A DNA stretch of 64,000 nucleotides from Platanthera guangdongensis (Eukaryota > Streptophyta > Magnoliopsida > Asparagales > Orchidaceae). This document shows, piece by piece, positions 1-64,000 of the stretch. The position numbers and the translations under genes are program-made. Location of the stretch: positions 75,640,346 through 75,704,345 of the forward strand of contig CM077157.1 in assembly GCA_039583875.1 (NCBI GenBank). Direction: 5' to 3'. The stretch's first letter is position 1. Each line of letters starts with the position of its first letter. The notes under the pieces were generated by a model, which did no database searches, was not told where the DNA came from, and was given only the letters and a program-made list of their open reading frames with translations.

Positions 1-3000
1 TCTCTTTATTGCGTAGCCGCTTGATCCCCGAGTCCTCAATCCTCACGAGCTTGACCTTTGTCATTATCCCACTATCCACCGGCACTTGATCAACCGCGAT
101 CACTTGTGTAGGCTCTTGCATCGCCTTCCGAAGCACCGAAATGTGGAATACATCGTGTAAACAACCAAGCTCCACTGAAAGCTTCAACCGATAGGCCGCT
201 TCACCAACTCGCTCCAAAACCTCAAACGGTCCAAGGTACCTCAGGCTTAGCTTTTTCAATCGCCGCACCCGCGAGACACCATTGAACGGCTTGATCTTTA
301 AGTATACATAATCGCACACAGCGAACTCCACGTTCCTGTGCTTGGCATTATAGTACTTTGCTTGCCGGTCCTGAGCGATAAGCAACCTCTCTCGAATGGT
401 TCTCACCAAAGAAGTAGCATCCTCCACTTCCGATCGCTTATACAACTTTGACTCACCCGTTTCTAACCAAGACAACGGCGTGCGACATTTTCTACCATAT
501 AGGGCCTCAAAGGGCGCCAATTGATTACTCGCTTGGTAGCTGTTGTTGTATGCGAACTCCACCAAATAAAGATGGTCTTCCCATTGCTTTCCGAAATCCA
601 AGACACACATGCGAAGCATGTCTTCCATGGTTCTATTGACCCTCTCGGTCTGCCCATCCGTTTGCGGATGGAAGGCTATGCTGAATTTCAGCTTTGTTCC
701 CAACATTTGCTGCACAAGCCTCCAATCATTGGACGTGAACCGCCCATCTCGGTCACTCACGATGCTACGGGGCACACCATGAAGCCGTACTATGTTATCC
801 ACATAACGTTTTGCCAACTTCTCCACCGGATCTTCCTTCCTATGCGGAATAAAATGTGACACCTTCGTTAACCGATCAACAACCACCCAAATGGCGTCGT
901 TCCCCTTTTGCGACCTTGGCAAACCGTGCACAAAGTCCATAGAGATGTCGTCAAATTTCCACTCTGGAATAGGCAAGGACTTAAGAAATCCTCCCTGCTT
1001 TTGGCACTCCGCCTTTACCAAGGCGCAAGTTTGGCAATTCGCTACGTATAGCGCCACATCCTTCTTCAAACCCGGCCACCAAAATAGTTTCTTAACATCA
1101 CGGTACATCTTTGTGCTCCCCGGGTGAATCGAGTACTTGGTATGGTGCGCCTCGTACAACAACTCCACCCGTAAATTGCCCACACTTGGGACGCACAAAC
1201 GACCGTCTTTCCAAAGTAATCCATCCTCCACGACAAATTGGGGATTTGACCCATCCAGAGCCTCTACCATGAACTGCTTCATATGAGCATCCATATCCAA
1301 AGCCTGCCGAATACGATCAGCCAGGTCATATTGGACTTCAGTCCAATTCAGAACTGCTTCAGCACTTGATTGCTTGTCCACAAAAACAATCTCCAATGCC
1401 TCCAACTCCCGCACCAACCGCTCATCATGCACCGATAGCCAATTGGCTTGAGCTGGGGCTCGGCAACTCAGCGCGTCCGCAACCGCATTCCCTTTGCCAG
1501 GCACGTAGTGGATCTTGAATGTATAGTCCCCCAGGAACTCCATCCATCTACGCTGCCGTATATTCAGATCCTTCTGATCAATAAGATACTTCAGGCTCTT
1601 GTGATCGGTGTAGATATCAATTTTCACACCGTATAAATAGTGTCTCCACAGCTTCAAGGCAAAAATCACGGCCGCTAACTCCAAGTCGTGGACCGGATAG
1701 TTCCTTTCATGCACTTTTAGCTGTCTCGAGCCATAAGCTATTACACTTCCATGTTGCAGTAGCACGCAACCCAAACCACTGCCCGAAGCATCGCTATAAA
1801 TCTCATAGCCTTCGGTCCCACACGGCGAACTCAGAACAGGCGCCGCGGTCAACCGACACTGCAACTCCTCAAAAGCTCGCGCGCACTCCGGCATCCAAAC
1901 GAACTTATGCTCCTTCCTCGTCAAAGTAGTGAGAGGTAACGCTATCCGCGAGAAGTTCTCTACGAAGCGCCTATAATAGCCGGCAAGCCCCAGAAAACTC
2001 CGGACTTCCGCTACAGTAGCAAGCTCAGGCCACTCCCGTATCACAACAATCTTCGTCGGATCCACAGTAATACCCTCTCCACTCACTATATGCCCGAGGA
2101 ATGACACTGAGGATAGCCAAAACTCGCACTTCGAGAACTTGGCATACAACTGATTTCTCCTTAGCGTCTCCAACACCAAATGAAGATGCTTGAAGTGATC
2201 TTCCTCACTTTGCGAGTACACCAAAATATCGTCAATGAAGACGATCACGAAATGGTCCAAGTACTCCCTGAAAGTCCTGTTCATCAAATCCATGAACACT
2301 GACGGCGCATTCGTCAGCCCAAACGGCATGACCGTAAACTCATAATGCCCGTATCTCGTACTAAACGCTGTCTTCGGGATATCACTCTCCCTTATTCGCA
2401 GCTGATAGTACCCAGCCTTGAGATCCAACTTTGAGTACACCGTCGACCCGACTAACTGATCAAAAAGATCATCAATTCGGGGGATCGGGTACTTGTTCTT
2501 CTACGTCAGCTTGTTGAGCTCCCGATAATCAATACATAGCCTCAAGCTTCCGTCCTTCTTCTTAACAAAGAGGACCGGTGCGCTCCAAGGCGAAGAACTC
2601 GGGCGGACGTACCCTTGCTCCAACAACTCTTACAGTTGAACTTTCAGCTCCGCCATTTCCTTGGGCGCTAGCCGATAAGGAGATCGTGACACAGGCTTTG
2701 CACCTGGCACTAGCTCAATAGTAAAATCTATCTCCCGCTGAGGCGGGGCTCCAGGAAGATCTGCGGGGAACACATCAGGGTATTCCGATACCACTGAAAT
2801 ACTATCCAAAGCGGGCTTCGGCTTTGCAACCTCCACTAGTGTAAAGAACAGTTCTGCTCCGGCACGAACCGCCTTCACCACCTGAAGAGCAGACATCAGC
2901 GTCTTGCTCGACCTCTTTAAGCCCGTAAAAGTCATTTCATGACTTGCTCCCAGCTTGACTTCCTTGCTACCGCAATCTATATGTGTCTGCTGCTCCGAGA

Positions 3001-3266
3001 GCAAGTCCATGCCAAATATGATGTCGAACTCCACCGACGGAAGTAAAGACGCCCGCAGGTCGAACTCCTGCTCCCCAATACGAATCTTAACATCGCAGAT
3101 CCTATCCGCTCGCATCGAACACCCATTGGGCAACAACACATCCAACTTATCCTTCGAATTGAAGAAGGGACTCCGATGCGTGATATAAATCCTTCGGACA
3201 AGAAGGAGTGTGAAGCTCCCGTATCGAAGAGTGCTCGTGCCGAATTTTCACAAATCAATACAAATC
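1..3266 (-). pseudogene. pol: gypsy-1 pol: protease, RT, RNase H, integrase (3' end off window)
   Basis: The polyprotein that copies element RNA into DNA and integrates it. Protease: LFDTGASHSF near 3230-3200. RT: conserved [17 protein letters not shown] near 2575-2515 and FIDDILVYS near 2240-2215. RNase [12 protein letters not shown] near 1800-1770. Integrase: the HHCC region lies near 1150-1025, and the core has MDFVHGLP (about 940), SDRDGRF (about 755) and [13 protein letters not shown] (about 680-640). The window ends in the integrase C-terminus, before any chromodomain. From 2629 to base 1 I find one long frame broken only by a TAG at 2501-2503; a further stop lies at 2630-2632. A one-base frameshift in protease near 3150-3160 separates the DTGASHSF frame from the next one. 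Probably inactive, but recent. Confidence 0.9.
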
Positions 3267-3342
3267 CTAAACAAGCAGTGGTAAGGTAACATGTGCATAA
3301 CAAGTATTTAAAGAAATTAACTTGCTATAAATTAAACCGTAC
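3267..3342 (-). other. Intron-like 76-nt insert between gypsy-1 gag and protease
   Basis: Gag runs in frame to VVTG and then meets a stop, while protease starts in another frame. The 76 bases between them begin with GTACGG and end with TTGTTTAG, so they have GT...AG ends, and are AT-rich. Removing them joins the two frames in phase at the place where related elements run straight from gag into protease. That fits a small spliced intron. An AT-rich insertion or a chance splice-like boundary remains possible, because no transcript is available. Confidence 0.5.
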
Positions 3343-4487
3343 CTGTCACCACATCAGCCTGTTTGATGTCCTCCAGTTGGCCAAGATTGTAGACCCTTGG
3401 TTGGGCCGGAGCATAATGGGATGCGGTCAACTCCACCGCCTTTCCCTTCTCTTCATAAGTAGCTCCCGTCGTTCTCTCGGACTTAGGACGTCCGCTCCAA
3501 CAGTCACGGGCAAAGTGCCCCGTCTTTCCACAAGTAAAACACGCGCCCGGGGTCCGACTCGTAGTCGCCCCAGAAGCACCAGAAGGAGCTGGACCCGAAG
3601 TCCTATGCTTCTTGAAAGACCTCCGATAGCCGGACTTTGAAGTAGTCGGCACTTTAAATTCAGATTTCTTCTCACCCAAGCTTTTCTTTGCTTGTACATT
3701 CTTCATGTCCTTCTCCAAGGACCGGGCAGTATTAACCAAGGTTAAGAAACTCTGCGTCATCGGCCCCGAGAGTAGTAATCTCAACTCATCTCTCAAGCCT
3801 TCATAGAAGCGATTAGTCTTGCGCTACTCATCCACGATGGTGGAGCTAGCATATCGACTCAAACGAGTGAACTCATGGAGATATTCATCCATGCTCTTCT
3901 CACCCTGAACCAACTTCAGAAACTCATTCTCCAACGCTATCTTCTGCGTCGAAGGGAGGTATCTAGCCAAGAACAATCTCGAGAACTCCTCCATCGAGAC
4001 ATCACCAAGTTGCCTACCTCTCAGTAAGTGCAGCTCCAATCCTTCCCACCACATTCTCGCTTCACCGTCCAAAAGGAACGTAGCGATGGTGGTCATTTGC
4101 CACTCCTCCGTCTCTGTTGCTGTCATGACTCTCTTCACCCTGGAGAGCCAGTTTTCAGCCTGAGATGGGGTTCCCAACCCCGAGAATAATGGAGGGTTAA
4201 AGCTCATAACATGCTTAAGCTGCCTCTCAGTAGCCCTCCTTGGCACCACCGGTTCCACAACCACTTGCTCCACCCTCCTCGGCTCAGCCTCTTGAAGAGG
4301 TTCCTGCTCCATCACAGGAGCGGGCTGCTGCGCTTGCCTTGCAGGCTGCGCATTTATCACGGCCAACACCGCTTCAACCACCAATCAAATATTCTCAGCC
4401 GACAGAGGTGTTGCAGGAGCAACATCTGGTGCACTACTAGCCTCAGAAACTCGGCGTTCTGACGGCCCAACACCACTTCTGGTCACC
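3343..4487 (-). pseudogene. gag: gypsy-1 gag with CCHC zinc knuckle
   Basis: The capsid/nucleocapsid protein that packages element RNA. The retrotransposon gag domain (…WLSRVKRVM…, MWWEGLELHL) spans about 4210-3850. A CCHC knuckle, CFTCGKTGHFARDC, is at 3541-3500. Two in-frame stops break it: a TGA near 4386-4388 and a TAG at 3824-3826. The frame downstream of each continues with family-like sequence. The natural start is unclear: at about 4485 the frame carries a GTG where an ATG might have been. The C-terminus leads into the intron-like insert and protease. Confidence 0.85.
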
Positions 4488-4691
4488 TATAGTGGTACAA
4501 AACACCGTTAAGCGACCAAATAAATTGCAAACAGCAATTATAGGAACACACAGGTTCCTCAAACACGAGTATTTTCATTCCTAAGTGGACATTCATGGGT
4601 TCTTTTACCGTTATAACGATGACGCACACAATGTGCTCACCACCCCTTAAAAAGAATTCGCCCACGAATTCAATTTAAGCCCGACCAAAAC

Positions 4692-4710
4692 CAGTAGTCT
4701 GATACCAAAT
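4692..4710 (-). promoter_or_regulatory. gypsy-1 primer binding site
   Basis: On the minus strand the bases just after the LTR end read TTTGGTATCAGACTACTGG, whose TGGTATCAGA core matches the initiator-tRNA-Met type of site used by many plant retrotransposons. It would prime minus-strand DNA synthesis. The stretch to the gag start (4488-4691) is untranslated leader with no other feature I recognise. Confidence 0.75.
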
Positions 4711-5242
4711 TGTAACACCCCCTATCCGTCGCATAGCATATAGCAGTAGGTCCGGCCGGGGCCCGACGCCATATACTACAGACAGACCGGGTGGTTACTT
4801 ATGGAAACCATCCAACCAATCAACGTCCTACACAGAGCATTGTAGCAGAAGCATTTTATAAAAGTTGTAACAAAGAACCCAGCATTAAAGCATGAATGTC
4901 CACTAATACAAAATAGAAATGTTATACAAAATAACCAAAATAAGCCTTAAGGCCTTACAAAATGTTTCACTTCAAATTACATGTTTTACAAACCACGGCA
5001 CGCAGGCCGGTCACATATGAATAAAGCAGTAAACACTTCCAATTAGGCCTTCAAGGGCCGGCTTCGCATTCAGGCTTTAGCCCGCTATTGACCGCTTGGT
5101 CTAGCTGCACCTGCAAGCAACAAACCACCACACGGTGGCAAAACAAGGCAACGGTCAGCAATGCTGACCAAATTATAACGATCCCGCCCCCAACTCGGGG
5201 CGGCGATGCTCCTTCCCTGCATTTCATTAGCATAAGCGAGCA

Positions 5243-5254
5243 ATATATATATAG
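5243..5254 (-). promoter_or_regulatory. Candidate TATA box of the gypsy-1 LTR
   Basis: An alternating TATATATATA run, about 1.77 kb into the 2.3-kb LTR when read on the minus strand. That is a sensible place for a U3/R boundary. It is supported only by composition and position. Confidence 0.4.
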
Positions 5255-6539
5255 CCATTACATCACAGACGTGGGCTCACATGGCCACACGCCCCGTGCT
5301 CTCAGGGCACATTCTCGGTGAACCGGTCGATGTCACGTCAATTAAAGCCATAGACATTCCGGACTCACCACCGCCACTATGATGGCTAAACCTATGAGCA
5401 ATTTGTCTTCCTGGCCTGGATCACGACAATTTAAGCCATTGACCGCCGAAGACCCTAATCTATGCCAACGACAAGTGCCACATGCCTTTAGGTCTCTTTA
5501 ACCGAATGACAAAGAACGGGTACGGTTCCATCTAACCCGTGCTCACATCGTAACGACAATTTAAGCTATATGCGCGGGTCAAACTTCCACCGAGTCCCAT
5601 TTCCATCACAAGTCACATAACCAGGTTATGTTCAAGTTGGCTCTCAGGCCACCAAGTTGGCAAGATCTCGTATCCGCCCAGTTTTCCGGGTGCACCTTTG
5701 GGTTAGTCCCCAAGGCTCCCTGCTGCAATCAACCGTGTAGAAAACACGAAAAACAATCAATAGCACGGAGTCTTCTCCGGCATTTATGCAATGCAACATC
5801 ACTGATCCAGACCAACATGTCCGGGTAGGCTTCACACATCATACATATGGCCGTTCTCGCTTACGGACTCTATACAATGGGGACTTCACATATCTACCCG
5901 AAGGAGCGCCTCCAACTCTCTGCAAACTCGCGAGAGCGGGCTTCCTATGCAAAGAAAGAGAGCTACTCATGCTCAAGATGAGGATCGTTACCCTAGCGTT
6001 CCTCTTTGGTGCCATTGAAAAGTAAGCGGATGAAAAGCACCGCACAAGCTTTGCCTCCGTGGATCCGGAGTCGGCTCGCGATTCGGAGCTCCGAAGCTCC
6101 TCCAATGGCCGGATCTAGCTCCTTCTTCCTTCCTTGGATCTCTACTTTCTCTAAGGTTTTAGAAAGCTAACCACTCATGAAAAGTGAGGGTTTCTAAGTC
6201 CAATCCCGGGTATATGCCTTCAGGAACAACCCCCAGCCGTTGGATCTTAAAATGAGGAAACGAACGGCTTTGATTCGGGACTGAAATGCCCAATCTGGAC
6301 CGAACACGGCCTGGCACACGCCCGTGTCCAGGGCCGTGTGCCTCATTCGCCGTCAAAATCGAATCACCTGGAACAACACACGTGTATTGAACACGCCCGT
6401 GTTCTAGCTGACACGCGCATGTTCCACCTGACACGGCCGTGTGGCCGGCCGTGTACCCCCATCATTTTTCCCCGAAATCAACCCGAGCACTGCACGGGTT
6501 TTATTACACGCCCGTGTCCTTACCCGTGTCACCTCAACA

Positions 6540-6960
6540 CGCCTGGACCCCAGGCCATGTACACGGTCTCGACACTCGACACTTCGTCGAGTGAAGATCG
6601 TCGACCTGATGACACGGCCTTGGACACGCCCGTGTCCTAGGCCGTGTGCCTTGTCTCGACACAATGTCGAGACCAAAGTGTCGACTTCCCGAGACGAGTT
6701 TCGACACGGGTTGACACGCCCTACGACACGCCCGTGTTGCAGGCCATGTGCCATGTCTCGACACTTCGTCGAACGCAGAGTGTCGACTTCGCGGCTAAGT
6801 GTCGACACGGGTCGACACGCCCTGCGACACGCCCGTGTCGCAGGCCGTGTGCCCAGTCTCGACACAATGTCGAGACCAAAGTGTCGACTCCCCGGCTTAG
6901 TGTCGACACAGGCTTGACATACCCTGGGACACGCCCGTGTCCCAGGCCGTGTGCCCGCAG
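6540..6960. repeat. About 101-bp tandem repeat with TGTCGACAC and ACACG/CGTGT palindromes
   Basis: The string TCTCGACAC recurs at 6567, 6654, 6756 and 6857, giving intervals of 87, 102 and 101 bp. Each unit carries copies of ACACGCCCGTGT (near-palindrome), ACACGGCCGTGT-like sequence and TGTCGAC-type motifs. The repeat lies in the U3 part of the gypsy-1 LTR. Open reading frames across it in several frames come from the repeat composition and are not treated as genes. Confidence 0.8.
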
Positions 6961-7069
6961 CCAGAACCCAAAACTGGCCCAAAACGTCCACCGTCACTCC
7001 TTTGAGTTTCGGGGCGTTACATTAGATCTGCTTGTTTTCTTCTGTTATTAGACTTATCTCTTCACAGAC

Positions 7070-10000
7070 ATGGCCCAAAATAAAGATTATGCAAGCATCA
7101 GACCTCTAGTGTGCAACCTTAACAAGTTTGCCATCTGGAAGGCAAGAATCAGATTATACATGAATTTTATTGATGAGGATATCTTTTCTGTTATCTTGAC
7201 AGGAGTACCACCAGCACCTACAGCTTCTACCAGCACTTCAACAAACATGACTGCAGTTCCTCCTCCAGAAAACAATGAAGCCTGCAAGAAAGCCAAGATG
7301 GCAGATGTTAAGGAAATGAATATCTTAGCCCAGACTATGTCAGATGACATATTCCAAAAGATGGCTGAGTGCACCTCAGTCAAGGCCATTTGGGATTCCC
7401 TCAACCAAATGGTACCTGGCTCTGTAGATGAAAGAAAGGACAGAAGATCCAATCTCATATCCCTGTATGAGAACTTTAAAAAGGATGAGAATGAATCAGT
7501 GGCAGAAATGTACAACAGGTTGAGCACAATCATCAATGAGCTCAAAACCCTGTATAAGTACATCACCTTGACAGAGGTTAATGATAAGATTCTGATGTGC
7601 TTCCCTAGCTCTTCGGATTCCAGAATCTGGACAATCAAAGAAGCCAGAAGCCTCAATGAGATCTCAACTGAGTCTCTACTAGGCAAATTGAAGTCCTATG
7701 AGCAGCTGATAAAATCCAGAGAAACAGCAGAACAGAAGGCAACAACTCCAGTTAGAAAGGAGCACAGCATAGCCTTCAAAGCATCTGAAGAAAGTGATAC
7801 ATCTACTTCAAATGAAGAGCTCATGAGCCTCTTTGATAAAAGGTTCTACAAGATGGCAAGGAAGGACTTCAGAAGGAAATCATCCAGACAGGATGATAAA
7901 CCCAAGTATGACAAGACACCAACCAAGGAGGTTGTGTGCTTTGGTTGCAGAAAGCCTGCACACTACATCTCAGAATATCCAGAAAACCAGAATAAGGACA
8001 AGAGCAGAGAAAAGGATTCCAAGAGAAAGCATGGCAGCAGACCCTCCTCCAGTAAATATAAAAAGAAGGACAAGGGATTTGTTGCTGAGACTTGGAGTGA
8101 CACAGAAGAAGAAACATCTTCCTCCAGTTCAAGTGAAGAAGAAGAAGAAGCTAGATCCAAGGAGGTGTGCCTAATGGCAATTGATGCCTCCAGGAGTAAT
8201 TATGGATCAGAAGAAGATTCTGAAGATGAAGCTGCCTCAGACTCAAAGGCAGATCAGGTACAAGTGAAGACCTATCCAACATCAAACCAGCAATGGTATC
8301 TAGATAGTGGGTGCTCAAAGCACATGACAGGAAACAAGAAGAATTTCACATCCTTCAAAGCCAAACTTGGACCCAAAGTAATATTTGGTGATTCAAACTT
8401 TGGACTAACAAAAGGATTTGGTGCAGTAAAGATTGGCTTAGTCACATTCAAGGAAGTAGCTTATGTGGAAGGACTGAAGCACAACTTAATCAGCATCAGT
8501 CATCTGTGTGATGAAGGCTACCAAGTGACTTTCAACAAATCCTCATGCAAAATTAAATCAGAGGACAACACAACTATGTTGACAGGTAAAAGGAAAGGTA
8601 ACATTTATCTTGTAAATTTTCTTTCAACTAAGGTAGATATATGCTTGTTCAATTCCATTTGTAGACCTAATGAACTATGACATAAAAGATTAGGACATAT
8701 AAACCTTAGAACCATTACTAGGCTATCCAAGGACAACCTTATTAGAGGACTACCTTCTGGCCCCTACAAGAAGGAAGGACTTTGCAGGGCTTGTCAATTA
8801 GGCAAGCAAACCAAAAATAGCTTCAAGTCACTTAATAAGAGTGATTCACCTAGGATTTTGTATCTGTTACACATGGATCTCTTTGAACCCATTACAATAC
8901 AAAGCTTAGGAGGGAAATCTTATACTTTAATAGTTGTATATGACTTCTCTAGATTCACATGGGTGTTCTTTCTGAGGAAGAAGTCTGATAACTTTAAGTG
9001 TTTGACAGAGTTTCTCAAATGCATATAGAGTGAGTTCAATACTCACATTGCCCTGATCAGAAGTGATCATGGGACAGAGTTTGATTCTCTTCTTATGCAA
9101 GAGTTCTGTCAGAGTGAAGGGATCAGGCACACTTTCTCAGCTCCTAGAACTCCTCAACAAAATGGGGTAGCTGAAAGGATAAATAGAACCCTTATTGAAT
9201 CTGCTACTACACTGTTGTCAGATGCTCACCTTCCTCTATCCTTTTGGGCAGAGACAGTGAACACCTCCAACTATGTGTTGAATAGAAGTTTGATACATAA
9301 GCTGAAGGGCAAGACTCCCTATGAATTACTCAAAGGGAAGAAACCTAAAGTAGATTATTTTAAAATTTTTGGTTGCATTTGTTACATTCACAATAATGAC
9401 AAGAAATACATAGCAAAATTTCAAGCTAAATATGATGAAGGAGTGTTTCTGGGATACTCCATGATCAAGAAAGCTTATAGGGTGTATAACAAATCTACTC
9501 TTAAAATTGAAGAATCTGTTCATGTATCTTGTGATGAAGCTAACATGTCATATAAGGAGAAAGAGATTTCTACCAATAGCTTATTGCAGGTACCTCAACT
9601 GTGTGAGTTTATGGATGGACTAAACCTTTCCCAAGAGGTATCAAACCATCATACTCCACAGGTTGCTGAAGAAAGTGAAGAAGAAATTCAAGAGGAAGTG
9701 GCTGAACATCCCTCCACAGCTAGTACCATTCCCCAAGTGGAATTAATTACAGAAGCTGTTGTTCAACCAACTCCACCAACTGATCTTGTCATACTTAGAG
9801 ATCACCCCAGATCTCAAGTGATTGGAGACATTTAAGCAGGTGTACAGACAAGGCATCAACTCAACCAAGACTTGACCCATGGCTATTTTCTCTCTCAAAT
9901 TGAACCTCTCACCATCCATGAAGCTGAGCAAGATCCCCACTTGTTCATTGTAATGTAAGAGGAACTAAATCAGTTTGAGAGATGTAGAGTTTGGGATTTG

Positions 10001-11437
10001 TTTCCAAGACCCCATAACTACCCAGTTATTGGAACCAAATGGGTCTACAGGAACAAGTTGGATGCTCAAGGCAACATAGTGAGGAACAAGGCTAGGCTTG
10101 TTGCTCAAGGCTACAGGCAAGAGGAAGGAATTGATTATGACCAAACCTTTGCCCCTGTTGCAAGGTTAGAGGCCATTAGAATATTCCTTGCCTATGCAGC
10201 TCACAAGAGATTCAAGGTCTACCAAATGGATGTCAAGAGTGCATTTCTGAATGGAGTACTTCAATAAGAGGTTTATGTAGAACAACCTACAGGTTTTATC
10301 TCTCTAACTCAACCCTCTTCTGTTTTTAAATTGCATAAAGCTCTCTATGGTTTAAAGCAAGCTCCAAGAGCTTGGTATGAGACCTTAGCAAGCTTTCTTT
10401 TAGAGCATAAATTTACAAGAGGAACCATAGATAAAACACTTTTCACTAGACTTCATAAAGACAAAATTTTATTAGTACAAATATATGTGGATGACATCAT
10501 TTTTGGGTCTACTGATCCCAAATTCTGCAAAAGGTTTGCTGACCTTATGTATTCTAAATTTGAGATGAGTAGCATGGGTGAGCTTTCCTACTTCCTTGGT
10601 CTCTAAGTGAAGCAGCTCCCAGATGGTATCTTCCTCTCCCAAGCTAAGTATGCTAAAGAGCTTGTCAAAAAGTTTGGGATGGGTGATGCTTTAAGGATGA
10701 AAACCCCTATGGCTACAAATGTTGTTGCGGATTTTGATGCAGCAGGGAAACGTGTAGATCAGAAAAATTATAGGGCAATTGTTGGATCCCTATTATACCT
10801 CATAGCTAGCAGACCTGATATAATATTTGCCACATGCCTTTGTGCTAGGTTCCAAGTTAACCCTAAAGAATCTCACCTTATTTTCTTAAAAAGAATTTTG
10901 AGATATATAAAGAGTTGCCCTAATCTAGGACTCTGGTATCCTGTAGAGTCAGAGTTTGAGTTGACTGGATACTCAGATGCTGACCATGCTGGATGTAGAG
11001 TGGACGGGAAGAGTACCTCTGGAACTTGCCAGTTCCTAGGTATGAGACCTGTCTCCTGGTTTTGTAAAAAGCAGACATCTGTATCCACATCAACTACAGA
11101 AGCAGAATGCATGCCTGCTGGCAGCTGCTGTTCACAGATGTTATGGATACAAAATCAACTCTTAGACTATGGTGTCAACTTAAATAATTCAACATTATTT
11201 TGTGATAATACTAGTGTTATTGCTATAGCACAGAATCCAGTTCACCATTCTAGGACTAAGCATATTGAAATAAGACATCATTTCATTAGAGATAATGTAG
11301 ACAAAAAGAAAATTAACTTAATCCATATTCCTATTGATTTACAGAGAGCAGACATTTTCACCAAGCCATTGGATGAGAAAACCCATCTGTTCTTTATAAA
11401 TCAACTGGGCATGATTAATGGAGAAGAGTTAACCTAG
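7070..11437 (+). pseudogene. gag-pol: copia-1 gag-pol polyprotein, one frame with six stops
   Basis: One reading frame of 1456 codons with no frameshift. Gag (UBN2/DUF4219-like) covers about residues 1-200. The nucleocapsid knuckle CFGCRKPAHYISEY is at 7937-7978, with its fourth ligand Cys changed to Tyr. An acidic serine-rich linker follows. Protease has DSGCSKHM with Asp at 8303-8305. Integrase has HKRLGH...CRACQ and a complete D, D, E set (HMDLF, RSDHGTEF, VAERINRT). RT has YQMDVKSAF and YVDDIIFGS (10484-10507), both intact. RNase H ends in a conserved ADIFTKPL tail. Stops: TGA 8678, TAG 9026, TAA 9833, 9956, 10265 and 10604. The start is the ATG leading the conserved gag N-terminus. Confidence 0.93.
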
Positions 11438-11447
11438 TTTCTGTCTG

Positions 11448-11712
11448 CATTCGACGAATTTTCCAGAGTTCGTCGAACGGGGTTCGACGAATTAGGGTAA
11501 GTTTGAGAGATTCTCGTCGACCGTAGATCGACGAATTCTCTGCGTGTGGAAACAACTTTCGTCGACCGGAGATCGACGAACTTTGCTTCAGAAGACATTT
11601 CATCGAATGGAGTTCGATGAACTATGTTCGATTCTTCTGGATGAGATCGACGAATTATTTGTCTACAATTTATTTCGTCGACCTCAGTTCGAAGAATTTT
11701 TCCTTTTTCGTG
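11448..11712. repeat. TTCGTCGA/TCGACGAA motif array in copia-1 spacer
   Basis: Between the RNase H stop and the extra ORF, short motifs such as TTCGACGAA, TTCGTCGA and ATCGACGAA recur in both orientations every 15-35 bases. The same class of motif fills the U3 of this element's own LTR (15018-15690). The array precedes a TATA-like sequence and the extra ORF start, so it may be a promoter region. Confidence 0.8.
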
Positions 11713-11746
11713 GAACGTAGTTTGTCGATTCATATTCTGGAAAACT

Positions 11747-11756
11747 TATATCTAGG
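11747..11756 (+). promoter_or_regulatory. Weak TATA-like box before copia-1 extra ORF
   Basis: TATATCTAGG lies downstream of the motif array and about 80 bases before the ATG at 11830. The clearer TATAAATA of copia-5 and TATATAAATA of copia-2 occupy the equivalent place. The following CTAGGCTTTCTTC resembles CTAGGTTTTCTTC in this element's LTR near 15680. Confidence 0.4.
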
Positions 11757-11829
11757 CTTTCTTCGACCTCCGTCCCACGCTTTCAGTTCTTTTGCTCTTG
11801 ATCGTCGTTTTTCTCTGTGTTTTTCCTAC

Positions 11830-14649
11830 ATGTCATCAATGGAGATTCCAACAAGCACGTTAGCAGCGATGAAGTTTGATACTGGGTTCGATATGGACTT
11901 CGATTCTTTTCAACATTCGGACCCCATCTTTCTATACATCTTGGAATTACTGGAAGAACTTAATCTAAAGGATTTCATGACCAGGCGCATTAAACTACAA
12001 GGAACTAAAATAAGAGAATGGGTTTATACATCTACAATTTCTGAAGAAGATGTTTTTACCGGCAATATAGGGAATACTGCTGTTTCCCTCTCTCCCGCGA
12101 TTCTGTCTGAGATTTTTGGATTAGTAAACGGAGCATATAATATGGAAATGGATTCTGAGGAATACAATGATATGTTGAAGCTAATAGGTTTTTCATGGAG
12201 CAACCCTAACAAACTGCTGAAGAAGCAACTGTCTGCTGCGTACCAATTTCTGGCAGATATTGTATGGAAAGTGCTAATGGGAAAGCACTCAGTGCATGAC
12301 TACATAACACAACATCAATTTCTGATCATGTGCGCAGTGGTGAACAAGCACTCTATAAATTGGGGTAAGGTCTTCTTTGAATTGATAAGGAAAAAGAACA
12401 GCAAGAAGGAAGTCTGCTTCAACAGAATTTTGGGAGTTTTTCTTCAAGAGAAGGCTGTTGAATGTATGGTCTCCCCGACCATCTTCATAAACGCCAGCAA
12501 GCGCCTTACGTGCGCTCTTTTTGGCAGATGGGAGAGGACTATTTCCAAACCCTCCAAGGGTTCTTCCTCTTCCATCCCACCTTCTGAGAGCACAAGGGTT
12601 ATAAAGGCCACTCCCCTCCCTGCTGAAGAGGTCCCTCCATCTCTTCCAACACCCCTTCCTCCACAGAAGCCTACTCATGTGTCTACCCAACCTTCATCTC
12701 CACCACTTGACATTACAAACATTCCATATTCCCCTCTGCAAGTTAATCAACAACCCACTCTTCCAGCTTCCCCTCATGAGACAACAATTCCTACACCTCC
12801 TTAGTCTCCTCTTCCCCCACACTTATCCACCATTCCATCTTACCACATACCCTCAGATACAATCATGCCAGATGCCCCCACTCCATCTATTATTCCTCCT
12901 CCCATTCCACCTTCTTCCCCCTCCCCATTTGATCCATCTACCATCATCTCCTTGCTCACTCCCCTCATAAAATCTCTCATCCAAGAGGCCATTACACCTC
13001 TTGTGACCTCCATCAATTCCTTATCTGCCCAAATCTCTCTTCTATCTGCTGTCCCCTCTTCATCTAGGGGCCTGGCTCCAGGTTCTCCTGAACCCAGGCA
13101 GGGGGAGATGCTTAGTGATGAAGTTGCAGCAGATATAGTTGCAGCAGTAGCAGCAGTCACAGCAGCAGTTCTCTCTCCAGCAGATGTAGATTCAGACGAG
13201 GATACAAAATTTTTGACAGATTTTGATTCTGAAATGATTGAGTTAATTCAATTTATGGATACTGACATTGATTTGGATGAGTCAGTTGAACAAATAACAC
13301 CTGTTGGTGATTTCTATTTAAAACCCACAGTGAATTTATCTGTTTTGTTGAGTAATTTTGACAATGCACATATACACTTCTTTCCAGCAGATTTTACTAA
13401 GCCAAGTTTGTCTATTGTACCTTATACCTCTCTAGCTAGTCCAGCAGTTGCTAAGCAACTCTGTGACAATCTTGCTCTCTCAGCTTCAGCCTCCATCTCA
13501 GCTTCTAGCCCAGAGGTCATTCCAGAAGATACTTCATTGCCAGTTTCAGCACCAGATTTTGTTATGGATGACTCTCCCCTGCCAGATTTGGATGAGCTTA
13601 TTCAGGCTGACATTGAAGAAGAAAACAGGATAGTAGCTGAATGCTCTGTCCCTATTGTTTCTGTTTCCTGTGCAGCTCCCTCCTCTCCTATTGCTGATAT
13701 TCCAGTTCCTGAACCTTCTGCCCCTCCTCCAGAAAAGGCAGTTATTTCTGATAAAGCTTTGAATGCTTTGGATGCTCTTTATGACATCCTTCAAGGTTCT
13801 GAGTCTGAAGAAGATGATGATGATGACTCAGATGAAGATGCTGCTACTAAGAAAAAGAAGATGCTTTCAAAGAAAAGAAAGGTTCCTCCTCCTCCAGCTC
13901 CAAAGCTTAATTCGAATGCTGACATCCCTTACTACATCCTGCATAATGTAACTCCATATAAGGGAATGCCTGCATGGATGTGGCTCTCAAAAAACCAGCA
14001 GAAAGATAGAAAGAGAAGTAGGAGATATTCTCCTCCTCCAGTGCACAAATACAGGAAGGATCCTCCTCCTCCTCCTCCAGCAGCTGGTGCCAGTGGCTCT
14101 AGCTCCTACAGATCTGCCCCAATGCAAACATACCAGAGACAGTCAGGGAGATTTTCTGGAAGCAGCCAGTAGAGGCCATCCTCCTCAGGAAGTCAAAGTC
14201 AACAGCATAAGCAGCAGCAGCAACAAATTTCTGATGTTCAAAAAGCTGAAAGTCCAAAGAGACCTCTCTCTCCTCCAATCCCTTTTAAAGATCCTGAAAC
14301 TGCTAATACAGCAAAAATGGCTAGATACCAGGAATTGATTGGATTATCTTTGATAAATAAAGCCAAGGCTGAAGGTAAAGATATCTCTGGATTATCAACC
14401 ATGTCAAAGTATAGAAAAGAAGAGCTGAAAAGGTTTGACAAAGGAAATAAATTGTTTAATGTTGATGATTATATGAAACTTCATCCAGAAGCAGTTGTCC
14501 CCAGAGCAACATCTTTGAATATTATTGGGGCAGCTGACATGACTATAACAATAGCTCAAGCTCGAGATCCAAAGAGAGAAATCATTTTCAAGAAGACAGG
14601 AGAGCAAACATCTGAAGACAAACCTCAGCAGAAGAAGCCAAAGAAGTAA
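11830..14649 (+). pseudogene. copia-1 extra ORF: nuclear-type protein with plant transposon-like domain
   Basis: A single frame of about 940 codons broken only by TAG codons at 12802 and 14170. Residues 1-245 resemble the 'putative plant transposon protein' domain (recognised by style, PF20167-like): SPAILSEIFGL, QFLADIVWKVL and INWGKVFFELI. The copia-2 and copia-5 extra ORFs have matching segments. A long Pro/Ser-rich middle follows, then an acidic stretch next to KKKKMLSKKRK (about residues 673-686), which looks like a nuclear localisation signal. A separate conserved-looking block (AKMARYQELIGLSLINKAK) lies near the end. I see no signal peptide or membrane segment, so an envelope role is unlikely. 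I chose the ATG at 11830 over 11617 because the upstream codons lie in the motif array. Confidence 0.8.
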
Positions 14650-14822
14650 TCTTTTTGTGTTATTTTATTTTCTGTCTGTTTTTGTTTTTCTAACTATGCT
14701 ATCTGTTAAACAAAGCTGTGTATATATATATCTGTTGCATGTGTTGGTAATTCTCTGCCAGATATATCTCTTTTCTTGCTTTGGTTTTCTGTTTTGAGTC
14801 TCTGTTAGTGACCTCACCCAAA
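14650..14822 (+). other. copia-1 3' untranslated stretch
   Basis: T-rich non-coding sequence between the extra ORF stop and the polypurine tract. No further feature was recognised. Confidence 0.6.
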
Positions 14823-14833
14823 TAGGGGGAGAT
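14823..14833 (+). promoter_or_regulatory. copia-1 polypurine tract
   Basis: TAGGGGGAGAT lies directly before the TGTTGG start of the 3' LTR. It would prime plus-strand DNA synthesis. copia-5 has the same tract at 30036-30049. Confidence 0.85.
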
Positions 14834-15017
14834 TGTTGGATCCCTAGTTGATTTGTGCTAGGTTCACTAACTTAGGATGTGACCCATCATGTATAGCCAG
14901 GGTCAAATTTGTGTCCTAGAGTCTAGGTCAAGTCCTTAGGCTCAACTCTAGATGGACCAGCTATCAACAAGACCATCAGAGACTTCAGACTTAGAGGATT
15001 TCAAGACCAAGTCAATT

Positions 15018-15690
15018 GAGTTCGACGTTCGTCGAACTCAGCTCGACGAAAGGAGTTCTGCGCTCGACGATCGTGAGATAATTCTTAGTGCTGAGCTCGA
15101 TGATCTGTGTTCTCTGTTCGACGAAGACTCAGCTTCTACATCAAGCCAAAGTCAGGAGAACTTCAAATTTTTCTAAGTCCAGCTTCAAGCTTTGGTCGAC
15201 GAATTGGATTCTAAGCTCGACGAACTTGGCCTAAAGTTCACAGCTTCTCAGGTCGTCAAAGTCAGCTTCTCAGGTCGACGAATGTTATACTCTACTCGAC
15301 GATTTCTGGACTCAGAGAATTTGTGTCGACACTTAGGGTTTGTGTCGATACCAAGATCGATTTGTGTCGACACCAGGATATCAGTCGACACCAGCTTATG
15401 TCGACACCAGAGGATTTATGTCGACACCAAGATCAATCTGTCGACACCAACTTATGTCGACACAGCATTTCAGCAGATGCAGAATATTTTGCCTAAGTCC
15501 AGAACTTTTCTCAGCAGAACGAATTTGATTCTCAGCTCGACGAATGAAGTCTGTCTGTTTGACGAATGAAGATTGTTTGGTCGACGAACTCCCTCAAGCT
15601 CAGCTCGATGAACTCAAGTTCAGCTCGATGAACACAAGTGCAGCTCGACAAATTATGTTCTTCATTCGACGAATCCAGACTAGGTTTTCT
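15018..15690. repeat. TCGACGAA and TGTCGACAC arrays in copia-1 LTR
   Basis: Motifs such as TTCGTCGAA, CTCGACGAA and GTCGACGAAT are repeated throughout. A block of TGTCGACACC copies lies within the array at about 15325-15465. This is the same TCGACGAA class as the spacer upstream of the extra ORF of the same element. Confidence 0.85.
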
Positions 15691-15717
15691 TCAAGTTTCT
15701 CGTCCCGTTTCGTGGCG

Positions 15718-15885
15718 ATGATTCCTGAACATTTAATGCCAGATCTTCTCGGAATGTTACCGTTGGAACGCGCATTGACTATGGACGATTTCATGTCATT
15801 CTTCCATGGGACAGTTAGGGAAATTATTGATTGTCACTTCTTTCCAAAGTGGACTGCAATTACTGCTCGACATTCAAAAGTTTGA
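15718..15885 (+). CDS. Small ORF inside copia-1 LTR, function unknown
   Basis: A 55-residue ORF (starts MIPEHLMPDLLGML, ends ITARHSKV) begins just after the motif array, where the LTR transcript leader could lie. I do not recognise it. It is hydrophobic-rich but has no clear membrane helix or motif. It may be a short upstream ORF, a leftover coding fragment or chance. Confidence 0.2.
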   Translation: MIPEHLMPDLLGMLPLERALTMDDFMSFFHGTVREIIDCHFFPKWTAITARHSKV

Positions 15886-16501
15886 ATGTTCCTTAGTCAG
15901 AAAAATACACAGTAAGAGAGAAAAGGATCAAGTAGTGATAGAGTAACAGAATTACGGTACAACAAGCAAAACACACAATCAGACAGACACTCTGAGGTTG
16001 CAGAGAAGAACAATCATTCTCAAATCAAGAGTTCTTGACTGCAATCAGCCTTGACCAGAGAACTTTTTCAAGAAGAAGAAGAAGAACAATCAAATTCAAT
16101 CAAGAGTATTCTTCTCTTTATTCTCAGGATAACTTCAAAGGACAACAAACTTTATCTGTCAAAAGAAGTTCCTGAAGCATTTCTGGTCTAGGCATTCTAG
16201 GTCTTTGAAGACCTATCACCCTAAAGCAGTGCTCCAGCTTTCCTGACCAATTCAAGATCTCAGGGGGAGCAAGATCTACTACAATCAATCCATAAGTCTT
16301 CTCTCTTATTGTTGACAGAGAAGACACCATCTCTTTTACTTCAAATTCATGTACAGGGTTTTAAATCCCTTCAAAATTATTCTGGTTGCAAGTCTCCTTC
16401 CAAAAGACTTGAGGTTTGGTTTTTGAGCACCTGAACAAAAGCTCATTGGTGTTAGGCACCTGATCAAAATCCTGAGTGGATTCCTACCAAGGTGTTGGAA
16501 G

Positions 16502-16530
16502 AGTGGATGTACCCAGGTTGGGGAACCACT
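16502..16530 (+). other. Conserved LTR hairpin (copia-1)
   Basis: AGTGGATGTACCCA and GGGGAACCACT can pair as AGTGG with CCACT outside and GTACCC with GGGGAAC inside, leaving a small loop. The same paired arms recur in five other copia LTRs in the window with different loops. The position in R or U5 suggests a role in the RNA. Confidence 0.6.
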
Positions 16531-16734
16531 ATAAAATTCATGTGTCGTCTGGTTGCTCTTTTCTTTTATTTTCTGGCCGTGTTCTGTGATTGCTCTGTGT
16601 TGATCTGTATTTAGATAGTTGTTGTGCTTACTTTATTTTATTTGCTTCCCTGTTCACTTAGGAATATAACAAAAGTTGTAAAACGTTTTTAGTGAGCACC
16701 ATACTCTATTCACCCCCCCCTCTAGAGTATATCA

Positions 16735-18240
16735 GATCTAACCTGCACTTCCATGTGGTCTAAAGCTTTGCCACCAATCTGGAAGAGATGTTTTAGCTGA
16801 TCAGTGTTGTGTTGGATCTCAGCAAATCCTCTGCTCATCTCAGTTTCTAAAGCAGTAACTTTGTTTGTGACAGTCTTGATACAAGTATCAAAGTATGTTT
16901 TCTGGTTTTGAAGAAGAAGTACAATCTGATTTATCAAGTCTGTAGAGGCAGGAGCTGGATTAGCAGGAGGAGCAGAAGTTGATGGAGCAGAAGGAATGGG
17001 AGGAGCCACCCATGGAGAAATTTCAGAGAGAGAGACTGAGCTCTGAGCTCTAGTAGTGGGTATCATGGCATCCTCTTCATTCATAATCTGAGGGATAGTA
17101 AAATCCAAATTTCTGAAAGGAGCTTCAGCTTGCTCAGGTAAGAGCTCATCAGAAATGAGAATTGTGTCTTGTTGATCTTTGGGGGCAGCAGGAGATTGTG
17201 TTGTTATCCTTACTGGAGAATTGTCTGGAGATTGTCCAGGGGTTGGGTCCTTGTGAATTTCAGTGGATGGAGCTAGAGGAGATAGAGGAGGAGGAGGAGG
17301 TATATCTGCAGTTAACTATTCTATCATTTCATTTATACCAGCATCAGTAGAAAGGAGTGCTTCTTGAACTTGTTGATCTGAGAGTAAATCTTCTGGAGTG
17401 ACTGGAGGAGGAGTAGGTGGCCTGGCCTGAACAGTAGGAGCAGGATCCCCCTCAATAGGTGCACCAGAGGAGCTGGGGACCTGAGATGGTGAAGGAGATG
17501 TGGTCCTGTCCTCTGTGTCTGCAACTTCAGTAATTTTGGCAGCTTGAGAGGGATTTTGCAACTTCAACTCCCATCTCTGGATGGAGGATATGGAGACCTT
17601 CTTCATATGGTGAATGATACTTCCTTTGGAGAAACTAAAAACCTCTGGATTGGTCTCATGGCGAAGCAGAGAAATTATCCTTGCATAGTTTGGAGACTTT
17701 ATACTCTCCTTAATCTTAGTCAGAATTAACAAGCCAAACTGAAATGCTTTTCTACAGACTATTGCTTGCATCAATTCAAAGAAATAAAGGGGTATGACCC
17801 TGATGGAGTCGGTTTTGCTAGAAGAATCTTACCAATAACATCAACCAGGAATTTCCATTCAGCATGCATATCAAACCTATTGATGTATCTAGCATCAGCA
17901 GAAAGTCCACAGAATGAACAGGTTCTGGAATAGTCTTCATCACTCAGAAAATCGTCTGTATCTGGAGCTGGCTGTCGGACAAGTCGAGAGACAGAGGTTG
18001 TAGTGAGTTTAATGGTGATACCTTTGACTGAAGACTTCAAGACTATTCCATGGTGCTTGACTTTGACATTCCTGAAAACTCTACAACTTCAGGGAAGAGG
18101 ATACGACATGGTTCTTGGAGAACAAATGTTAAACCGGCGGCGTCGAGGAAAATCAGAAGATTATGGAAATCGGCGGATAGGTCTGCAATCCCTGCGGCGA
18201 CTAATTCCGAACCAACACCAATCTTAGATGAGGCGGCCAT
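16735..18240 (-). pseudogene. copia-2 extra ORF, 5' part (transposon-protein-like domain)
   Basis: Homologous in layout to the copia-5 and copia-1 extra ORFs. The N-terminal domain has WKFLVDVIGKILLAKP and LTKIKESIKSPNYARIISLL, which match copia-5 segments almost position by position. Then comes a Pro-rich segment with acidic patches, and near 16900-16800 a region that looks coiled-coil-like (KTYFDTCIKTVTNKVTALE). Breaks: two frameshifts, near 18060 and near 17775, and one TAG at 17316-17318. The C-terminus is cut at 16735 by the copia-1 LTR. The start at 18240 (MAASSKIGVG) lies 155 bases after a TATA-like box. Confidence 0.75.
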
Positions 18241-18394
18241 GATTCAAAAGTCTTGGGGATGGCGAAACCCTAGAGAATGTCGACGGGGAGACGGGAAGAG
18301 GTGCGGCTCTACAACTGAAGGAGGAAGGCGAAGAGGCAGCGGGGTACTCGAGAGACAGAAAAGATTTCGTGTAGATGAAATTTCCGGATTTTCT

Positions 18395-18404
18395 TATTTA
18401 TATA
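18395..18404 (-). promoter_or_regulatory. TATA-like box before copia-2 extra ORF
   Basis: TATATAAATA on the minus strand, between the motif arrays (18505-18910) and the extra ORF ATG at 18240. Together with the same arrangement in copia-5 it suggests a separate promoter for this ORF. Confidence 0.55.
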
Positions 18405-18504
18405 ACCCTAGGTTTAGGTCTAATTATTTGAAAATTAAAGCTGAAGAAAACCATAGAATAGACGGCATAAGCCTTTGGTTTGTGCACAATAAAGTTTGAA
18501 TAAG

Positions 18505-18910
18505 AGAAGACACGACAATCGTCGAACTGGGATCTACGATCCCCGGTTGTCTGAGTTCGACGAAGATCGTCGATCTGAGTTCGACGACAATCGTCGAACT
18601 GGGATCGATGTTTCCTGGCTGCCAGAGTTCGACGAAGATCGTCGATCTGAGTTCGACGACAATTGTCAAACTGGGATCGACGATTCTCGGCTGTCAGATC
18701 GACGAAGATCTCGAGTAGATAAGTCTTGGGAACTCGGGTAAGAATACAGAAGTACTCGAGTAGATGTATGGAAGTACTCGAGTAGGTCAATGATGTACTC
18801 GAGTAAGTGAAGTGGACTACTCGAGTATGACAGTTTGCTACTCGAGTATAGCATTCCACTACTCGAGTAGGTCATATACTTACTCGAGTATGTTGTTACT
18901 TACTCGAGTC
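18505..18910. repeat. Double motif array in copia-2 spacer: CTCGAG then TTCGTCGA
   Basis: Nearest pol, about nine copies of CTCGAG within TACTCGAGTA lie at 18715-18910. Nearer the extra ORF, ATCGTCGA and TTCGACGA motifs repeat at 18505-18720. The CTCGAG class also fills the U3 of the 5' LTR of this element. ORFs on both strands across this stretch are repeat artefacts. Confidence 0.85.
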
Positions 18911-18987
18911 AGATACTTGAACTTTTGGAAAAATCCAACTTTTGACTAACCTCTGAACCTTGAGCCTTCTTGAAAGTCCAGCCTCTT

Positions 18988-21900
18988 CTAGTCTTCCTTG
19001 TTGAGCATCCCAAGTTCTGTTTTGAAAAATGAGAACTTGGTCACGTCCAGCGGCTTCGTGAAAATATCTGCAATTTGCCTATCTATAGGGACATATTGTA
19101 GGTCTATGTCCCTATGCTCCACATGCTTCCGGATGAAGTGATACCTCAGCTCTATATGCTTTGTCTGGCTGTGCGAGACTGGGTTGTTGGCTATTTTTAT
19201 TGCCCTGGAGGAGTCGCAAAACAGTGGAATCTTTGCAAACTTCATGTTGTAGTCTTCAAACTGATTCTTTATCCAAAGTAACTGTGCACAGCAACTACCT
19301 GCAGAGATGTACTCTAACTCGGTCGTTGAGATTGCCACACAGTTTTGCTTCTTGCTACTCCAGGAGATAAGCCTTCTTCCAAAGAATTGGCAAGTCCCTA
19401 AAGTGCTTTTCCTGTCGTAATTGCTACCTGCAAAATCTGCATCTGAAAAACCTATCAGTTCGCTATCATTGCTTCTTGGGTACCATAAGCCAAGATTTGG
19501 TGTACCTTTAAGGTATCTCAAAATCCGCTTCACAGCAGCGTAGTGAGATTCCTTAGAGTTCACCTGAAATCTAGCACAGACACATGTAGAGAACATTATG
19601 TTAGGTCTACTTGCAGTAAGGTAGAGCAAGGATCTAATAATGCTTCTGTACATGGTTTCATCAAATAGTTTCCCTTTTTCATCCTTGTCCAGAGACATTG
19701 TTGACCCATTGGAGTCCTCATCGAGGTTGCGTTCTACATTCCGAATTTCATAATCAGCTCTTTGGTAAACTTAGTCTGTGAGATGAAAATTCCATCTTCT
19801 GACTGTTTTAACTGAAGCCCTAAGAAATACTTCAGTTCGCTCATACTGCTCATTTCAAACTTCCCTTGAATAAGTTTTGAAAACTTCTTGCAGAGGTTGT
19901 CATCAGTAGAGCCAAAAATAATGTCGTTGATATAGATTTGCACTAGCAAAATCTTGCCCTTAATTTCCCTAAGAAATAATGTTTTGTCTATCTTTTCCCT
20001 TGTGAACTTGTTCTCAAGTAGAAACCTAGACAGCATCTCATACCAAGCTCGAGGAGCTTGTTTCAGACCATATAATGCTTTATGCAGTAAGTAAACGTAA
20101 TCAGAAAAGTTAGGATCAACGAAACCTGTAGGTTGTTCCACATACACCTCTTCCTTTATGTCACCATTAAGGAAGGCAGACTTCACAACCATCTGGGAGA
20201 CAGTGAAGCCTTTAAGTGCAGCATATGCTAGGAATAACCTTATAGCCTCCAGTCTTGACACTGGAGCGTACGTCTGGTCGAAGTCGATTCCTTCTTCTTG
20301 ACGATAGCCTTTGGCGACAAGTCTGGCATTATTCTTTACTTTCGTTCCATCCTTGTCCATCTTGTTCCTGTAGACCCATTTTGTCCCAATTACGTTCTTA
20401 CCTTTGGGTCTTGGAATAAGCATCTATACTTTGCAGCGCTTGAACTGGTTCAGTTCTTCTTCCATTACCATTATCCACGATGCATCTGAGTTTGCTTCCT
20501 CAAACTTCTTTGCTTCAACCTACGAGAGAAAACTTAAATATAGATTCTCATTAGTTGTACCTCTATGAGTTCTTACACCATCTCGGGGATCTCCTATGAT
20601 CTGGTCCATGTGATGATCCTTCAAATGTCTGAGCTCTAGAGTCCTTGCATCTGGATTGTCTTCTATCACCGGAGTGACTTCTTCATCTTGGATGACTTCT
20701 TCACCTTGATCATCAGCCTCTCCAATAGGGGTTGGAGTGGTGATCTTGATGAACTTTTCGCCTTTGTCTTCGGACGGTTCATCCAAGCTAATTTCTTTCG
20801 GCTTTACACTTGCATCTTCAATAAGCACACTAGAAGAGTTACTTTGCAGCAAACTCGTCTCATCAAATACAATATGTATCGATTCTTCTACCACCAGGGT
20901 TTTTCTATTAAAAATCCTATATGACTTACTATGACTACTATTACCTACAAAAATACCTTCAAAACTCTTTTTGCTAAACTTAGTAGAGTGATACTTGCCA
21001 TTGTTTAGCACGAAGCATTTACAGCCAAAAATTCTAAAATATGAGACTGTTGGTTTCCTGCCTTTTAGAAGTTCGTAAGGTGTCTTATCGTGGTTTTTGT
21101 TTATGATGGCTCGATTTTGCATGTGGCATGCAGTGTTGACGGCTTCAGCCCAGAAATATTCCGGAAGTGAAGCATCAATCAACATGGTCCTGCAGGCCTC
21201 TATGAGTGTTCTATTTCTTCTCTCGGCCACTCAGTTTTGTTGAGGAGTGTGAGGAGAGTAAAACTCATGATTGATACCTAGGCTTTCACAAAATTCTGTC
21301 ATGGCCCCAAACTTGAACTCTGTTCCATTGTCACTTCTGATTTTGACTATGGAGCAGTTGTACTCATTCTGTACTTGACTGAAAAAATTAGTAAAGATGT
21401 CGAAGGTATCTGACTTGTGTTTCAGAAAGAACACTCATGCAAAGCACGAGTAATCATCAACAATTACCAACATATAATCCTTACCTCCCAAACTTCTAAT
21501 TTGCAATGGACCAAACAAGACCATGTGCAGTAGATGAAGACATCTATTAGAATCTTTGCCAATAACGCTTTTAAAGGTAGCCCTTGTTTGCTTGCCTTTT
21601 AAACATGCATGACAAGGTCTATCTTTGACGTACTTGACATTTTTTGCATCAAGAACTAAGTTCATTGAAAATAATTTTTTTATAGTTTTCGAATTAATAT
21701 GTGTTATTCTCTTGTGCCATTGGTCACCAAGAGACGCACTATCTTTTGCTAAAAGGCACACTTGTGTCGAAGAATCTATACAAATGAAATTCAGACAGAA
21801 AATGTTTCTGCTTCGAGTGCCGGATAGAATCGTTTCCATATTGTCAACAGATTTTATCAAGTACTTGTCAGCATGAAACTCAACTATGTATCCTTTATCG

Positions 21901-24467
21901 CAGAGTTGGCTTATGCTTATAAGGTTATGTTCCAAACCTTCAACGTAAGCCACATCTGTGAAGGATACATTGTCGTTAGTAATCATACCATAGACTCTAG
22001 TAATTCCACGGTCTGAACCTCCAAAGATGACCTTCGGTCCGTTCACAATTGGAGTAAAGTTCTGAATAAGGCTTCTTGTCCCGATCATATGCCGAGAGCA
22101 TCCACTGTCCAAATACCAGATTGGAGTTTTGTTGTCCTTTGGACATTCCGACAATCACAATCAGTTAGCCTTAGGAACCCAAATACGTTTGGGTCCTTGG
22201 TCTCTGGTTAGGACACTCCCCCTACGAATATTAGCATTAGGAGTGGTCTTCCTCATATTGCCAACATGTGGGGTTGCAGTATTTCTATGATTAAACAAAC
22301 AATCAATGGCAAAGTGACCAATTCTGCCACAACACCAACAGTCAAATCCGTTGTATCTTCGCCTTAAGTTCTCCTGCTTGACCTTTTGGAATTGTGGTCT
22401 AGCAGGGGCAGCATTCTTGGAGGAAGATGCCTCATGATGATGGCAATCACATAGCTTCTTCTCCTTCACATGCTTTTCTACAACAGGCTTTGTCTTTGGT
22501 GCATTCTTGATGTTGTGCCCATGATTGAAAGGTCCATAGCTCTGAAGAATAACTTCTTCATAAGGTGCCTTAAAGACACTTTCGCCAAAGTTTCTGGGTC
22601 GAGTCCATCCTTGATAATGGGACTTTGGCTCTACATAGGTAGGCCTAGCAAAGTGCCCGTAGGATGAGTCAAAATCAAACTCATTTGAAGGAAATATAAC
22701 CTTCTTGAACGTGGTCTGATTTTGAGGGGCTTTCCCCTTCTCTTTGGCGAAGGCCTTTTTGGCGGCCTTATTCTTCCGTTGAGCCTTATTTCTCCTAGAG
22801 GATTTACTAGGCGCTTCTTCATGGCCTAATCCGGCACCCTTGGCCTTGGCTGAGAATTCAGCAACGAATGGAAGAACAGTCTTGGGCATCGAGAAACTTT
22901 CAATTAGTTTCTTTTCAGCTGCAAGTTGGGCTTCCAATTCCTTGATGATTTTCTCTTTGAGGTCAAGGTGCTCAAGAGCCTTGTTATATTCTTCAATAGC
23001 ATTATTGAAGTTTTATTCGAGGGAGTCAGTCTTTGCGACTTTCTCTCTCAAGATGATCTCTTCAGCTTTGAGAGATTTTATCTCCTTAGCCTGAGTTTTC
23101 ACAACTCGGCGACATTTGTCGTAAGCCATGATTAACTCCTTATATTGGGTCATGAGTTCTGACTCATCGTCAGAAGAGCTATCCTCACAATCATGTTCAG
23201 AGACTTCAGAATCAGAGAGAGGAGTGTGAGAGTTTACCTTCCCAGTGAACTGGGGCTCTTGTTCATCATCAGTTTGAGCCATGAGTCCAAAATAGGCTTC
23301 TTCTTCTTCACTCGACTCAGATAAGTCAGAGACACTAAGAGTCTTGCCCTTTTTGTCCATCAAGCCCTTCTCTGTCCTCTTCTTGCTATACGAGGACTTC
23401 TTTTCCTCTCTTCTACCACCCTCCTTCTTCTTGTGAGGGCAGTCAGCGATGACGTGTCCTTGCTTATTACAACAGTAGTAAATAATGCCAGTCGAAATAT
23501 GTTTGTTCTGTTTAGTATTATACCTGTCATGGCTGCTTGAGCCTTTTCTTTGCCGATCACCATTGCGTCGTGATCTTCTATGAGAGGCATCCTTGCCTTT
23601 CCATTGCTTCTTCTTGTTCAAGAATTTCTTGAACTGCCGAGAGAGTAGTGAGAACACTCATTCTGGTAGTTCAGAGCCTGAGGTGCTTGGCTCTGAGGTT
23701 TCTTCTTCACTAACTTCTAGTGCTGGAGTAGGAGGAACAGCCTTGGACTTCTTAGAGGTGTTTGCCTTTAAAGCGACAGACTTCTCTTTGAATGCAGACC
23801 TATTTTTCTCTTGTTCAGCCTTCCTGGTGTTGAGTTGAAGCTCATAGGACATCAGCTTCCCGAAGAGATTCTGAGGATCTGTCTCGGCCAGTTTTACAAA
23901 CTCCCTGATAGCACAGACCTTGTTATCCCATTCCTTATTCAGGGATCTCAAGAACTTATCATTTAGCTCTTCATTAGTGAAGACTCTGTCGTATACCCTT
24001 AGCCCATTCACTATCTTGAAGAACTTACCAAACGTGTCAGCAATGGTTTCTTTGTTTCCCTGTCGGAAGGCCTCATACTTCTGATTAAGTAGGGATCTTC
24101 TATCTTCCCTCACTTCCTTGGTACCTTCCATCAAGGTAACTAATGACTGCCACATCTCCTTTGCAGACTGGCAGTGAATCAGATTTTGCAGCATTGAGTC
24201 ATCGACTGCACATGCTATGATATTTTTCGCCTTTTTGTCGAATGAGACAAGTGCAATCTCATCCTTGTCTAGATCCATAAGTTTCTTCGGGACTTTCTGG
24301 GTAGGATCTATAGTAGAGACTGTCATGGGAATATAAGGACCTTCTTCAACTATCATGAAGTTCCTTGGATCCACAGCTTCAATGAAAAACTTGATTCTTT
24401 CTTTCCACATAGGGAAATTATTTTTGTTGCACAATGGAAGCTTGGCAAAATCTTTAGCCTTATCCAT
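18988..24467 (-). pseudogene. gag-pol: copia-2 gag-pol polyprotein
   Basis: Gag begins MDKAKDFAKLPL at 24467; I prefer this to 24488 because it matches the gag start of related elements. Two knuckles: CCNKQGHVIADC (about 23480-23440) and CWCCGRIGHFAIDC (about 22340-22300). Protease has WYLDSGCSRHM (about 22120). Integrase has RSDNGTEF and VAERRNRT. RT carries QMVVKSAF and YINDIIFG where copia elements have QMDVKSAF and YVDD, so two catalytic Asp are gone. RNase H ends in DIFTKPLD. All parts down to 19734 share one frame with stops at about 23658, 23013, 22158, 21435, 21231, 20520 and 20424; a frameshift at about 19700-19734 shifts the RNase H. Confidence 0.9.
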
Positions 24468-24535
24468 TTGGTAGATCTCAAATGACAACTATTTAAGGAT
24501 CTGATCAAGGTGTTAACCTTTTAACGATCAACCTA

Positions 24536-24547
24536 GCTCTGATACCA
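24536..24547 (-). promoter_or_regulatory. copia-2 primer binding site
   Basis: TGGTATCAGAGC on the minus strand, two bases from the LTR end: the standard initiator tRNA-Met site of plant copia elements. Confidence 0.9.
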
Positions 24548-24691
24548 ATTGAAAGATAATAGTTGTCAACCTAAATCACCTAGATGGGTGTGAATAGTTG
24601 AGTTGTGCGTCTTTTTGCGGAATAAAAAAAATCTCGACCAAAGCACAGAACTATCTACCAAATAAGCAAACACAGACGAGGCAAGATTTAT

Positions 24692-24721
24692 AGTGGTTTC
24701 CCAACCTTGGGTACATCCACT
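24692..24721 (-). other. Conserved LTR hairpin (copia-2)
   Basis: On the minus strand AGTGGATGTACCCA is followed by a short loop and GGGAAACCACT. It matches the stem in the other copia LTRs with a different loop. Confidence 0.6.
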
Positions 24722-25297
24722 TTCCCTCACGGATCTAGCAATATACTAGACTCGGCTACTCCACTATCTCGGATTGGAAAACAATCCTACCCTCGGAACA
24801 AGGTTCCTACAAACTCGATCCACAAACGGATCTACACTCGGAAGACAAAACTTCCGACAATCTCGGAGTTGAACAACCCCTACACTCGGAGAAATCTTCT
24901 CCTACAATAATAAAATACAGCAGTACAAAAATACAAATAGTAAATATCTGGTTCAGATCTGCAACAGAAATCAGAAAATCCTTCTTCTAGGCATGTGGCT
25001 TTATCAGAATATTGAAGAAGAATTTAGGTAAGATCAGATCTGAACCTTCTCGACTTTACACGATCGAAAGAGTAGATGAATCGTTGAGCGGAGATCTCAA
25101 TCTGTAGAGTTAACTTAATCTGAATCCTCTGAAAAGAAGAAACCCTAGCGAGTCGGAATTTAGCGATGGAGGCAGCGGCGAGTTTCCGGTTCTTGCAGAG
25201 AGAGAGAGGAGACAGAGTTCTTTTGGAAAGAGACGGCTGCAAAAACTTAGAATAATTTTCTTCTTGAAAACTTAGGGTTTGTCGTTTTGACAACACC

Positions 25298-25304
25298 TTT
25301 TATA
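25298..25304 (-). promoter_or_regulatory. Candidate TATA box of copia-2 LTR
   Basis: CTATAAAAGG on the minus strand, downstream of the CTCGAG array and upstream of the R-region hairpin, as expected for the LTR promoter. Confidence 0.6.
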
Positions 25305-25427
25305 GGAGACAAGAAAATTAGACTTAAATGATTCATAAAGAGAAAGACACGTGGACCAATCACGTCGGAGTTTAAGAATAAGACCGTTAGGTCGGGACTT
25401 ATGGAATTTATGAAAATGGTAAGTTAG

Positions 25428-25832
25428 TTACTCGAGTCAAGCAGAACTACTCGAGTATATGCAGCACTACTCGAGTAGGTAGAAAGGACTACTCGAGTAC
25501 ATGAGAAAACTTACTCGGGAGATAAAGAAATCATTACTCGAGTACATGGAGTCAACTACTCGAGTAAAAAAGATTGAGAGGGACTCAGTTACTCGAGTAA
25601 CAAAAATGACTTACTCGAGTACTTACACGAGAGGTGGAGTATATTACTTGAGTTCAAAAAGTACTACTCGAGTATATAAAAATGAACTACTCGAGTATAT
25701 CAGAAACTTACTCGAGACAAACACTTGGAAAAAATTCTGGAGCAGGAAAAATTGAACTACTCGAGTATGTAACATAGACTACTCGAGACAGAATGATCTA
25801 CTCAAGTATATAACATGAACTACTCGAGTAAA
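25428..25832. repeat. CTCGAG array in copia-2 LTR
   Basis: I count about 14 copies of CTCGAG, most inside the palindrome TACTCGAGTA, spaced roughly 20-45 bases apart. Decayed variants such as CTTGAG and CTCAAG are also present. Confidence 0.9.
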
Positions 25833-25884
25833 TCACTTAGTGAAATTTTGATCTAACAGGTTATTCAGATAGAAGACCTCCCTA

Positions 25885-26389
25885 TCTAGGCCTCTGGTAC
25901 CCTAGGAATGGAGATTTTGATCTAACAGGTTATTCAGATGCAGACTTTGCAGGATGCAAAGAGGATAGAAAGAGCACTACTGGAACCTGTCAATTCCTAG
26001 GTGGGAGACTAATTTCATGGAGTAGCAAGAAGCAAACCAGTGTGGCTATCTCCACAGCTGAGTCAGAGTATGTGGCTGTAGGAAGTTACTGTGCTCAACT
26101 TCTGTGGATTCAACATCAGCTAGAGGACTATGGATTTCAGGTAAGTAGAACTCCACTTTTCTGTGATTCTACAAGTGCTATTTCAATAGCTAATAACCCT
26201 GTATCCCATAGTAGGACAAAACATATTGAGATTAAATATCATTTTCTTAGGGAGCATGTAGAAAGAGAAGATATTTTATTAGAATATGTTAAAACAGATG
26301 AACAAGTAGCTGATATGTTTACTAAGCCATTAGAAGAAGCTAAGTTCAATAGATTCAAAATTGAACTAGGAATGATAAACTTAGAGTAA
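25885..26389 (+). pseudogene. pol: copia-5 RNase H fragment (pol C-terminus)
   Basis: Open to the stop at 26389. It contains TGYSDADFAG, STTGTCQFLGG, SKKQTSVAIST, SEYVAVGSYCAQLLW, the HSRTKHIEIKYHF tail and DMFTKPLE, all typical of copia RNase H. It is cut on its left by copia-2, and its first 40 bases or so carry a short duplicated filler. Confidence 0.9.
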
Positions 26390-26421
26390 GTTTACAGATT
26401 TGAAAATGACTAAGTCAAAAG

Positions 26422-26870
26422 GTGTCGACACATAGACAAGTCTATGTCGACACAGAATAGTGGTGTCGACACTTCAGGAGAAAGGTGTCGACACATCTAG
26501 GAATGTGGTGTCGACACTTCAGAATGTTAGTGTCGACACATGTCAAGTAGGTGTCGACACATCCAATATGGTGTCGACACTTAAGTTTTACTCAGAATTT
26601 TTCTAAGTAAAGTCTCGACAATGTGTCGAGTTATGTTGTGTCGACACATAACCAAGTGTCGACACATAAAATCTGTTGACTAAACTTGTGTCGACACATA
26701 TGTGTCGAGACATTATAAGTCAGTGTCGACACTTGTTGCCAGTGTCGACACATTTTAAGCTAGCTGTCTCGCCTGTTCATCTTCAAAATCAGAAGGGTAT
26801 AAATAGGGTTCTGTCTTTATTTGTCGACACGCTTTCAAAGTTTCGAGACCAAAACTATTGTGTCGACACT
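26422..26870. repeat. TGTCGACAC array in copia-5 spacer
   Basis: About 15 copies of TGTCGACAC by eye in 450 bases after the RNase H stop, plus variants such as TGTCGAGAC. The 8-base core TGTCGACA is a perfect palindrome. The same motif fills the U3 of this element's 3' LTR. Confidence 0.92.
26798..26805 (+). promoter_or_regulatory. TATA-like box before copia-5 extra ORF
   Basis: TATAAATAGG near the end of the motif array, 106 bases before the extra ORF ATG at 26904. The LTR promoter of the same element uses the same TATAAATAGG at 31256. This is the best evidence in the window for an internal promoter. Confidence 0.65.
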
Positions 26871-26903
26871 TCTCTTTTCTAAAGACAAATTCTACAAACC
26901 CTA

Positions 26904-29748
26904 ATGGCACCTAAGCTTGAGGAGAACGTTAACGAAGGCTATGAGCTTGTGCGCGGCGCGTTCGATGAAGCTGATCAAGAAATCAAGTCGGTGGTAACCC
27001 TAGTCGCCAATTCTGGACTAGAATACTTGGTTTCAGAACCAACAAAGATTTGGAAAAAGGAAGTTCTTGAATTCCTTAATGGAGCTGCTGTAGATGAATC
27101 TGGATACAGAATCAAATCCAGAGTTCATGGATCTAAGGTCAAGATTTCACCAAAAAGTCTGAGGAAGGTACTCCAGCTACCTAAAACACAAGATGAAGAA
27201 GAAGTAACTGCATCCAAGACCAGGGAAGCTCTTACCTGGTGTGGACTTGACCCAAAGATGAAGATAGGTTCTGTCTTTAACAGGAAAGGCATGAATAATC
27301 AAGGCAAGTTCATGTCTGAGATTGTGGGAAAAGTCTTACTCAGCAAACCTGGAGGGCATGACAGAGTGTCTGCCTATATGTTTGGAATTATGACTAGAAT
27401 CATATTCACTCTGAAAATAGACTGGTCAATAGTGGTTTTTGACAAGATCAAGGAGAGCTTGAAGAAGCCCAATCTGGGCAGGATAATCAGTCTCTACCTA
27501 GCTGGTACAATACCAGAGGTAATGAGTACAGCTGTCGGAATCAAGATCAACCACATGAGGAAGATGGATCAAAGGATATTTTCCAGATGGGACAGGGTGT
27601 TGTCAAAGGACATGCCAACCCCTGAGAAAACAATTACTGAGAAGGAGATTCCTCCTAAGAAAAAGAGAAAGACAGCTCCTGTGGTACAGGAGTCCTCCAG
27701 CAGTTCAGGGAGTGAAGAACAAGTTGTTTTCACTCCTGATGATTAAGAGTAAGTGGCTGCAGAGAAGACCCCTACTGCTCAAGATATAGCTGAGATCTAG
27801 GGGGAGCTGCCTCAAGCTAGCCCCATCCATAGGGATCACAGCCAGGGGGAGCTTCCAGGTGTAGAAGAACCCTCTACACTGGAGAGTGAACAAGCCACTA
27901 ACATCATACAAGAGGTACTCATTGACCTAAATACATTGAATTTTTCTATAACAGATTCTGATTTGTCTGATGTACATCAGCAAACTCAGCTAGACAGTCA
28001 AGTTCCAGATGTTGTTTTAGAAGACACATCTGCTGTAGTTCAAGATGATACTTCTCAAGTGGTTGAAGAACCAAGAACTTCTCCTGCATAGTCTCCACCT
28101 GAATATACAATGGAAGATTTGTTTCTAAATCTAGATCAAGAAGATTTTAACATGGACAAGGATGCTGCTGCTGAAGATAAGAGTGCTGCTGCTGAGGGGG
28201 AGCAACTGACCGTTCTGGAAGAGCCTTTAAGGCCAGAAAGTGAGAAAGCACCTGATGTGCAAGCTGACAAACCTCCAAGCCCTAAGGAAAGGGTTGAAAT
28301 AGCCAGCACTTCAGAATCTGAAGAAGATGAGGCTGCAAAGGCTAAGAAGAAGAAACTCTATGTCTTCAAGAGGAGAAGTCAGAGTTATAAGAAAGTCTTG
28401 CAATCCATTGCCCCACAGCCTATAGTTCAGCAAGCTCCAACTGCTGATTATAGTGCTTTAATGGTTGCACTACAGATCAAATTGGATGAGCAAAGAAAGG
28501 CAATTGAGACATATGTGGATGAAGGGCACAAGACCCTACAGTTTGATCTTGCACAAGATATAAAGTCTATAAGGTTTGAAATGAACCTTAACAAGAAAGA
28601 GATGACAGACTGCTTCCACAAGGGTGGCAATGCAGTGGTGTATCTGGCAACACACCAAGAGAAGATAAAAGTACAAGTAGATGATATAGCATTGAAGCAA
28701 GGATATGTGCTGGAAAACCAACTCAGAATGAATGACAATCTCACACAATCTCACAATGCTATAGTCACTGAATTGAAGAATAAGACTGTTGAACCTTCTA
28801 CATCTGCTGCTGTAGTTAAGGCTGACTTTGATAAAGTATTTCAAGCTGAGATTACTGCTGTCAAGAATGCAAATTCAAGATTCCCAGAAGGCCATCTCTG
28901 AACAGCTCACTAAGCTCAAACCTTACTTTAAAGATGGAATCAGGTACTTGGATAGTCAAATCAGATTCCAGAAGGATGATGTAAGAGATCATGTTGCCCA
29001 AGAAGTCATAAAGGGGGAGAGAGTATTAGTCAAAGCTAGCTCTGACCATGCCAAATGGATATCTAACTCCATCAGAGCTACACTGGGCTATCCTCCACTC
29101 TGTGATGATGATAATGTTGCTGAATCAGGGATTCAAACTGCATATCTTGGAGGTGAGCAACCAGAGGTAGCTCAAGTCATTTATCCACCTCCAGATTTTG
29201 AAATGATTCAAGCAGATGTGAGCACAATGTATAGCCCACTTGAGGGCAAGGACAATGTCCACATTGACAAGGTTGTTCAACCTATATCTGAAGCTATGCA
29301 AGAGGCTCTACAGAAAGAGGAAGAGACAAGGTTGTCCAAGAAGAGGTTTAGGGAACAAGTAGAACAAAAGCCCGATTTTGAACAGTGGAGCCCTACCTCT
29401 AGGAATATAATTTTAACTGCCTGGAAAGCTGCCAAGGACAATGCTCATGAAAGGAACAAGTGGTTCTCTGAAGCAGAATGGAGGAAACATGAAATAAGAC
29501 AGGAGGCCATTGTTCAATATAGAAGAAAGGCAAAGATGGGAAAGCTACCTCCTACTACAGTGGAGCCTAGCAAGTACTTTCCTAAGCCATACCACTATTT
29601 TGAAAGGCAGAAAATCAAAGCAGAAGAGCTGAAGAAGAAGGACTTAAAAGGCAAGAAGCCTGCTAATACTGACACTGCTGAAGCCCCTGTCAAAGCTCAA
29701 GTTCAAGCTGGCAAAGGCATAGTTATCAAAGAACCAGACCAGAAATAG
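26904..29748 (+). pseudogene. copia-5 extra ORF: nuclear-type, coiled-coil protein
   Basis: About 945 codons from the ATG at 26904 to the TAG that ends at 29748. Residues 1-235 form the domain shared with copia-1 and copia-2 (FMSEIVGKVLLSKP, FDKIKESLKKPNLGRIISL). Stops interrupt the frame near 27744, 27750, 27799 and 28090, and one frameshift lies near 28870-28900. A basic cluster, AKKKKLYVFKRRSQSYKK (about residues 478-495), looks like a nuclear localisation signal. The region after it is helical and charged, likely coiled coil (QIKLDEQRKAIETYVDEGHK). The C-terminus is Lys-rich. There is no signal peptide or membrane segment. The exact function is unknown. Confidence 0.8.
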
Positions 29749-30035
29749 ATTAAGAAATTACTTGAAGATTATTTTGTAATCTTTTAAATGTAAAACATTT
29801 TTGTAAACCATTGAAGGTGTATTAGAAAAATGTTAGAACAATATATGATAAATATATTTCATGATTGTTCTGAGAAGTGTCTATTTCTTATTTGTTCTGG
29901 AATGATGAATGTGTATACATGTGTGAATTTATTACATGTTTATGTTTACCCTGCTGTAAATAATCTGCTTTACATCATTTTGTAATCTTTAATTATGAAT
30001 GGTGTATATCATTGACTAAGGGTTATGACTTCTCC
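29749..30035 (+). other. copia-5 3' untranslated stretch
   Basis: AT-rich and non-coding, with no recognisable feature before the polypurine tract. Confidence 0.6.
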
Positions 30036-30049
30036 AAATAGGGGGAGAT
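30036..30049 (+). promoter_or_regulatory. copia-5 polypurine tract
   Basis: AAATAGGGGGAGAT directly before TGTTGGG, identical in its core to copia-1. Confidence 0.87.
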
Positions 30050-30194
30050 TGTTGGGTACATTGGTCAAATGTACCTGATTTGAAGAAGCCTCACCCAACT
30101 CAATGATATACATCATAATGTATTTGATGTATGTTTGAGTTACTTGTGTAGGTTAAGAAAGTACTGGACTGAAGCAAAAAGTTTCTAAGTCCAT

Positions 30195-31100
30195 GTGTCG
30201 ACACCCAGAGGGATAGTGTCGACACTTAAGAAAGCTTGTGTCGACACCCAGACAAGCAGTGTCGACACTTGGAGTCATTGTGTCGACACCTGGGATGCAG
30301 AGTCGACACCAGATAGAAAGTGTCGACACTTGGAGCTGTGTCGACACTCAGTGAAGAAAAGTGCAGACAGAAAGTGTCGACACAAGGAGCTGTGTCGACA
30401 CCCAGTGAAGCTGTGTCTACACCAGAAAGTGTCGACACTTGGAGCTGTGTCGACACTCAGCAAAAGTCTGCAGAGACTAAGTATAAGTGTCGACACTCAA
30501 CACAATGTGTCGACACTAAGCAGAAGAGTTAGCATTTGAAGTAAGTGTCGACACCCAGCATAATGTGTCGACACTCAACAGAAGAGTCAGCACTTGAAGT
30601 ATGTGTCGACACCCAGAACAATATGTCGACACACAGCTGAAGACTCAACACTTGAAGAAAGTGTCGACACAAGGAGCTGTGTCGACACTTAGCAAAGAAT
30701 AGAATTATCTCCAAAATATTCTAAGTACAAGTGTCGACACTAAAGGAATGTGTCGACACTCAGCTGAAGTCTCAACAGAAGAATCAAGTGTCGACACAAG
30801 GAGCTGTGTCGACACTCAGCAAGAATCAACATTGAAGACTTGTGTCGACACCAAGAAGCAGTGTCGACACTTGACAGATTCAACACAAGAAGATGTGTCG
30901 ACACAAAGGAGATGTGTCGACACATAGAAGAATTCAGCAAAAGCTAGAAGAACAAGTACTTGTGTCGACACTCATTTTCAGTGTCGACACATGCAGAAGA
31001 ATCTGTGTCGAGACATACAAGGAAATGTGTCGAAACCTTGTAGACTTGTGTCGACACTTACACAACATGTGTCGACACTTGGACTATAAGTGTCGACACT
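30195..31100. repeat. TGTCGACAC array in copia-5 LTR
   Basis: I count about 32 copies of TGTCGACAC in 0.9 kb. Several come as pairs separated by AAGGAGCTG (18-base period), others at 20-40 bases. ORFs across the array on both strands follow from the repeat and are not genes. Confidence 0.93.
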
Positions 31101-31255
31101 TAGAGACAGAAAGTCTCGACACTTACAGACAGTTAGAGATTTTCAAGAAGTGACTGGATGACTTGACAGCTGCCGTTCCAGCCAGTCAACAGCACCTGTC
31201 AGAGATATCAGAAGTCAGTTATGAACCGGACCAGCCGGTTACCATGAAGAAGGCC

Positions 31256-31263
31256 TATAAATA
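31256..31263 (+). promoter_or_regulatory. TATA box of copia-5 LTR
   Basis: TATAAATAGG about 155 bases after the end of the motif array; the likely U3/R promoter core. Confidence 0.7.
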
Positions 31264-31954
31264 GGCACCCACAGTTTACAGAAACTGTTGTTGAAGTTGT
31301 TGATCAGATTATTGTTAAGGTTGATCACCTTGTTGAAGTAATTATTAAAGTGGTACAAAGAGTATCAACACAAGAAGATCTAGCAGTTCAAGTGCAGATC
31401 TAAGAAGTTGGAGAGAGAGGGCTCCTTCCAAGAAATCAGCCTCTGGAACTAGGCTTAGAAGAAGGATTCAGATTCAATTCTGGATCTTAAGTGGCAGAGG
31501 TCTAGGAACAACTGCAGAGGATTCAGTCTTATTCAGTTCTACTCAAGAAGCTTTGAAGAAAGCTAAGTCAGGGTGAATCCAGCTGAGTTCTTCCAAGAAC
31601 TCATCAAGAATCTCTCAACTTCCCTCCTTTAATTCTGAGTTGTAGAGTTATTATTTGTAATACATTTTAACTTGTAGGATCCATTAGATCTGAGTGAATT
31701 GTAAGCCTATAATTATAAAGGCTGAGGGTAGGGCTTGAGAGAATGAGTGTAGGAGACTGAGATCTCTGAGTGTAGGCCTTGTTGGCTGAGTGTAGGCCTT
31801 GATTGGCTGAGTGTAGGCCCTTGTGGCTGAGTGTAGGCTTTGGGATAAAGCTGAGTTGTAAGGCTTTGGGCCTGAGCTAGGAACCAATTTGGGTTCTGAG
31901 ACAGTGGAGGAGTTTGGCCGAATCTAGTACACTACTAGATAGGCGAAGGGGGAA

Positions 31955-31985
31955 AGTGGATGTACCCATATCTTGGGGAACCACT
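31955..31985 (+). other. Conserved LTR hairpin (copia-5)
   Basis: AGTGGATGTACCCA, loop, GGGGAACCACT, in the last 210 bases of the LTR. Confidence 0.6.
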
Positions 31986-32160
31986 ATAAACCACTGTGTG
32001 TTGTGCTATGATTGTGCTGTGAATGTTGTGAATACTTTATCATTGCTGTGCAAAGTTAGAAATCTGTGATAATAAACTGTTTGCTGCCATTAAAGTAAAA
32101 TAAGGATTAGGTCACCTATTCACCCCCCCCCCTCTAGGTGTTTAGGTACCATATCTTTCA

Positions 32161-33502
32161 GATTCAGAATAAATCTGAACCCTTCTTCTCAGCCTGGTTC
32201 CAATGGCTGACTTCTTGGATGGAGCTCTCTCTCTCCAACTTCTTAGATCTTCACTTGATAGCTAGATCTTCTTTGAATTACTTGAACAACAATCTGAACT
32301 TGAGTTCAATTGATCTCTTCAACAACAGTTTCTGTAGACTGTATAAGCCTATTTATAGGCCTTCTTCATGGTAACCGGCTGGTCCGGTCCATAACTGATT
32401 TCTGACAGCTCTGACATGTGCTGTAGACCGGCTGGAAGGGCAGCTGTCAAGTCATCCAGTCAGTTCTTGAAAATTCTGTAACTGTCTAGAAAGTGTCGAG
32501 ACTTTCTGTCTTTAAGTGTCGACACTTATAGACCAAGTGTCGACACATGTTGTCTAAGTGTCGACACTAGCCTATAAGGTGTCGACACAACTTCTTGTGT
32601 TGTAGATTTTATATCTCGACACTACTTCTTCTTCATGTGTCGACACTGAAATTGAGTGTCGACACAAGTACTTGTACTTCAGTATTTTGCTGAATTTTTC
32701 TAAGTGTCGACACAACACCTTTGTGTCGACACATCTTCATGAGTTGAATCTATTAAGTGTCGACACTTCTTCTGGGTGTCGACACATGTCTTCAGTGTTG
32801 ATACTTGTTGAGTGTCGACACAGCTCCTTGTGTCGACACATTCTTCTTCTGTCAAGACTCTGGCTGAGTGTCAACACATTCCCTTAGTGTCGACACTTGT
32901 GCTTAGAATATTTTTGTTGAACTTTGCTGATCTGTACTAAGTGTCGACACAGCTCCTTGTGTCGACACTTTCTTCAAGTGTTGAGTCTTCAGCTGAGTGT
33001 CGACACATTATTTCTTGTGTCGACACTTTCTTCAAGTGTTGACTCTTCTGTTGTGTGTCGACACATTGTTCTGAGTGTCGACACTTTCACTTAGTCTCTG
33101 CTGACTTTTGCTGAGTGTCGACACAGCCTCCAAGTGTCGACACTTTCTGGTGTAGACACAGTTTCACTGGGTGTCGACACAACTGCTATGTGTCGACACT
33201 GCTTCACTGCACTTTTCTTCATTGAGTGTCGACACAGCTCCTTGTGTCGACACTTTCTGTCTGGTGTCGACTCAACATCCCTGGTGTCGACACAATGACT
33301 CCAAGTATCGACACAAGTCTTCTTAAGTGTCGGCACTTTCCCTCTGGGTGTCGATACATGGACTTAGAAACTTTTTCTTCTTTCCTGCAAATACTTAACC
33401 TGCACAAGTAAACTCAAAACACATCAAATACATTTTGATGTATATCATTGAGTTGGGTGAGCCTTCTTCAAATCAGGTATATTTGAACCAATGTACCCAA
33501 CA
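32161..33502 (-). repeat. LTR Y: minus-strand LTR part, same family as copia-5
   Basis: The reverse complement starts TGTTGGGTACATTGG at 33502 and follows the copia-5 LTR through the TGTCGACAC array (about 33365-32515), a TATAAATA box at 32357-32350 and the R region. It then stops at 32161, equivalent to about 31490 in the copia-5 LTR. The missing inner part was split off by the copia-5 insertion. It is either a solo LTR or the 5' LTR of a minus-strand element inserted in the copia-6 gag; AATTG at 33503-33507 is a possible target duplication. Confidence 0.82.
32350..32357 (-). promoter_or_regulatory. TATA box of LTR Y
   Basis: TATAAATA on the minus strand, at the place equivalent to the copia-5 LTR box. 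Confidence 0.6.
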
Positions 33503-34199
33503 AATTGATTCTAAATGACTTATTTGTTCAAGAGCATTCTTTAAATCTTCTTTGAGTGTTATATTTTCAGAAGATACCTTATTTAATTTCTCTTTGAGAA
33601 ATTTTTTTTTCTTCTCAGATTGAATTAAGTCTTTACATAATAATTTAAACTCAATTTTAAATTCTTCTAATGAAAGATCAAGGGTAGATATTACCTGATC
33701 TTATTCTGATTCACATTCTGATTCTTCATCAGAGTTGCTGCAGGAGGCATTTATTGCCATTAGGCAAAATTCTCTTGCTCTTGACTCTTCTTCATCATCA
33801 GTTGTGCAAGATGAAGCTTCAGAGTCACTCCAGGTTTCAACATCAATTATTTTTCTTTAGCTAATTCAGTAGCCATTGCTGTGAGGGAGTCCCACATATC
33901 TTTTGCAGATAAACATTCAGCAATTTTCAAAAAAATGTCATCAAACATTGATTGTGCAAGAATGTTCATTACTTGTGCATCAACAATCTTCAGTCTTTTC
34001 TGGGCATCTGTCCATTGAGATGATGGAACAGCCTTGGGACTTGTTGTTTCCTGAGGTTGAGCTGGACCTGATAAGATGGAGTTGAAAATGCTTTCATCAA
34101 TGGAGTTCATATAAAACCTAATCCTTATCTTCCATGATGCAAGCTTATTTAGATTGCACATAGGTAGTCTGGTGCTTGAAAATGTTCATTTTGTGTCAT
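33503..34199 (-). pseudogene. gag: copia-6 gag, internally deleted
   Basis: Starts with an ATG at 34199, with a frameshift a few codons in. It then has LCNLNK-type gag sequence (CNLNKLASWKIRIRFYMNS) matching copia-1 CNLNKFAIWKARIRLYMNF. After residue 115 or so (ATELAKEK, 33850) it jumps to the acidic ETWSDSEASS segment, which in copia-1 lies after the zinc knuckle. Roughly 650-700 bases including the knuckle are therefore missing. The rest (33700-33510) encodes a Lys/Glu-rich likely coiled coil, cut by LTR Y. Confidence 0.8.
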
Positions 34200-34274
34200 G
34201 ATAAACTCTAAAGATGTATAAGATCTATCAGATCATTTTGGTTCAGGTGTTATCCTATACAACCAAGAAAACCT

Positions 34275-34286
34275 GCTCTGATACCA
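34275..34286 (-). promoter_or_regulatory. copia-6 primer binding site
   Basis: TGGTATCAGAGC on the minus strand, next to the LTR end at 34289. Confidence 0.9.
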
Positions 34287-34288
34287 AT

Positions 34289-35554
34289 TGAAAGTTGGGG
34301 GGATAGATCTTAACTAGCACTAATTAGAGATATATGTATATATATAACTATAAAGAGCAGAAGATCACAGCACAAAAAAAATAAAGAAAGAGAGCAAGCA
34401 ACCAGAAGACACAAGGATTTTATAGTGGTTCCCCAACCTGGGTACATCCACTCTTCTATCACCCTGGTAGGAATCCACTCAGAGTTTTGATCAGGTGCAT
34501 GACACCAATGAGCTTTTGATCAGGTGCTCAAAAACCAAACCTTAAGTCTTTTGGCCAGGTGACTTGCAACCAGGAATAACTTTTGAAGGGAGTTATAACT
34601 CTGTACACAGGAAAGAGAAAGAAGTGATGTTGTCTTCTCTTTCTTAATATACAACTAAGAAGACTTTAGTGGATGTTGATGTTAGCAAAGGCTCCCCCTG
34701 AGATGTTGAATGGTTCAGGAAAAACTGGAGCTTTGCTTTAGGGTGATAGACCTTCAGATTGATGATGTCTCCAGCAAGCTTCTTAAACTGATATGAATAT
34801 ATGTCTCTTGAAAAGCCTGGAGCAGATGGAGAACTCTGATGAATATGTTGATTGTTGCAGAGTTCCTCCTTCTCTGTAAAAGGAAAAGCCTTCACTGTAT
34901 CTCTACACACTGTTGTGCTCTGTGTGTCTCTATATATTTCTATCTGTGAATCTCTTATATGTCCAATTCCAACATTTGAATTTCATTTCTCTTGATAACG
35001 GATGAAGCATTCCCGATAGTAGAATATGCTTTGGGAATTTATCCTGAATTAACTCCTGAAACAGCACATGTTTAATGCAGCATTTGAACGGTTATTTCCA
35101 TATTAACTGTAATTAATTCTTGAGTTGATCTGCCAACTGTAAATAAATAGGCCTAGAATAACTGCACAGAATTCGCCGACCTGAGCTCGCAGATCGTCGA
35201 GCTCAGCTTCTATTTCGTCGACCTGGAAATCTGTCTTGAACTAATCTCAGCGATCGTCGACCTGAACATGGAGTTCGTCGAGCTCAGCTGGATTTCGTCG
35301 AGCTGAACTTCTTGCTTGAGTTCAGAGTTCGTCGTCCTGAGTTCAGAGAAGGAACTCATAATTCATCGACCTGAGTTCGACGTTCATCTAACTGAGTTCG
35401 ACTATCGTCGAACTGATTTTCTGACAACTGCATTTCTTGGAACTCTTCTGAGGTAAATCTGGAAATAAACCTATGACTCATGACTATACATTTTGGGTCA
35501 ATCTAAGTAAACCTAATAGTGATCCTTGCCCAAATCATAACTGGGTTTCCAACA
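34289..35554 (-). repeat. copia-6 5' LTR
   Basis: 1266 bp, reverse complement TGTTGGAAACC...CTTTCA. The U3 has TTCGTCGA and ATCGTCGA motifs at 35420-35165. A weak TATTTATT lies near 35145 on the minus strand, and the shared hairpin at 34452-34424. Confidence 0.85.
34424..34452 (-). other. Conserved LTR hairpin (copia-6)
   Basis: On the minus strand AGTGGATGTACCCA, loop, GGGGAACCACT: the same arms as copia-1. Confidence 0.6.
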
Positions 35555-36255
35555 CAATCTAGACTCATTACCAGGTCTTCTTCCTAAAGAAGAAGATCAA
35601 GAAGAAGAACCTTTGATCTTCACTTCCTGAAGAGTTCTTTGAATCAAGGTCTGCTTTAAGTGAAAGCTTATTCAAGTAGTGACAACTGAAGGCTAATCTT
35701 TTAAGGTCAATATTTAGAGTCCTTCAGTTGTAGTTTTACACAAACATTTAATTATGTAGTATCTTTCCTGATCTGTAGGGGTGTTCAACCTGAGGTAGGA
35801 CTGTCCTCTCAGTATGATTTGTAGGGCTGTGCTCCCAGCTTGAGTTGTAGGATTCCTTGTTTAGTCTGAGGTAGGATCTTGTGAAGATATGAGGTAGGAG
35901 ACCCGTTGGGTATTTGAGTTATAGGAGGTAGAGCACTCTGAGGTAGGGTTATTTGCCTGAATAGGGTCAGGGAGAAAGCCTGCGAGATCCTGAGGGGTCT
36001 GTGTTGTAAGGTCTTGGATCTGTGTTTCTTAGAGTAGTTTTCCTTATCCGACATACTTTTAGAAAGGTAGTGAGGGAAAGTGGACGCACCCAGACCTTGG
36101 GGAACCACTACAAATGTTGTGTACTTTTTTGTGTGTGCTTGATTTATTCTAAATTTATTCTAATTATTATAATTAGAAAAGAAACCATTAAAGTGCAAAG
36201 ACCACCTATTCACCCCACTATAGGTGAGTTAGTCTATCCACATAACAATCTATCA
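35555..36255 (+). repeat. copia-3 5' LTR, 3' portion
   Basis: Contains tandem GAGGTAGGA-like copies (35790-35950), the conserved hairpin at 36079-36109 (AGTGGACGCACCCA, loop, GGGGAACCACT) and CACCTATTCACCCC near the end, as in copia-4 and copia-5. The end near 36255 is inferred from the decayed primer site that follows. Confidence 0.75.
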
Positions 36256-36257
36256 AA

Positions 36258-36267
36258 TGGCATCCGA
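36258..36267 (+). promoter_or_regulatory. copia-3 decayed primer binding site
   Basis: TGGCATCCGA stands where TGGTATCAGA is expected. The following bases match the copia-4 leader. Confidence 0.55.
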
Positions 36268-36326
36268 TGGAGGTTGGTCAGAAAGGACTTAACATTATGA
36301 CCAAGATCCAATAAAGGGTAGTCTAA

Positions 36327-38882
36327 GTGTACCATATCTTCCATTGGGTACAAGGAGTTGAGCTTTATGAAGTTACCCATTGGAGAAAGGAAAAATTTGG
36401 CATGTGGAAGCAAAGAGTTACGTTGTTCATGAAGGCCTCAGATCCAAGGATTTACATAACTGTTGTGGAAGGGTCTTTTGTCCTTATGAAGGCATCATCC
36501 ATTGATCCAACTCAAAGGGTTCCAAAGCAATTTTCTGAAATGGATAAAAATGAAATTATGCTGGCTACAATGGACAGAAGAGAAATGAACATAATAGTCA
36601 ATGCAATTGATGATTCCACTTTCCAAAATCTTATGCACTGCCAGACAACCAAGGAAATATGGGACATCCTCATTGTCTACATAGAAGGAACATAGGAGTT
36701 AAGGGATGATAAGAAATCCCTCCTCAACCAGGAATATGAGGCTATCAAGCATGGAAGAAAGGATAACATAGCTGATTACTATGAGAAATTTTTCAAGATA
36801 GTCCATGAGCTGAGGACTTATGGTAGGGTCTTCTCTGATTATGAGGTTAATGACAAGTTCCTAAGGTCTCTAACTATAGACTAGGGCAATAAGATTTGTG
36901 TCATCAGGGAAATGTGGAGCATCTCCACCATTCCTCCTCACACCCTATTTGGAAAGTTGCTCTCATGTGAGATGCAACTAAAAGTTAGAAAGGAGGAGGA
37001 GTTTGATTCCAAGGGTCTTCAAAAGGAGAAGGCAGTGGCTCTCAAAGCTAGAGAGTCAAAGAAGAACAAGGATAGTATGTGCTCTCCTCCCAGGAGACCT
37101 GCTGACTCAGAAACTTCTGAGCCCAACACATTAGATGGAGAAATATCTGATAGGGAACTTGCTGCCTTCTCTAGGTAGTTCAAGAAAATTATGTCCAAAA
37201 ATAAGCACTAGAAAAACAAGCCTTCGTCCTCCTCCAGCTACAAGAAATATCCCAAGGGGGGCATGTATAGTTCCTCCCACAACAAATAGATTTCTACTGA
37301 CATTATTTGTTATTGTTATAGCAAGCCTGGATATATCATTGTTGGTTGTCTAGTGAAAAGAAAAGAAAGATCTGCTTCCAAGGAGAAGAAGCATGATGGT
37401 GAAAGGAGACATCACCACAAGGGTAAGAAGTCCGAAAAGAAATTCATTGCCAAGAAGGAGGAGAAGAGCTTGAGTCAAAGTGACTCGGATTCTTCTGATT
37501 TTGAGGAAGAAGAAGCCTATATTGAGATGCTTGTTGTTGCAAAAAAGACATCTATCCTACTTCCAAGATAGGGATCAAGGCCCCACTGTCAAACCCTGAA
37601 AGTGACAGTGAAGTTGAAGAAGAAGAGGATAGTTGTGGCTTGATGGACATAACTGAAGACATCGGTCAGGATGATTCTGAAACTGATGAGATAATCATTC
37701 TTCCCCACACTCCTTCTGATTTTGAGTATGAAACTGGCCCAGATTCTGAAGCATCCCCTTCATCTAGTGATGAGGATGGATCAGAATCTGAAAATGATGT
37801 CAATCAATTGATTGATAAGTTGGTGTTCTCTTGGATGCTCTGAAAAAGAGTATAAAGCTAGTCAAGAGACAAGTTGAAGAGATTGTTTCCCTTTAGGTTA
37901 CTAAGCTTGAATGCACAGAGTCTACTACACAACCATCTCAGATGAGTGGAGAAATAAGCAAGTTGAAAGGAATTATAATTATCCAAATGATCACCATCAG
38001 CCAGAAGTGCAAAACCAATAGGAAACTTGAGAGTGAGCTCTTAAAAGAGAGGAAGCTAGTGACTCAATTCTCTAAGCCAAAATCTGCACTACCTATCATT
38101 GACTCATTCACCTCTCAAACTAATAGGAGAGTATTGGGCTTCAAGGGATATGCAGCTAGAACTTAAAATAATAGAAAGGTCAAGGCTCCAGCAAAGCCTC
38201 AGTCCACCTTTCAAAAGGTTCTACTTCCATCTAACAGGTATGATCATGATATTATGTATGGTCACTAGAAGAATGGAAATTCCTATAGTAAGAGCAATCA
38301 TGCTCCTAAATATGGAGGGAGAAAAGGTACGCTCATGAGTGCATTGAAAGATCCCCATAAGGAAATACAGGTGCCTCAATATGAGTCATTGTGTTTGGTA
38401 CTCCAGCCCCAACGTTAAAGGGAAAGGAAGCTACACCTTCTAAATTTCATCCAATAAAGGAGCATGCTAGTGGCAAGTCAGTGACTAACCCTCACAAGGC
38501 AATATCAGATGCTATCAACACCATTTCAGCTGTTAAGCTGAGACCTGTTGCTGTCAATCTGATACCACTGAGTAAGGATACTTACCGTTGAGCAAACTGT
38601 CAAAGACTAGCTGAGAGAGATAGGAAGAATGCAGCTGCCTTCTCAGCTGAACATACACATACAAATGTACCTTCCAATTCAAGAAGTGTTCAGAAGAGAA
38701 GGTGCAACATCTTTGAATGTTGGTGTTGTGGTAAAGTGGGTCACTTTGCCCAAGATTGTTGGCACAACCCTAATATGCCAAGTGCAAAGAAGAGATTTCC
38801 AGCTAAGGCAACTGCAGGGAAAAGTATTGTTGTTTTTGTTAACAAGAACCTAAGAATCAAAGTATTTTGGGCTCCTAAGATA
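36327..38882 (+). pseudogene. gag: copia-3 gag, heavily decayed
   Basis: UBN2-like gag with FGMWKQRVTLFMKASDPR, DDSTFQNLMHCQTTKEIWDIL and NDKFLRSL, close to copia-2 and copia-4. The first knuckle (37298-37350) has lost ligands: a Cys and the His read Tyr. The second knuckle, CWCCGKVGHFAQDC (about 38715-38762), keeps its ligands but in a shifted frame. An acidic linker lies at 37480-37830. Many stops, several of them TAG where relatives have Gln, and several frameshifts. Confidence 0.8.
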
Positions 38883-38929
38883 AAATAAATTGCTTCTTGT
38901 AGGATAGTTTAAGTACCAATCTCAAGCAT

Positions 38930-39697
38930 ATATGGTAGTTGAACAGTGGGTGTTCAAGGCACATGGCAGGAACAAGGAGTCTTCTAAAGGACTATATTAC
39001 TGTGAAGAATGGAGCTAAGGTCATTTTTGGAGGCTCGAATAGAGGAGTCACTAAAGGATATGGAATAATCTCTAATGGCATAATCTCTATCACAAGGGTA
39101 GCTTCTGTTGAAGGTTTGCAACACAATCTTGTAAGAATTAATCAACTCTGTGAATTAGGTTATGTCACTGAATTCCACAATGATAAGTGTCTGATTAAGA
39201 AGTCAAGTGACTTAGAGGTTGTCCTCTCTGGCATTAGGAGTGAGAATATTTATTGTTTGGATTTCTTTTGTAATTATTCCTCTACTCATGTGTATCTTGT
39301 AGTTAAGAAGAAGGAGTCCCTTTGTGTTCAATGGTACAAGTGACTTGCTCATATTAACTACAAGACAATTAGCAAATTATTTTCAGAAAACTTAGTAAGA
39401 GATTCTTCTAAGTTAATTTGTGTTAAAAAAGGGTCCCTATCATGCATGCCAAATGGGAAAACAAACAAGGATCTCTTTTAAGAGCATTGGCTCCAAAGAC
39501 TCTATAAAATGTCTTTATCTATTGCATATGGACTTGTTTGGTCTTTTTCCCATTCAGAGCTTAGGAGAGAAGTAGTATACCTTTGTGATTGTTGATGATC
39601 ACTCAAGGTTTATATGGGTATTCTTCCTTAGGAAGAAGTATGATATATTAGATGTCTTCATAAATTTTGTCAAGGCTATCCAGAATGAGATCAACTG
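38930..39697 (+). pseudogene. pol: copia-3 protease and integrase N-terminus
   Basis: The protease motif reads NSGCSRHMAGTRS, so the catalytic Asp is now Asn. VIFGGSNRGVTKGYG and HNLVRINQLCELGY follow as in copia-2. The integrase zinc-binding region is broken by a TGA (39342) and frameshifts; the start of the core (DDHSRFIWVFFLRKK) is at about 39588. It stops at the gypsy-2 insertion after AACTG. Confidence 0.85.
39693..39697. other. Left target-site duplication of gypsy-2 (AACTG)
   Basis: AACTG here is repeated at 56085-56089 on the other side of gypsy-2. The copia-3 integrase frame continues across once the element is ignored. Confidence 0.9.
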
Positions 39698-40436
39698 TGT
39701 ACAACCCCATATCCGGCGAGTGAGGTCGATAGGAACCAGACCGGTCAGTTCAGATCGCCCAGGCAACAGGCGAGCTCGGCAGGGAAATCTGAAGGCAGCA
39801 GGCGAGCTCGGCAGGGAAATCTGAAGGACAAGCTCGGCATTCGTCGACCCCAAGCTCGGCATTCGCCGAGCTAGGCCCGAGCTTCGTCGAGCTGAGCTCT
39901 ACTAATGAAGACAGATCGAAGGGTGAGCACAGTAGCCTGCTCGCACTCGCCCTATATAGCTCGTCAAATAGTAGGCGAGCAGGATCTTTAGGGGTACCCG
40001 AGCTCGCCTAGGTCTCTGAGGTACTTTTTACTATTTTGCCCCAACTGCCCTGCCCATAGCATTTCAGAACAGTAGAGTTACGTTGTTGGCACCCTGACCT
40101 GGACTGCACATAGTCGTTCAGGACAGCGGAGGTTGGTTATTTGCAGGCCATTTTCAGAAATCTAGAAATAGGACCCAAGGGATACCTCAGAAAGCAGGCT
40201 TCCTGTGTTATCTTGCTCCGTCTCTAAAGAGATTTCTGAGGATACCTTAGCTCGGCCTTTGGCTAAGAGGGGAAGCGCTCTAAGATCTTCCGGGTGTGTG
40301 GTGGTCCTCCCCGCCGAGCCCTTGGGTCAGTTTTTCCTTATTTCCCTTATTATTTTGCTTGCAAGAGCGAAGTAGGTGCGCGGTCACCCCTTACCCAAGG
40401 GTGAACTCCACAAGAGACCGATTTTCAGTTTCAATA
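39698..40436 (+). repeat. gypsy-2 left LTR
   Basis: 739 bp, TGTACAACCCC to TTTCAATA; the last bases are CAACA in the right LTR, so the terminal CA has mutated. By hand alignment of the first 330 bases the two LTRs differ at roughly one base in nine, which implies an old insertion. It contains GAGCTCGGC repeats and TTCGTCGA motifs. A putative primer site (TGGTACGGTGAGC) follows at 40440. Confidence 0.92.
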
Positions 40437-40452
40437 TTTTGGTACGGTGAGC

Positions 40453-41930
40453 ATGGAGCGTGGTCAGTACAGAAAACCTTCAGCGAGCTCGATGACAGGA
40501 GGGCAAGGATCTGACTGGTCGGACTCGCAGCCCCCCACCTCTGGCCACAGAGGGGATGTTTGAAGATTTCAGGAATGAGGTGTTGGGCCTCGTCAAGTTC
40601 GCACTCGGCGCGTGGGCCGAGTACTCAACCCCAACTGTCCAGATTGCAGCCGCCCCATCTCTAGGCGAGGACGCACCCGGCAGGTGAGCGAGGAAGGAAG
40701 TTGCCGAAGAGGGCCGGGGGTGCGAGCTCCCCGGGCGCGTGCTCTTCCCAGGCTCGGCAGGTGGAGGCCAGATCGGCGAGCTTGGCCCGCGAGATGCACC
40801 AGCTCGCCCAGTAGGGGGAGACAGCCCCTTCAACGACTTGGTCTCTTCTGCCCCAGTTCTAGAGTGGTTCAGGGAACCCGAGATATCCTACTACACTGGG
40901 AAGGGAGACCCGGTCCAACACGTCCAGTGGTTTGAGGATGTGGTCTCGATCCGCCAGATGTTGGTTGGGTTCAAGTGCCGACTCTTCGCCATCACCCTCA
41001 AAGAGAAGGCGAGGGAGTGGTTTAAGCAGCTGCCGACCAGCTCTATCTACTACTTAGAGGACCTGCGCCGGGGTTTCATGTTGAGGTTCACTACCTCGAA
41101 GAGGAGTAAGAAGGAGTCAGAGTCCCTGTTCCACATCAAGTAGGGAGTGAATGAGACATTGGGGAGCTACGTTGACCAATTCCAGGAGGAGGTCACCCAG
41201 GTCCAGGAGATGCCAGGCCATAGCCTGATGATGGCCTTTACCCTGGGGCTGCAGTAGGGTTTCTTCAGGATGGAGCTGAAGAGGGTGACCCCCTCTTCTA
41301 CGAGGAGCTGATGGAGAGGGCGGCGATAGAAGTCGACGGGGAGGCATCAAATCCAAAGTTCACCCGGAAGCTGGCCAGGTGGGCCACAGAGGAAGAGAAT
41401 GAGACAAGAGGAGGAAGAGGACAGGAGGAGAGGATAGTCGAGCACCGGCAAAGGGAGCAGGGGCAGCTCCAGGGGCAGCAGCAGCCCAAGTGGGGGCGTC
41501 AGGAGCCCGACCATCGGTTGGGCTGGAGGCCTGAGTGGTAAGGGCATGGGCCACAGAGAGGTTATCAAGGAAGGAACCGCCATCAAGGGGGGCAAGATCA
41601 ATTCCACCCCCCGGGTTGGACGCGGGAGCAGAGGCCTCGACTCCTCGATTAGGAACAGGCTATGGCCATAGCCATAGGGGAGAGGAGGAGAGCAGCAAGG
41701 AGGAGGAGAGAAGTTAGGGTGGAGTTGGCCTACTGCGACTTCCATCAAGAGGAAGGGAATTCCACAGCCAAATGCCCGGAGTTCCTCGAAATGAGGGTAA
41801 ACAGGGAGCAACAGCAGCTGCAGCAGGGGCGTCAGGAAGTGAGCATCGAGGAGGTCCTGCCTCGGGTGGAGGAGGACCGTTGTGAAGACCGGGTGGAAGT
41901 CGGGACCCGAGGAGGGATCAGAGTGATCCA

Positions 41931-41962
<32 letters not shown>
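40453..41962 (+). pseudogene. gag: gypsy-2 gag
   Basis: An ATG at 40453 opens a short frame that shifts near 40555. The gag core is clear at 40830-41250: EPEISYYTGKGDPVQHVQWF, AITLKEKAREWFKQLP and LEDLRRGFMLRFT. TAG stops follow at 41141 and 41256, and other breaks near 41540 and 41650. The knuckle-like CDFHQEEGNSTAKC (41734-41775) is the Tat variant with an Asn where most have His. The C-terminus is a poly-Gly run encoded by the G32 tract. Confidence 0.85.

Positions 41963-41963
<1 letters not shown>
41932..41963 (+). repeat. G32 homopolymer
   Basis: Thirty-two consecutive G, directly at the left edge of the duplicated pol cassette. It could form G-quadruplexes and stall replication. The exact length may suffer from sequencing error. 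Confidence 0.8.
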
Positions 41964-41964
<1 letters not shown>

Positions 41965-44900
41965 AGAGGCCTCCCGGAGCGCAAGCCTCCATACCCTATA
42001 TCGCCGGAGCATTGGCTCCACATCATAAACCCCACCCCCAGAAGATAGGATCACCTTCTCGAGGAGCGATATGCCGGATCATGAGGATCCATTTTGCGAT
42101 GCGCTGGTCATCCAGACAGCCATAGAAAATTTTACCGTCTCCCGGATCCTCGTCGACAATGGAAGCTCCGTCAACGTCGTCTTTAAGAAGACGTTTGACG
42201 CGATGAAGGTCGAGGCGAAGAGGATGTTGGCCACGGATGGGCCCTTGTTCGGATTTTCGAGGGAGAGCAAGGAGGTAGAAGGAGGAGTGGGGCTCCATGT
42301 CATCCAGGGGGGGCAGTCAAGGAACTGAAGGTTCGTCATCATGGATGTCCCCAGCAGCTACAGCGCCATCTTCAAGAGGCCCCTCATCAGTGCCTTCTGC
42401 TGTATCCCCTCATCATTCCATCAGTGCTTAAATTTCAATGCCGAAGGGATCCAGGTCCGGGTCAGGGGGGACCCCAAGGTGGCGTAGGAATGCTACGTCA
42501 TCGTCGTGAAATCCATCTCTTGGCAAGAGGGGCCGAGGAGACGGAGCAAAGGATGCAGGAGGTAGAGCAGGAAGCTGGTATGGAGGAGCTAGAGGTAGAG
42601 AGCTATACCGAGGTTGAGGTGGCAGGAGGAGATCAGGAGCAGTCGCCGAGGCGATAGCCATGGAGGAAGAGGTGGTGGCAGAGGCCCTCGTCCCAGAGGA
42701 GAGGGATGTAGAAGAATGGGGGGAGCAGTCCCGGTTGGAAGCTGCAAAAGAGTTGGTGGAGCTGGAGGTCCACACCCGTGAAGGCAGGGTGGAGAAGGTC
42801 CGCGTCAGCGGAGGGCTGGCCCCGGAGGACCAAGGCAGGATGCTAGCGTGCATCTAGAGGAACGTGGACATCTTCGCATGGAGCGCCGCAGAGATGTCGG
42901 TGGTTGACACAGATGTGGCTTACCAGCGCCTCAACTTGGACCCGGGAGCACGCCCCATCCAACAAAAGAAGAGGTCCACTGCGGACAAGCTGGCTGAGCC
43001 CATCAGGGAGGAGGTGGAAAAGCTTCTCAAGGCGGGCTTCGTGTCCGAGATTCAATACCCCGGCTGGGTCTCCAACGTAGTCATGGTTAAAAAGGGAGAT
43101 GGTCGGTGGCATATGTGTATCGACTTCTCTTTGCTTAATAAATCTTATCCTACGGACTGTTATCCCTTGCCTCGTATCGACACGCTGGTTGACTCAGCCA
43201 TCGGTTTTTCTGTAATAAATTTTCTAGATGCATTTTCAGGTTATCACGAAATCAGTATGCACCCCCCGGACGTCAAGAACGTCTCGTTCATCATGGGAGA
43301 TGGGTGCTACAGCTATAAAATGATGCCATTTAGGCTAAGAACGCATGGGCAACCTATCAAAAGATGATGGACAGGGTTTTAAAAGAACAGAAGGGGATTA
43401 ACCTGGAGGTGTACGTAGATGATCACATGATCAAGAGCCAGGATGTAGACTCTCACCTCCAAGACCTAGAAGAGACCTTTGCCACCCTGCGCAAGTACAA
43501 GATGCGGCTGAACCCCCTGAAGTGTGTCTTCGGGGCCAGCATGGGGAAGTTCTTAGGACATCTCCTCACCCCCGCGGGGGTCGAGCCAAATCCTGATAAG
43601 GTGAAGGCTATCGTGGAGCTGGGGTCACCGCAGAATAGCAAGGAGGTGCAATGGCTGACAGGGTAGCTAGCAGGGTTAAGTAGGTTCCTCTCCCGGGCTG
43701 GGGAGAAGTGCTCCACCTTCTTCAAAACACTAAGGGGGGACCAAAAATTCGAGTGGACCAAGGAGTGTGAGGAGGCATTCCAGGCCCTCAAGATGCAGTT
43801 GACACAGACTCCGTTGCTCCAAGGCCCGAAGGAGGGAGAAGACCTATTTTTATATCTCGGGGTCAGGGCGGAGGCCCTGAGCTCCATCCTAGTTTCGGAA
43901 GAAGGGAGGAAGCAACTTCCCATATACTACGTGAGCCGGGTCTTGAGGAAGGCCGAGCTCTAGTATCCAATTTTGGAGAAGCTGGCCTTCGCCTTGGTCA
44001 TCTCGGCCCGGAGGCTGCGACCCTATTTCTAGGCACACTTTATCCGAGTGGTGACTAACCACCCCCTTCCCAACATCTTTGAGGGGGTGGAGCATTTTGG
44101 TAGGCTGGCCAAGTGGTCTGTGGAGTTGAGCGAGTTCGACATCTACTTCATCCCTCGCCTCTCGATCAAGGCTCAAGCGATGGCTGACTATTTGGCCGAT
44201 TATGTGATCGAGGTGGCGGAGGAAGAGCTCACTCGACCGACCCCATGGAAGGTAAAGGTAGATGGCGCCTCGGGGAGGCATTCCCTGGGTGTGGGGGTGA
44301 TCTTGGAGAGCCCCCAAGGAACTAGAATCGAGCAAACGGTGGTGGTGCACTTCCCCATCATAAATAATCATGCCGAGTATTAGGCTGTGATAGCAGGGCT
44401 GTGCCTGGCCAGGGAGCTAGGGGTGTTGGATGTGGAGGTCCACACCGACTCCATGGTGGTAGCTTCACAGATCAAAGGGGAGTTTGAGGCAAGAGAGCCT
44501 ACCCTGCGACTATACTTAACCATAGTAAAGGGGGTCATTGGCACATTTGAAACCTTCTCCATCTGACACGTGCCCCAGGAGGAAAATGAACAGGTCGATC
44601 AACTAGCGAAGCATGGTCCCCGGGTTGGGGGAACTATCATAGATCTATTCCACCCTTCCATCGAAGAGGGAGAGCTCATGGAGATAGATCAGCGGCCCTC
44701 GTGGATGGACCCGATAACAACCTTCCTTTCCACGGGAGAGTATCCGGAGGGGGTGTATAAGAAAAAGCTCAGGTACAAATCGGTGTACTACCTCCTCCGA
44801 TACGGGCAGTTGTACAGGAAGACTCTCTCGGGGATGTTGGCTCATTGCGTGGCTGAGGGGGAAGTGCAAAAATTTTTGGAAGAAGTCCACTCCGGGGAGT

Positions 44901-45960
44901 GTGGGAGTCACTCCGGAAGTCGGACCCTGGAAGGAAGGATCGTCAGGCAAGGGTATTTCTGGCCCACCTTGGGCCTCAATGCAATAGAGTTCATAATAAG
45001 ATGCCACAAGTGCCAGCTGTTTACCCCCTGCTGCTATAGCTGACTCAGCGACTCAAGAGTATCACACCCCCCTGACCCTTTCCCCAAGCCAGTGGGCAAA
45101 GGAGGTTCTTGTTGGTGATGATCGATTATTTCTCTAAGTGGTTGGAAGTAAAAGCGCTGGCCAAGGTGACCTCCAAGGTTATCAGAAACTTTGTTTGGGG
45201 GGAGATCATCTGGCCCCATGTGCTGCCCCAGGACATTGTCACGGACAATGGGCCTCAGTTCGCCAGCGTGGAGTTCACTAGTTTTTGCGGGCAGCTTGGA
45301 ATTGACCTCAGGTTCGCCTCGGTCCACCACCCTAGGAGCAACGGGCAGGTGGAGGCCGCCAATAAGATCATTTTTAACCTCTTAAAGAAGAAAGTAGAAA
45401 ATATGAAGGGGAGTTGGGTGGAGCAGCTTCTCGCGGTTCTCTGGGCCCTGAGGACCACCCCCAACACAGCTACAGGAGAAACTCCTTTCAAGCTCTCCCA
45501 TGGGTGCGAGGCAGTACTCCATATGGAATTCGAAATACAAACACCTCGAGTTATCACAGCTGGAGAAATCAGGGAAGAATGGTAAGCCGAGAACGAGGAA
45601 GAGCTACAACTCTCTCTTGACATGGTGGAGGAGCTGCGGGACCTTTCCGCCATCTGACAGGAAGAGGTGAAGAGGAGGATGGCTAAGTACTTTGATAAGC
45701 ATGTCAAAGTCAAATAGTTCGTGGAGGGGGACTTGGTCCTAAAAAAGGTAGATGCGGCAGGAAGGTCAGCAACCGTGGGGAAGCTCAACCCCAGCTGGGA
45801 AGGTCCGTTTATTATAAAAGAGGCATTAAGATCAGGAGGGTACCGACTACAAAATATGTAGGGCGAGACCCTAAGTCTCAACTGGAGTAGTGACGACTTG
45901 AAATGCTTTTTTCCTTAAAAACATGTAAGTGGTACTTTGATTCTTAATATAGATCTTTGG
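41964..45960 (+). pseudogene. pol: gypsy-2 pol, copy A
   Basis: Protease: LVDNGSS with Asp at 42155. RT: from about 42864, with GWVSNVVMVKKGDGRWHMCIDFS and YVDDHMIKS (43412-43438). The first RNase H is at about 43660-44050. The second, archaeal-type RNase H starts WKVKVDGASGRHSLG near 44250 and continues past 44500. Integrase: zinc region 44889-45030, core MIDYFSKWLE (45118), TDNGPQF (45240) and GQVEAANK (about 45346). Many TAG stops (42856, 43664, 43961, 44030, 44381 among others), a frameshift near 43335, and about 65 bases missing relative to copy B near 45080. Nearly all stops are shared with copy B. Confidence 0.9.
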
Positions 45961-48900
45961 CAAGCCTCCCGGAGGGCAAGCCTTCATACCCTATATCGCC
46001 GGAGCATTGGCTCCACATCCCAAACCCCACCCCCAGAAGAGAGGATCACCTTCTCGAGGAGCGATATGCCGGATCATGAGGATCCATTTTGCGATGCGCT
46101 GGTCATCCAGACAGCCATAGAAAATTTTACCGTCTCCCGGATCCTCGTCGACAACGGAAGCTCCGTCAACGTCGTGTTTAAGAAGACGTTTGACACGATG
46201 AAGGTCGAGGCGAAGAGGGTGTTGGCCTCGGATGGGCCCTTGTTCGGATTTTCGAGGGAAACCAAGGAGGTAGAAGGAGGAGTGGGGCTCCATGTCACCC
46301 AGGGGGGGCAGTCAAGGAACTGAAGGATCGTCATCGTGGATGTCCCCAGCAGCTACAGTGCCATCTTCAAGAGGCCCCTCATCAGTGCCTTCTGCTGTAT
46401 CCCCTCATCATTCCATCAGTGCTTAAATTTCAATGCCGAAGGGATCCAGGTCCGGGTCGGGGGGGACCCCAAGGTGGCGTAGGAATGCTACGTCATCGTC
46501 GTGAACTCCATCTCTTGGCAAGAGGGGCCGAGGAGACGGAGCAAAGGATGGAGGAGGTAGAGCATGAAGCTGGTAGGGAGGAGCTGGAGGTAGAGCAGGA
46601 AGCTGGTAGGGAGGAGCTGGAGGTAGAGAGCTATACCGAGGTTGAGGTGGCAGGAGGAGATCAAGAGCAGTCGCTGAGGCGATAGCCATGGAGGAAGAGG
46701 TGGTGGCAGAGGCCCTCGTCCCAGAGGAGAGGGATGTAGAAGAATGGGGGGAGCAGTCCCGGTTGGAAGCTGCAAAAGAGTTGGTGGAGCTGGAGGTCCA
46801 CACCCGTGAAGGCAGGGTGGAGAAGGTCCGCGTCAGCGGAGGGCTGGCCCCGGAGGACCAAGGCAGGATGCTAGCGTGCATCTAGAGGAACGTGGACATC
46901 TTCGCATGGAGCGCCGCGGAGATGTCGGGGGTTGACACAGATGTGGCTTACCAGCGCCTCAACTTGGACCCGGGAGCACGCGCCATCCACAAAAGAAGAG
47001 GTCTACTGCGGACAAGCTGGCTGAGCCCATCAGGGAGGAGGTGGAAAAGCTTCTCAAGGCGGGCTTCGTGTCCGAGATTCAATACCCCGGCTGGGTCTCC
47101 AACGTAGTCATGGTTAAAAAGGGAGATGGTCGGTGGCATATGTGTATCGACTTCTCTTTGCTTAATAAATCTTGTCCTACGGACTGTTATCCCTTGCCTC
47201 GTATCGACACGCTGGTTGACTCAGCCATCGGTTTTTCTGTAATAAGTTTTCTAGATGCATTTTTAGGTTATCACCAAATCAGTATGCACCCCCCGGACGT
47301 CAAGGACGTCTCGTTCATCATGGGAGATGGGTGCTACGGCTATAAAATGATGCCATTTAGGCTAAAGAACGCATGGGCAACCTATCAAAAGATGATGGAC
47401 AGGGTTTTCAAAGAATAGAAGGGGATTAACCTGGAGGTGTACGTAGATGATCACATGATCAAGAGCCAGGATGTGGACTCTCACCTCCAAGACCTAGAAG
47501 AGACCTTTGCCACCCTGCACAAGTACAAGATGCAGCTGAACCCCCTGAAGTGTGTCTTTGAGGCCAGTATGGGGAAGTTCTTAGGACATCTCCTCACCCC
47601 CGCGGGGGTCGAGCCAAATCCTGATAAGGTGATGGCTATCGTGGAGCTGGGGTCACCGCAGAATAGCAAGGAGGTGCAATGGCTGACAGGGTAGCTAGCA
47701 GGGTTAAGTAGGTTCCTCTCCCGGGCTGGGGAGAAGTGCTCCACCTTCTTCAAAACACTAAGGGGGGACCAAAAATTCGAGTGGACCAAGGAGTGTGAGG
47801 AGCCATTCCAGGCCCTCAAGATGCAGTTGACACAGACTCCGTTGCTCCAAGGCCCGAAGGAGGGAGAGGACCTATTTTTGTACCTCGGGGTCAGGGCGGA
47901 GGCCCTGAGCTCCGTCCTAGTTTTGGAAGAAGGGAGGAAGCAACTTCCCATATACTACGTGAGCCGGGTCTTGAGGAAGGCTGAGCTCTAGTATCCAATT
48001 TTGGAGAAGCTGGCCTTCGCCTTGGTCATCTCGGCCCGGAGGCTGCGACCCTATTTCTAGGCACACTTTATCCGAGTGGTGACTGACCACCCCCTTCCCA
48101 ACATCTTTGAGGGGGTGGAGCATTTTGGTAGGCTGGCCAAGTGGTCTGTGGAGTTTAGCGAGTTCGACATCTACTTCATCCCTCGCCTCTCGATCAAGGC
48201 TCAAGCGATGGCCGACTTTTTGGCCGATTATGTGATCGAGGTGGCGGAGGAAGAGCTCACTCGACCGACCCCATGGAAGGTAAAGGTAGATTGCGCCTCA
48301 GGGAGGCATTCCCTGGGGGTGGGGGTGATCTTGGAGAGCCCCCAAGGAACTAGAATCGAGCAAACGGTGGTGGTGCACTTCCCCATCACAAATAATCAGG
48401 CCGAGTATTAGGCTGTGATAGCAGGGCTGTGCCTGGCCAGGGAGCTAGGGGTGTTGGATGTGGAGGTCCACACCGAATCCATGGTGGTAGCTTCACAGAT
48501 CAAAGGGGAGTTTGAGGCAAGAGAGCCTACCCTGCGACTATACTTAACCAAAGTAAAGGGGGTCATTGGCACATTTGAAACCTTCTCCATCTGACACGTG
48601 CCCCAGGAGGAAAATGAACAGTTCGATCAACTAGCGAAGCATGGTCCCCGGGTTGGGGGAACTATCATAGATCTATTCCACCCTTCCATCGAAGAGGGAG
48701 AGCTCATGGAGATAGATCAGCGGCCCTCGTGGATGGACCCGATAACAACCTTCATTTCCACGGGAGAGTATCCGGAGGGGGTGTATAAGAAAAAGCTCAT
48801 GTACAAATCGGTGTACTACCTCCTCCGATACGGGCAGTTGTACAGGAAGACTCTCTCGGGGATGTTGGCTCGTTGCGCGGCTGAGGGGGAAGTGCAAAAA

Positions 48901-50023
48901 ATTTTGGAAGAAGTCCACTCCGGGGAGTGTGGGAGTCACTCCGGAAGTCGGACCCTGGAAGGAAGGATCGTCAGGCAAGGGTATTTCTGGCCCACCTTGG
49001 GCCTCAATGCGACAGAGTTCATAATAAGATGCCACAAGTGCCAGCTGTTTACCCCCCTGCTGCTACAGCTGCCTCAGCGACTCAAGAGTATCACACCCCC
49101 TGACCCCTTGCCATTTGGGGAATAGACTTGGTTGGACCGTTCCCCCAAGCCAGTGGGCAAAGGAGGTTCTTGTCGGTGATGATCGATTATTTCTCTAAGT
49201 GGTTGGAAGTAAAAGCGCTGGCCAAGGTGACCTCCCAGGTTATCAGAAACTTTGTTTGGGGGGAGATCATCTGGCCCCATGTGCTGCCCCAAGACATTGT
49301 CACGGACAATGGGCCCCAGTTCGCCAGCGTGGAGTTCACTAGTTTTTGCGGGCAGCTTGGAATTGACCTCAGGTTCGCCTCGGTCCACCACCCTAGGAGC
49401 AACGGGCAGGTGGAGGCCGCCAATAAGATCATTTTTAACCTCTTAAAGAAGAAAGTAGAAAATATGAAGGGGAGTTGGGTGGAGCAGCTTCTCGCGGTTC
49501 TCTGGGCCCTGAGGACCACCCCCAATACAGCTACAGGAGAAACTCCTTTCAAGCTCTCCCATGGGTGCGAGGCAGTACTCCATATGGAATTCGAAATACA
49601 AACACCTCGTGTTATCACAACTGAAGAAATCAGGGAAGAATGGCAAGCCGAGAACGAGGAAGAGCTACAACTCTCTCTTGACATGGTGGAGGAGCTGCGG
49701 GACCTTTCCGCCATCCGACAGGAAGAGGTGAAGAGGAGGATGGCCAAGTACTTTGATAAGCATGTCAAAGTCAAACAGTTCGTGGAGGGGGACTTGGTCC
49801 TAAAAAAAGTAGATGCGGCAGGAAGGTCAGCAACCGTGGGGAAGCTCAACCCCAGCTGGGAAGGTCCGTTTATTATAAAAGAGGCATTAAGATCAGGAGG
49901 GTACCCACTACAAAATATGGAGGGCGAGACCCTAAGTCTCAACTGGAGTAGTGACGACTTGAAATGTTTTTTTCCTTAAAAACATGTAAGTGGTACTTTG
50001 ATTCTTAATATAGATCTTTGGCA
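45961..50023 (+). pseudogene. pol: gypsy-2 pol, copy B (tandem duplicate)
   Basis: Repeats copy A at an offset of 3995 bases, rising to about 4060 after the indel in integrase. Protease DNGSS at 46150; YVDD at 47440-47451; integrase open from 49128 to 49979 (283 codons) with a complete D, D, E set and C-terminal domain. It keeps the TAG stops shared with A and has its own: a TAG at 47416, a frameshift near 46990 and a 27-base insertion in the linker near 46580. Over about 300 bases of RT the copies differ at seven places, far less than the two LTRs differ. Confidence 0.92.
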
Positions 50024-50068
50024 GACCAACCCTGTCGCTATAGTTTGTACGAAAGGACGAAGTGTACC

Positions 50069-51069
50069 TTGAACCCCGAGCAGATCCTGCTGTAAGGCTC
50101 TCACTTAGATGACAGGGCTAGAAGTCACTCGGTGTCAACCTTAGACCACAAGCAAATCCCAATGTCAGGCTCTCACCTAGCTGACAGGGCTGGAAGTCAC
50201 TCGGTGTCAACCTTGGACCCCGAGCAGATCCCGCTATCAGGCTCTCACCTAGCTAATAGGGCTGGAAGTCACTCGGTGTCAACCTTGGACCCTGAATAAA
50301 TTCCGCTGTCAGGCTCCCACCTAGCTGACAGGGCTAGAAGTCGCTCTATGTCAACCTTAGACCCCGAGCAGATCCCACTGTCAGGCTCTCACCTAGCTGA
50401 TAGTGTTGGAAGTCACTCGGTGTCAACCTTAGACCCCGAGCAGATCCCGCTGTCATGCTCTCACCTAGCTTACAGGTCCGGAAATCACTCGGTGTTAACC
50501 TTGGACCCCAAGCAGATCCCGCTGTCAGGCTCCCACCTAGCTGACAGGGCTGGAAGTCACTCGTTGTCAACCTTGGACCCCGAGCAGATCCTGCTATCAA
50601 GCTCTCACCTAGCTGACAGAGCTGAAAGTCACTCGGTGTCAACCTTGGACCCCGAGAAGATCCCGCTGTCAGGCTCTCACCTAGCTGACAGGGCTGGAGG
50701 TCACTCGGTGTCAACTTTGGACCCCGAGCAGATCCCGATCTCAGGCTCTCACCTAGATGATAGGGCTGGAAGTCACTCGGTGTTAACCTTGGACCCCGAG
50801 CAGATCCTGCTGTCAGGCTCCCACCTAGCTGACAGGGCTGGAAGTCACTCGGTGTCAACCTTGGACCCCGAGCAGATCCCGCTATCAGGCTCTCATCTAG
50901 CTGATAGGGCTGAAAGTCACTCGGTGTCGACCTTGGACCCCGACTAGATCCCGATGTCAGACTCTCACCTAGCTGACAGGGCTAGAAGTCACTCGGTGTC
51001 AACCTCAGACCCCGAGCAGATCCCGCTGTCAGGCTCTCACCTAGCTGGCAGGGCCGGGTGTCACTTGGG
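50069..51069. repeat. 72-bp minisatellite, about 14 units
   Basis: Units contain GACCCCGAGCAGATCC, GGCTCTCACCTAGCTGACAG and AAGTCACTCGGTGTCAACC; successive GACCC blocks at 50216 and 50288 are 72 bases apart. Because 72 is a multiple of three, both strands show long open frames (plus 50348-50947, minus 50858-50346). I treat these as artefacts. It follows pol copy B directly. Confidence 0.93.
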
Positions 51070-51614
51070 GAAAGTCCTACACTCTCCAGGTGGTGTCCAA
51101 TATGTTTGACATTTTTTCTAAGAATAGGGAAGAGAGAGACTCGACATAGGCGAGTCAGAACTCGCTAGCTCAGCTCGGCCTCGGCAGAAGGGTGGCGAGC
51201 CGGGCCCTTGGACCTCGCTGAAGGGAGGCGGGCTCCGACAGGACGCTCCACCCCTTCTAGGTTTTACTGGTGAATTTTTATGATTTTGGTCTTATATTGA
51301 TAAAAATAGGCAGCCTGTGAGCGAGCTGGGGCTGATGTGCCCAGTGCGGCGGGTAGTCCATCCACGGATTGTCTAAGAATTGGCAAGCTCTCAAAGTATG
51401 CTCTCGGGAGCGAGTCCTAACAACTGTCCTACTCGAAAAATCTATCTACGCGAGGTCACCAAAGGAAAGACTCGCGAGCAATCAGAACACATCAAAGATA
51501 TACAGAAAAAGATAGAAACATGGACAAGGTTATAACCAAAAATGTATTTCATTGAACAATAATATTTACAGATGGAGATCGCCTCGACGAGATTACAAAA
51601 AGAAAAATACACGA
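51070..51614. other. Non-coding spacer after minisatellite
   Basis: No gene or repeat recognised. It contains GAGCTCGG-type sequences also found in the LTRs of the element, and an AT-rich end that may hold the polyadenylation region of the antisense gene. Confidence 0.5.
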
Positions 51615-53775
51615 TTAGCCCCTGCCCCCCTCGCCAGATTGGTGATCCTCACCCCCTCCGCTGGAAAGGTCCTGGAAGATTTTCCTAAAGAGCGCATCAA
51701 GGCTGTCCTCCTTCTCGCTGGGCGGCATCGCCGGGAACAGGCTCGGCATTAGGTCCCGGACTGAGATCTCCTCGCAACCCTCCACCAGCACTCCTGTATC
51801 CTTCATCATCTAGAGGGTATATTCGGCGGTGTGGATGGAGTTGATCTGCAACCTCTCAGCGACGTCAGCCTCGCCGAAGATCCTTAGGCTCTTGTAGGGG
51901 AAGCTGGGCTCGACATCACGAGCCGGGAAGAAGATCTCCGCTTGGCGGCGGACCTCGCTGTTGAGGCTCGTGTTCTCCTCCATCAGCTTCGCGTTTGTCC
52001 CCTCTAGCTCGGCAAGGCGGGCACGCAGCTGGCCGATCTCCTCTTACTGCCCGGTGGTGCGAGCCCGCAACTCCCTAGTGGCCTTGGCATCTTGATAAGA
52101 AAGGAAGTACATTAGCAACAGATCCAAAAAGAAAAAAATCCTAAGGGAAAAGGACGGGCAACAACCCTATACTTACCAGTCTGCCGGCGGCTTGGGTGAG
52201 AAGATTCTTAGCAATGTCGAGCTGCCTTGACAAGTCGAAGGCCTTGTCCTGGGAGACGTCGCGTGCTTGCTCGGCCTTCTGGAGGAGGTTGCTAAGGTTG
52301 AAGCTGCGGCGGTCCACCATGTGGTGGAGCTCCATAGCTCGCATATGGGCCTGCAGACCCTCATGGCCCAGCTTCCGCATGGGGACGCCCTTGTAGGTCT
52401 TGACATCCTCGCGGCCATATAGGCCGAAGCCTAGTGTATAGGCATGACTGGTGGCGGGCTCGCGGTCAGCCCAGAAGGGGTGGAGGGTGGATATAGAGAC
52501 TCGCTGGGCCAGCTCATCCCACTGAACCATAGGCTCGCCCGCCGAGTCCTTCCACATCCCCCCAAAGACGAAGAGGGGGTATTTCTTTGGCGGGGCGGGC
52601 TCGCGAGCCGCCTTCTTCGCCCCGGGGGCAGCAGAGGTCACCGTGGGAGGAGCAGGGTCTCGCCACCTTCCTTCCCCTTGCTGGTGATCTCCTTGAGCGG
52701 GCTATCTGGCGACCTGTCGGGGATGACCTCGGGCAAGCTCATGTATTTAGGGCTTTGTTGATGTTGTTTCGCCCGAGGAACCACCATGGCTCTCCTCATC
52801 ATTTTTGGTAGTTGTTGGCGACGAGGCGGGCTCAACCCCGCATACTCAGGCCGCCTCTTGCTGGAGCAGGGTTTGGAGAAGGCCGCCTCATCGCGGCAGG
52901 CCGCCGCCGCGTTCTCGGGGCAAGAGGATCCGCATGTAACCCCGAGTCTGCAAATGGCGGGTTCATGGGAATTAGCCGCTCCCCTACATAAAATAACTTG
53001 GAACAATTAGAGGATTTCCATGATAATGTGGCGAGCTCGGCAATGAGGAGAGAACAATACCTTCGTCGGGCAGAACGGGGCGGAGCGAGTTGAGGCCCCT
53101 TCGCAGGAAGGCTACCTCAAAGTCCTTGTGGAGGAAGAACTTGTGGAGGTCAACTTCATTGCCGGACACGACAGGCGGGTAGTAGACCTCCTCGGCCTTC
53201 TGCTGGGGAGAGAAATGGACATTGCCGAGATCGCCCTTGATGAAGGTGATCTTCGTCATCCAATTGTGGTGCTTGTTCGTAATCTCGCGAACCTTGATCA
53301 GCGAGCCCATAAAATAGGCAACGCCATCCGACGTCGCTTTGTAGGAAAAGAGTTTCCTGAACACCTGTAGGTTGAACTCTATCCTCTCTCGCCAGAGGTA
53401 GCTCGCGAACGCCACCATCATGGTGATGCCGTTCGAGTTCAGCTGCGCGGGCACCGTGCCGTAGTACTTCAAGATTTGGCAGATTTCCGGCCAGAGGGGG
53501 AGTCGAAGCCCCACCTCAAAGTGCGAGATGGGGAAGGAGAGTTCGTCGTCATAGAAGGAGTTGATGGCCTCCCCCTCCCTGGGCCGGCGCGCCTCAAAGC
53601 CGGGCGGCACATGGTGGCCGACAAATTCAGCGAGCTCGACCTCGCTGGTGCTTCCCTCAAAGAAGAAGTTGTCTGTGAAATGCTGGGCACATTTGGTGCG
53701 GCTGTCGGCGTCAGGATTGGTCTTGCCCATGCTCGCAAGAAGGGGTGGAGCGCGAATACTAAAGAGAAGGGGCAC
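51615..53775 (-). pseudogene. gypsy-2 antisense gene aORF2 (gypsy-type transposon domain)
   Basis: Minus-strand gene. The exon from 53775 or 53730 to 53061 encodes the 'putative gypsy type transposon' domain (PF04195-like by style): PPGFEARRPREGEAINSFYD, VGLRLPLWPEICQILKYYG and QVFRKLF. A donor GTATTG at 53060 and an AG acceptor at about 52979 would keep frame into a basic Pro/Ser-rich exon. After a one-base shift near 52645 comes a helical domain (52641-52178), then a second GT...AG pair (about 52177 to 52093). A likely coiled coil follows (QLRARLAELEGTNAKLMEEN, about 52030-51970), ending at 51615. Stops at about 52047 and 51810 break it. Antisense ORFs with this domain are known from the Tat group. 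Confidence 0.72.
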
Positions 53776-53832
53776 GGGAAGAGAGAGAAAATGAGAAATT
53801 AATACGGCGCTCGAGGTTGGTGAGGGGAGGCC

Positions 53833-53840
53833 TATTTATA
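53833..53840 (-). promoter_or_regulatory. TATA box for aORF2
   Basis: TATAAATAGG on the minus strand, 58 bases before the first possible ATG (53775) and about 100 before the second (53730). It suggests a dedicated antisense promoter. Confidence 0.6.
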
Positions 53841-54403
53841 GAAAACGAAATCTGGGGTCAAGCTGTCCAATCGGACCAGCTCGCCGTCCCAGCTCGCCAA
53901 CCCCCAACTCGCCGACTTCCGACGTAATCCATCCCAAGCCAAGATAAATAAAAAGCAATATACTTATTATTTGAATACCACGCATCTAAGAATGTTTTGA
54001 ATTACTTATTACAGCAATGAAGTGCAGGAATAAGAAAACAGGGTACGCGGGCAGGGGGGAACCAGGAGGCGAGTGCCGGTCGGCTCGGCAAGGGAGCCGC
54101 CTTCTATCTACCCCGGCCTCGCATTCCCCGCCCCCCAGACTACCGCGCGTGGAGAATCTCGCGGATCCTCCCCAAATTCTTCTACGCCACTGAGAGGCCG
54201 TCGTTGATCTAATCTAGAAGCCAGGAAGGGGCGTCACCTCACTAGCCTGGCCGCTTCGCACCTCGTCAGCGAGACATACATAGTCGCGTTGTAACGACTC
54301 ATTGACTTCTTGCACCTCGCGCAGCCCGCACACAAGTTTCTTGAAAAGCTTGACCCCCCCCCCCCCCCCCCCCTCGTCAGCTCGCCTTGCTCCACTTCGG
54401 GGC
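53841..54403. other. Non-coding stretch between antisense genes, with C20 tract
   Basis: A run of 20 C at 54354-54373 (G20 on the antisense strand). No coding signal recognised. The GC-rich flanks resemble the rest of the element. Confidence 0.6.
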
Positions 54404-55167
54404 CTAGGTAAGAGTCCAGCGAGCTCGGGGAGGGGAGGGGAGAGTAGTGGGCTGCCCGCGAAGACTCCTCGGCTGCATATTGGCTGGGGGAAGCTGTGAA
54501 GATAGAAACATCAGCAAGGGGAGGAGTTCTGGAAAATCACATGACAAGAATTCAAGGCCAAATTTTCCTGACAGGCTCAGCATCTCCAAGGAGGTGCGGG
54601 GAGGGACAAACCTTAAGTCCTTCCCGCAGCCTGGGTCGCGCGTTCCCTGTGAGAGGAGCTCGAATCCTGCGATGGTGATGGTTTCCTCACCTGCCCCCGT
54701 GGTCACGACAACTCGCTGAGGGGATGGGGCGTGCACCGGCGAGATCGGCTTCTGCGAGCTCACCCCCAAGGTCCCGAAGGGGGGGGGGATGGGTCCCGGG
54801 GACGGTTCTCCGGAGTTATGAATCGCGAGTCCCAAAGTGTGGTCTTGGCTCGTAGAGTGGAGTCTCGCGGCGTGGCGCTCCCCATGACATCAAGCTGGCT
54901 GCCCGGGCCGTCGTAGAGGACAACAATATTCTTGCCCTTTTTAGGGGCAGGCAGAGTGGAGGAGCCGGTCCCGTGCTCTAAGGTGGTTCTCAGGTCATCA
55001 TAAATGGGCTTGACCGCTTGAGGAATTGGCTTCACCCTCTTAGAGTTGGGCTCGGCCGAGCCACCCTGCGGTACAGCGGGTGGAACCGCAGTCAGGGCGG
55101 CCACGCGAGCAGCCGAAGTCTATCGAACCCGGGCGAGTCGCTCTTGAATCTCCTTTGGGATCGGCAT
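54404..55167 (-). pseudogene. gypsy-2 antisense gene aORF1, function unknown
   Basis: Begins MPIPKEIQERLARV at 55167 with a TAG soon after, then a frame rich in Pro, Lys and Ser (KRVKPIPQAVKPIYDD, APKKGKNIVVLYDG) to about 54790. A run of about ten G at 54779-54789 shifts the frame, and it goes on to 54404. I do not recognise a domain. It is the first of two minus-strand genes upstream of aORF2, matching the two antisense ORFs described in Tat elements. Confidence 0.5.
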
Positions 55168-55220
55168 CTCAGCAGGGATAAAGCAAACAGAATGGCAAGA
55201 GTCAGGCAGGTATGCAGGTG

Positions 55221-55230
55221 TATATATATA
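55221..55230 (-). promoter_or_regulatory. TATA-like box for aORF1
   Basis: TATATATATA, 54 bases before the aORF1 ATG on the minus strand. Confidence 0.5.
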
Positions 55231-55324
55231 GCCGCAGGTGGACCCCACCCGAAGATTCTCTCCGGTCTACCCCATACTCGCCAAACACTTGGGGTTGGAT
55301 GTTTCTTTCTGAGCTTTGCCAAGC

Positions 55325-55343
55325 TCAAAAAGAGCGTGGATTG
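55325..55343 (+). promoter_or_regulatory. gypsy-2 putative polypurine tract
   Basis: Purine-rich AAAAAGAGCGTGGA just before the right LTR start at 55344; a plausible plus-strand primer. Confidence 0.5.
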
Positions 55344-56084
55344 TGTACAACCCCGTATCCGGCGTGTGAGGTCGCCAGGAACCAGACTGGCCGGTTCAGA
55401 TCATCCAGGCAACAAGCGAGCTCGACAGGGAAATCTGAAAGCAGCAGGCGAGCTCGGCAGGGAAATCTAAAGGCCGAGCTCGTCATTCGTCGACCCCAAG
55501 CTCGGAATTTGCCGAGCTAGGCCCGTGCTTCGTCGAGCTGAGCTCGACTAATGAAGACAGATCGAAGGTCGAGCACAATAGCCAGCTCGTACTCGCCCTA
55601 TGGAGCTCGGCAAACAGCAGGCGAGCAGGATCTTCAGGATTAACCGAGCTCGCCCAGGTCTCTGAGGTACTTTTTACTATTTTGCCCCCGCTGGCCTGCC
55701 CATAGCCTTTCAGAACAGCGGAGTTACACTGTTGGCAGACCAACCTAGACTGCACATAGCCGTTCAGGATAGTGGAGGTTGGCTATTTGCAGGCCATTTT
55801 CAGAATTCTATAAATAGGAATAGAGGGGTACCTCAGAAAGCAGGCTTCCTGTGTTCTCTTGCTCCGTCTCTCAAGCGCTTTCTGAGGATACCTTAGTTGG
55901 GCGTTTGGATAAGGAGGGGAAGCACTCTAAGATCTTCCGGGTGTGTGGTGGGTCCTCCCCACCGAGCCCTTGGGTCAGTTTTTCCTTGTTTCACTTATTA
56001 TTTTTCTTGCAGGAGCGAAGTAGGTGCGCGGTCACCCCTTCCCCAATGGTGAACTCCACAAGAGACCAATTTTCAGTTTCAACA
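55344..56084 (+). repeat. gypsy-2 right LTR
   Basis: 741 bp, TGTACAACCCC to TTTCAACA, aligning with the left LTR from end to end. The right AACTG follows at 56085. Confidence 0.93.
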
Positions 56085-56532
56085 AACTGCATAGTGGTCA
56101 AATTGAGAAGTGACCATGGCACAAAATTCCAATCTGGGTCCATGACAAAAGTTCTATGAAGAACTTGGTATCACCCAGGAATTCTCTTCTCCTAGAACCC
56201 CACAACAAAATGGGGCAGTTAAGAGAAAAACTAGGACTTTGATTGAGGCTGACAGAACCATGATGAGTGATTCCTCACTTTTAGAATATTTTTGGGCTGA
56301 GGCAATCAACACTGTATGTCATGTTCTGAATAGTGCTTAATCAATAAAGTCTATGGAAAGACAACCTATGGACTCATGAAGGGCAGAAAACTAACTATTT
56401 CATATTTTTGAATCTTTGGGTGTAAATATTTCATTTTAAATAATGAAAAGTCACATTTGATTAAGTTTGCTGAAAAATGCTCTATGAGAATACTTGTTGG
56501 ATACAACTCCCATAGTAGAGCATATAGGGTAT
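56085..56532 (+). pseudogene. pol: copia-3 integrase, right part
   Basis: Continues the frame cut at 39697: VVKLRSDHGTKFQSG, then frameshifted SPRTPQQNGAV and FWAEAINTVC-type sequence and the TTYGLMKGRK linker. Broken by several stops and shifts. It ends where the copia-4 LTR starts; GGTAT at 56528-56532 could be the copia-4 target site. Confidence 0.88.
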
Positions 56533-56655
56533 TGTTGAGTACATTGGTCTCAATGTACTTGATTTGAAGAAGTCTTCTCAGCTCAATGATATACGCATTG
56601 TTGTATTTGATGGATGTTAAGTTCATATATGCAGGTAATTAAAGCTAAGTACAAG

Positions 56656-57150
56656 TGTCGAGACACTCAAGACTAGTGTCGACATACTTAAGCTAGAAGT
56701 GCTGAGTCAAGGTGAAAGTTATGTCAACACTCAGGACTTGCGACAACACTGTGATACAATAAAGTAACTGTGTCGACACTCAGGACTAGTGTCAACATAC
56801 ACTGAACAAGTTGTGTCGAGACAAAGAAAAGCTGTGTCGACACTAAGGACAACTTTGTCGGCATACTATGTCGCGACTAAAGACAACTGTATCGACACTC
56901 AGGACTAGTGTCGACACACTCTATACACATTGCATCAAGTCTGAAGACAACTGTGTCGACACTCAGGACTATTGTCGACACACTATAATAAAACTGTAAT
57001 GAGACTGAAGACAACTGTGTCGACACATTACACAGAAGTTGTGTCGAGAAAAGTTGAAGAGCTTTGTCGACACATTCAGAAGTGTGTCAACACCACTATA
57101 GGAGCTGTGTCGACACCCAAGACTTATGTCAACACATTTCACAGCCAAGT
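56656..57150. repeat. TGTCGACAC array in copia-4 LTR
   Basis: Copies of TGTCGACAC with TGTCGAGAC and TGTCAACAC variants; many show CG to CA or TG changes, as expected from deamination of methylated CG. Confidence 0.88.
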
Positions 57151-57261
57151 CTCAACACTTCAGCAGACTATTTCCTAAGTATAGATATCAAGACGGAGGT
57201 ACTGACAGCTATCAGAACTATCACTTATTAACCAGATCAGCCGGTTACTCCTGTCAAAGCC

Positions 57262-57269
57262 TATTTAAA
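57262..57269 (+). promoter_or_regulatory. TATA-like box of copia-4 LTR
   Basis: TATTTAAAGG about 110 bases after the motif array, at the place of TATAAATAGG in copia-5. Confidence 0.5.
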
Positions 57270-57951
57270 GGGATGCAGCCTTCAGAGAGAAAAAAGAGAT
57301 AGAGAAAAATATAAACAATACAGAGGAGCAACAACAGAATTTTAAGAAGAAAGAAGTTTGCATCTTCAGCTACAATTTAGAAGGTGGAGAGAGGTCTGAT
57401 CAAGAATCATCTTCAACATCTCTCCAGCTAGATCAACCCTAATTTCTACTTCAAGAAGCTTTGAAAAGCTAAAAAGGGTTTGATCAGATCTATCTTATCA
57501 GAATCAAAGGAAGCACAATCATCAAGATCAGATCAAGAAGTTGTTACTCAAATCTCATATTGGGTGACATTTTCTGATTCAATTTTCTGTTATATTCAAT
57601 TTGTAAGATCTACTTGTTGATCTGAGTGGAGGAGATTTATTCTCTTGTTATTATAAGCCTGTGTTATAAAGGCTGATGTTGGGCTAGGATTGCCGGAGGT
57701 AGGAGAAGTTGGAAATTCTCTGAGTTGTAAGGCATTTGTTATCTGAGAAGTAGGAGTGAGGATTCATTTTGAGGAAGAGTTCTTGGGAAGAACTTGAGGT
57801 GTAGGATCTTGGTGATATGAGTGATAAGACTTATGAAGTTTGAGTTGTGGGAGCCAGGTCGGCTCTGAGGTGTAAGATCTAAAGATCTGAGTAAAGGAAA
57901 GAGGAGGAGTTTGGCCGAATCTAGTTCATTGCTAGATAGGCGAAGGGGGAA

Positions 57952-57982
57952 AGTGGTTGTACCCATAAATTAGGGAACCACT
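57952..57982 (+). other. Conserved LTR hairpin (copia-4)
   Basis: AGTGGTTGTACCCA, loop, AGGGAACCACT. The outer and inner arms are kept although the loop differs. Confidence 0.6.
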
Positions 57983-58189
57983 ATAAATCTGTGTGCATTA
58001 TGTTGTGTGTGCTGATTTGTTATGCTGTGTTAATTCTGTTAATTGTTGTTTAGTTTATGTTAATTATCTGACTGAGTAAATCACTTTATTTAAAGTAGTA
58101 TTCTGACAACAGAAAAGGAGAGCCATAATTAAATTGGACCTATTCACCCCCTCTAGGTCATTTTCAATCATAAAGTAAACATTTACAAT

Positions 58190-58201
58190 TGGTATCAGAG
58201 C
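58190..58201 (+). promoter_or_regulatory. copia-4 primer binding site
   Basis: TGGTATCAGAGC, two bases after the LTR: initiator tRNA-Met type. Confidence 0.93.
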
Positions 58202-58266
58202 GAGGTTCACTGAATAGGGTATAACAGCCTAGTGAGAATCCAAAGGATTGCAAATAAAGTAATATT

Positions 58267-60529
58267 ATGGCCTAGAGGGAAAACAATTCCACAAAGCTCC
58301 CTGTCTACTCCAAAGAAAACTTTGGAATATGGAAAGAAAGAGTCAGATTATTTATGGAGGCAACAGATCCAAGAATATACATAATTGTGGTTGAAGGACC
58401 TTTCATTCCCATCAAAGTGTCAGTTCTTGATGCAAATATCAGGACACCCAAGACTTACATGGAAATGGATAAGGATGAAATCATTCTGGTCTCTATGGAC
58501 AAGAGGGCTCAGAATATAATAGTAAGTGCAATAGATGATTCCAATTTTCAGAATTTGATTCATTACAGAACAACCAAAGATATGTGGGAGTCCTTGATAT
58601 TGTACATGGAAGGTACTGAAGAAGTCACAAAATGATAGAAAATCTCTGCTAAATCAACAATATGAAGCCTTTAGACAAGATAAAAAGGATTCAGTGCCAG
58701 AGTGTTTTGAAAAGTTCTTCAGAATTATTAACAACTTGAGGACTTATGACAGAAGTTTTACTAATTATGAACTTAATGACAAGTTCTGGAGATCTCTGAA
58801 CAAGGAATGAGACATCAAGATCTGTAACATAAGAGAAATGGGAAATTTAGCCAACCTAGACCCCCAGGCTCTACTTGAAAAGTTGTTGTCTCATGAGTTA
58901 CAACTTAATCTCAGAAAGTCTGAAGAAGAATCAGCCAGAGCACTCAATAGAGAAAAGACCTTGGCTCTAAAGGATGAGTCATCGAGAAAAGTCAGAGAGA
59001 AGTCAATACTCTCTGAAAAACTTGAAACTGCCTCTGAGTGCTCAGAATCATCCTCACTAAAAGGAGAAATAACTAAGGAGGAACTGTCTCTCTTCTCTAT
59101 ACAGTTCAAGAAGATGTTAAAAAGAAGAAAACAAGAAAGATGGAAGGGTTCAGTATGAGACTCTTCTCACAAAAAGATCAATCATCCAGAGAAACCCATG
59201 AAGATGAATTCTAGGGACATGTATGACTCATCTCAGAATAAATATATTAAAACTAATATAGTGTGTTATTGTTGCAACAGAAAAGGGCATGCCATAGTTG
59301 ATTGCCCAACAAAAAAGAAGGAGAAAAAGTCTAAGAACTTGAAGGATGGACAACACAAGAAGGCTGACAAAAGCCTATTGGCAAAAAGACAGTTGACACT
59401 GTCTGATAGTGATTCTGATTCATCAGAATCAGAAGAGGAGGAGGATCTTATGGGTCTGATGGCTAGTGTGGAAACACAACTAGGAGAAGAAGTTTAGGAT
59501 TGCTCAAATCCAGCTAAGGTTAACTCAATCTCTAATAGTTTTTCCTCAGATTCTATTTCTGCATCTGAAAATGAATCATGTTCACAGAGTAAAGAACATG
59601 ATTCAGACATTGAAGAAGATTTTAATTCCCTTATCAACATGTATGGGAAGGTACTAAAGGCCTTGATTGCAAGCAAACAGCTTGCTAAGGATCAGGCCAA
59701 AGATTTAGAATCCTTGAGAGGAGTATCTTCTCAGTTGATAAGTGCCAACACAAAATTGGATTTACAAAAATTGAAACTAATTGAATCAACTAACAAGATA
59801 GATAGCCAGGCATAGGTGATAATAGAATAGTTCAAGTCTGTCAAAGACCTAGAAGCAATGCTTTCTCAAGGAAGACAGCTCCTGACTCAGTTCTCAAAGC
59901 CTACGTCAATGCTACCTATCATAGATACATTTTCTGCACCATTTAGAAGTGGTGTAGGGTTTGGTAAGAATAAAAAATTTTAAAAGAAGTCTGTATCCAA
60001 GGATAAAAATCCTAGTGGTCCAGATAGGGAACCAGTCAAGTATCTACCCTCTAATAGATGCTTGGGATCATGTGTTCCTGGACAGATAATGTCTGAGTGC
60101 TCTACCAGTAAGGTCAATAAAAAGCCTTGGTGGAAGGATCAGATGTCTAAAGGAAATATATGCCAAGAACTACCATAAAAGGTGATCAATCCAAGAAGCC
60201 AAGGAATTCTTGGAGCTGATTCCAGTGTAGCTCACTCAAATCTGAAAGGTAAGGGTGTGAATTATGCACCTCTACCTTGGAAATTGGATGAGAATTCTGT
60301 GTTGCACAAGAGAACAACCTCAAATGTGCAACCAAAGAAAAGATACAATAGATTTGAGTGTTGGTGTTGTGGGAAGGTTGGGCATTTTGCCCTAAATTGT
60401 TGGTATAATCCAACAGGTCCTTCATATAAATTTCAACCACTTTTATTTAGAAAGTCTGTTGTGTTTCACATAGCAATGCCTAACAGGAACCAAGGCCCCA
60501 AAACTTGTTGGGTGCCTAAGGTGAACTAA
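58267..60529 (+). pseudogene. gag: copia-4 gag with two zinc knuckles
   Basis: An ATG at 58267 is followed by a TAG at codon 3. UBN2-like gag: FGIWKERVRLFMEATDPR, DDSNFQNLIHYRTTKDMWESL. Knuckle 1, CYCCNRKGHAIVDC, is at about 59261-59302; knuckle 2, CWCCGKVGHFALNC, at about 60358-60402; both are intact. An acidic linker and a likely coiled coil lie between them. Breaks: a frameshift near 58630, TGA near 58808, stops near 59157 and 59496, and others near 59814 and 60176. GPKTCWVPKVN closes gag, as in copia-2. Confidence 0.85.
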
Positions 60530-60531
60530 AT

Positions 60532-63500
60532 TTGTGTTTGCAGGTGGAGCCAAGTACCACTAATAGGCCAATATGGTACTTGGATAGTGAATGTTACAGG
60601 TATATGATTGGATCAAGGAGTTTACTAAGAGACTACACTCCAGTTAAGAATGGACCAAAAGTCATCTTTGGAGGGTCAGAGAAAGGACTCACCAAGGGAT
60701 ATGATAACATTTCTAATGGCCTAGTTATCATCACTAAAGTTGCTTATGTGGAACGATTGAACCACAATCTGATAAGCATAAGTCATCTTTGTGATATAGG
60801 ATATGAAATTGTCTTCCACAATGACAAGTGTTTGATAAGGAAATCAAGTGATCAAGTGATCATCTTATCAGACACTAGGAGTGGGAACATTTATTTTCTA
60901 AATTTCCTTAGTATAAATGAACAATCGCTAGTATGTCTTGTAGATAGTGAGAAAGGCACTCTGTGTGTACAGTGGCATAAGAGGCTGGCTCACTTAAACT
61001 ACAAAGAAATGAGTAAACTATTTTCTTTTGACTTAGAAATAGTTCACAACTAAAATGATCCAAAGAAGGCATATGTTCTGCATGTCAAAAATGCAAACAA
61101 ACAAAAGTCACCTTTAAGAGCATTCAGTCCAAAGACACTGAGAGGTGTTTGTACTTACTTCATATGAATCTATTTGGTCCTATTCAAGTTCTTAATTTGT
61201 GAAGGAAGTCTTATACCTATGTAATTGTAGATGATCACTCCAGGTTTGCTTGGGTGTTCTTCTTAAGAAGAAAGTCTGAAATACTAGATATCCTTGCTGA
61301 TTTTGTCAAACAAATTCAGAATGAGATGGGATGTACTGTGGTTAAACTTAGAAGTGACCATGGTACAAAATTTCAATCTGAAAGGATGGCAAATTTCTAT
61401 AAGGAACTAGGAATTCTTCAGGAGTTCACTTCTCTAAGAACACCACAACAAAATGGAGTTGCTGAGAGGAAAACAAGAACTCTTATTGAGGTAGCTAGAA
61501 CAATGCTTAGTGGTACATCTCTCCCTGAATATTTTTGGGCTGAGGCTGTAAACACAGCATGCTATGTTCAAAATAGAGCTTTGATCAACAAGTATCACAA
61601 CAAGACTCCCTATGAACTCATGAAAGGCAGAAAACCAAATCTGTGCTACTTCAGAATTTTTGGAAGTAAGTGTTATGTCTTGGACAATGGGAAAACTTAT
61701 CTAACCAAGTTCTCAAAGAAATCCTATGAAGGAATCTTTGTAGGGTGTAGTCTTCATAGCAAAGCATACATGATCTACAACTTGAAACATCAAGTTATAG
61801 AAGAATCTATTAATGTAGTATTTGATGAATCATCTGTTTTATGTAATGATATCTTTAACAACGCTAGTCTAGGTGTTGTAAAGTCTAGAATGATAAAACT
61901 AAATATAAGTGACTCGCCTAACATAGAGTTAAACATTAGAAACAATATAGAAGTTCCTGTAGAAGATACTGCTTCAGCTCAGGGGGAGGAAGAGAATCAC
62001 CCTAATCCTCCTGCAGCACTAGGTGATAATAGACACCTTCCTGTAGCTGTTAGACACCTTAGAGATCATCCTATAGATCAAATAATAGGTGATGCCAGAT
62101 TAAGTGTGACTACTAGAAGTATAGATCATAATGAGGTTCTATACTCTAGTTTTCTCTCATAAGTAGATCCTAAAAGGTTTGAAGATGCCAATTCAGATCC
62201 CAACTGGATTTTTGCTATGCAAGAAGAGTTAAATCAATTTGAGAGATGCAAAGTCTGGTGTCTAGTTCCTAGACCTAGTGATCACAATATCATAGGAACT
62301 AAGTGGATCTATAGAAATTAATTAGATGAGTATGAGGTTATAGTTAAGAACAAAGCTAGATTAGTGGTAAAGGATATAAACAAGAGGAAGGATTAGATTA
62401 TGTCCAAACCTTTACACCTGTAGCTAGGCTAGAAGCCATTAGATTATTTTTAGCCCATGCAGCATTTAAAGGATACAAGGTCTACCAAATGGATGTAAAG
62501 TCAACATTCCTAAATGATACACTGAAGGAAGAAGTCTATATTGACCAGCCACCAGGTTTTGTTGACCCTAAACACAAAAACTACGTTTTCAGATTACACA
62601 AGGCTTTGTATGGGTTAAAACAGGCACCTAGAGATTGATATGAGACCCTCTCTACCTTTCTTATATAGAGTAAGTTCTCTAGAGGAAAGATAGACAAGAC
62701 ACTATTCCTTAGGAACATTAAAGGTTCAAGCATCTTTGTCCAGATTTATGTAGATGTCATAATTTTTGGGTCTACCAATGAGATGTTGTGTAGCAAATTT
62801 GCAAGGCTTATGCAAGACAAGTTTGAAATGAGCAACATGGGCGAGCTAAAATTCTTCTTGGGATTCCAGGTTAGACAATCTGAGGATGGAATATTCATCT
62901 CTTAATCTAAGTACACTAAGGAGTTGATTAAGAGATATGGGATGGAGAATTCTTCTACCATGAGAAATCCAATGGGTTCTACAGTATCACTATACAAGGA
63001 TGAATCTGGACAACCAGTTGATGAAACCTTGTATAGAGACATCATTGGATCACTCATGTATTTAACTGCTAGTAGGCCAGATATTATGTTCTCAACATGT
63101 GTCTTTGCTAGGTACCAAGCATGCCCTAAAGAGTCTCATTATATGCTGTTAAGAGAATACTGAGATATCTTAAGGGCACACACAATCTTGGGATTTGGTA
63201 TCCTAGGGATAGTGATTTTGAACTTACTGGGTACACAGATGCAGATTTTGTAGGATTTAAAGAAGACAGAAAAAGTACTTTTGGAACTTGCCAGTTTCTA
63301 GGGAAAGACTTATCAGTTGGAGTAGCAAGAAGCAAACAAGTGTTACTATCTCTACAACAGAATCAGAGTACATATCTGCTGGAAGTTGTTGTGCACAGCT
63401 GTTATGGATTCAACAGTAACTACTGGACTATAATATTCAGCTAACTAAATCTATTATGTTTTGTGATTCTACTAGTGCAATTTCTATTGCCAATAATTTT

Positions 63501-63688
63501 GTTTCTCATAGTAGAACTAAACATATTGAAATTAGATATCACTTTCTCTGAGAGAATGCAGAAAAAAAAATATTAGCTTACAACATATTCCAACTAAAAC
63601 ACAAGTTGTTGATATTTTTACAAAGCCCCTAGATGAAAGTAAGTTCAATTATTTTAAATTTGAACTAAGCATGTTCAATATTGAATAA
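60532..63688 (+). pseudogene. pol: copia-4 protease, integrase, RT and RNase H
   Basis: The protease motif reads DSECYRYM, so the Gly after Asp-Ser and other residues have changed. Integrase: WHKRLAH, then a break near 61052, then the core with RSDHGTKF and VAERKTRT (61254-62162). [13 protein letters not shown] is kept, but YVDV stands where YVDD is expected (about 62748). RNase H: TGYTDADFVG and STFGTCQFLG, then a frameshift near 63305. The end is set by FNIE and TAA at 63686. It is inactive. Confidence 0.88.
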
Positions 63689-64000
63689 ATAATTACACTT
63701 ACAAGGATGATTAATTGGGAATACATATATATTTTAAAATTTTACTTTAATTAAACAAGAAATATTAGTCAGAACACAAAATTTATCTAAGTCAAAGAAT
63801 TGTGTCGAGACAGCAGAGTGTGTGTCGACATTATTAGTACAGGTGTGTCGAGACACCACAGTGTGTGTCGACACTAGTAGAAAAGGTGTGTCGAGACACG
63901 TGACTGTATGTCAACACTGATTAGCGGATGTGTGTCGACACTGATAAGAGGATGTGTGTCGAGACATTACAAGTTTGTGTCGAGACCTTTAGATCTGTGT
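63689..64000 (+). repeat. copia-4 post-pol spacer with TGTCGACAC/TGTCGAGAC array
   Basis: After an AT-rich stretch to 63800 the motifs TGTCGAGAC and TGTCGACAC alternate up to the window edge. It is the same class as the copia-4 LTR, and at the same place as the copia-5 spacer array. No ORF follows inside the window. Confidence 0.85.

Follow-up and report, generated by a model that had tools for sequence, protein, structure and literature searches.

Matching palindrome arrays in the LTR and before the extra ORF of Platanthera Sireviruses: a proposed pair of similarly built promoters and a possible self-encoded activator

Why should a retrotransposon repeat one short palindrome over and over in two separate non-coding regions? 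The question is raised by a window of 64,000 nt from Platanthera guangdongensis (GCA_039583875.1, CM077157.1:75,640,346-75,704,345, forward strand), of which the pieces from position 11,448 on were read and in which the elements copia-1, copia-2, copia-4 and copia-5 hold palindrome arrays both in the U3 region of the LTR and in the spacer between pol and an extra open reading frame (ORF). We propose, with a probability of roughly 0.4, that these regions are two promoters built alike, whose common palindromes would bind one factor per element family, the likeliest candidate being the extra-ORF product itself in an anti-silencing role. The core of the pattern, a palindrome in the LTR and again before the extra ORF, has already been described: in Bousios 2010 (PMC2829016), 9/9 elements with both ENV and such motifs have a single palindrome type that occurs in the LTR and recurs in the linker ahead of ENV. 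The initial annotation, which was unaware of a comparable system among SIRE-type elements, was mistaken on this point.

Exact junctions at PBS and PPT assign the elements to the Sireviruses. The LTR/PBS junction CAATTGGTATCAGAGC is exact at 24536(-), 34275(-) and 58186(+), and the PPT with attachment site AGGGGGAGATTG is exact at the 3' LTR at 14824 and 30040; the host genome contains 64,732 copies of the PPT junction AGGGGGAGATTGTTGG, the control giving 1 match. The gag, Pol_BBD and integrase domains are copia-type. Viral contigs contained 14 exact PBS-junction matches, and a protein-anchored scan for relatives there gave zero. Since the pol end and the start of the LTR place copia-4 and copia-5 in a single clade, the window provides three independent cases rather than four. 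The inverted LTR at 32157-33503(-) is 80.6% identical to 30049-31490, and the copia-2 5' LTR is apparently truncated at ~25880, at the start of copia-5.

The motifs were sorted into classes A (TGTCGACA), A2 (TGTCGAGACA), B (CTCGAG) and C (TCGTCGA/TCGACGA). When set against 300 dinucleotide shuffles per region, each count given in Table 1 for the spacers and LTRs of the four elements was reached by 0/300, while in copia-5 the single A2 copies of spacer and LTR were matched by 2/300 and 6/300 shuffles, respectively; two extra LTRs, one inverted copia-5-type and one copia-1-type, agree. Ten coding and LTR-3'-half regions yielded a sole copy, a CTCGAG that lies in the pol of copia-2 and is no more than chance would give. 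The arrays are therefore real and lie where the initial annotation had placed them, and the comparison with shuffled sequence and pol that it proposed came out in their favour. Its match of class in four of four elements holds less strictly, as the copia-2 spacer carries C and B in similar number (10 and 9), the copia-1 LTR adds six class A copies, and the independent cases are three. Judged on profiles of 6- to 8-mers, the actual pairing of LTRs with spacers comes first among 24; taken singly, the copia-1 and copia-4 LTRs have the copia-5 spacer as their nearest. Among 94 steps of at most 60 bp between exact copies, 56 measured 18-23 bp and none was shorter; strict helical phasing was dropped, the steps being spread across half a helical turn. 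Decayed motif copies continue in the copia-1 spacer to ~11735.

Table 1. Positions of arrays, junctions, TATA boxes and extra ORFs in the window
Feature	Position	Strand	Remarks
copia-1 pre-ORF spacer array, class C (TCGACGA/TCGTCGA, several inverted pairs)	11451..11681	+	C9 vs shuffle mean 0.73
copia-1 extra ORF, N-terminal part, PF20167-like, VANC21-like predicted fold	11830..12804	+	PF20167 under its cutoff
copia-1 PPT + attachment site	14824..14835	+	exact AGGGGGAGATTG; 3' LTR start ~14834
copia-1 3' LTR U3 array, class C; class A cluster 15324-15462	15028..15673	+	C11, A6
TATA box behind copia-2 spacer array	18395..18402	-	then ATG ~18240
copia-2 pre-ORF spacer, CTCGAG array 18908-18710, then class C block	18519..18908	-	B9, C10
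copia-2 LTR/PBS junction	24536..24551	-	exact CAATTGGTATCAGAGC
copia-2 5' LTR U3 array, class B	25431..25828	-	B14
copia-5 pre-ORF spacer array, class A	26423..26750	+	A15; more copies at 26822, 26861
TATA box behind copia-5 spacer array	26798..26805	+	106 bp upstream of extra-ORF ATG
copia-5 extra ORF, N-terminal part, PF20167-like, VANC21-like predicted fold	26904..27746	+	predicted model
copia-5 PPT + attachment site	30040..30051	+	exact AGGGGGAGATTG at 30040; 3' LTR start ~30050
copia-5 3' LTR U3 array, class A	30196..31098	+	A32
TATA box behind copia-5 LTR array	31256..31263	+	behind the A32 array
Second copia-5-type LTR, inverted (33503-32157); class A array + TATA box	32157..33503	-	A26
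copia-1-type LTR, class C array 35411-35194	34290..35500	-	C6; PBS junction 34275-34290
copia-4 5' LTR U3 array, class A + A2 (LTR ~56532-58187)	56655..57115	+	A9, A2 2; PBS junction 58186-58201
copia-4 post-pol spacer array, class A + A2	63803..64000	+	A3, A2 4; ends at window edge, which cuts the spacer

Relatives were sampled from part of the host genome as 40 PPT-anchored elements, with an array defined as at least five copies of A, B or C. A U3 array was present in 32/40, and 24 of these 32 also possessed a pre-ORF spacer array, the dominant class being identical in 24/24 (pol end and extra-ORF start were both located within the spacer stretch in 20 of the 24). The remaining eight, with fewer than five spacer copies, are seven clade D elements (0-2 copies) and L097, which has A18 in U3 and a mixed spacer (A3, A2 2, C4). 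Clade D comprises 11/40 sampled elements; the palindrome of its LTRs occurs once at most in the spacer stretch, where the YCGHCGA core alone is held in common with the LTR. The 24 scored elements represent four LTR clades, with copia-2 standing apart, and motif classes vary among clades within the one host genome. Private second classes also occur in the LTR, namely A in copia-1-type elements and GAGCTC in the L038 clade. The survey of relatives called for by the initial annotation thus bore out a shared class wherever both arrays exist, but not a spacer array in every element, and the proposed co-evolution of LTR and spacer is weakened by the small number of LTR clades (four) and by clade D, whose spacers go without the LTR palindrome.

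Much of this resembles the published Sirevirus RM boxes (PMC2829016): high-copy palindromes in the upper LTR half and in the linker upstream of ENV (here in the window and in 24/32 sampled relatives), one family-specific consensus per element, a link to CpG islands, and an LTR array with a TATA box downstream of it. The published cores, however, are CGG-CCG except in Tnd-1, whereas those found here are GTCGAC, CTCGAG and TCGWCGA; in addition, two classes may share one region, CpG clusters strongly in the motifs of copia-5-type elements, and in copia-2 and two clades the spacer array is followed by a TATA box. The CGG-CCG core was absent from the window elements, but we did not count it as Sirevirus-defining because Tnd-1 is without it and the 2010 table lists only 13 RM-bearing elements among the 21 Sireviruses studied (PMC2829016).

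A TATA box was found upstream of the extra ORF in 17/27 elements, comprising all members of two clades and none of the other clades tested (17 of the 21 in which pol end and extra ORF were both matched; 0 of six more that had an extra-ORF match). Sampled class A relatives, like copia-5, have it behind the spacer array in 11/11, while the pattern scored 0/4 in copia-1 clade spacers, 0/5 in clade D and none in L097. An array followed by a TATA box occurs at both LTR and spacer in copia-5 and copia-2. The 2010 authors were unable to identify a Sirevirus internal promoter conclusively (PMC2829016), and our search of the open-licence literature found none reported.

The extra ORF itself offers a candidate for the binding factor. 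Its pieces span 11830-14172 and 26904-29748, with remnants at 18061-17526 in copia-2 that are similar to the copia-5 extra ORF; in copia-1 a stop intervenes, after which the same frame reopens at 12865-14172. Predicted models of the N-terminal parts match VANC21 distantly (Foldseek E 0.019 and 0.11, TM 0.32-0.39), with Z in a range that may reflect a common arrangement; the two modelled proteins are homologous and their alignments overlap. A profile search matched few chains, VANC21 not being one of them, and neither DUF1985 nor DUF287 was listed for 10 proteins in Pfam at E up to 10, where HMMER filters drop most matches above ~0.1. The pI of the N domain is 9.5 in copia-5 and 6.2, hence not basic, in copia-1. 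As a gauge of an envelope-type membrane-spanning segment, maximum 19-residue hydropathy is below 1.6 in the three copia-5 pieces, 1.95 in the second copia-1 piece and 1.74 in P0001, and the copia-5 N part, the part searched, gave no viral fold match at E 0.001.

According to excerpts of PMC5735166 and PMC10398659, VANC21, an anti-silencing protein, binds short motif arrays in the non-coding DNA of its own VANDAL and brings about CG demethylation of that DNA. The likeness, as far as those excerpts (and PDB 9lnj) extend, lies in an element-encoded protein of similar predicted fold and in family-specific, fast-changing short motif arrays in the element's own non-coding DNA. VANDALs, in contrast, are Mutator-like DNA transposons and the window elements copia retrotransposons; VANC carries DUF1985 and DUF287, whereas the extra ORF is weakly PF20167 with neither DUF listed; and VANC21 motifs are reported to form same-orientation arrays, whereas the window motifs are mostly palindromic. 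A parallel that had been offered loosely has gained unexpected structural support from a predicted fold, and our search of the open-licence literature found no reported link between VANC/DUF1985 and retrotransposon extra ORFs. In the excerpted text of PMC11728184, sunflower Athila likewise has a 3' extra ORF with partial PF20167 (Transposase_32) similarity, placed in the envelope-like group and predicted to localise to the nucleus, but in a Ty3-type element and with no array mentioned. In 2010 no experimental proof was said to exist for what ENV-like genes do in plant retroelements (PMC2829016), and the same 2024 excerpt still calls their function unknown.

In a simplified view, promoter 1 would be the LTR U3, with its palindrome array followed by the promoter proper, and promoter 2, from which transcription may start internally, would lie between pol and the extra ORF, with an array of the same palindromes, a TATA box in several clades and then the ORF start. 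Each element family would have one sequence-specific factor that binds its palindromes, such that genomic RNA and extra-ORF mRNA would respond to the same signal. The likeliest factor may be the extra ORF's own product, long termed 'envelope-like'; with its predicted VANC21-like N domain, the element would carry its own array-binding, anti-silencing activator, perhaps acting on methylation, and a change in family specificity would require array and protein to shift together. One factor for two regions, as the initial annotation had supposed, fits the identical dominant class in 24/24, the conservation of LTR motifs described below, the absence of signs of block copying for A and C and the TATA box in 17/27. 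Counting against the mechanism are the clade D spacers, the private LTR classes, the clades whose spacers are without a TATA box, the distance of the fold match, the missing DUF1985 and VANC21 profile matches, the non-basic copia-1 N domain, the ENV-less Sireviruses that retain LTR motifs, and the partly regional nature of the CpG excess.

A serious contender, to which we nevertheless give less than even odds, retains the two-promoter module but has transcription factors of the host, such as those responding to stress, bind the palindromes, and assigns the extra ORF some other role. The layout of array plus TATA box, seen in LTR and spacer alike in copia-5 and copia-2 and ahead of the ORF in two of the sampled clades, suits this reading, as do the private LTR classes and the mainly stress-related factor sites that other RMs gave in PLACE (Bousios 2010; PMC2829016). 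Furthermore, 4/13 RM-bearing Sireviruses have no ENV and retain LTR motifs (PMC2829016), so something besides the element's own ORF product must act there. Clade-specific classes within one host genome, however, would be odd if one set of host factors served all, and the VANC21-like predicted fold would be left unexplained.

Neutral satellite-like growth, in which slippage in non-coding DNA yields functionless arrays that match through shared ancestry, is already unlikely. The arrays are indeed repetitive and variable in copy number, and those of the copia-1 LTR and the copia-1-type LTR (LTR-C) are unalignable although the LTR ends align, giving no conservation value. Yet in the sole alignable pair, two copia-5-type LTRs, 235/240 motif positions are kept against 934/1087 in the flanks. 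CpG is also concentrated in the motifs. The copia-1 spacer array has a CpG o/e of 2.14 against 0.02 in gag-pol. Outside the motifs, where decayed copies are included in the score, CpG o/e is near-absent in copia-5-type U3 arrays (0.06; inverted LTR 0.14) and reaches 0.23 in the copia-2 LTR array, 0.42 in the copia-2 spacer and copia-4 LTR, 0.49 in the copia-5 spacer, 0.75 in LTR-C, 0.87 in the copia-4 spacer and 1.29 in the copia-1 spacer; confinement to motifs is firm for copia-5-type U3 only. In class A relatives the value outside motifs is 0.27 in U3 and 0.02 near the pol end, so the CpG excess is partly regional. Regional CpG-island protection as the whole cause is opposed by the copia-5-type U3, the case being less clear elsewhere. 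Block duplication from LTR to spacer is unsupported for A and C, whose shared words are no longer within an element than within the family; in class B (two elements), words shared with the own spacer are slightly longer. Against neutrality, too, the arrays stand directly before the ORF, with a TATA box in two clades, and the same layout recurs in distant plants (PMC2829016).

About equally improbable is that the palindromes act as RNA, with transcripts forming hairpins or pairing between copies to give small RNAs or packaging: predicted folds of five arrays are very stable (z -3.7 to -16.4) and maize Sirevirus LTR palindromes are reported, in excerpts of PMC5311732 and PMC10760457 on a 2016 Genome Research study, as small-RNA hotspots, but stable folding is to be had from every palindrome array, which deprives the z-scores of discriminating power, and among a small number of motif units with two changes (15, from six arrays) 0/15 keep the palindrome, so no compensatory pairs are seen.

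We return, then, to two like-built promoters with a self-encoded activator. The broader proposition, that the Sirevirus 'envelope-like' gene encodes not an envelope but a VANC-type array-binding, anti-silencing factor whose targets, before the LTR promoter and its own, switch with the protein, giving a copia retrotransposon a sequence-specific de-repression system of its own, is advanced tentatively and may well prove wrong. A VANC-like predicted fold together with family-specific arrays before both promoters makes the function of the ENV-like gene a question of binding and methylation. If the proposition is true, other plant LTR retrotransposons with a PF20167 extra ORF would encode the same kind of protein, and self-encoded, sequence-specific anti-silencing would extend beyond the VANDAL DNA transposons to very abundant plant retrotransposons.

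Several copia elements are present in the window as pieces; they are identified as Sireviruses by their junction sequences, and their layout was derived from a self-comparison of the window. The extra ORFs, envelope-like reading frames that follow pol, have their closest named relatives in Platanthera orchids. Some Platanthera and Tanacetum gene models (P0003, P0008, P0025, P0059 and others) combine an extra-ORF match with a copia reverse transcriptase domain (PF07727). A nested LTR element apparently splits copia-3, whose pol matches copia-4 on either side. The repeats upstream of the copia-1 gag carry TGTCGACAC, TTCGTCGA and ACACGCCCGTGT words, and similar ACACGG words are the most frequent in the U3 of L031, an element sampled from the host genome, so that these repeats may represent a U3 from a different family.

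Features of the window, with positions in window coordinates
Feature	Position	Strand	Basis
copia-1, 3' LTR	from 14834	+	self-comparison
copia-2, 5' LTR, apparently cut	cut at about 25880	-	self-comparison
copia-5, 3' LTR, then inverted LTR of the same type	from 30050; inverted LTR 33503-32157	+	self-comparison
LTR-C, copia-1-type LTR	about 35500-34290	-	self-comparison
copia-4, 5' LTR; element extends past window end	about 56532-58187	+	self-comparison
LTR/PBS junction, CAATTGGTATCAGAGC	24536(-), 34275(-), 58186(+)		exact matches
PPT and attachment site, AGGGGGAGATTG	14824, 30040		exact matches
Inverted pair of same-family LTRs, nearly abutting	30050-33503
Nested LTR element, LTRs 739-741 bp, about 89% identical	39696-56082
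Tandem duplication in nested element, 4 kb, 96% identical	41969-50023
72-bp tandem repeat after this duplication	49994-51157
GC-rich ~102 bp repeats directly upstream of copia-1 gag	6401-7000

The initial annotation placed palindrome arrays in the LTRs and in the spacers between pol and the extra ORF. These arrays are borne out by motif counts per region: the class named for each occurs in 3 to 32 copies, against a mean below 1 in 300 dinucleotide shuffles, none of which reached the observed count. Ten scored coding and LTR-3'-half regions contain a single CTCGAG, in copia-2 pol, at chance level; the nested element with 4 CTCGAG and the left flank with 2, plus 3 class C copies (TCGTCGA/TCGACGA), are at or near chance. 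Two counts correct the accompanying match of motif classes: the copia-2 spacer has 10 class C copies beside 9 of class B (CTCGAG), and the copia-1 LTR 6 class A copies beside 11 of class C. By k-mer profile (k = 6, 7, 8), the true LTR/spacer pairing ranked first of 24, with p about 0.04, the smallest value attainable with four elements; the copia-1 and copia-4 LTRs were each most like the copia-5 spacer.

As described in Bousios et al. 2010 (PMC2829016), the repeated motifs (RMs) of Sireviruses are palindromic, with one consensus per element and up to 32 copies in the LTRs and upstream of ENV; linker copies occur in 9/9 ENV-bearing RM elements and 0/4 ENV-less ones, and CpG islands lie at both RM sites. 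The arrays as first annotated are therefore further members of that pattern, and their regulatory aspect is already known.

The 4.25 Gb host genome contains 64,732 occurrences of AGGGGGAGATTGTTGG (reversed control, 1). From 100 listed places we sampled 40 elements, the first 20 picked for diversity from the first 30 with their LTR motifs already seen, the second 20 taken unselected from the next consecutive places. Scoring of each element covered 1300 bp of its U3 and an upstream stretch of 2.1 kb (-4500 to -2400). At least five copies of class A, B or C were present in the U3 of 32 elements. The spacer stretch also held at least five in 24 of these, and the dominant class was identical in 24/24 (A 10, C 12, B 2); 13 of these elements had been picked for diversity and 11 were unselected. 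The stretch contained the pol end together with an extra-ORF match in 20 of the 24, the pol end only in L032 and L087, and neither in L030 and L047. In the spacers of the other eight, no class reached five copies. Seven of them are members of LTR clade D (0-2 copies), and L097 had 18 class A copies in its U3 vs a mixed spacer (3 A, 2 of the related A2, 4 C). Outside the 32 were four further clade D elements, L028 and L035 without a class, L105 (2 class A copies in the U3, 12 in the spacer) and L031 (4 class C copies in the U3), where a neighbouring inverted element extends into the upstream stretch. Grouped by LTR start, these 24 matching elements form four clades, with copia-2 apart, so that independent cases are few. 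The proposed joint switching of LTR and spacer class is accordingly supported but not proven, the complete agreement being set against these few clades and the clade D exception. The LTRs of L038, L051, L093, L095, L103 and L113 also carry 9-14 CpG-free GAGCTCA words beside class C, which are not among the top spacer words of these elements.

Clade D (L042, L044, L045, L049, L075, L077, L079, L083, L099, L107, L111) is a real exception to the exact LTR/spacer motif match. Its U3 contains a complex long palindrome based on GATTCTCGnCGA, with 9-15 copies of CGAGAATC; the spacer stretch of the 11 elements has 0-1. A closer look at seven of the 11 found the core YCGHCGA, which is shared, 4-10 times in the pre-ORF stretch, above dinucleotide shuffles in six (0/200) and weakly so in one (10/200). 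Clade D groups by LTR start with L032 and L087, the two elements of class B, and with L028, and motif class therefore changes between related LTRs.

CpG is almost lost from the coding parts of copia-1 (4 CpG in gag-pol, observed/expected 0.02), copia-3, copia-4 (0.05) and copia-5, in contrast to the arrays, where it is present; the copia-2 coding part keeps CpG (pol, 0.45). In the copia-5 U3, 33 of 35 CpGs lie inside motifs, with 2 observed vs 32 expected outside. Across the sampled elements, the ratio outside motifs in the U3 was 0.27 (A), 0.30 (B) and 0.33 (C), and near the pol end 0.02, 0.61 and 0.22, respectively. CpG is therefore concentrated in the motifs, most cleanly in copia-5-type U3s, class A also showing some regional excess. 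The two copia-5-type LTRs agree at 235/240 aligned motif positions vs 934/1087 elsewhere (Fisher 3.9e-9), with 24 gapped motif positions excluded and an aligner possibly biased towards motifs. Three ungapped blocks gave agreements of 0.99-1.00 in motifs and 0.81-0.85 in the rest, and a fourth, motif-free block 0.91. The sole other pair, the copia-1 LTR and LTR-C, yielded no conservation result because the arrays were unalignable.

A strong TATA box (score at least 10, within 200 bp behind the array) follows five of the nine window arrays, the copia-5 LTR and its inverted partner being a homologous pair among the five, vs 3% of random places. None was found within that distance behind the arrays of the copia-1 LTR, the copia-1 spacer and LTR-C; the TATA box of the copia-4 LTR is weak. 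Of the 27 sampled relatives with an extra-ORF match, 17 carry a TATA box at most 230 bp ahead of that match, at a distance of 99-115 bp in 16 of them and of 176 bp in the other; the rate in other stretches is 7% (21 elements used). These comprise 11/11 class A and 6/6 L038-clade elements; no TATA box occurs in those 230 bp in 4/4 copia-1-type elements, 5/5 of clade D and L097. An internal promoter was suspected, but not conclusively identified, by Bousios et al. (PMC2829016), and the spacer TATA box is a candidate for it in the TATA-bearing clades. A two-promoter module is likely, and it is reasonable, if unproven, that the extra-ORF product is a self-encoded binder of the arrays.

Relative to the literature searched, and as far as these searches show, the TCGA-type cores, the concentration of CpG in motifs, the conservation of the motifs, the presence in two clades of a TATA box ahead of the ORF, and the exception clade are new. 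Foremost among the new points, within the same searches, is the fold predicted for the N part of the extra ORF, which appears distantly similar to that of VANC, the anti-silencing protein of VANDAL elements. The extra ORF may represent a retrotransposon counterpart of VANC, a possibility that is both new and testable.
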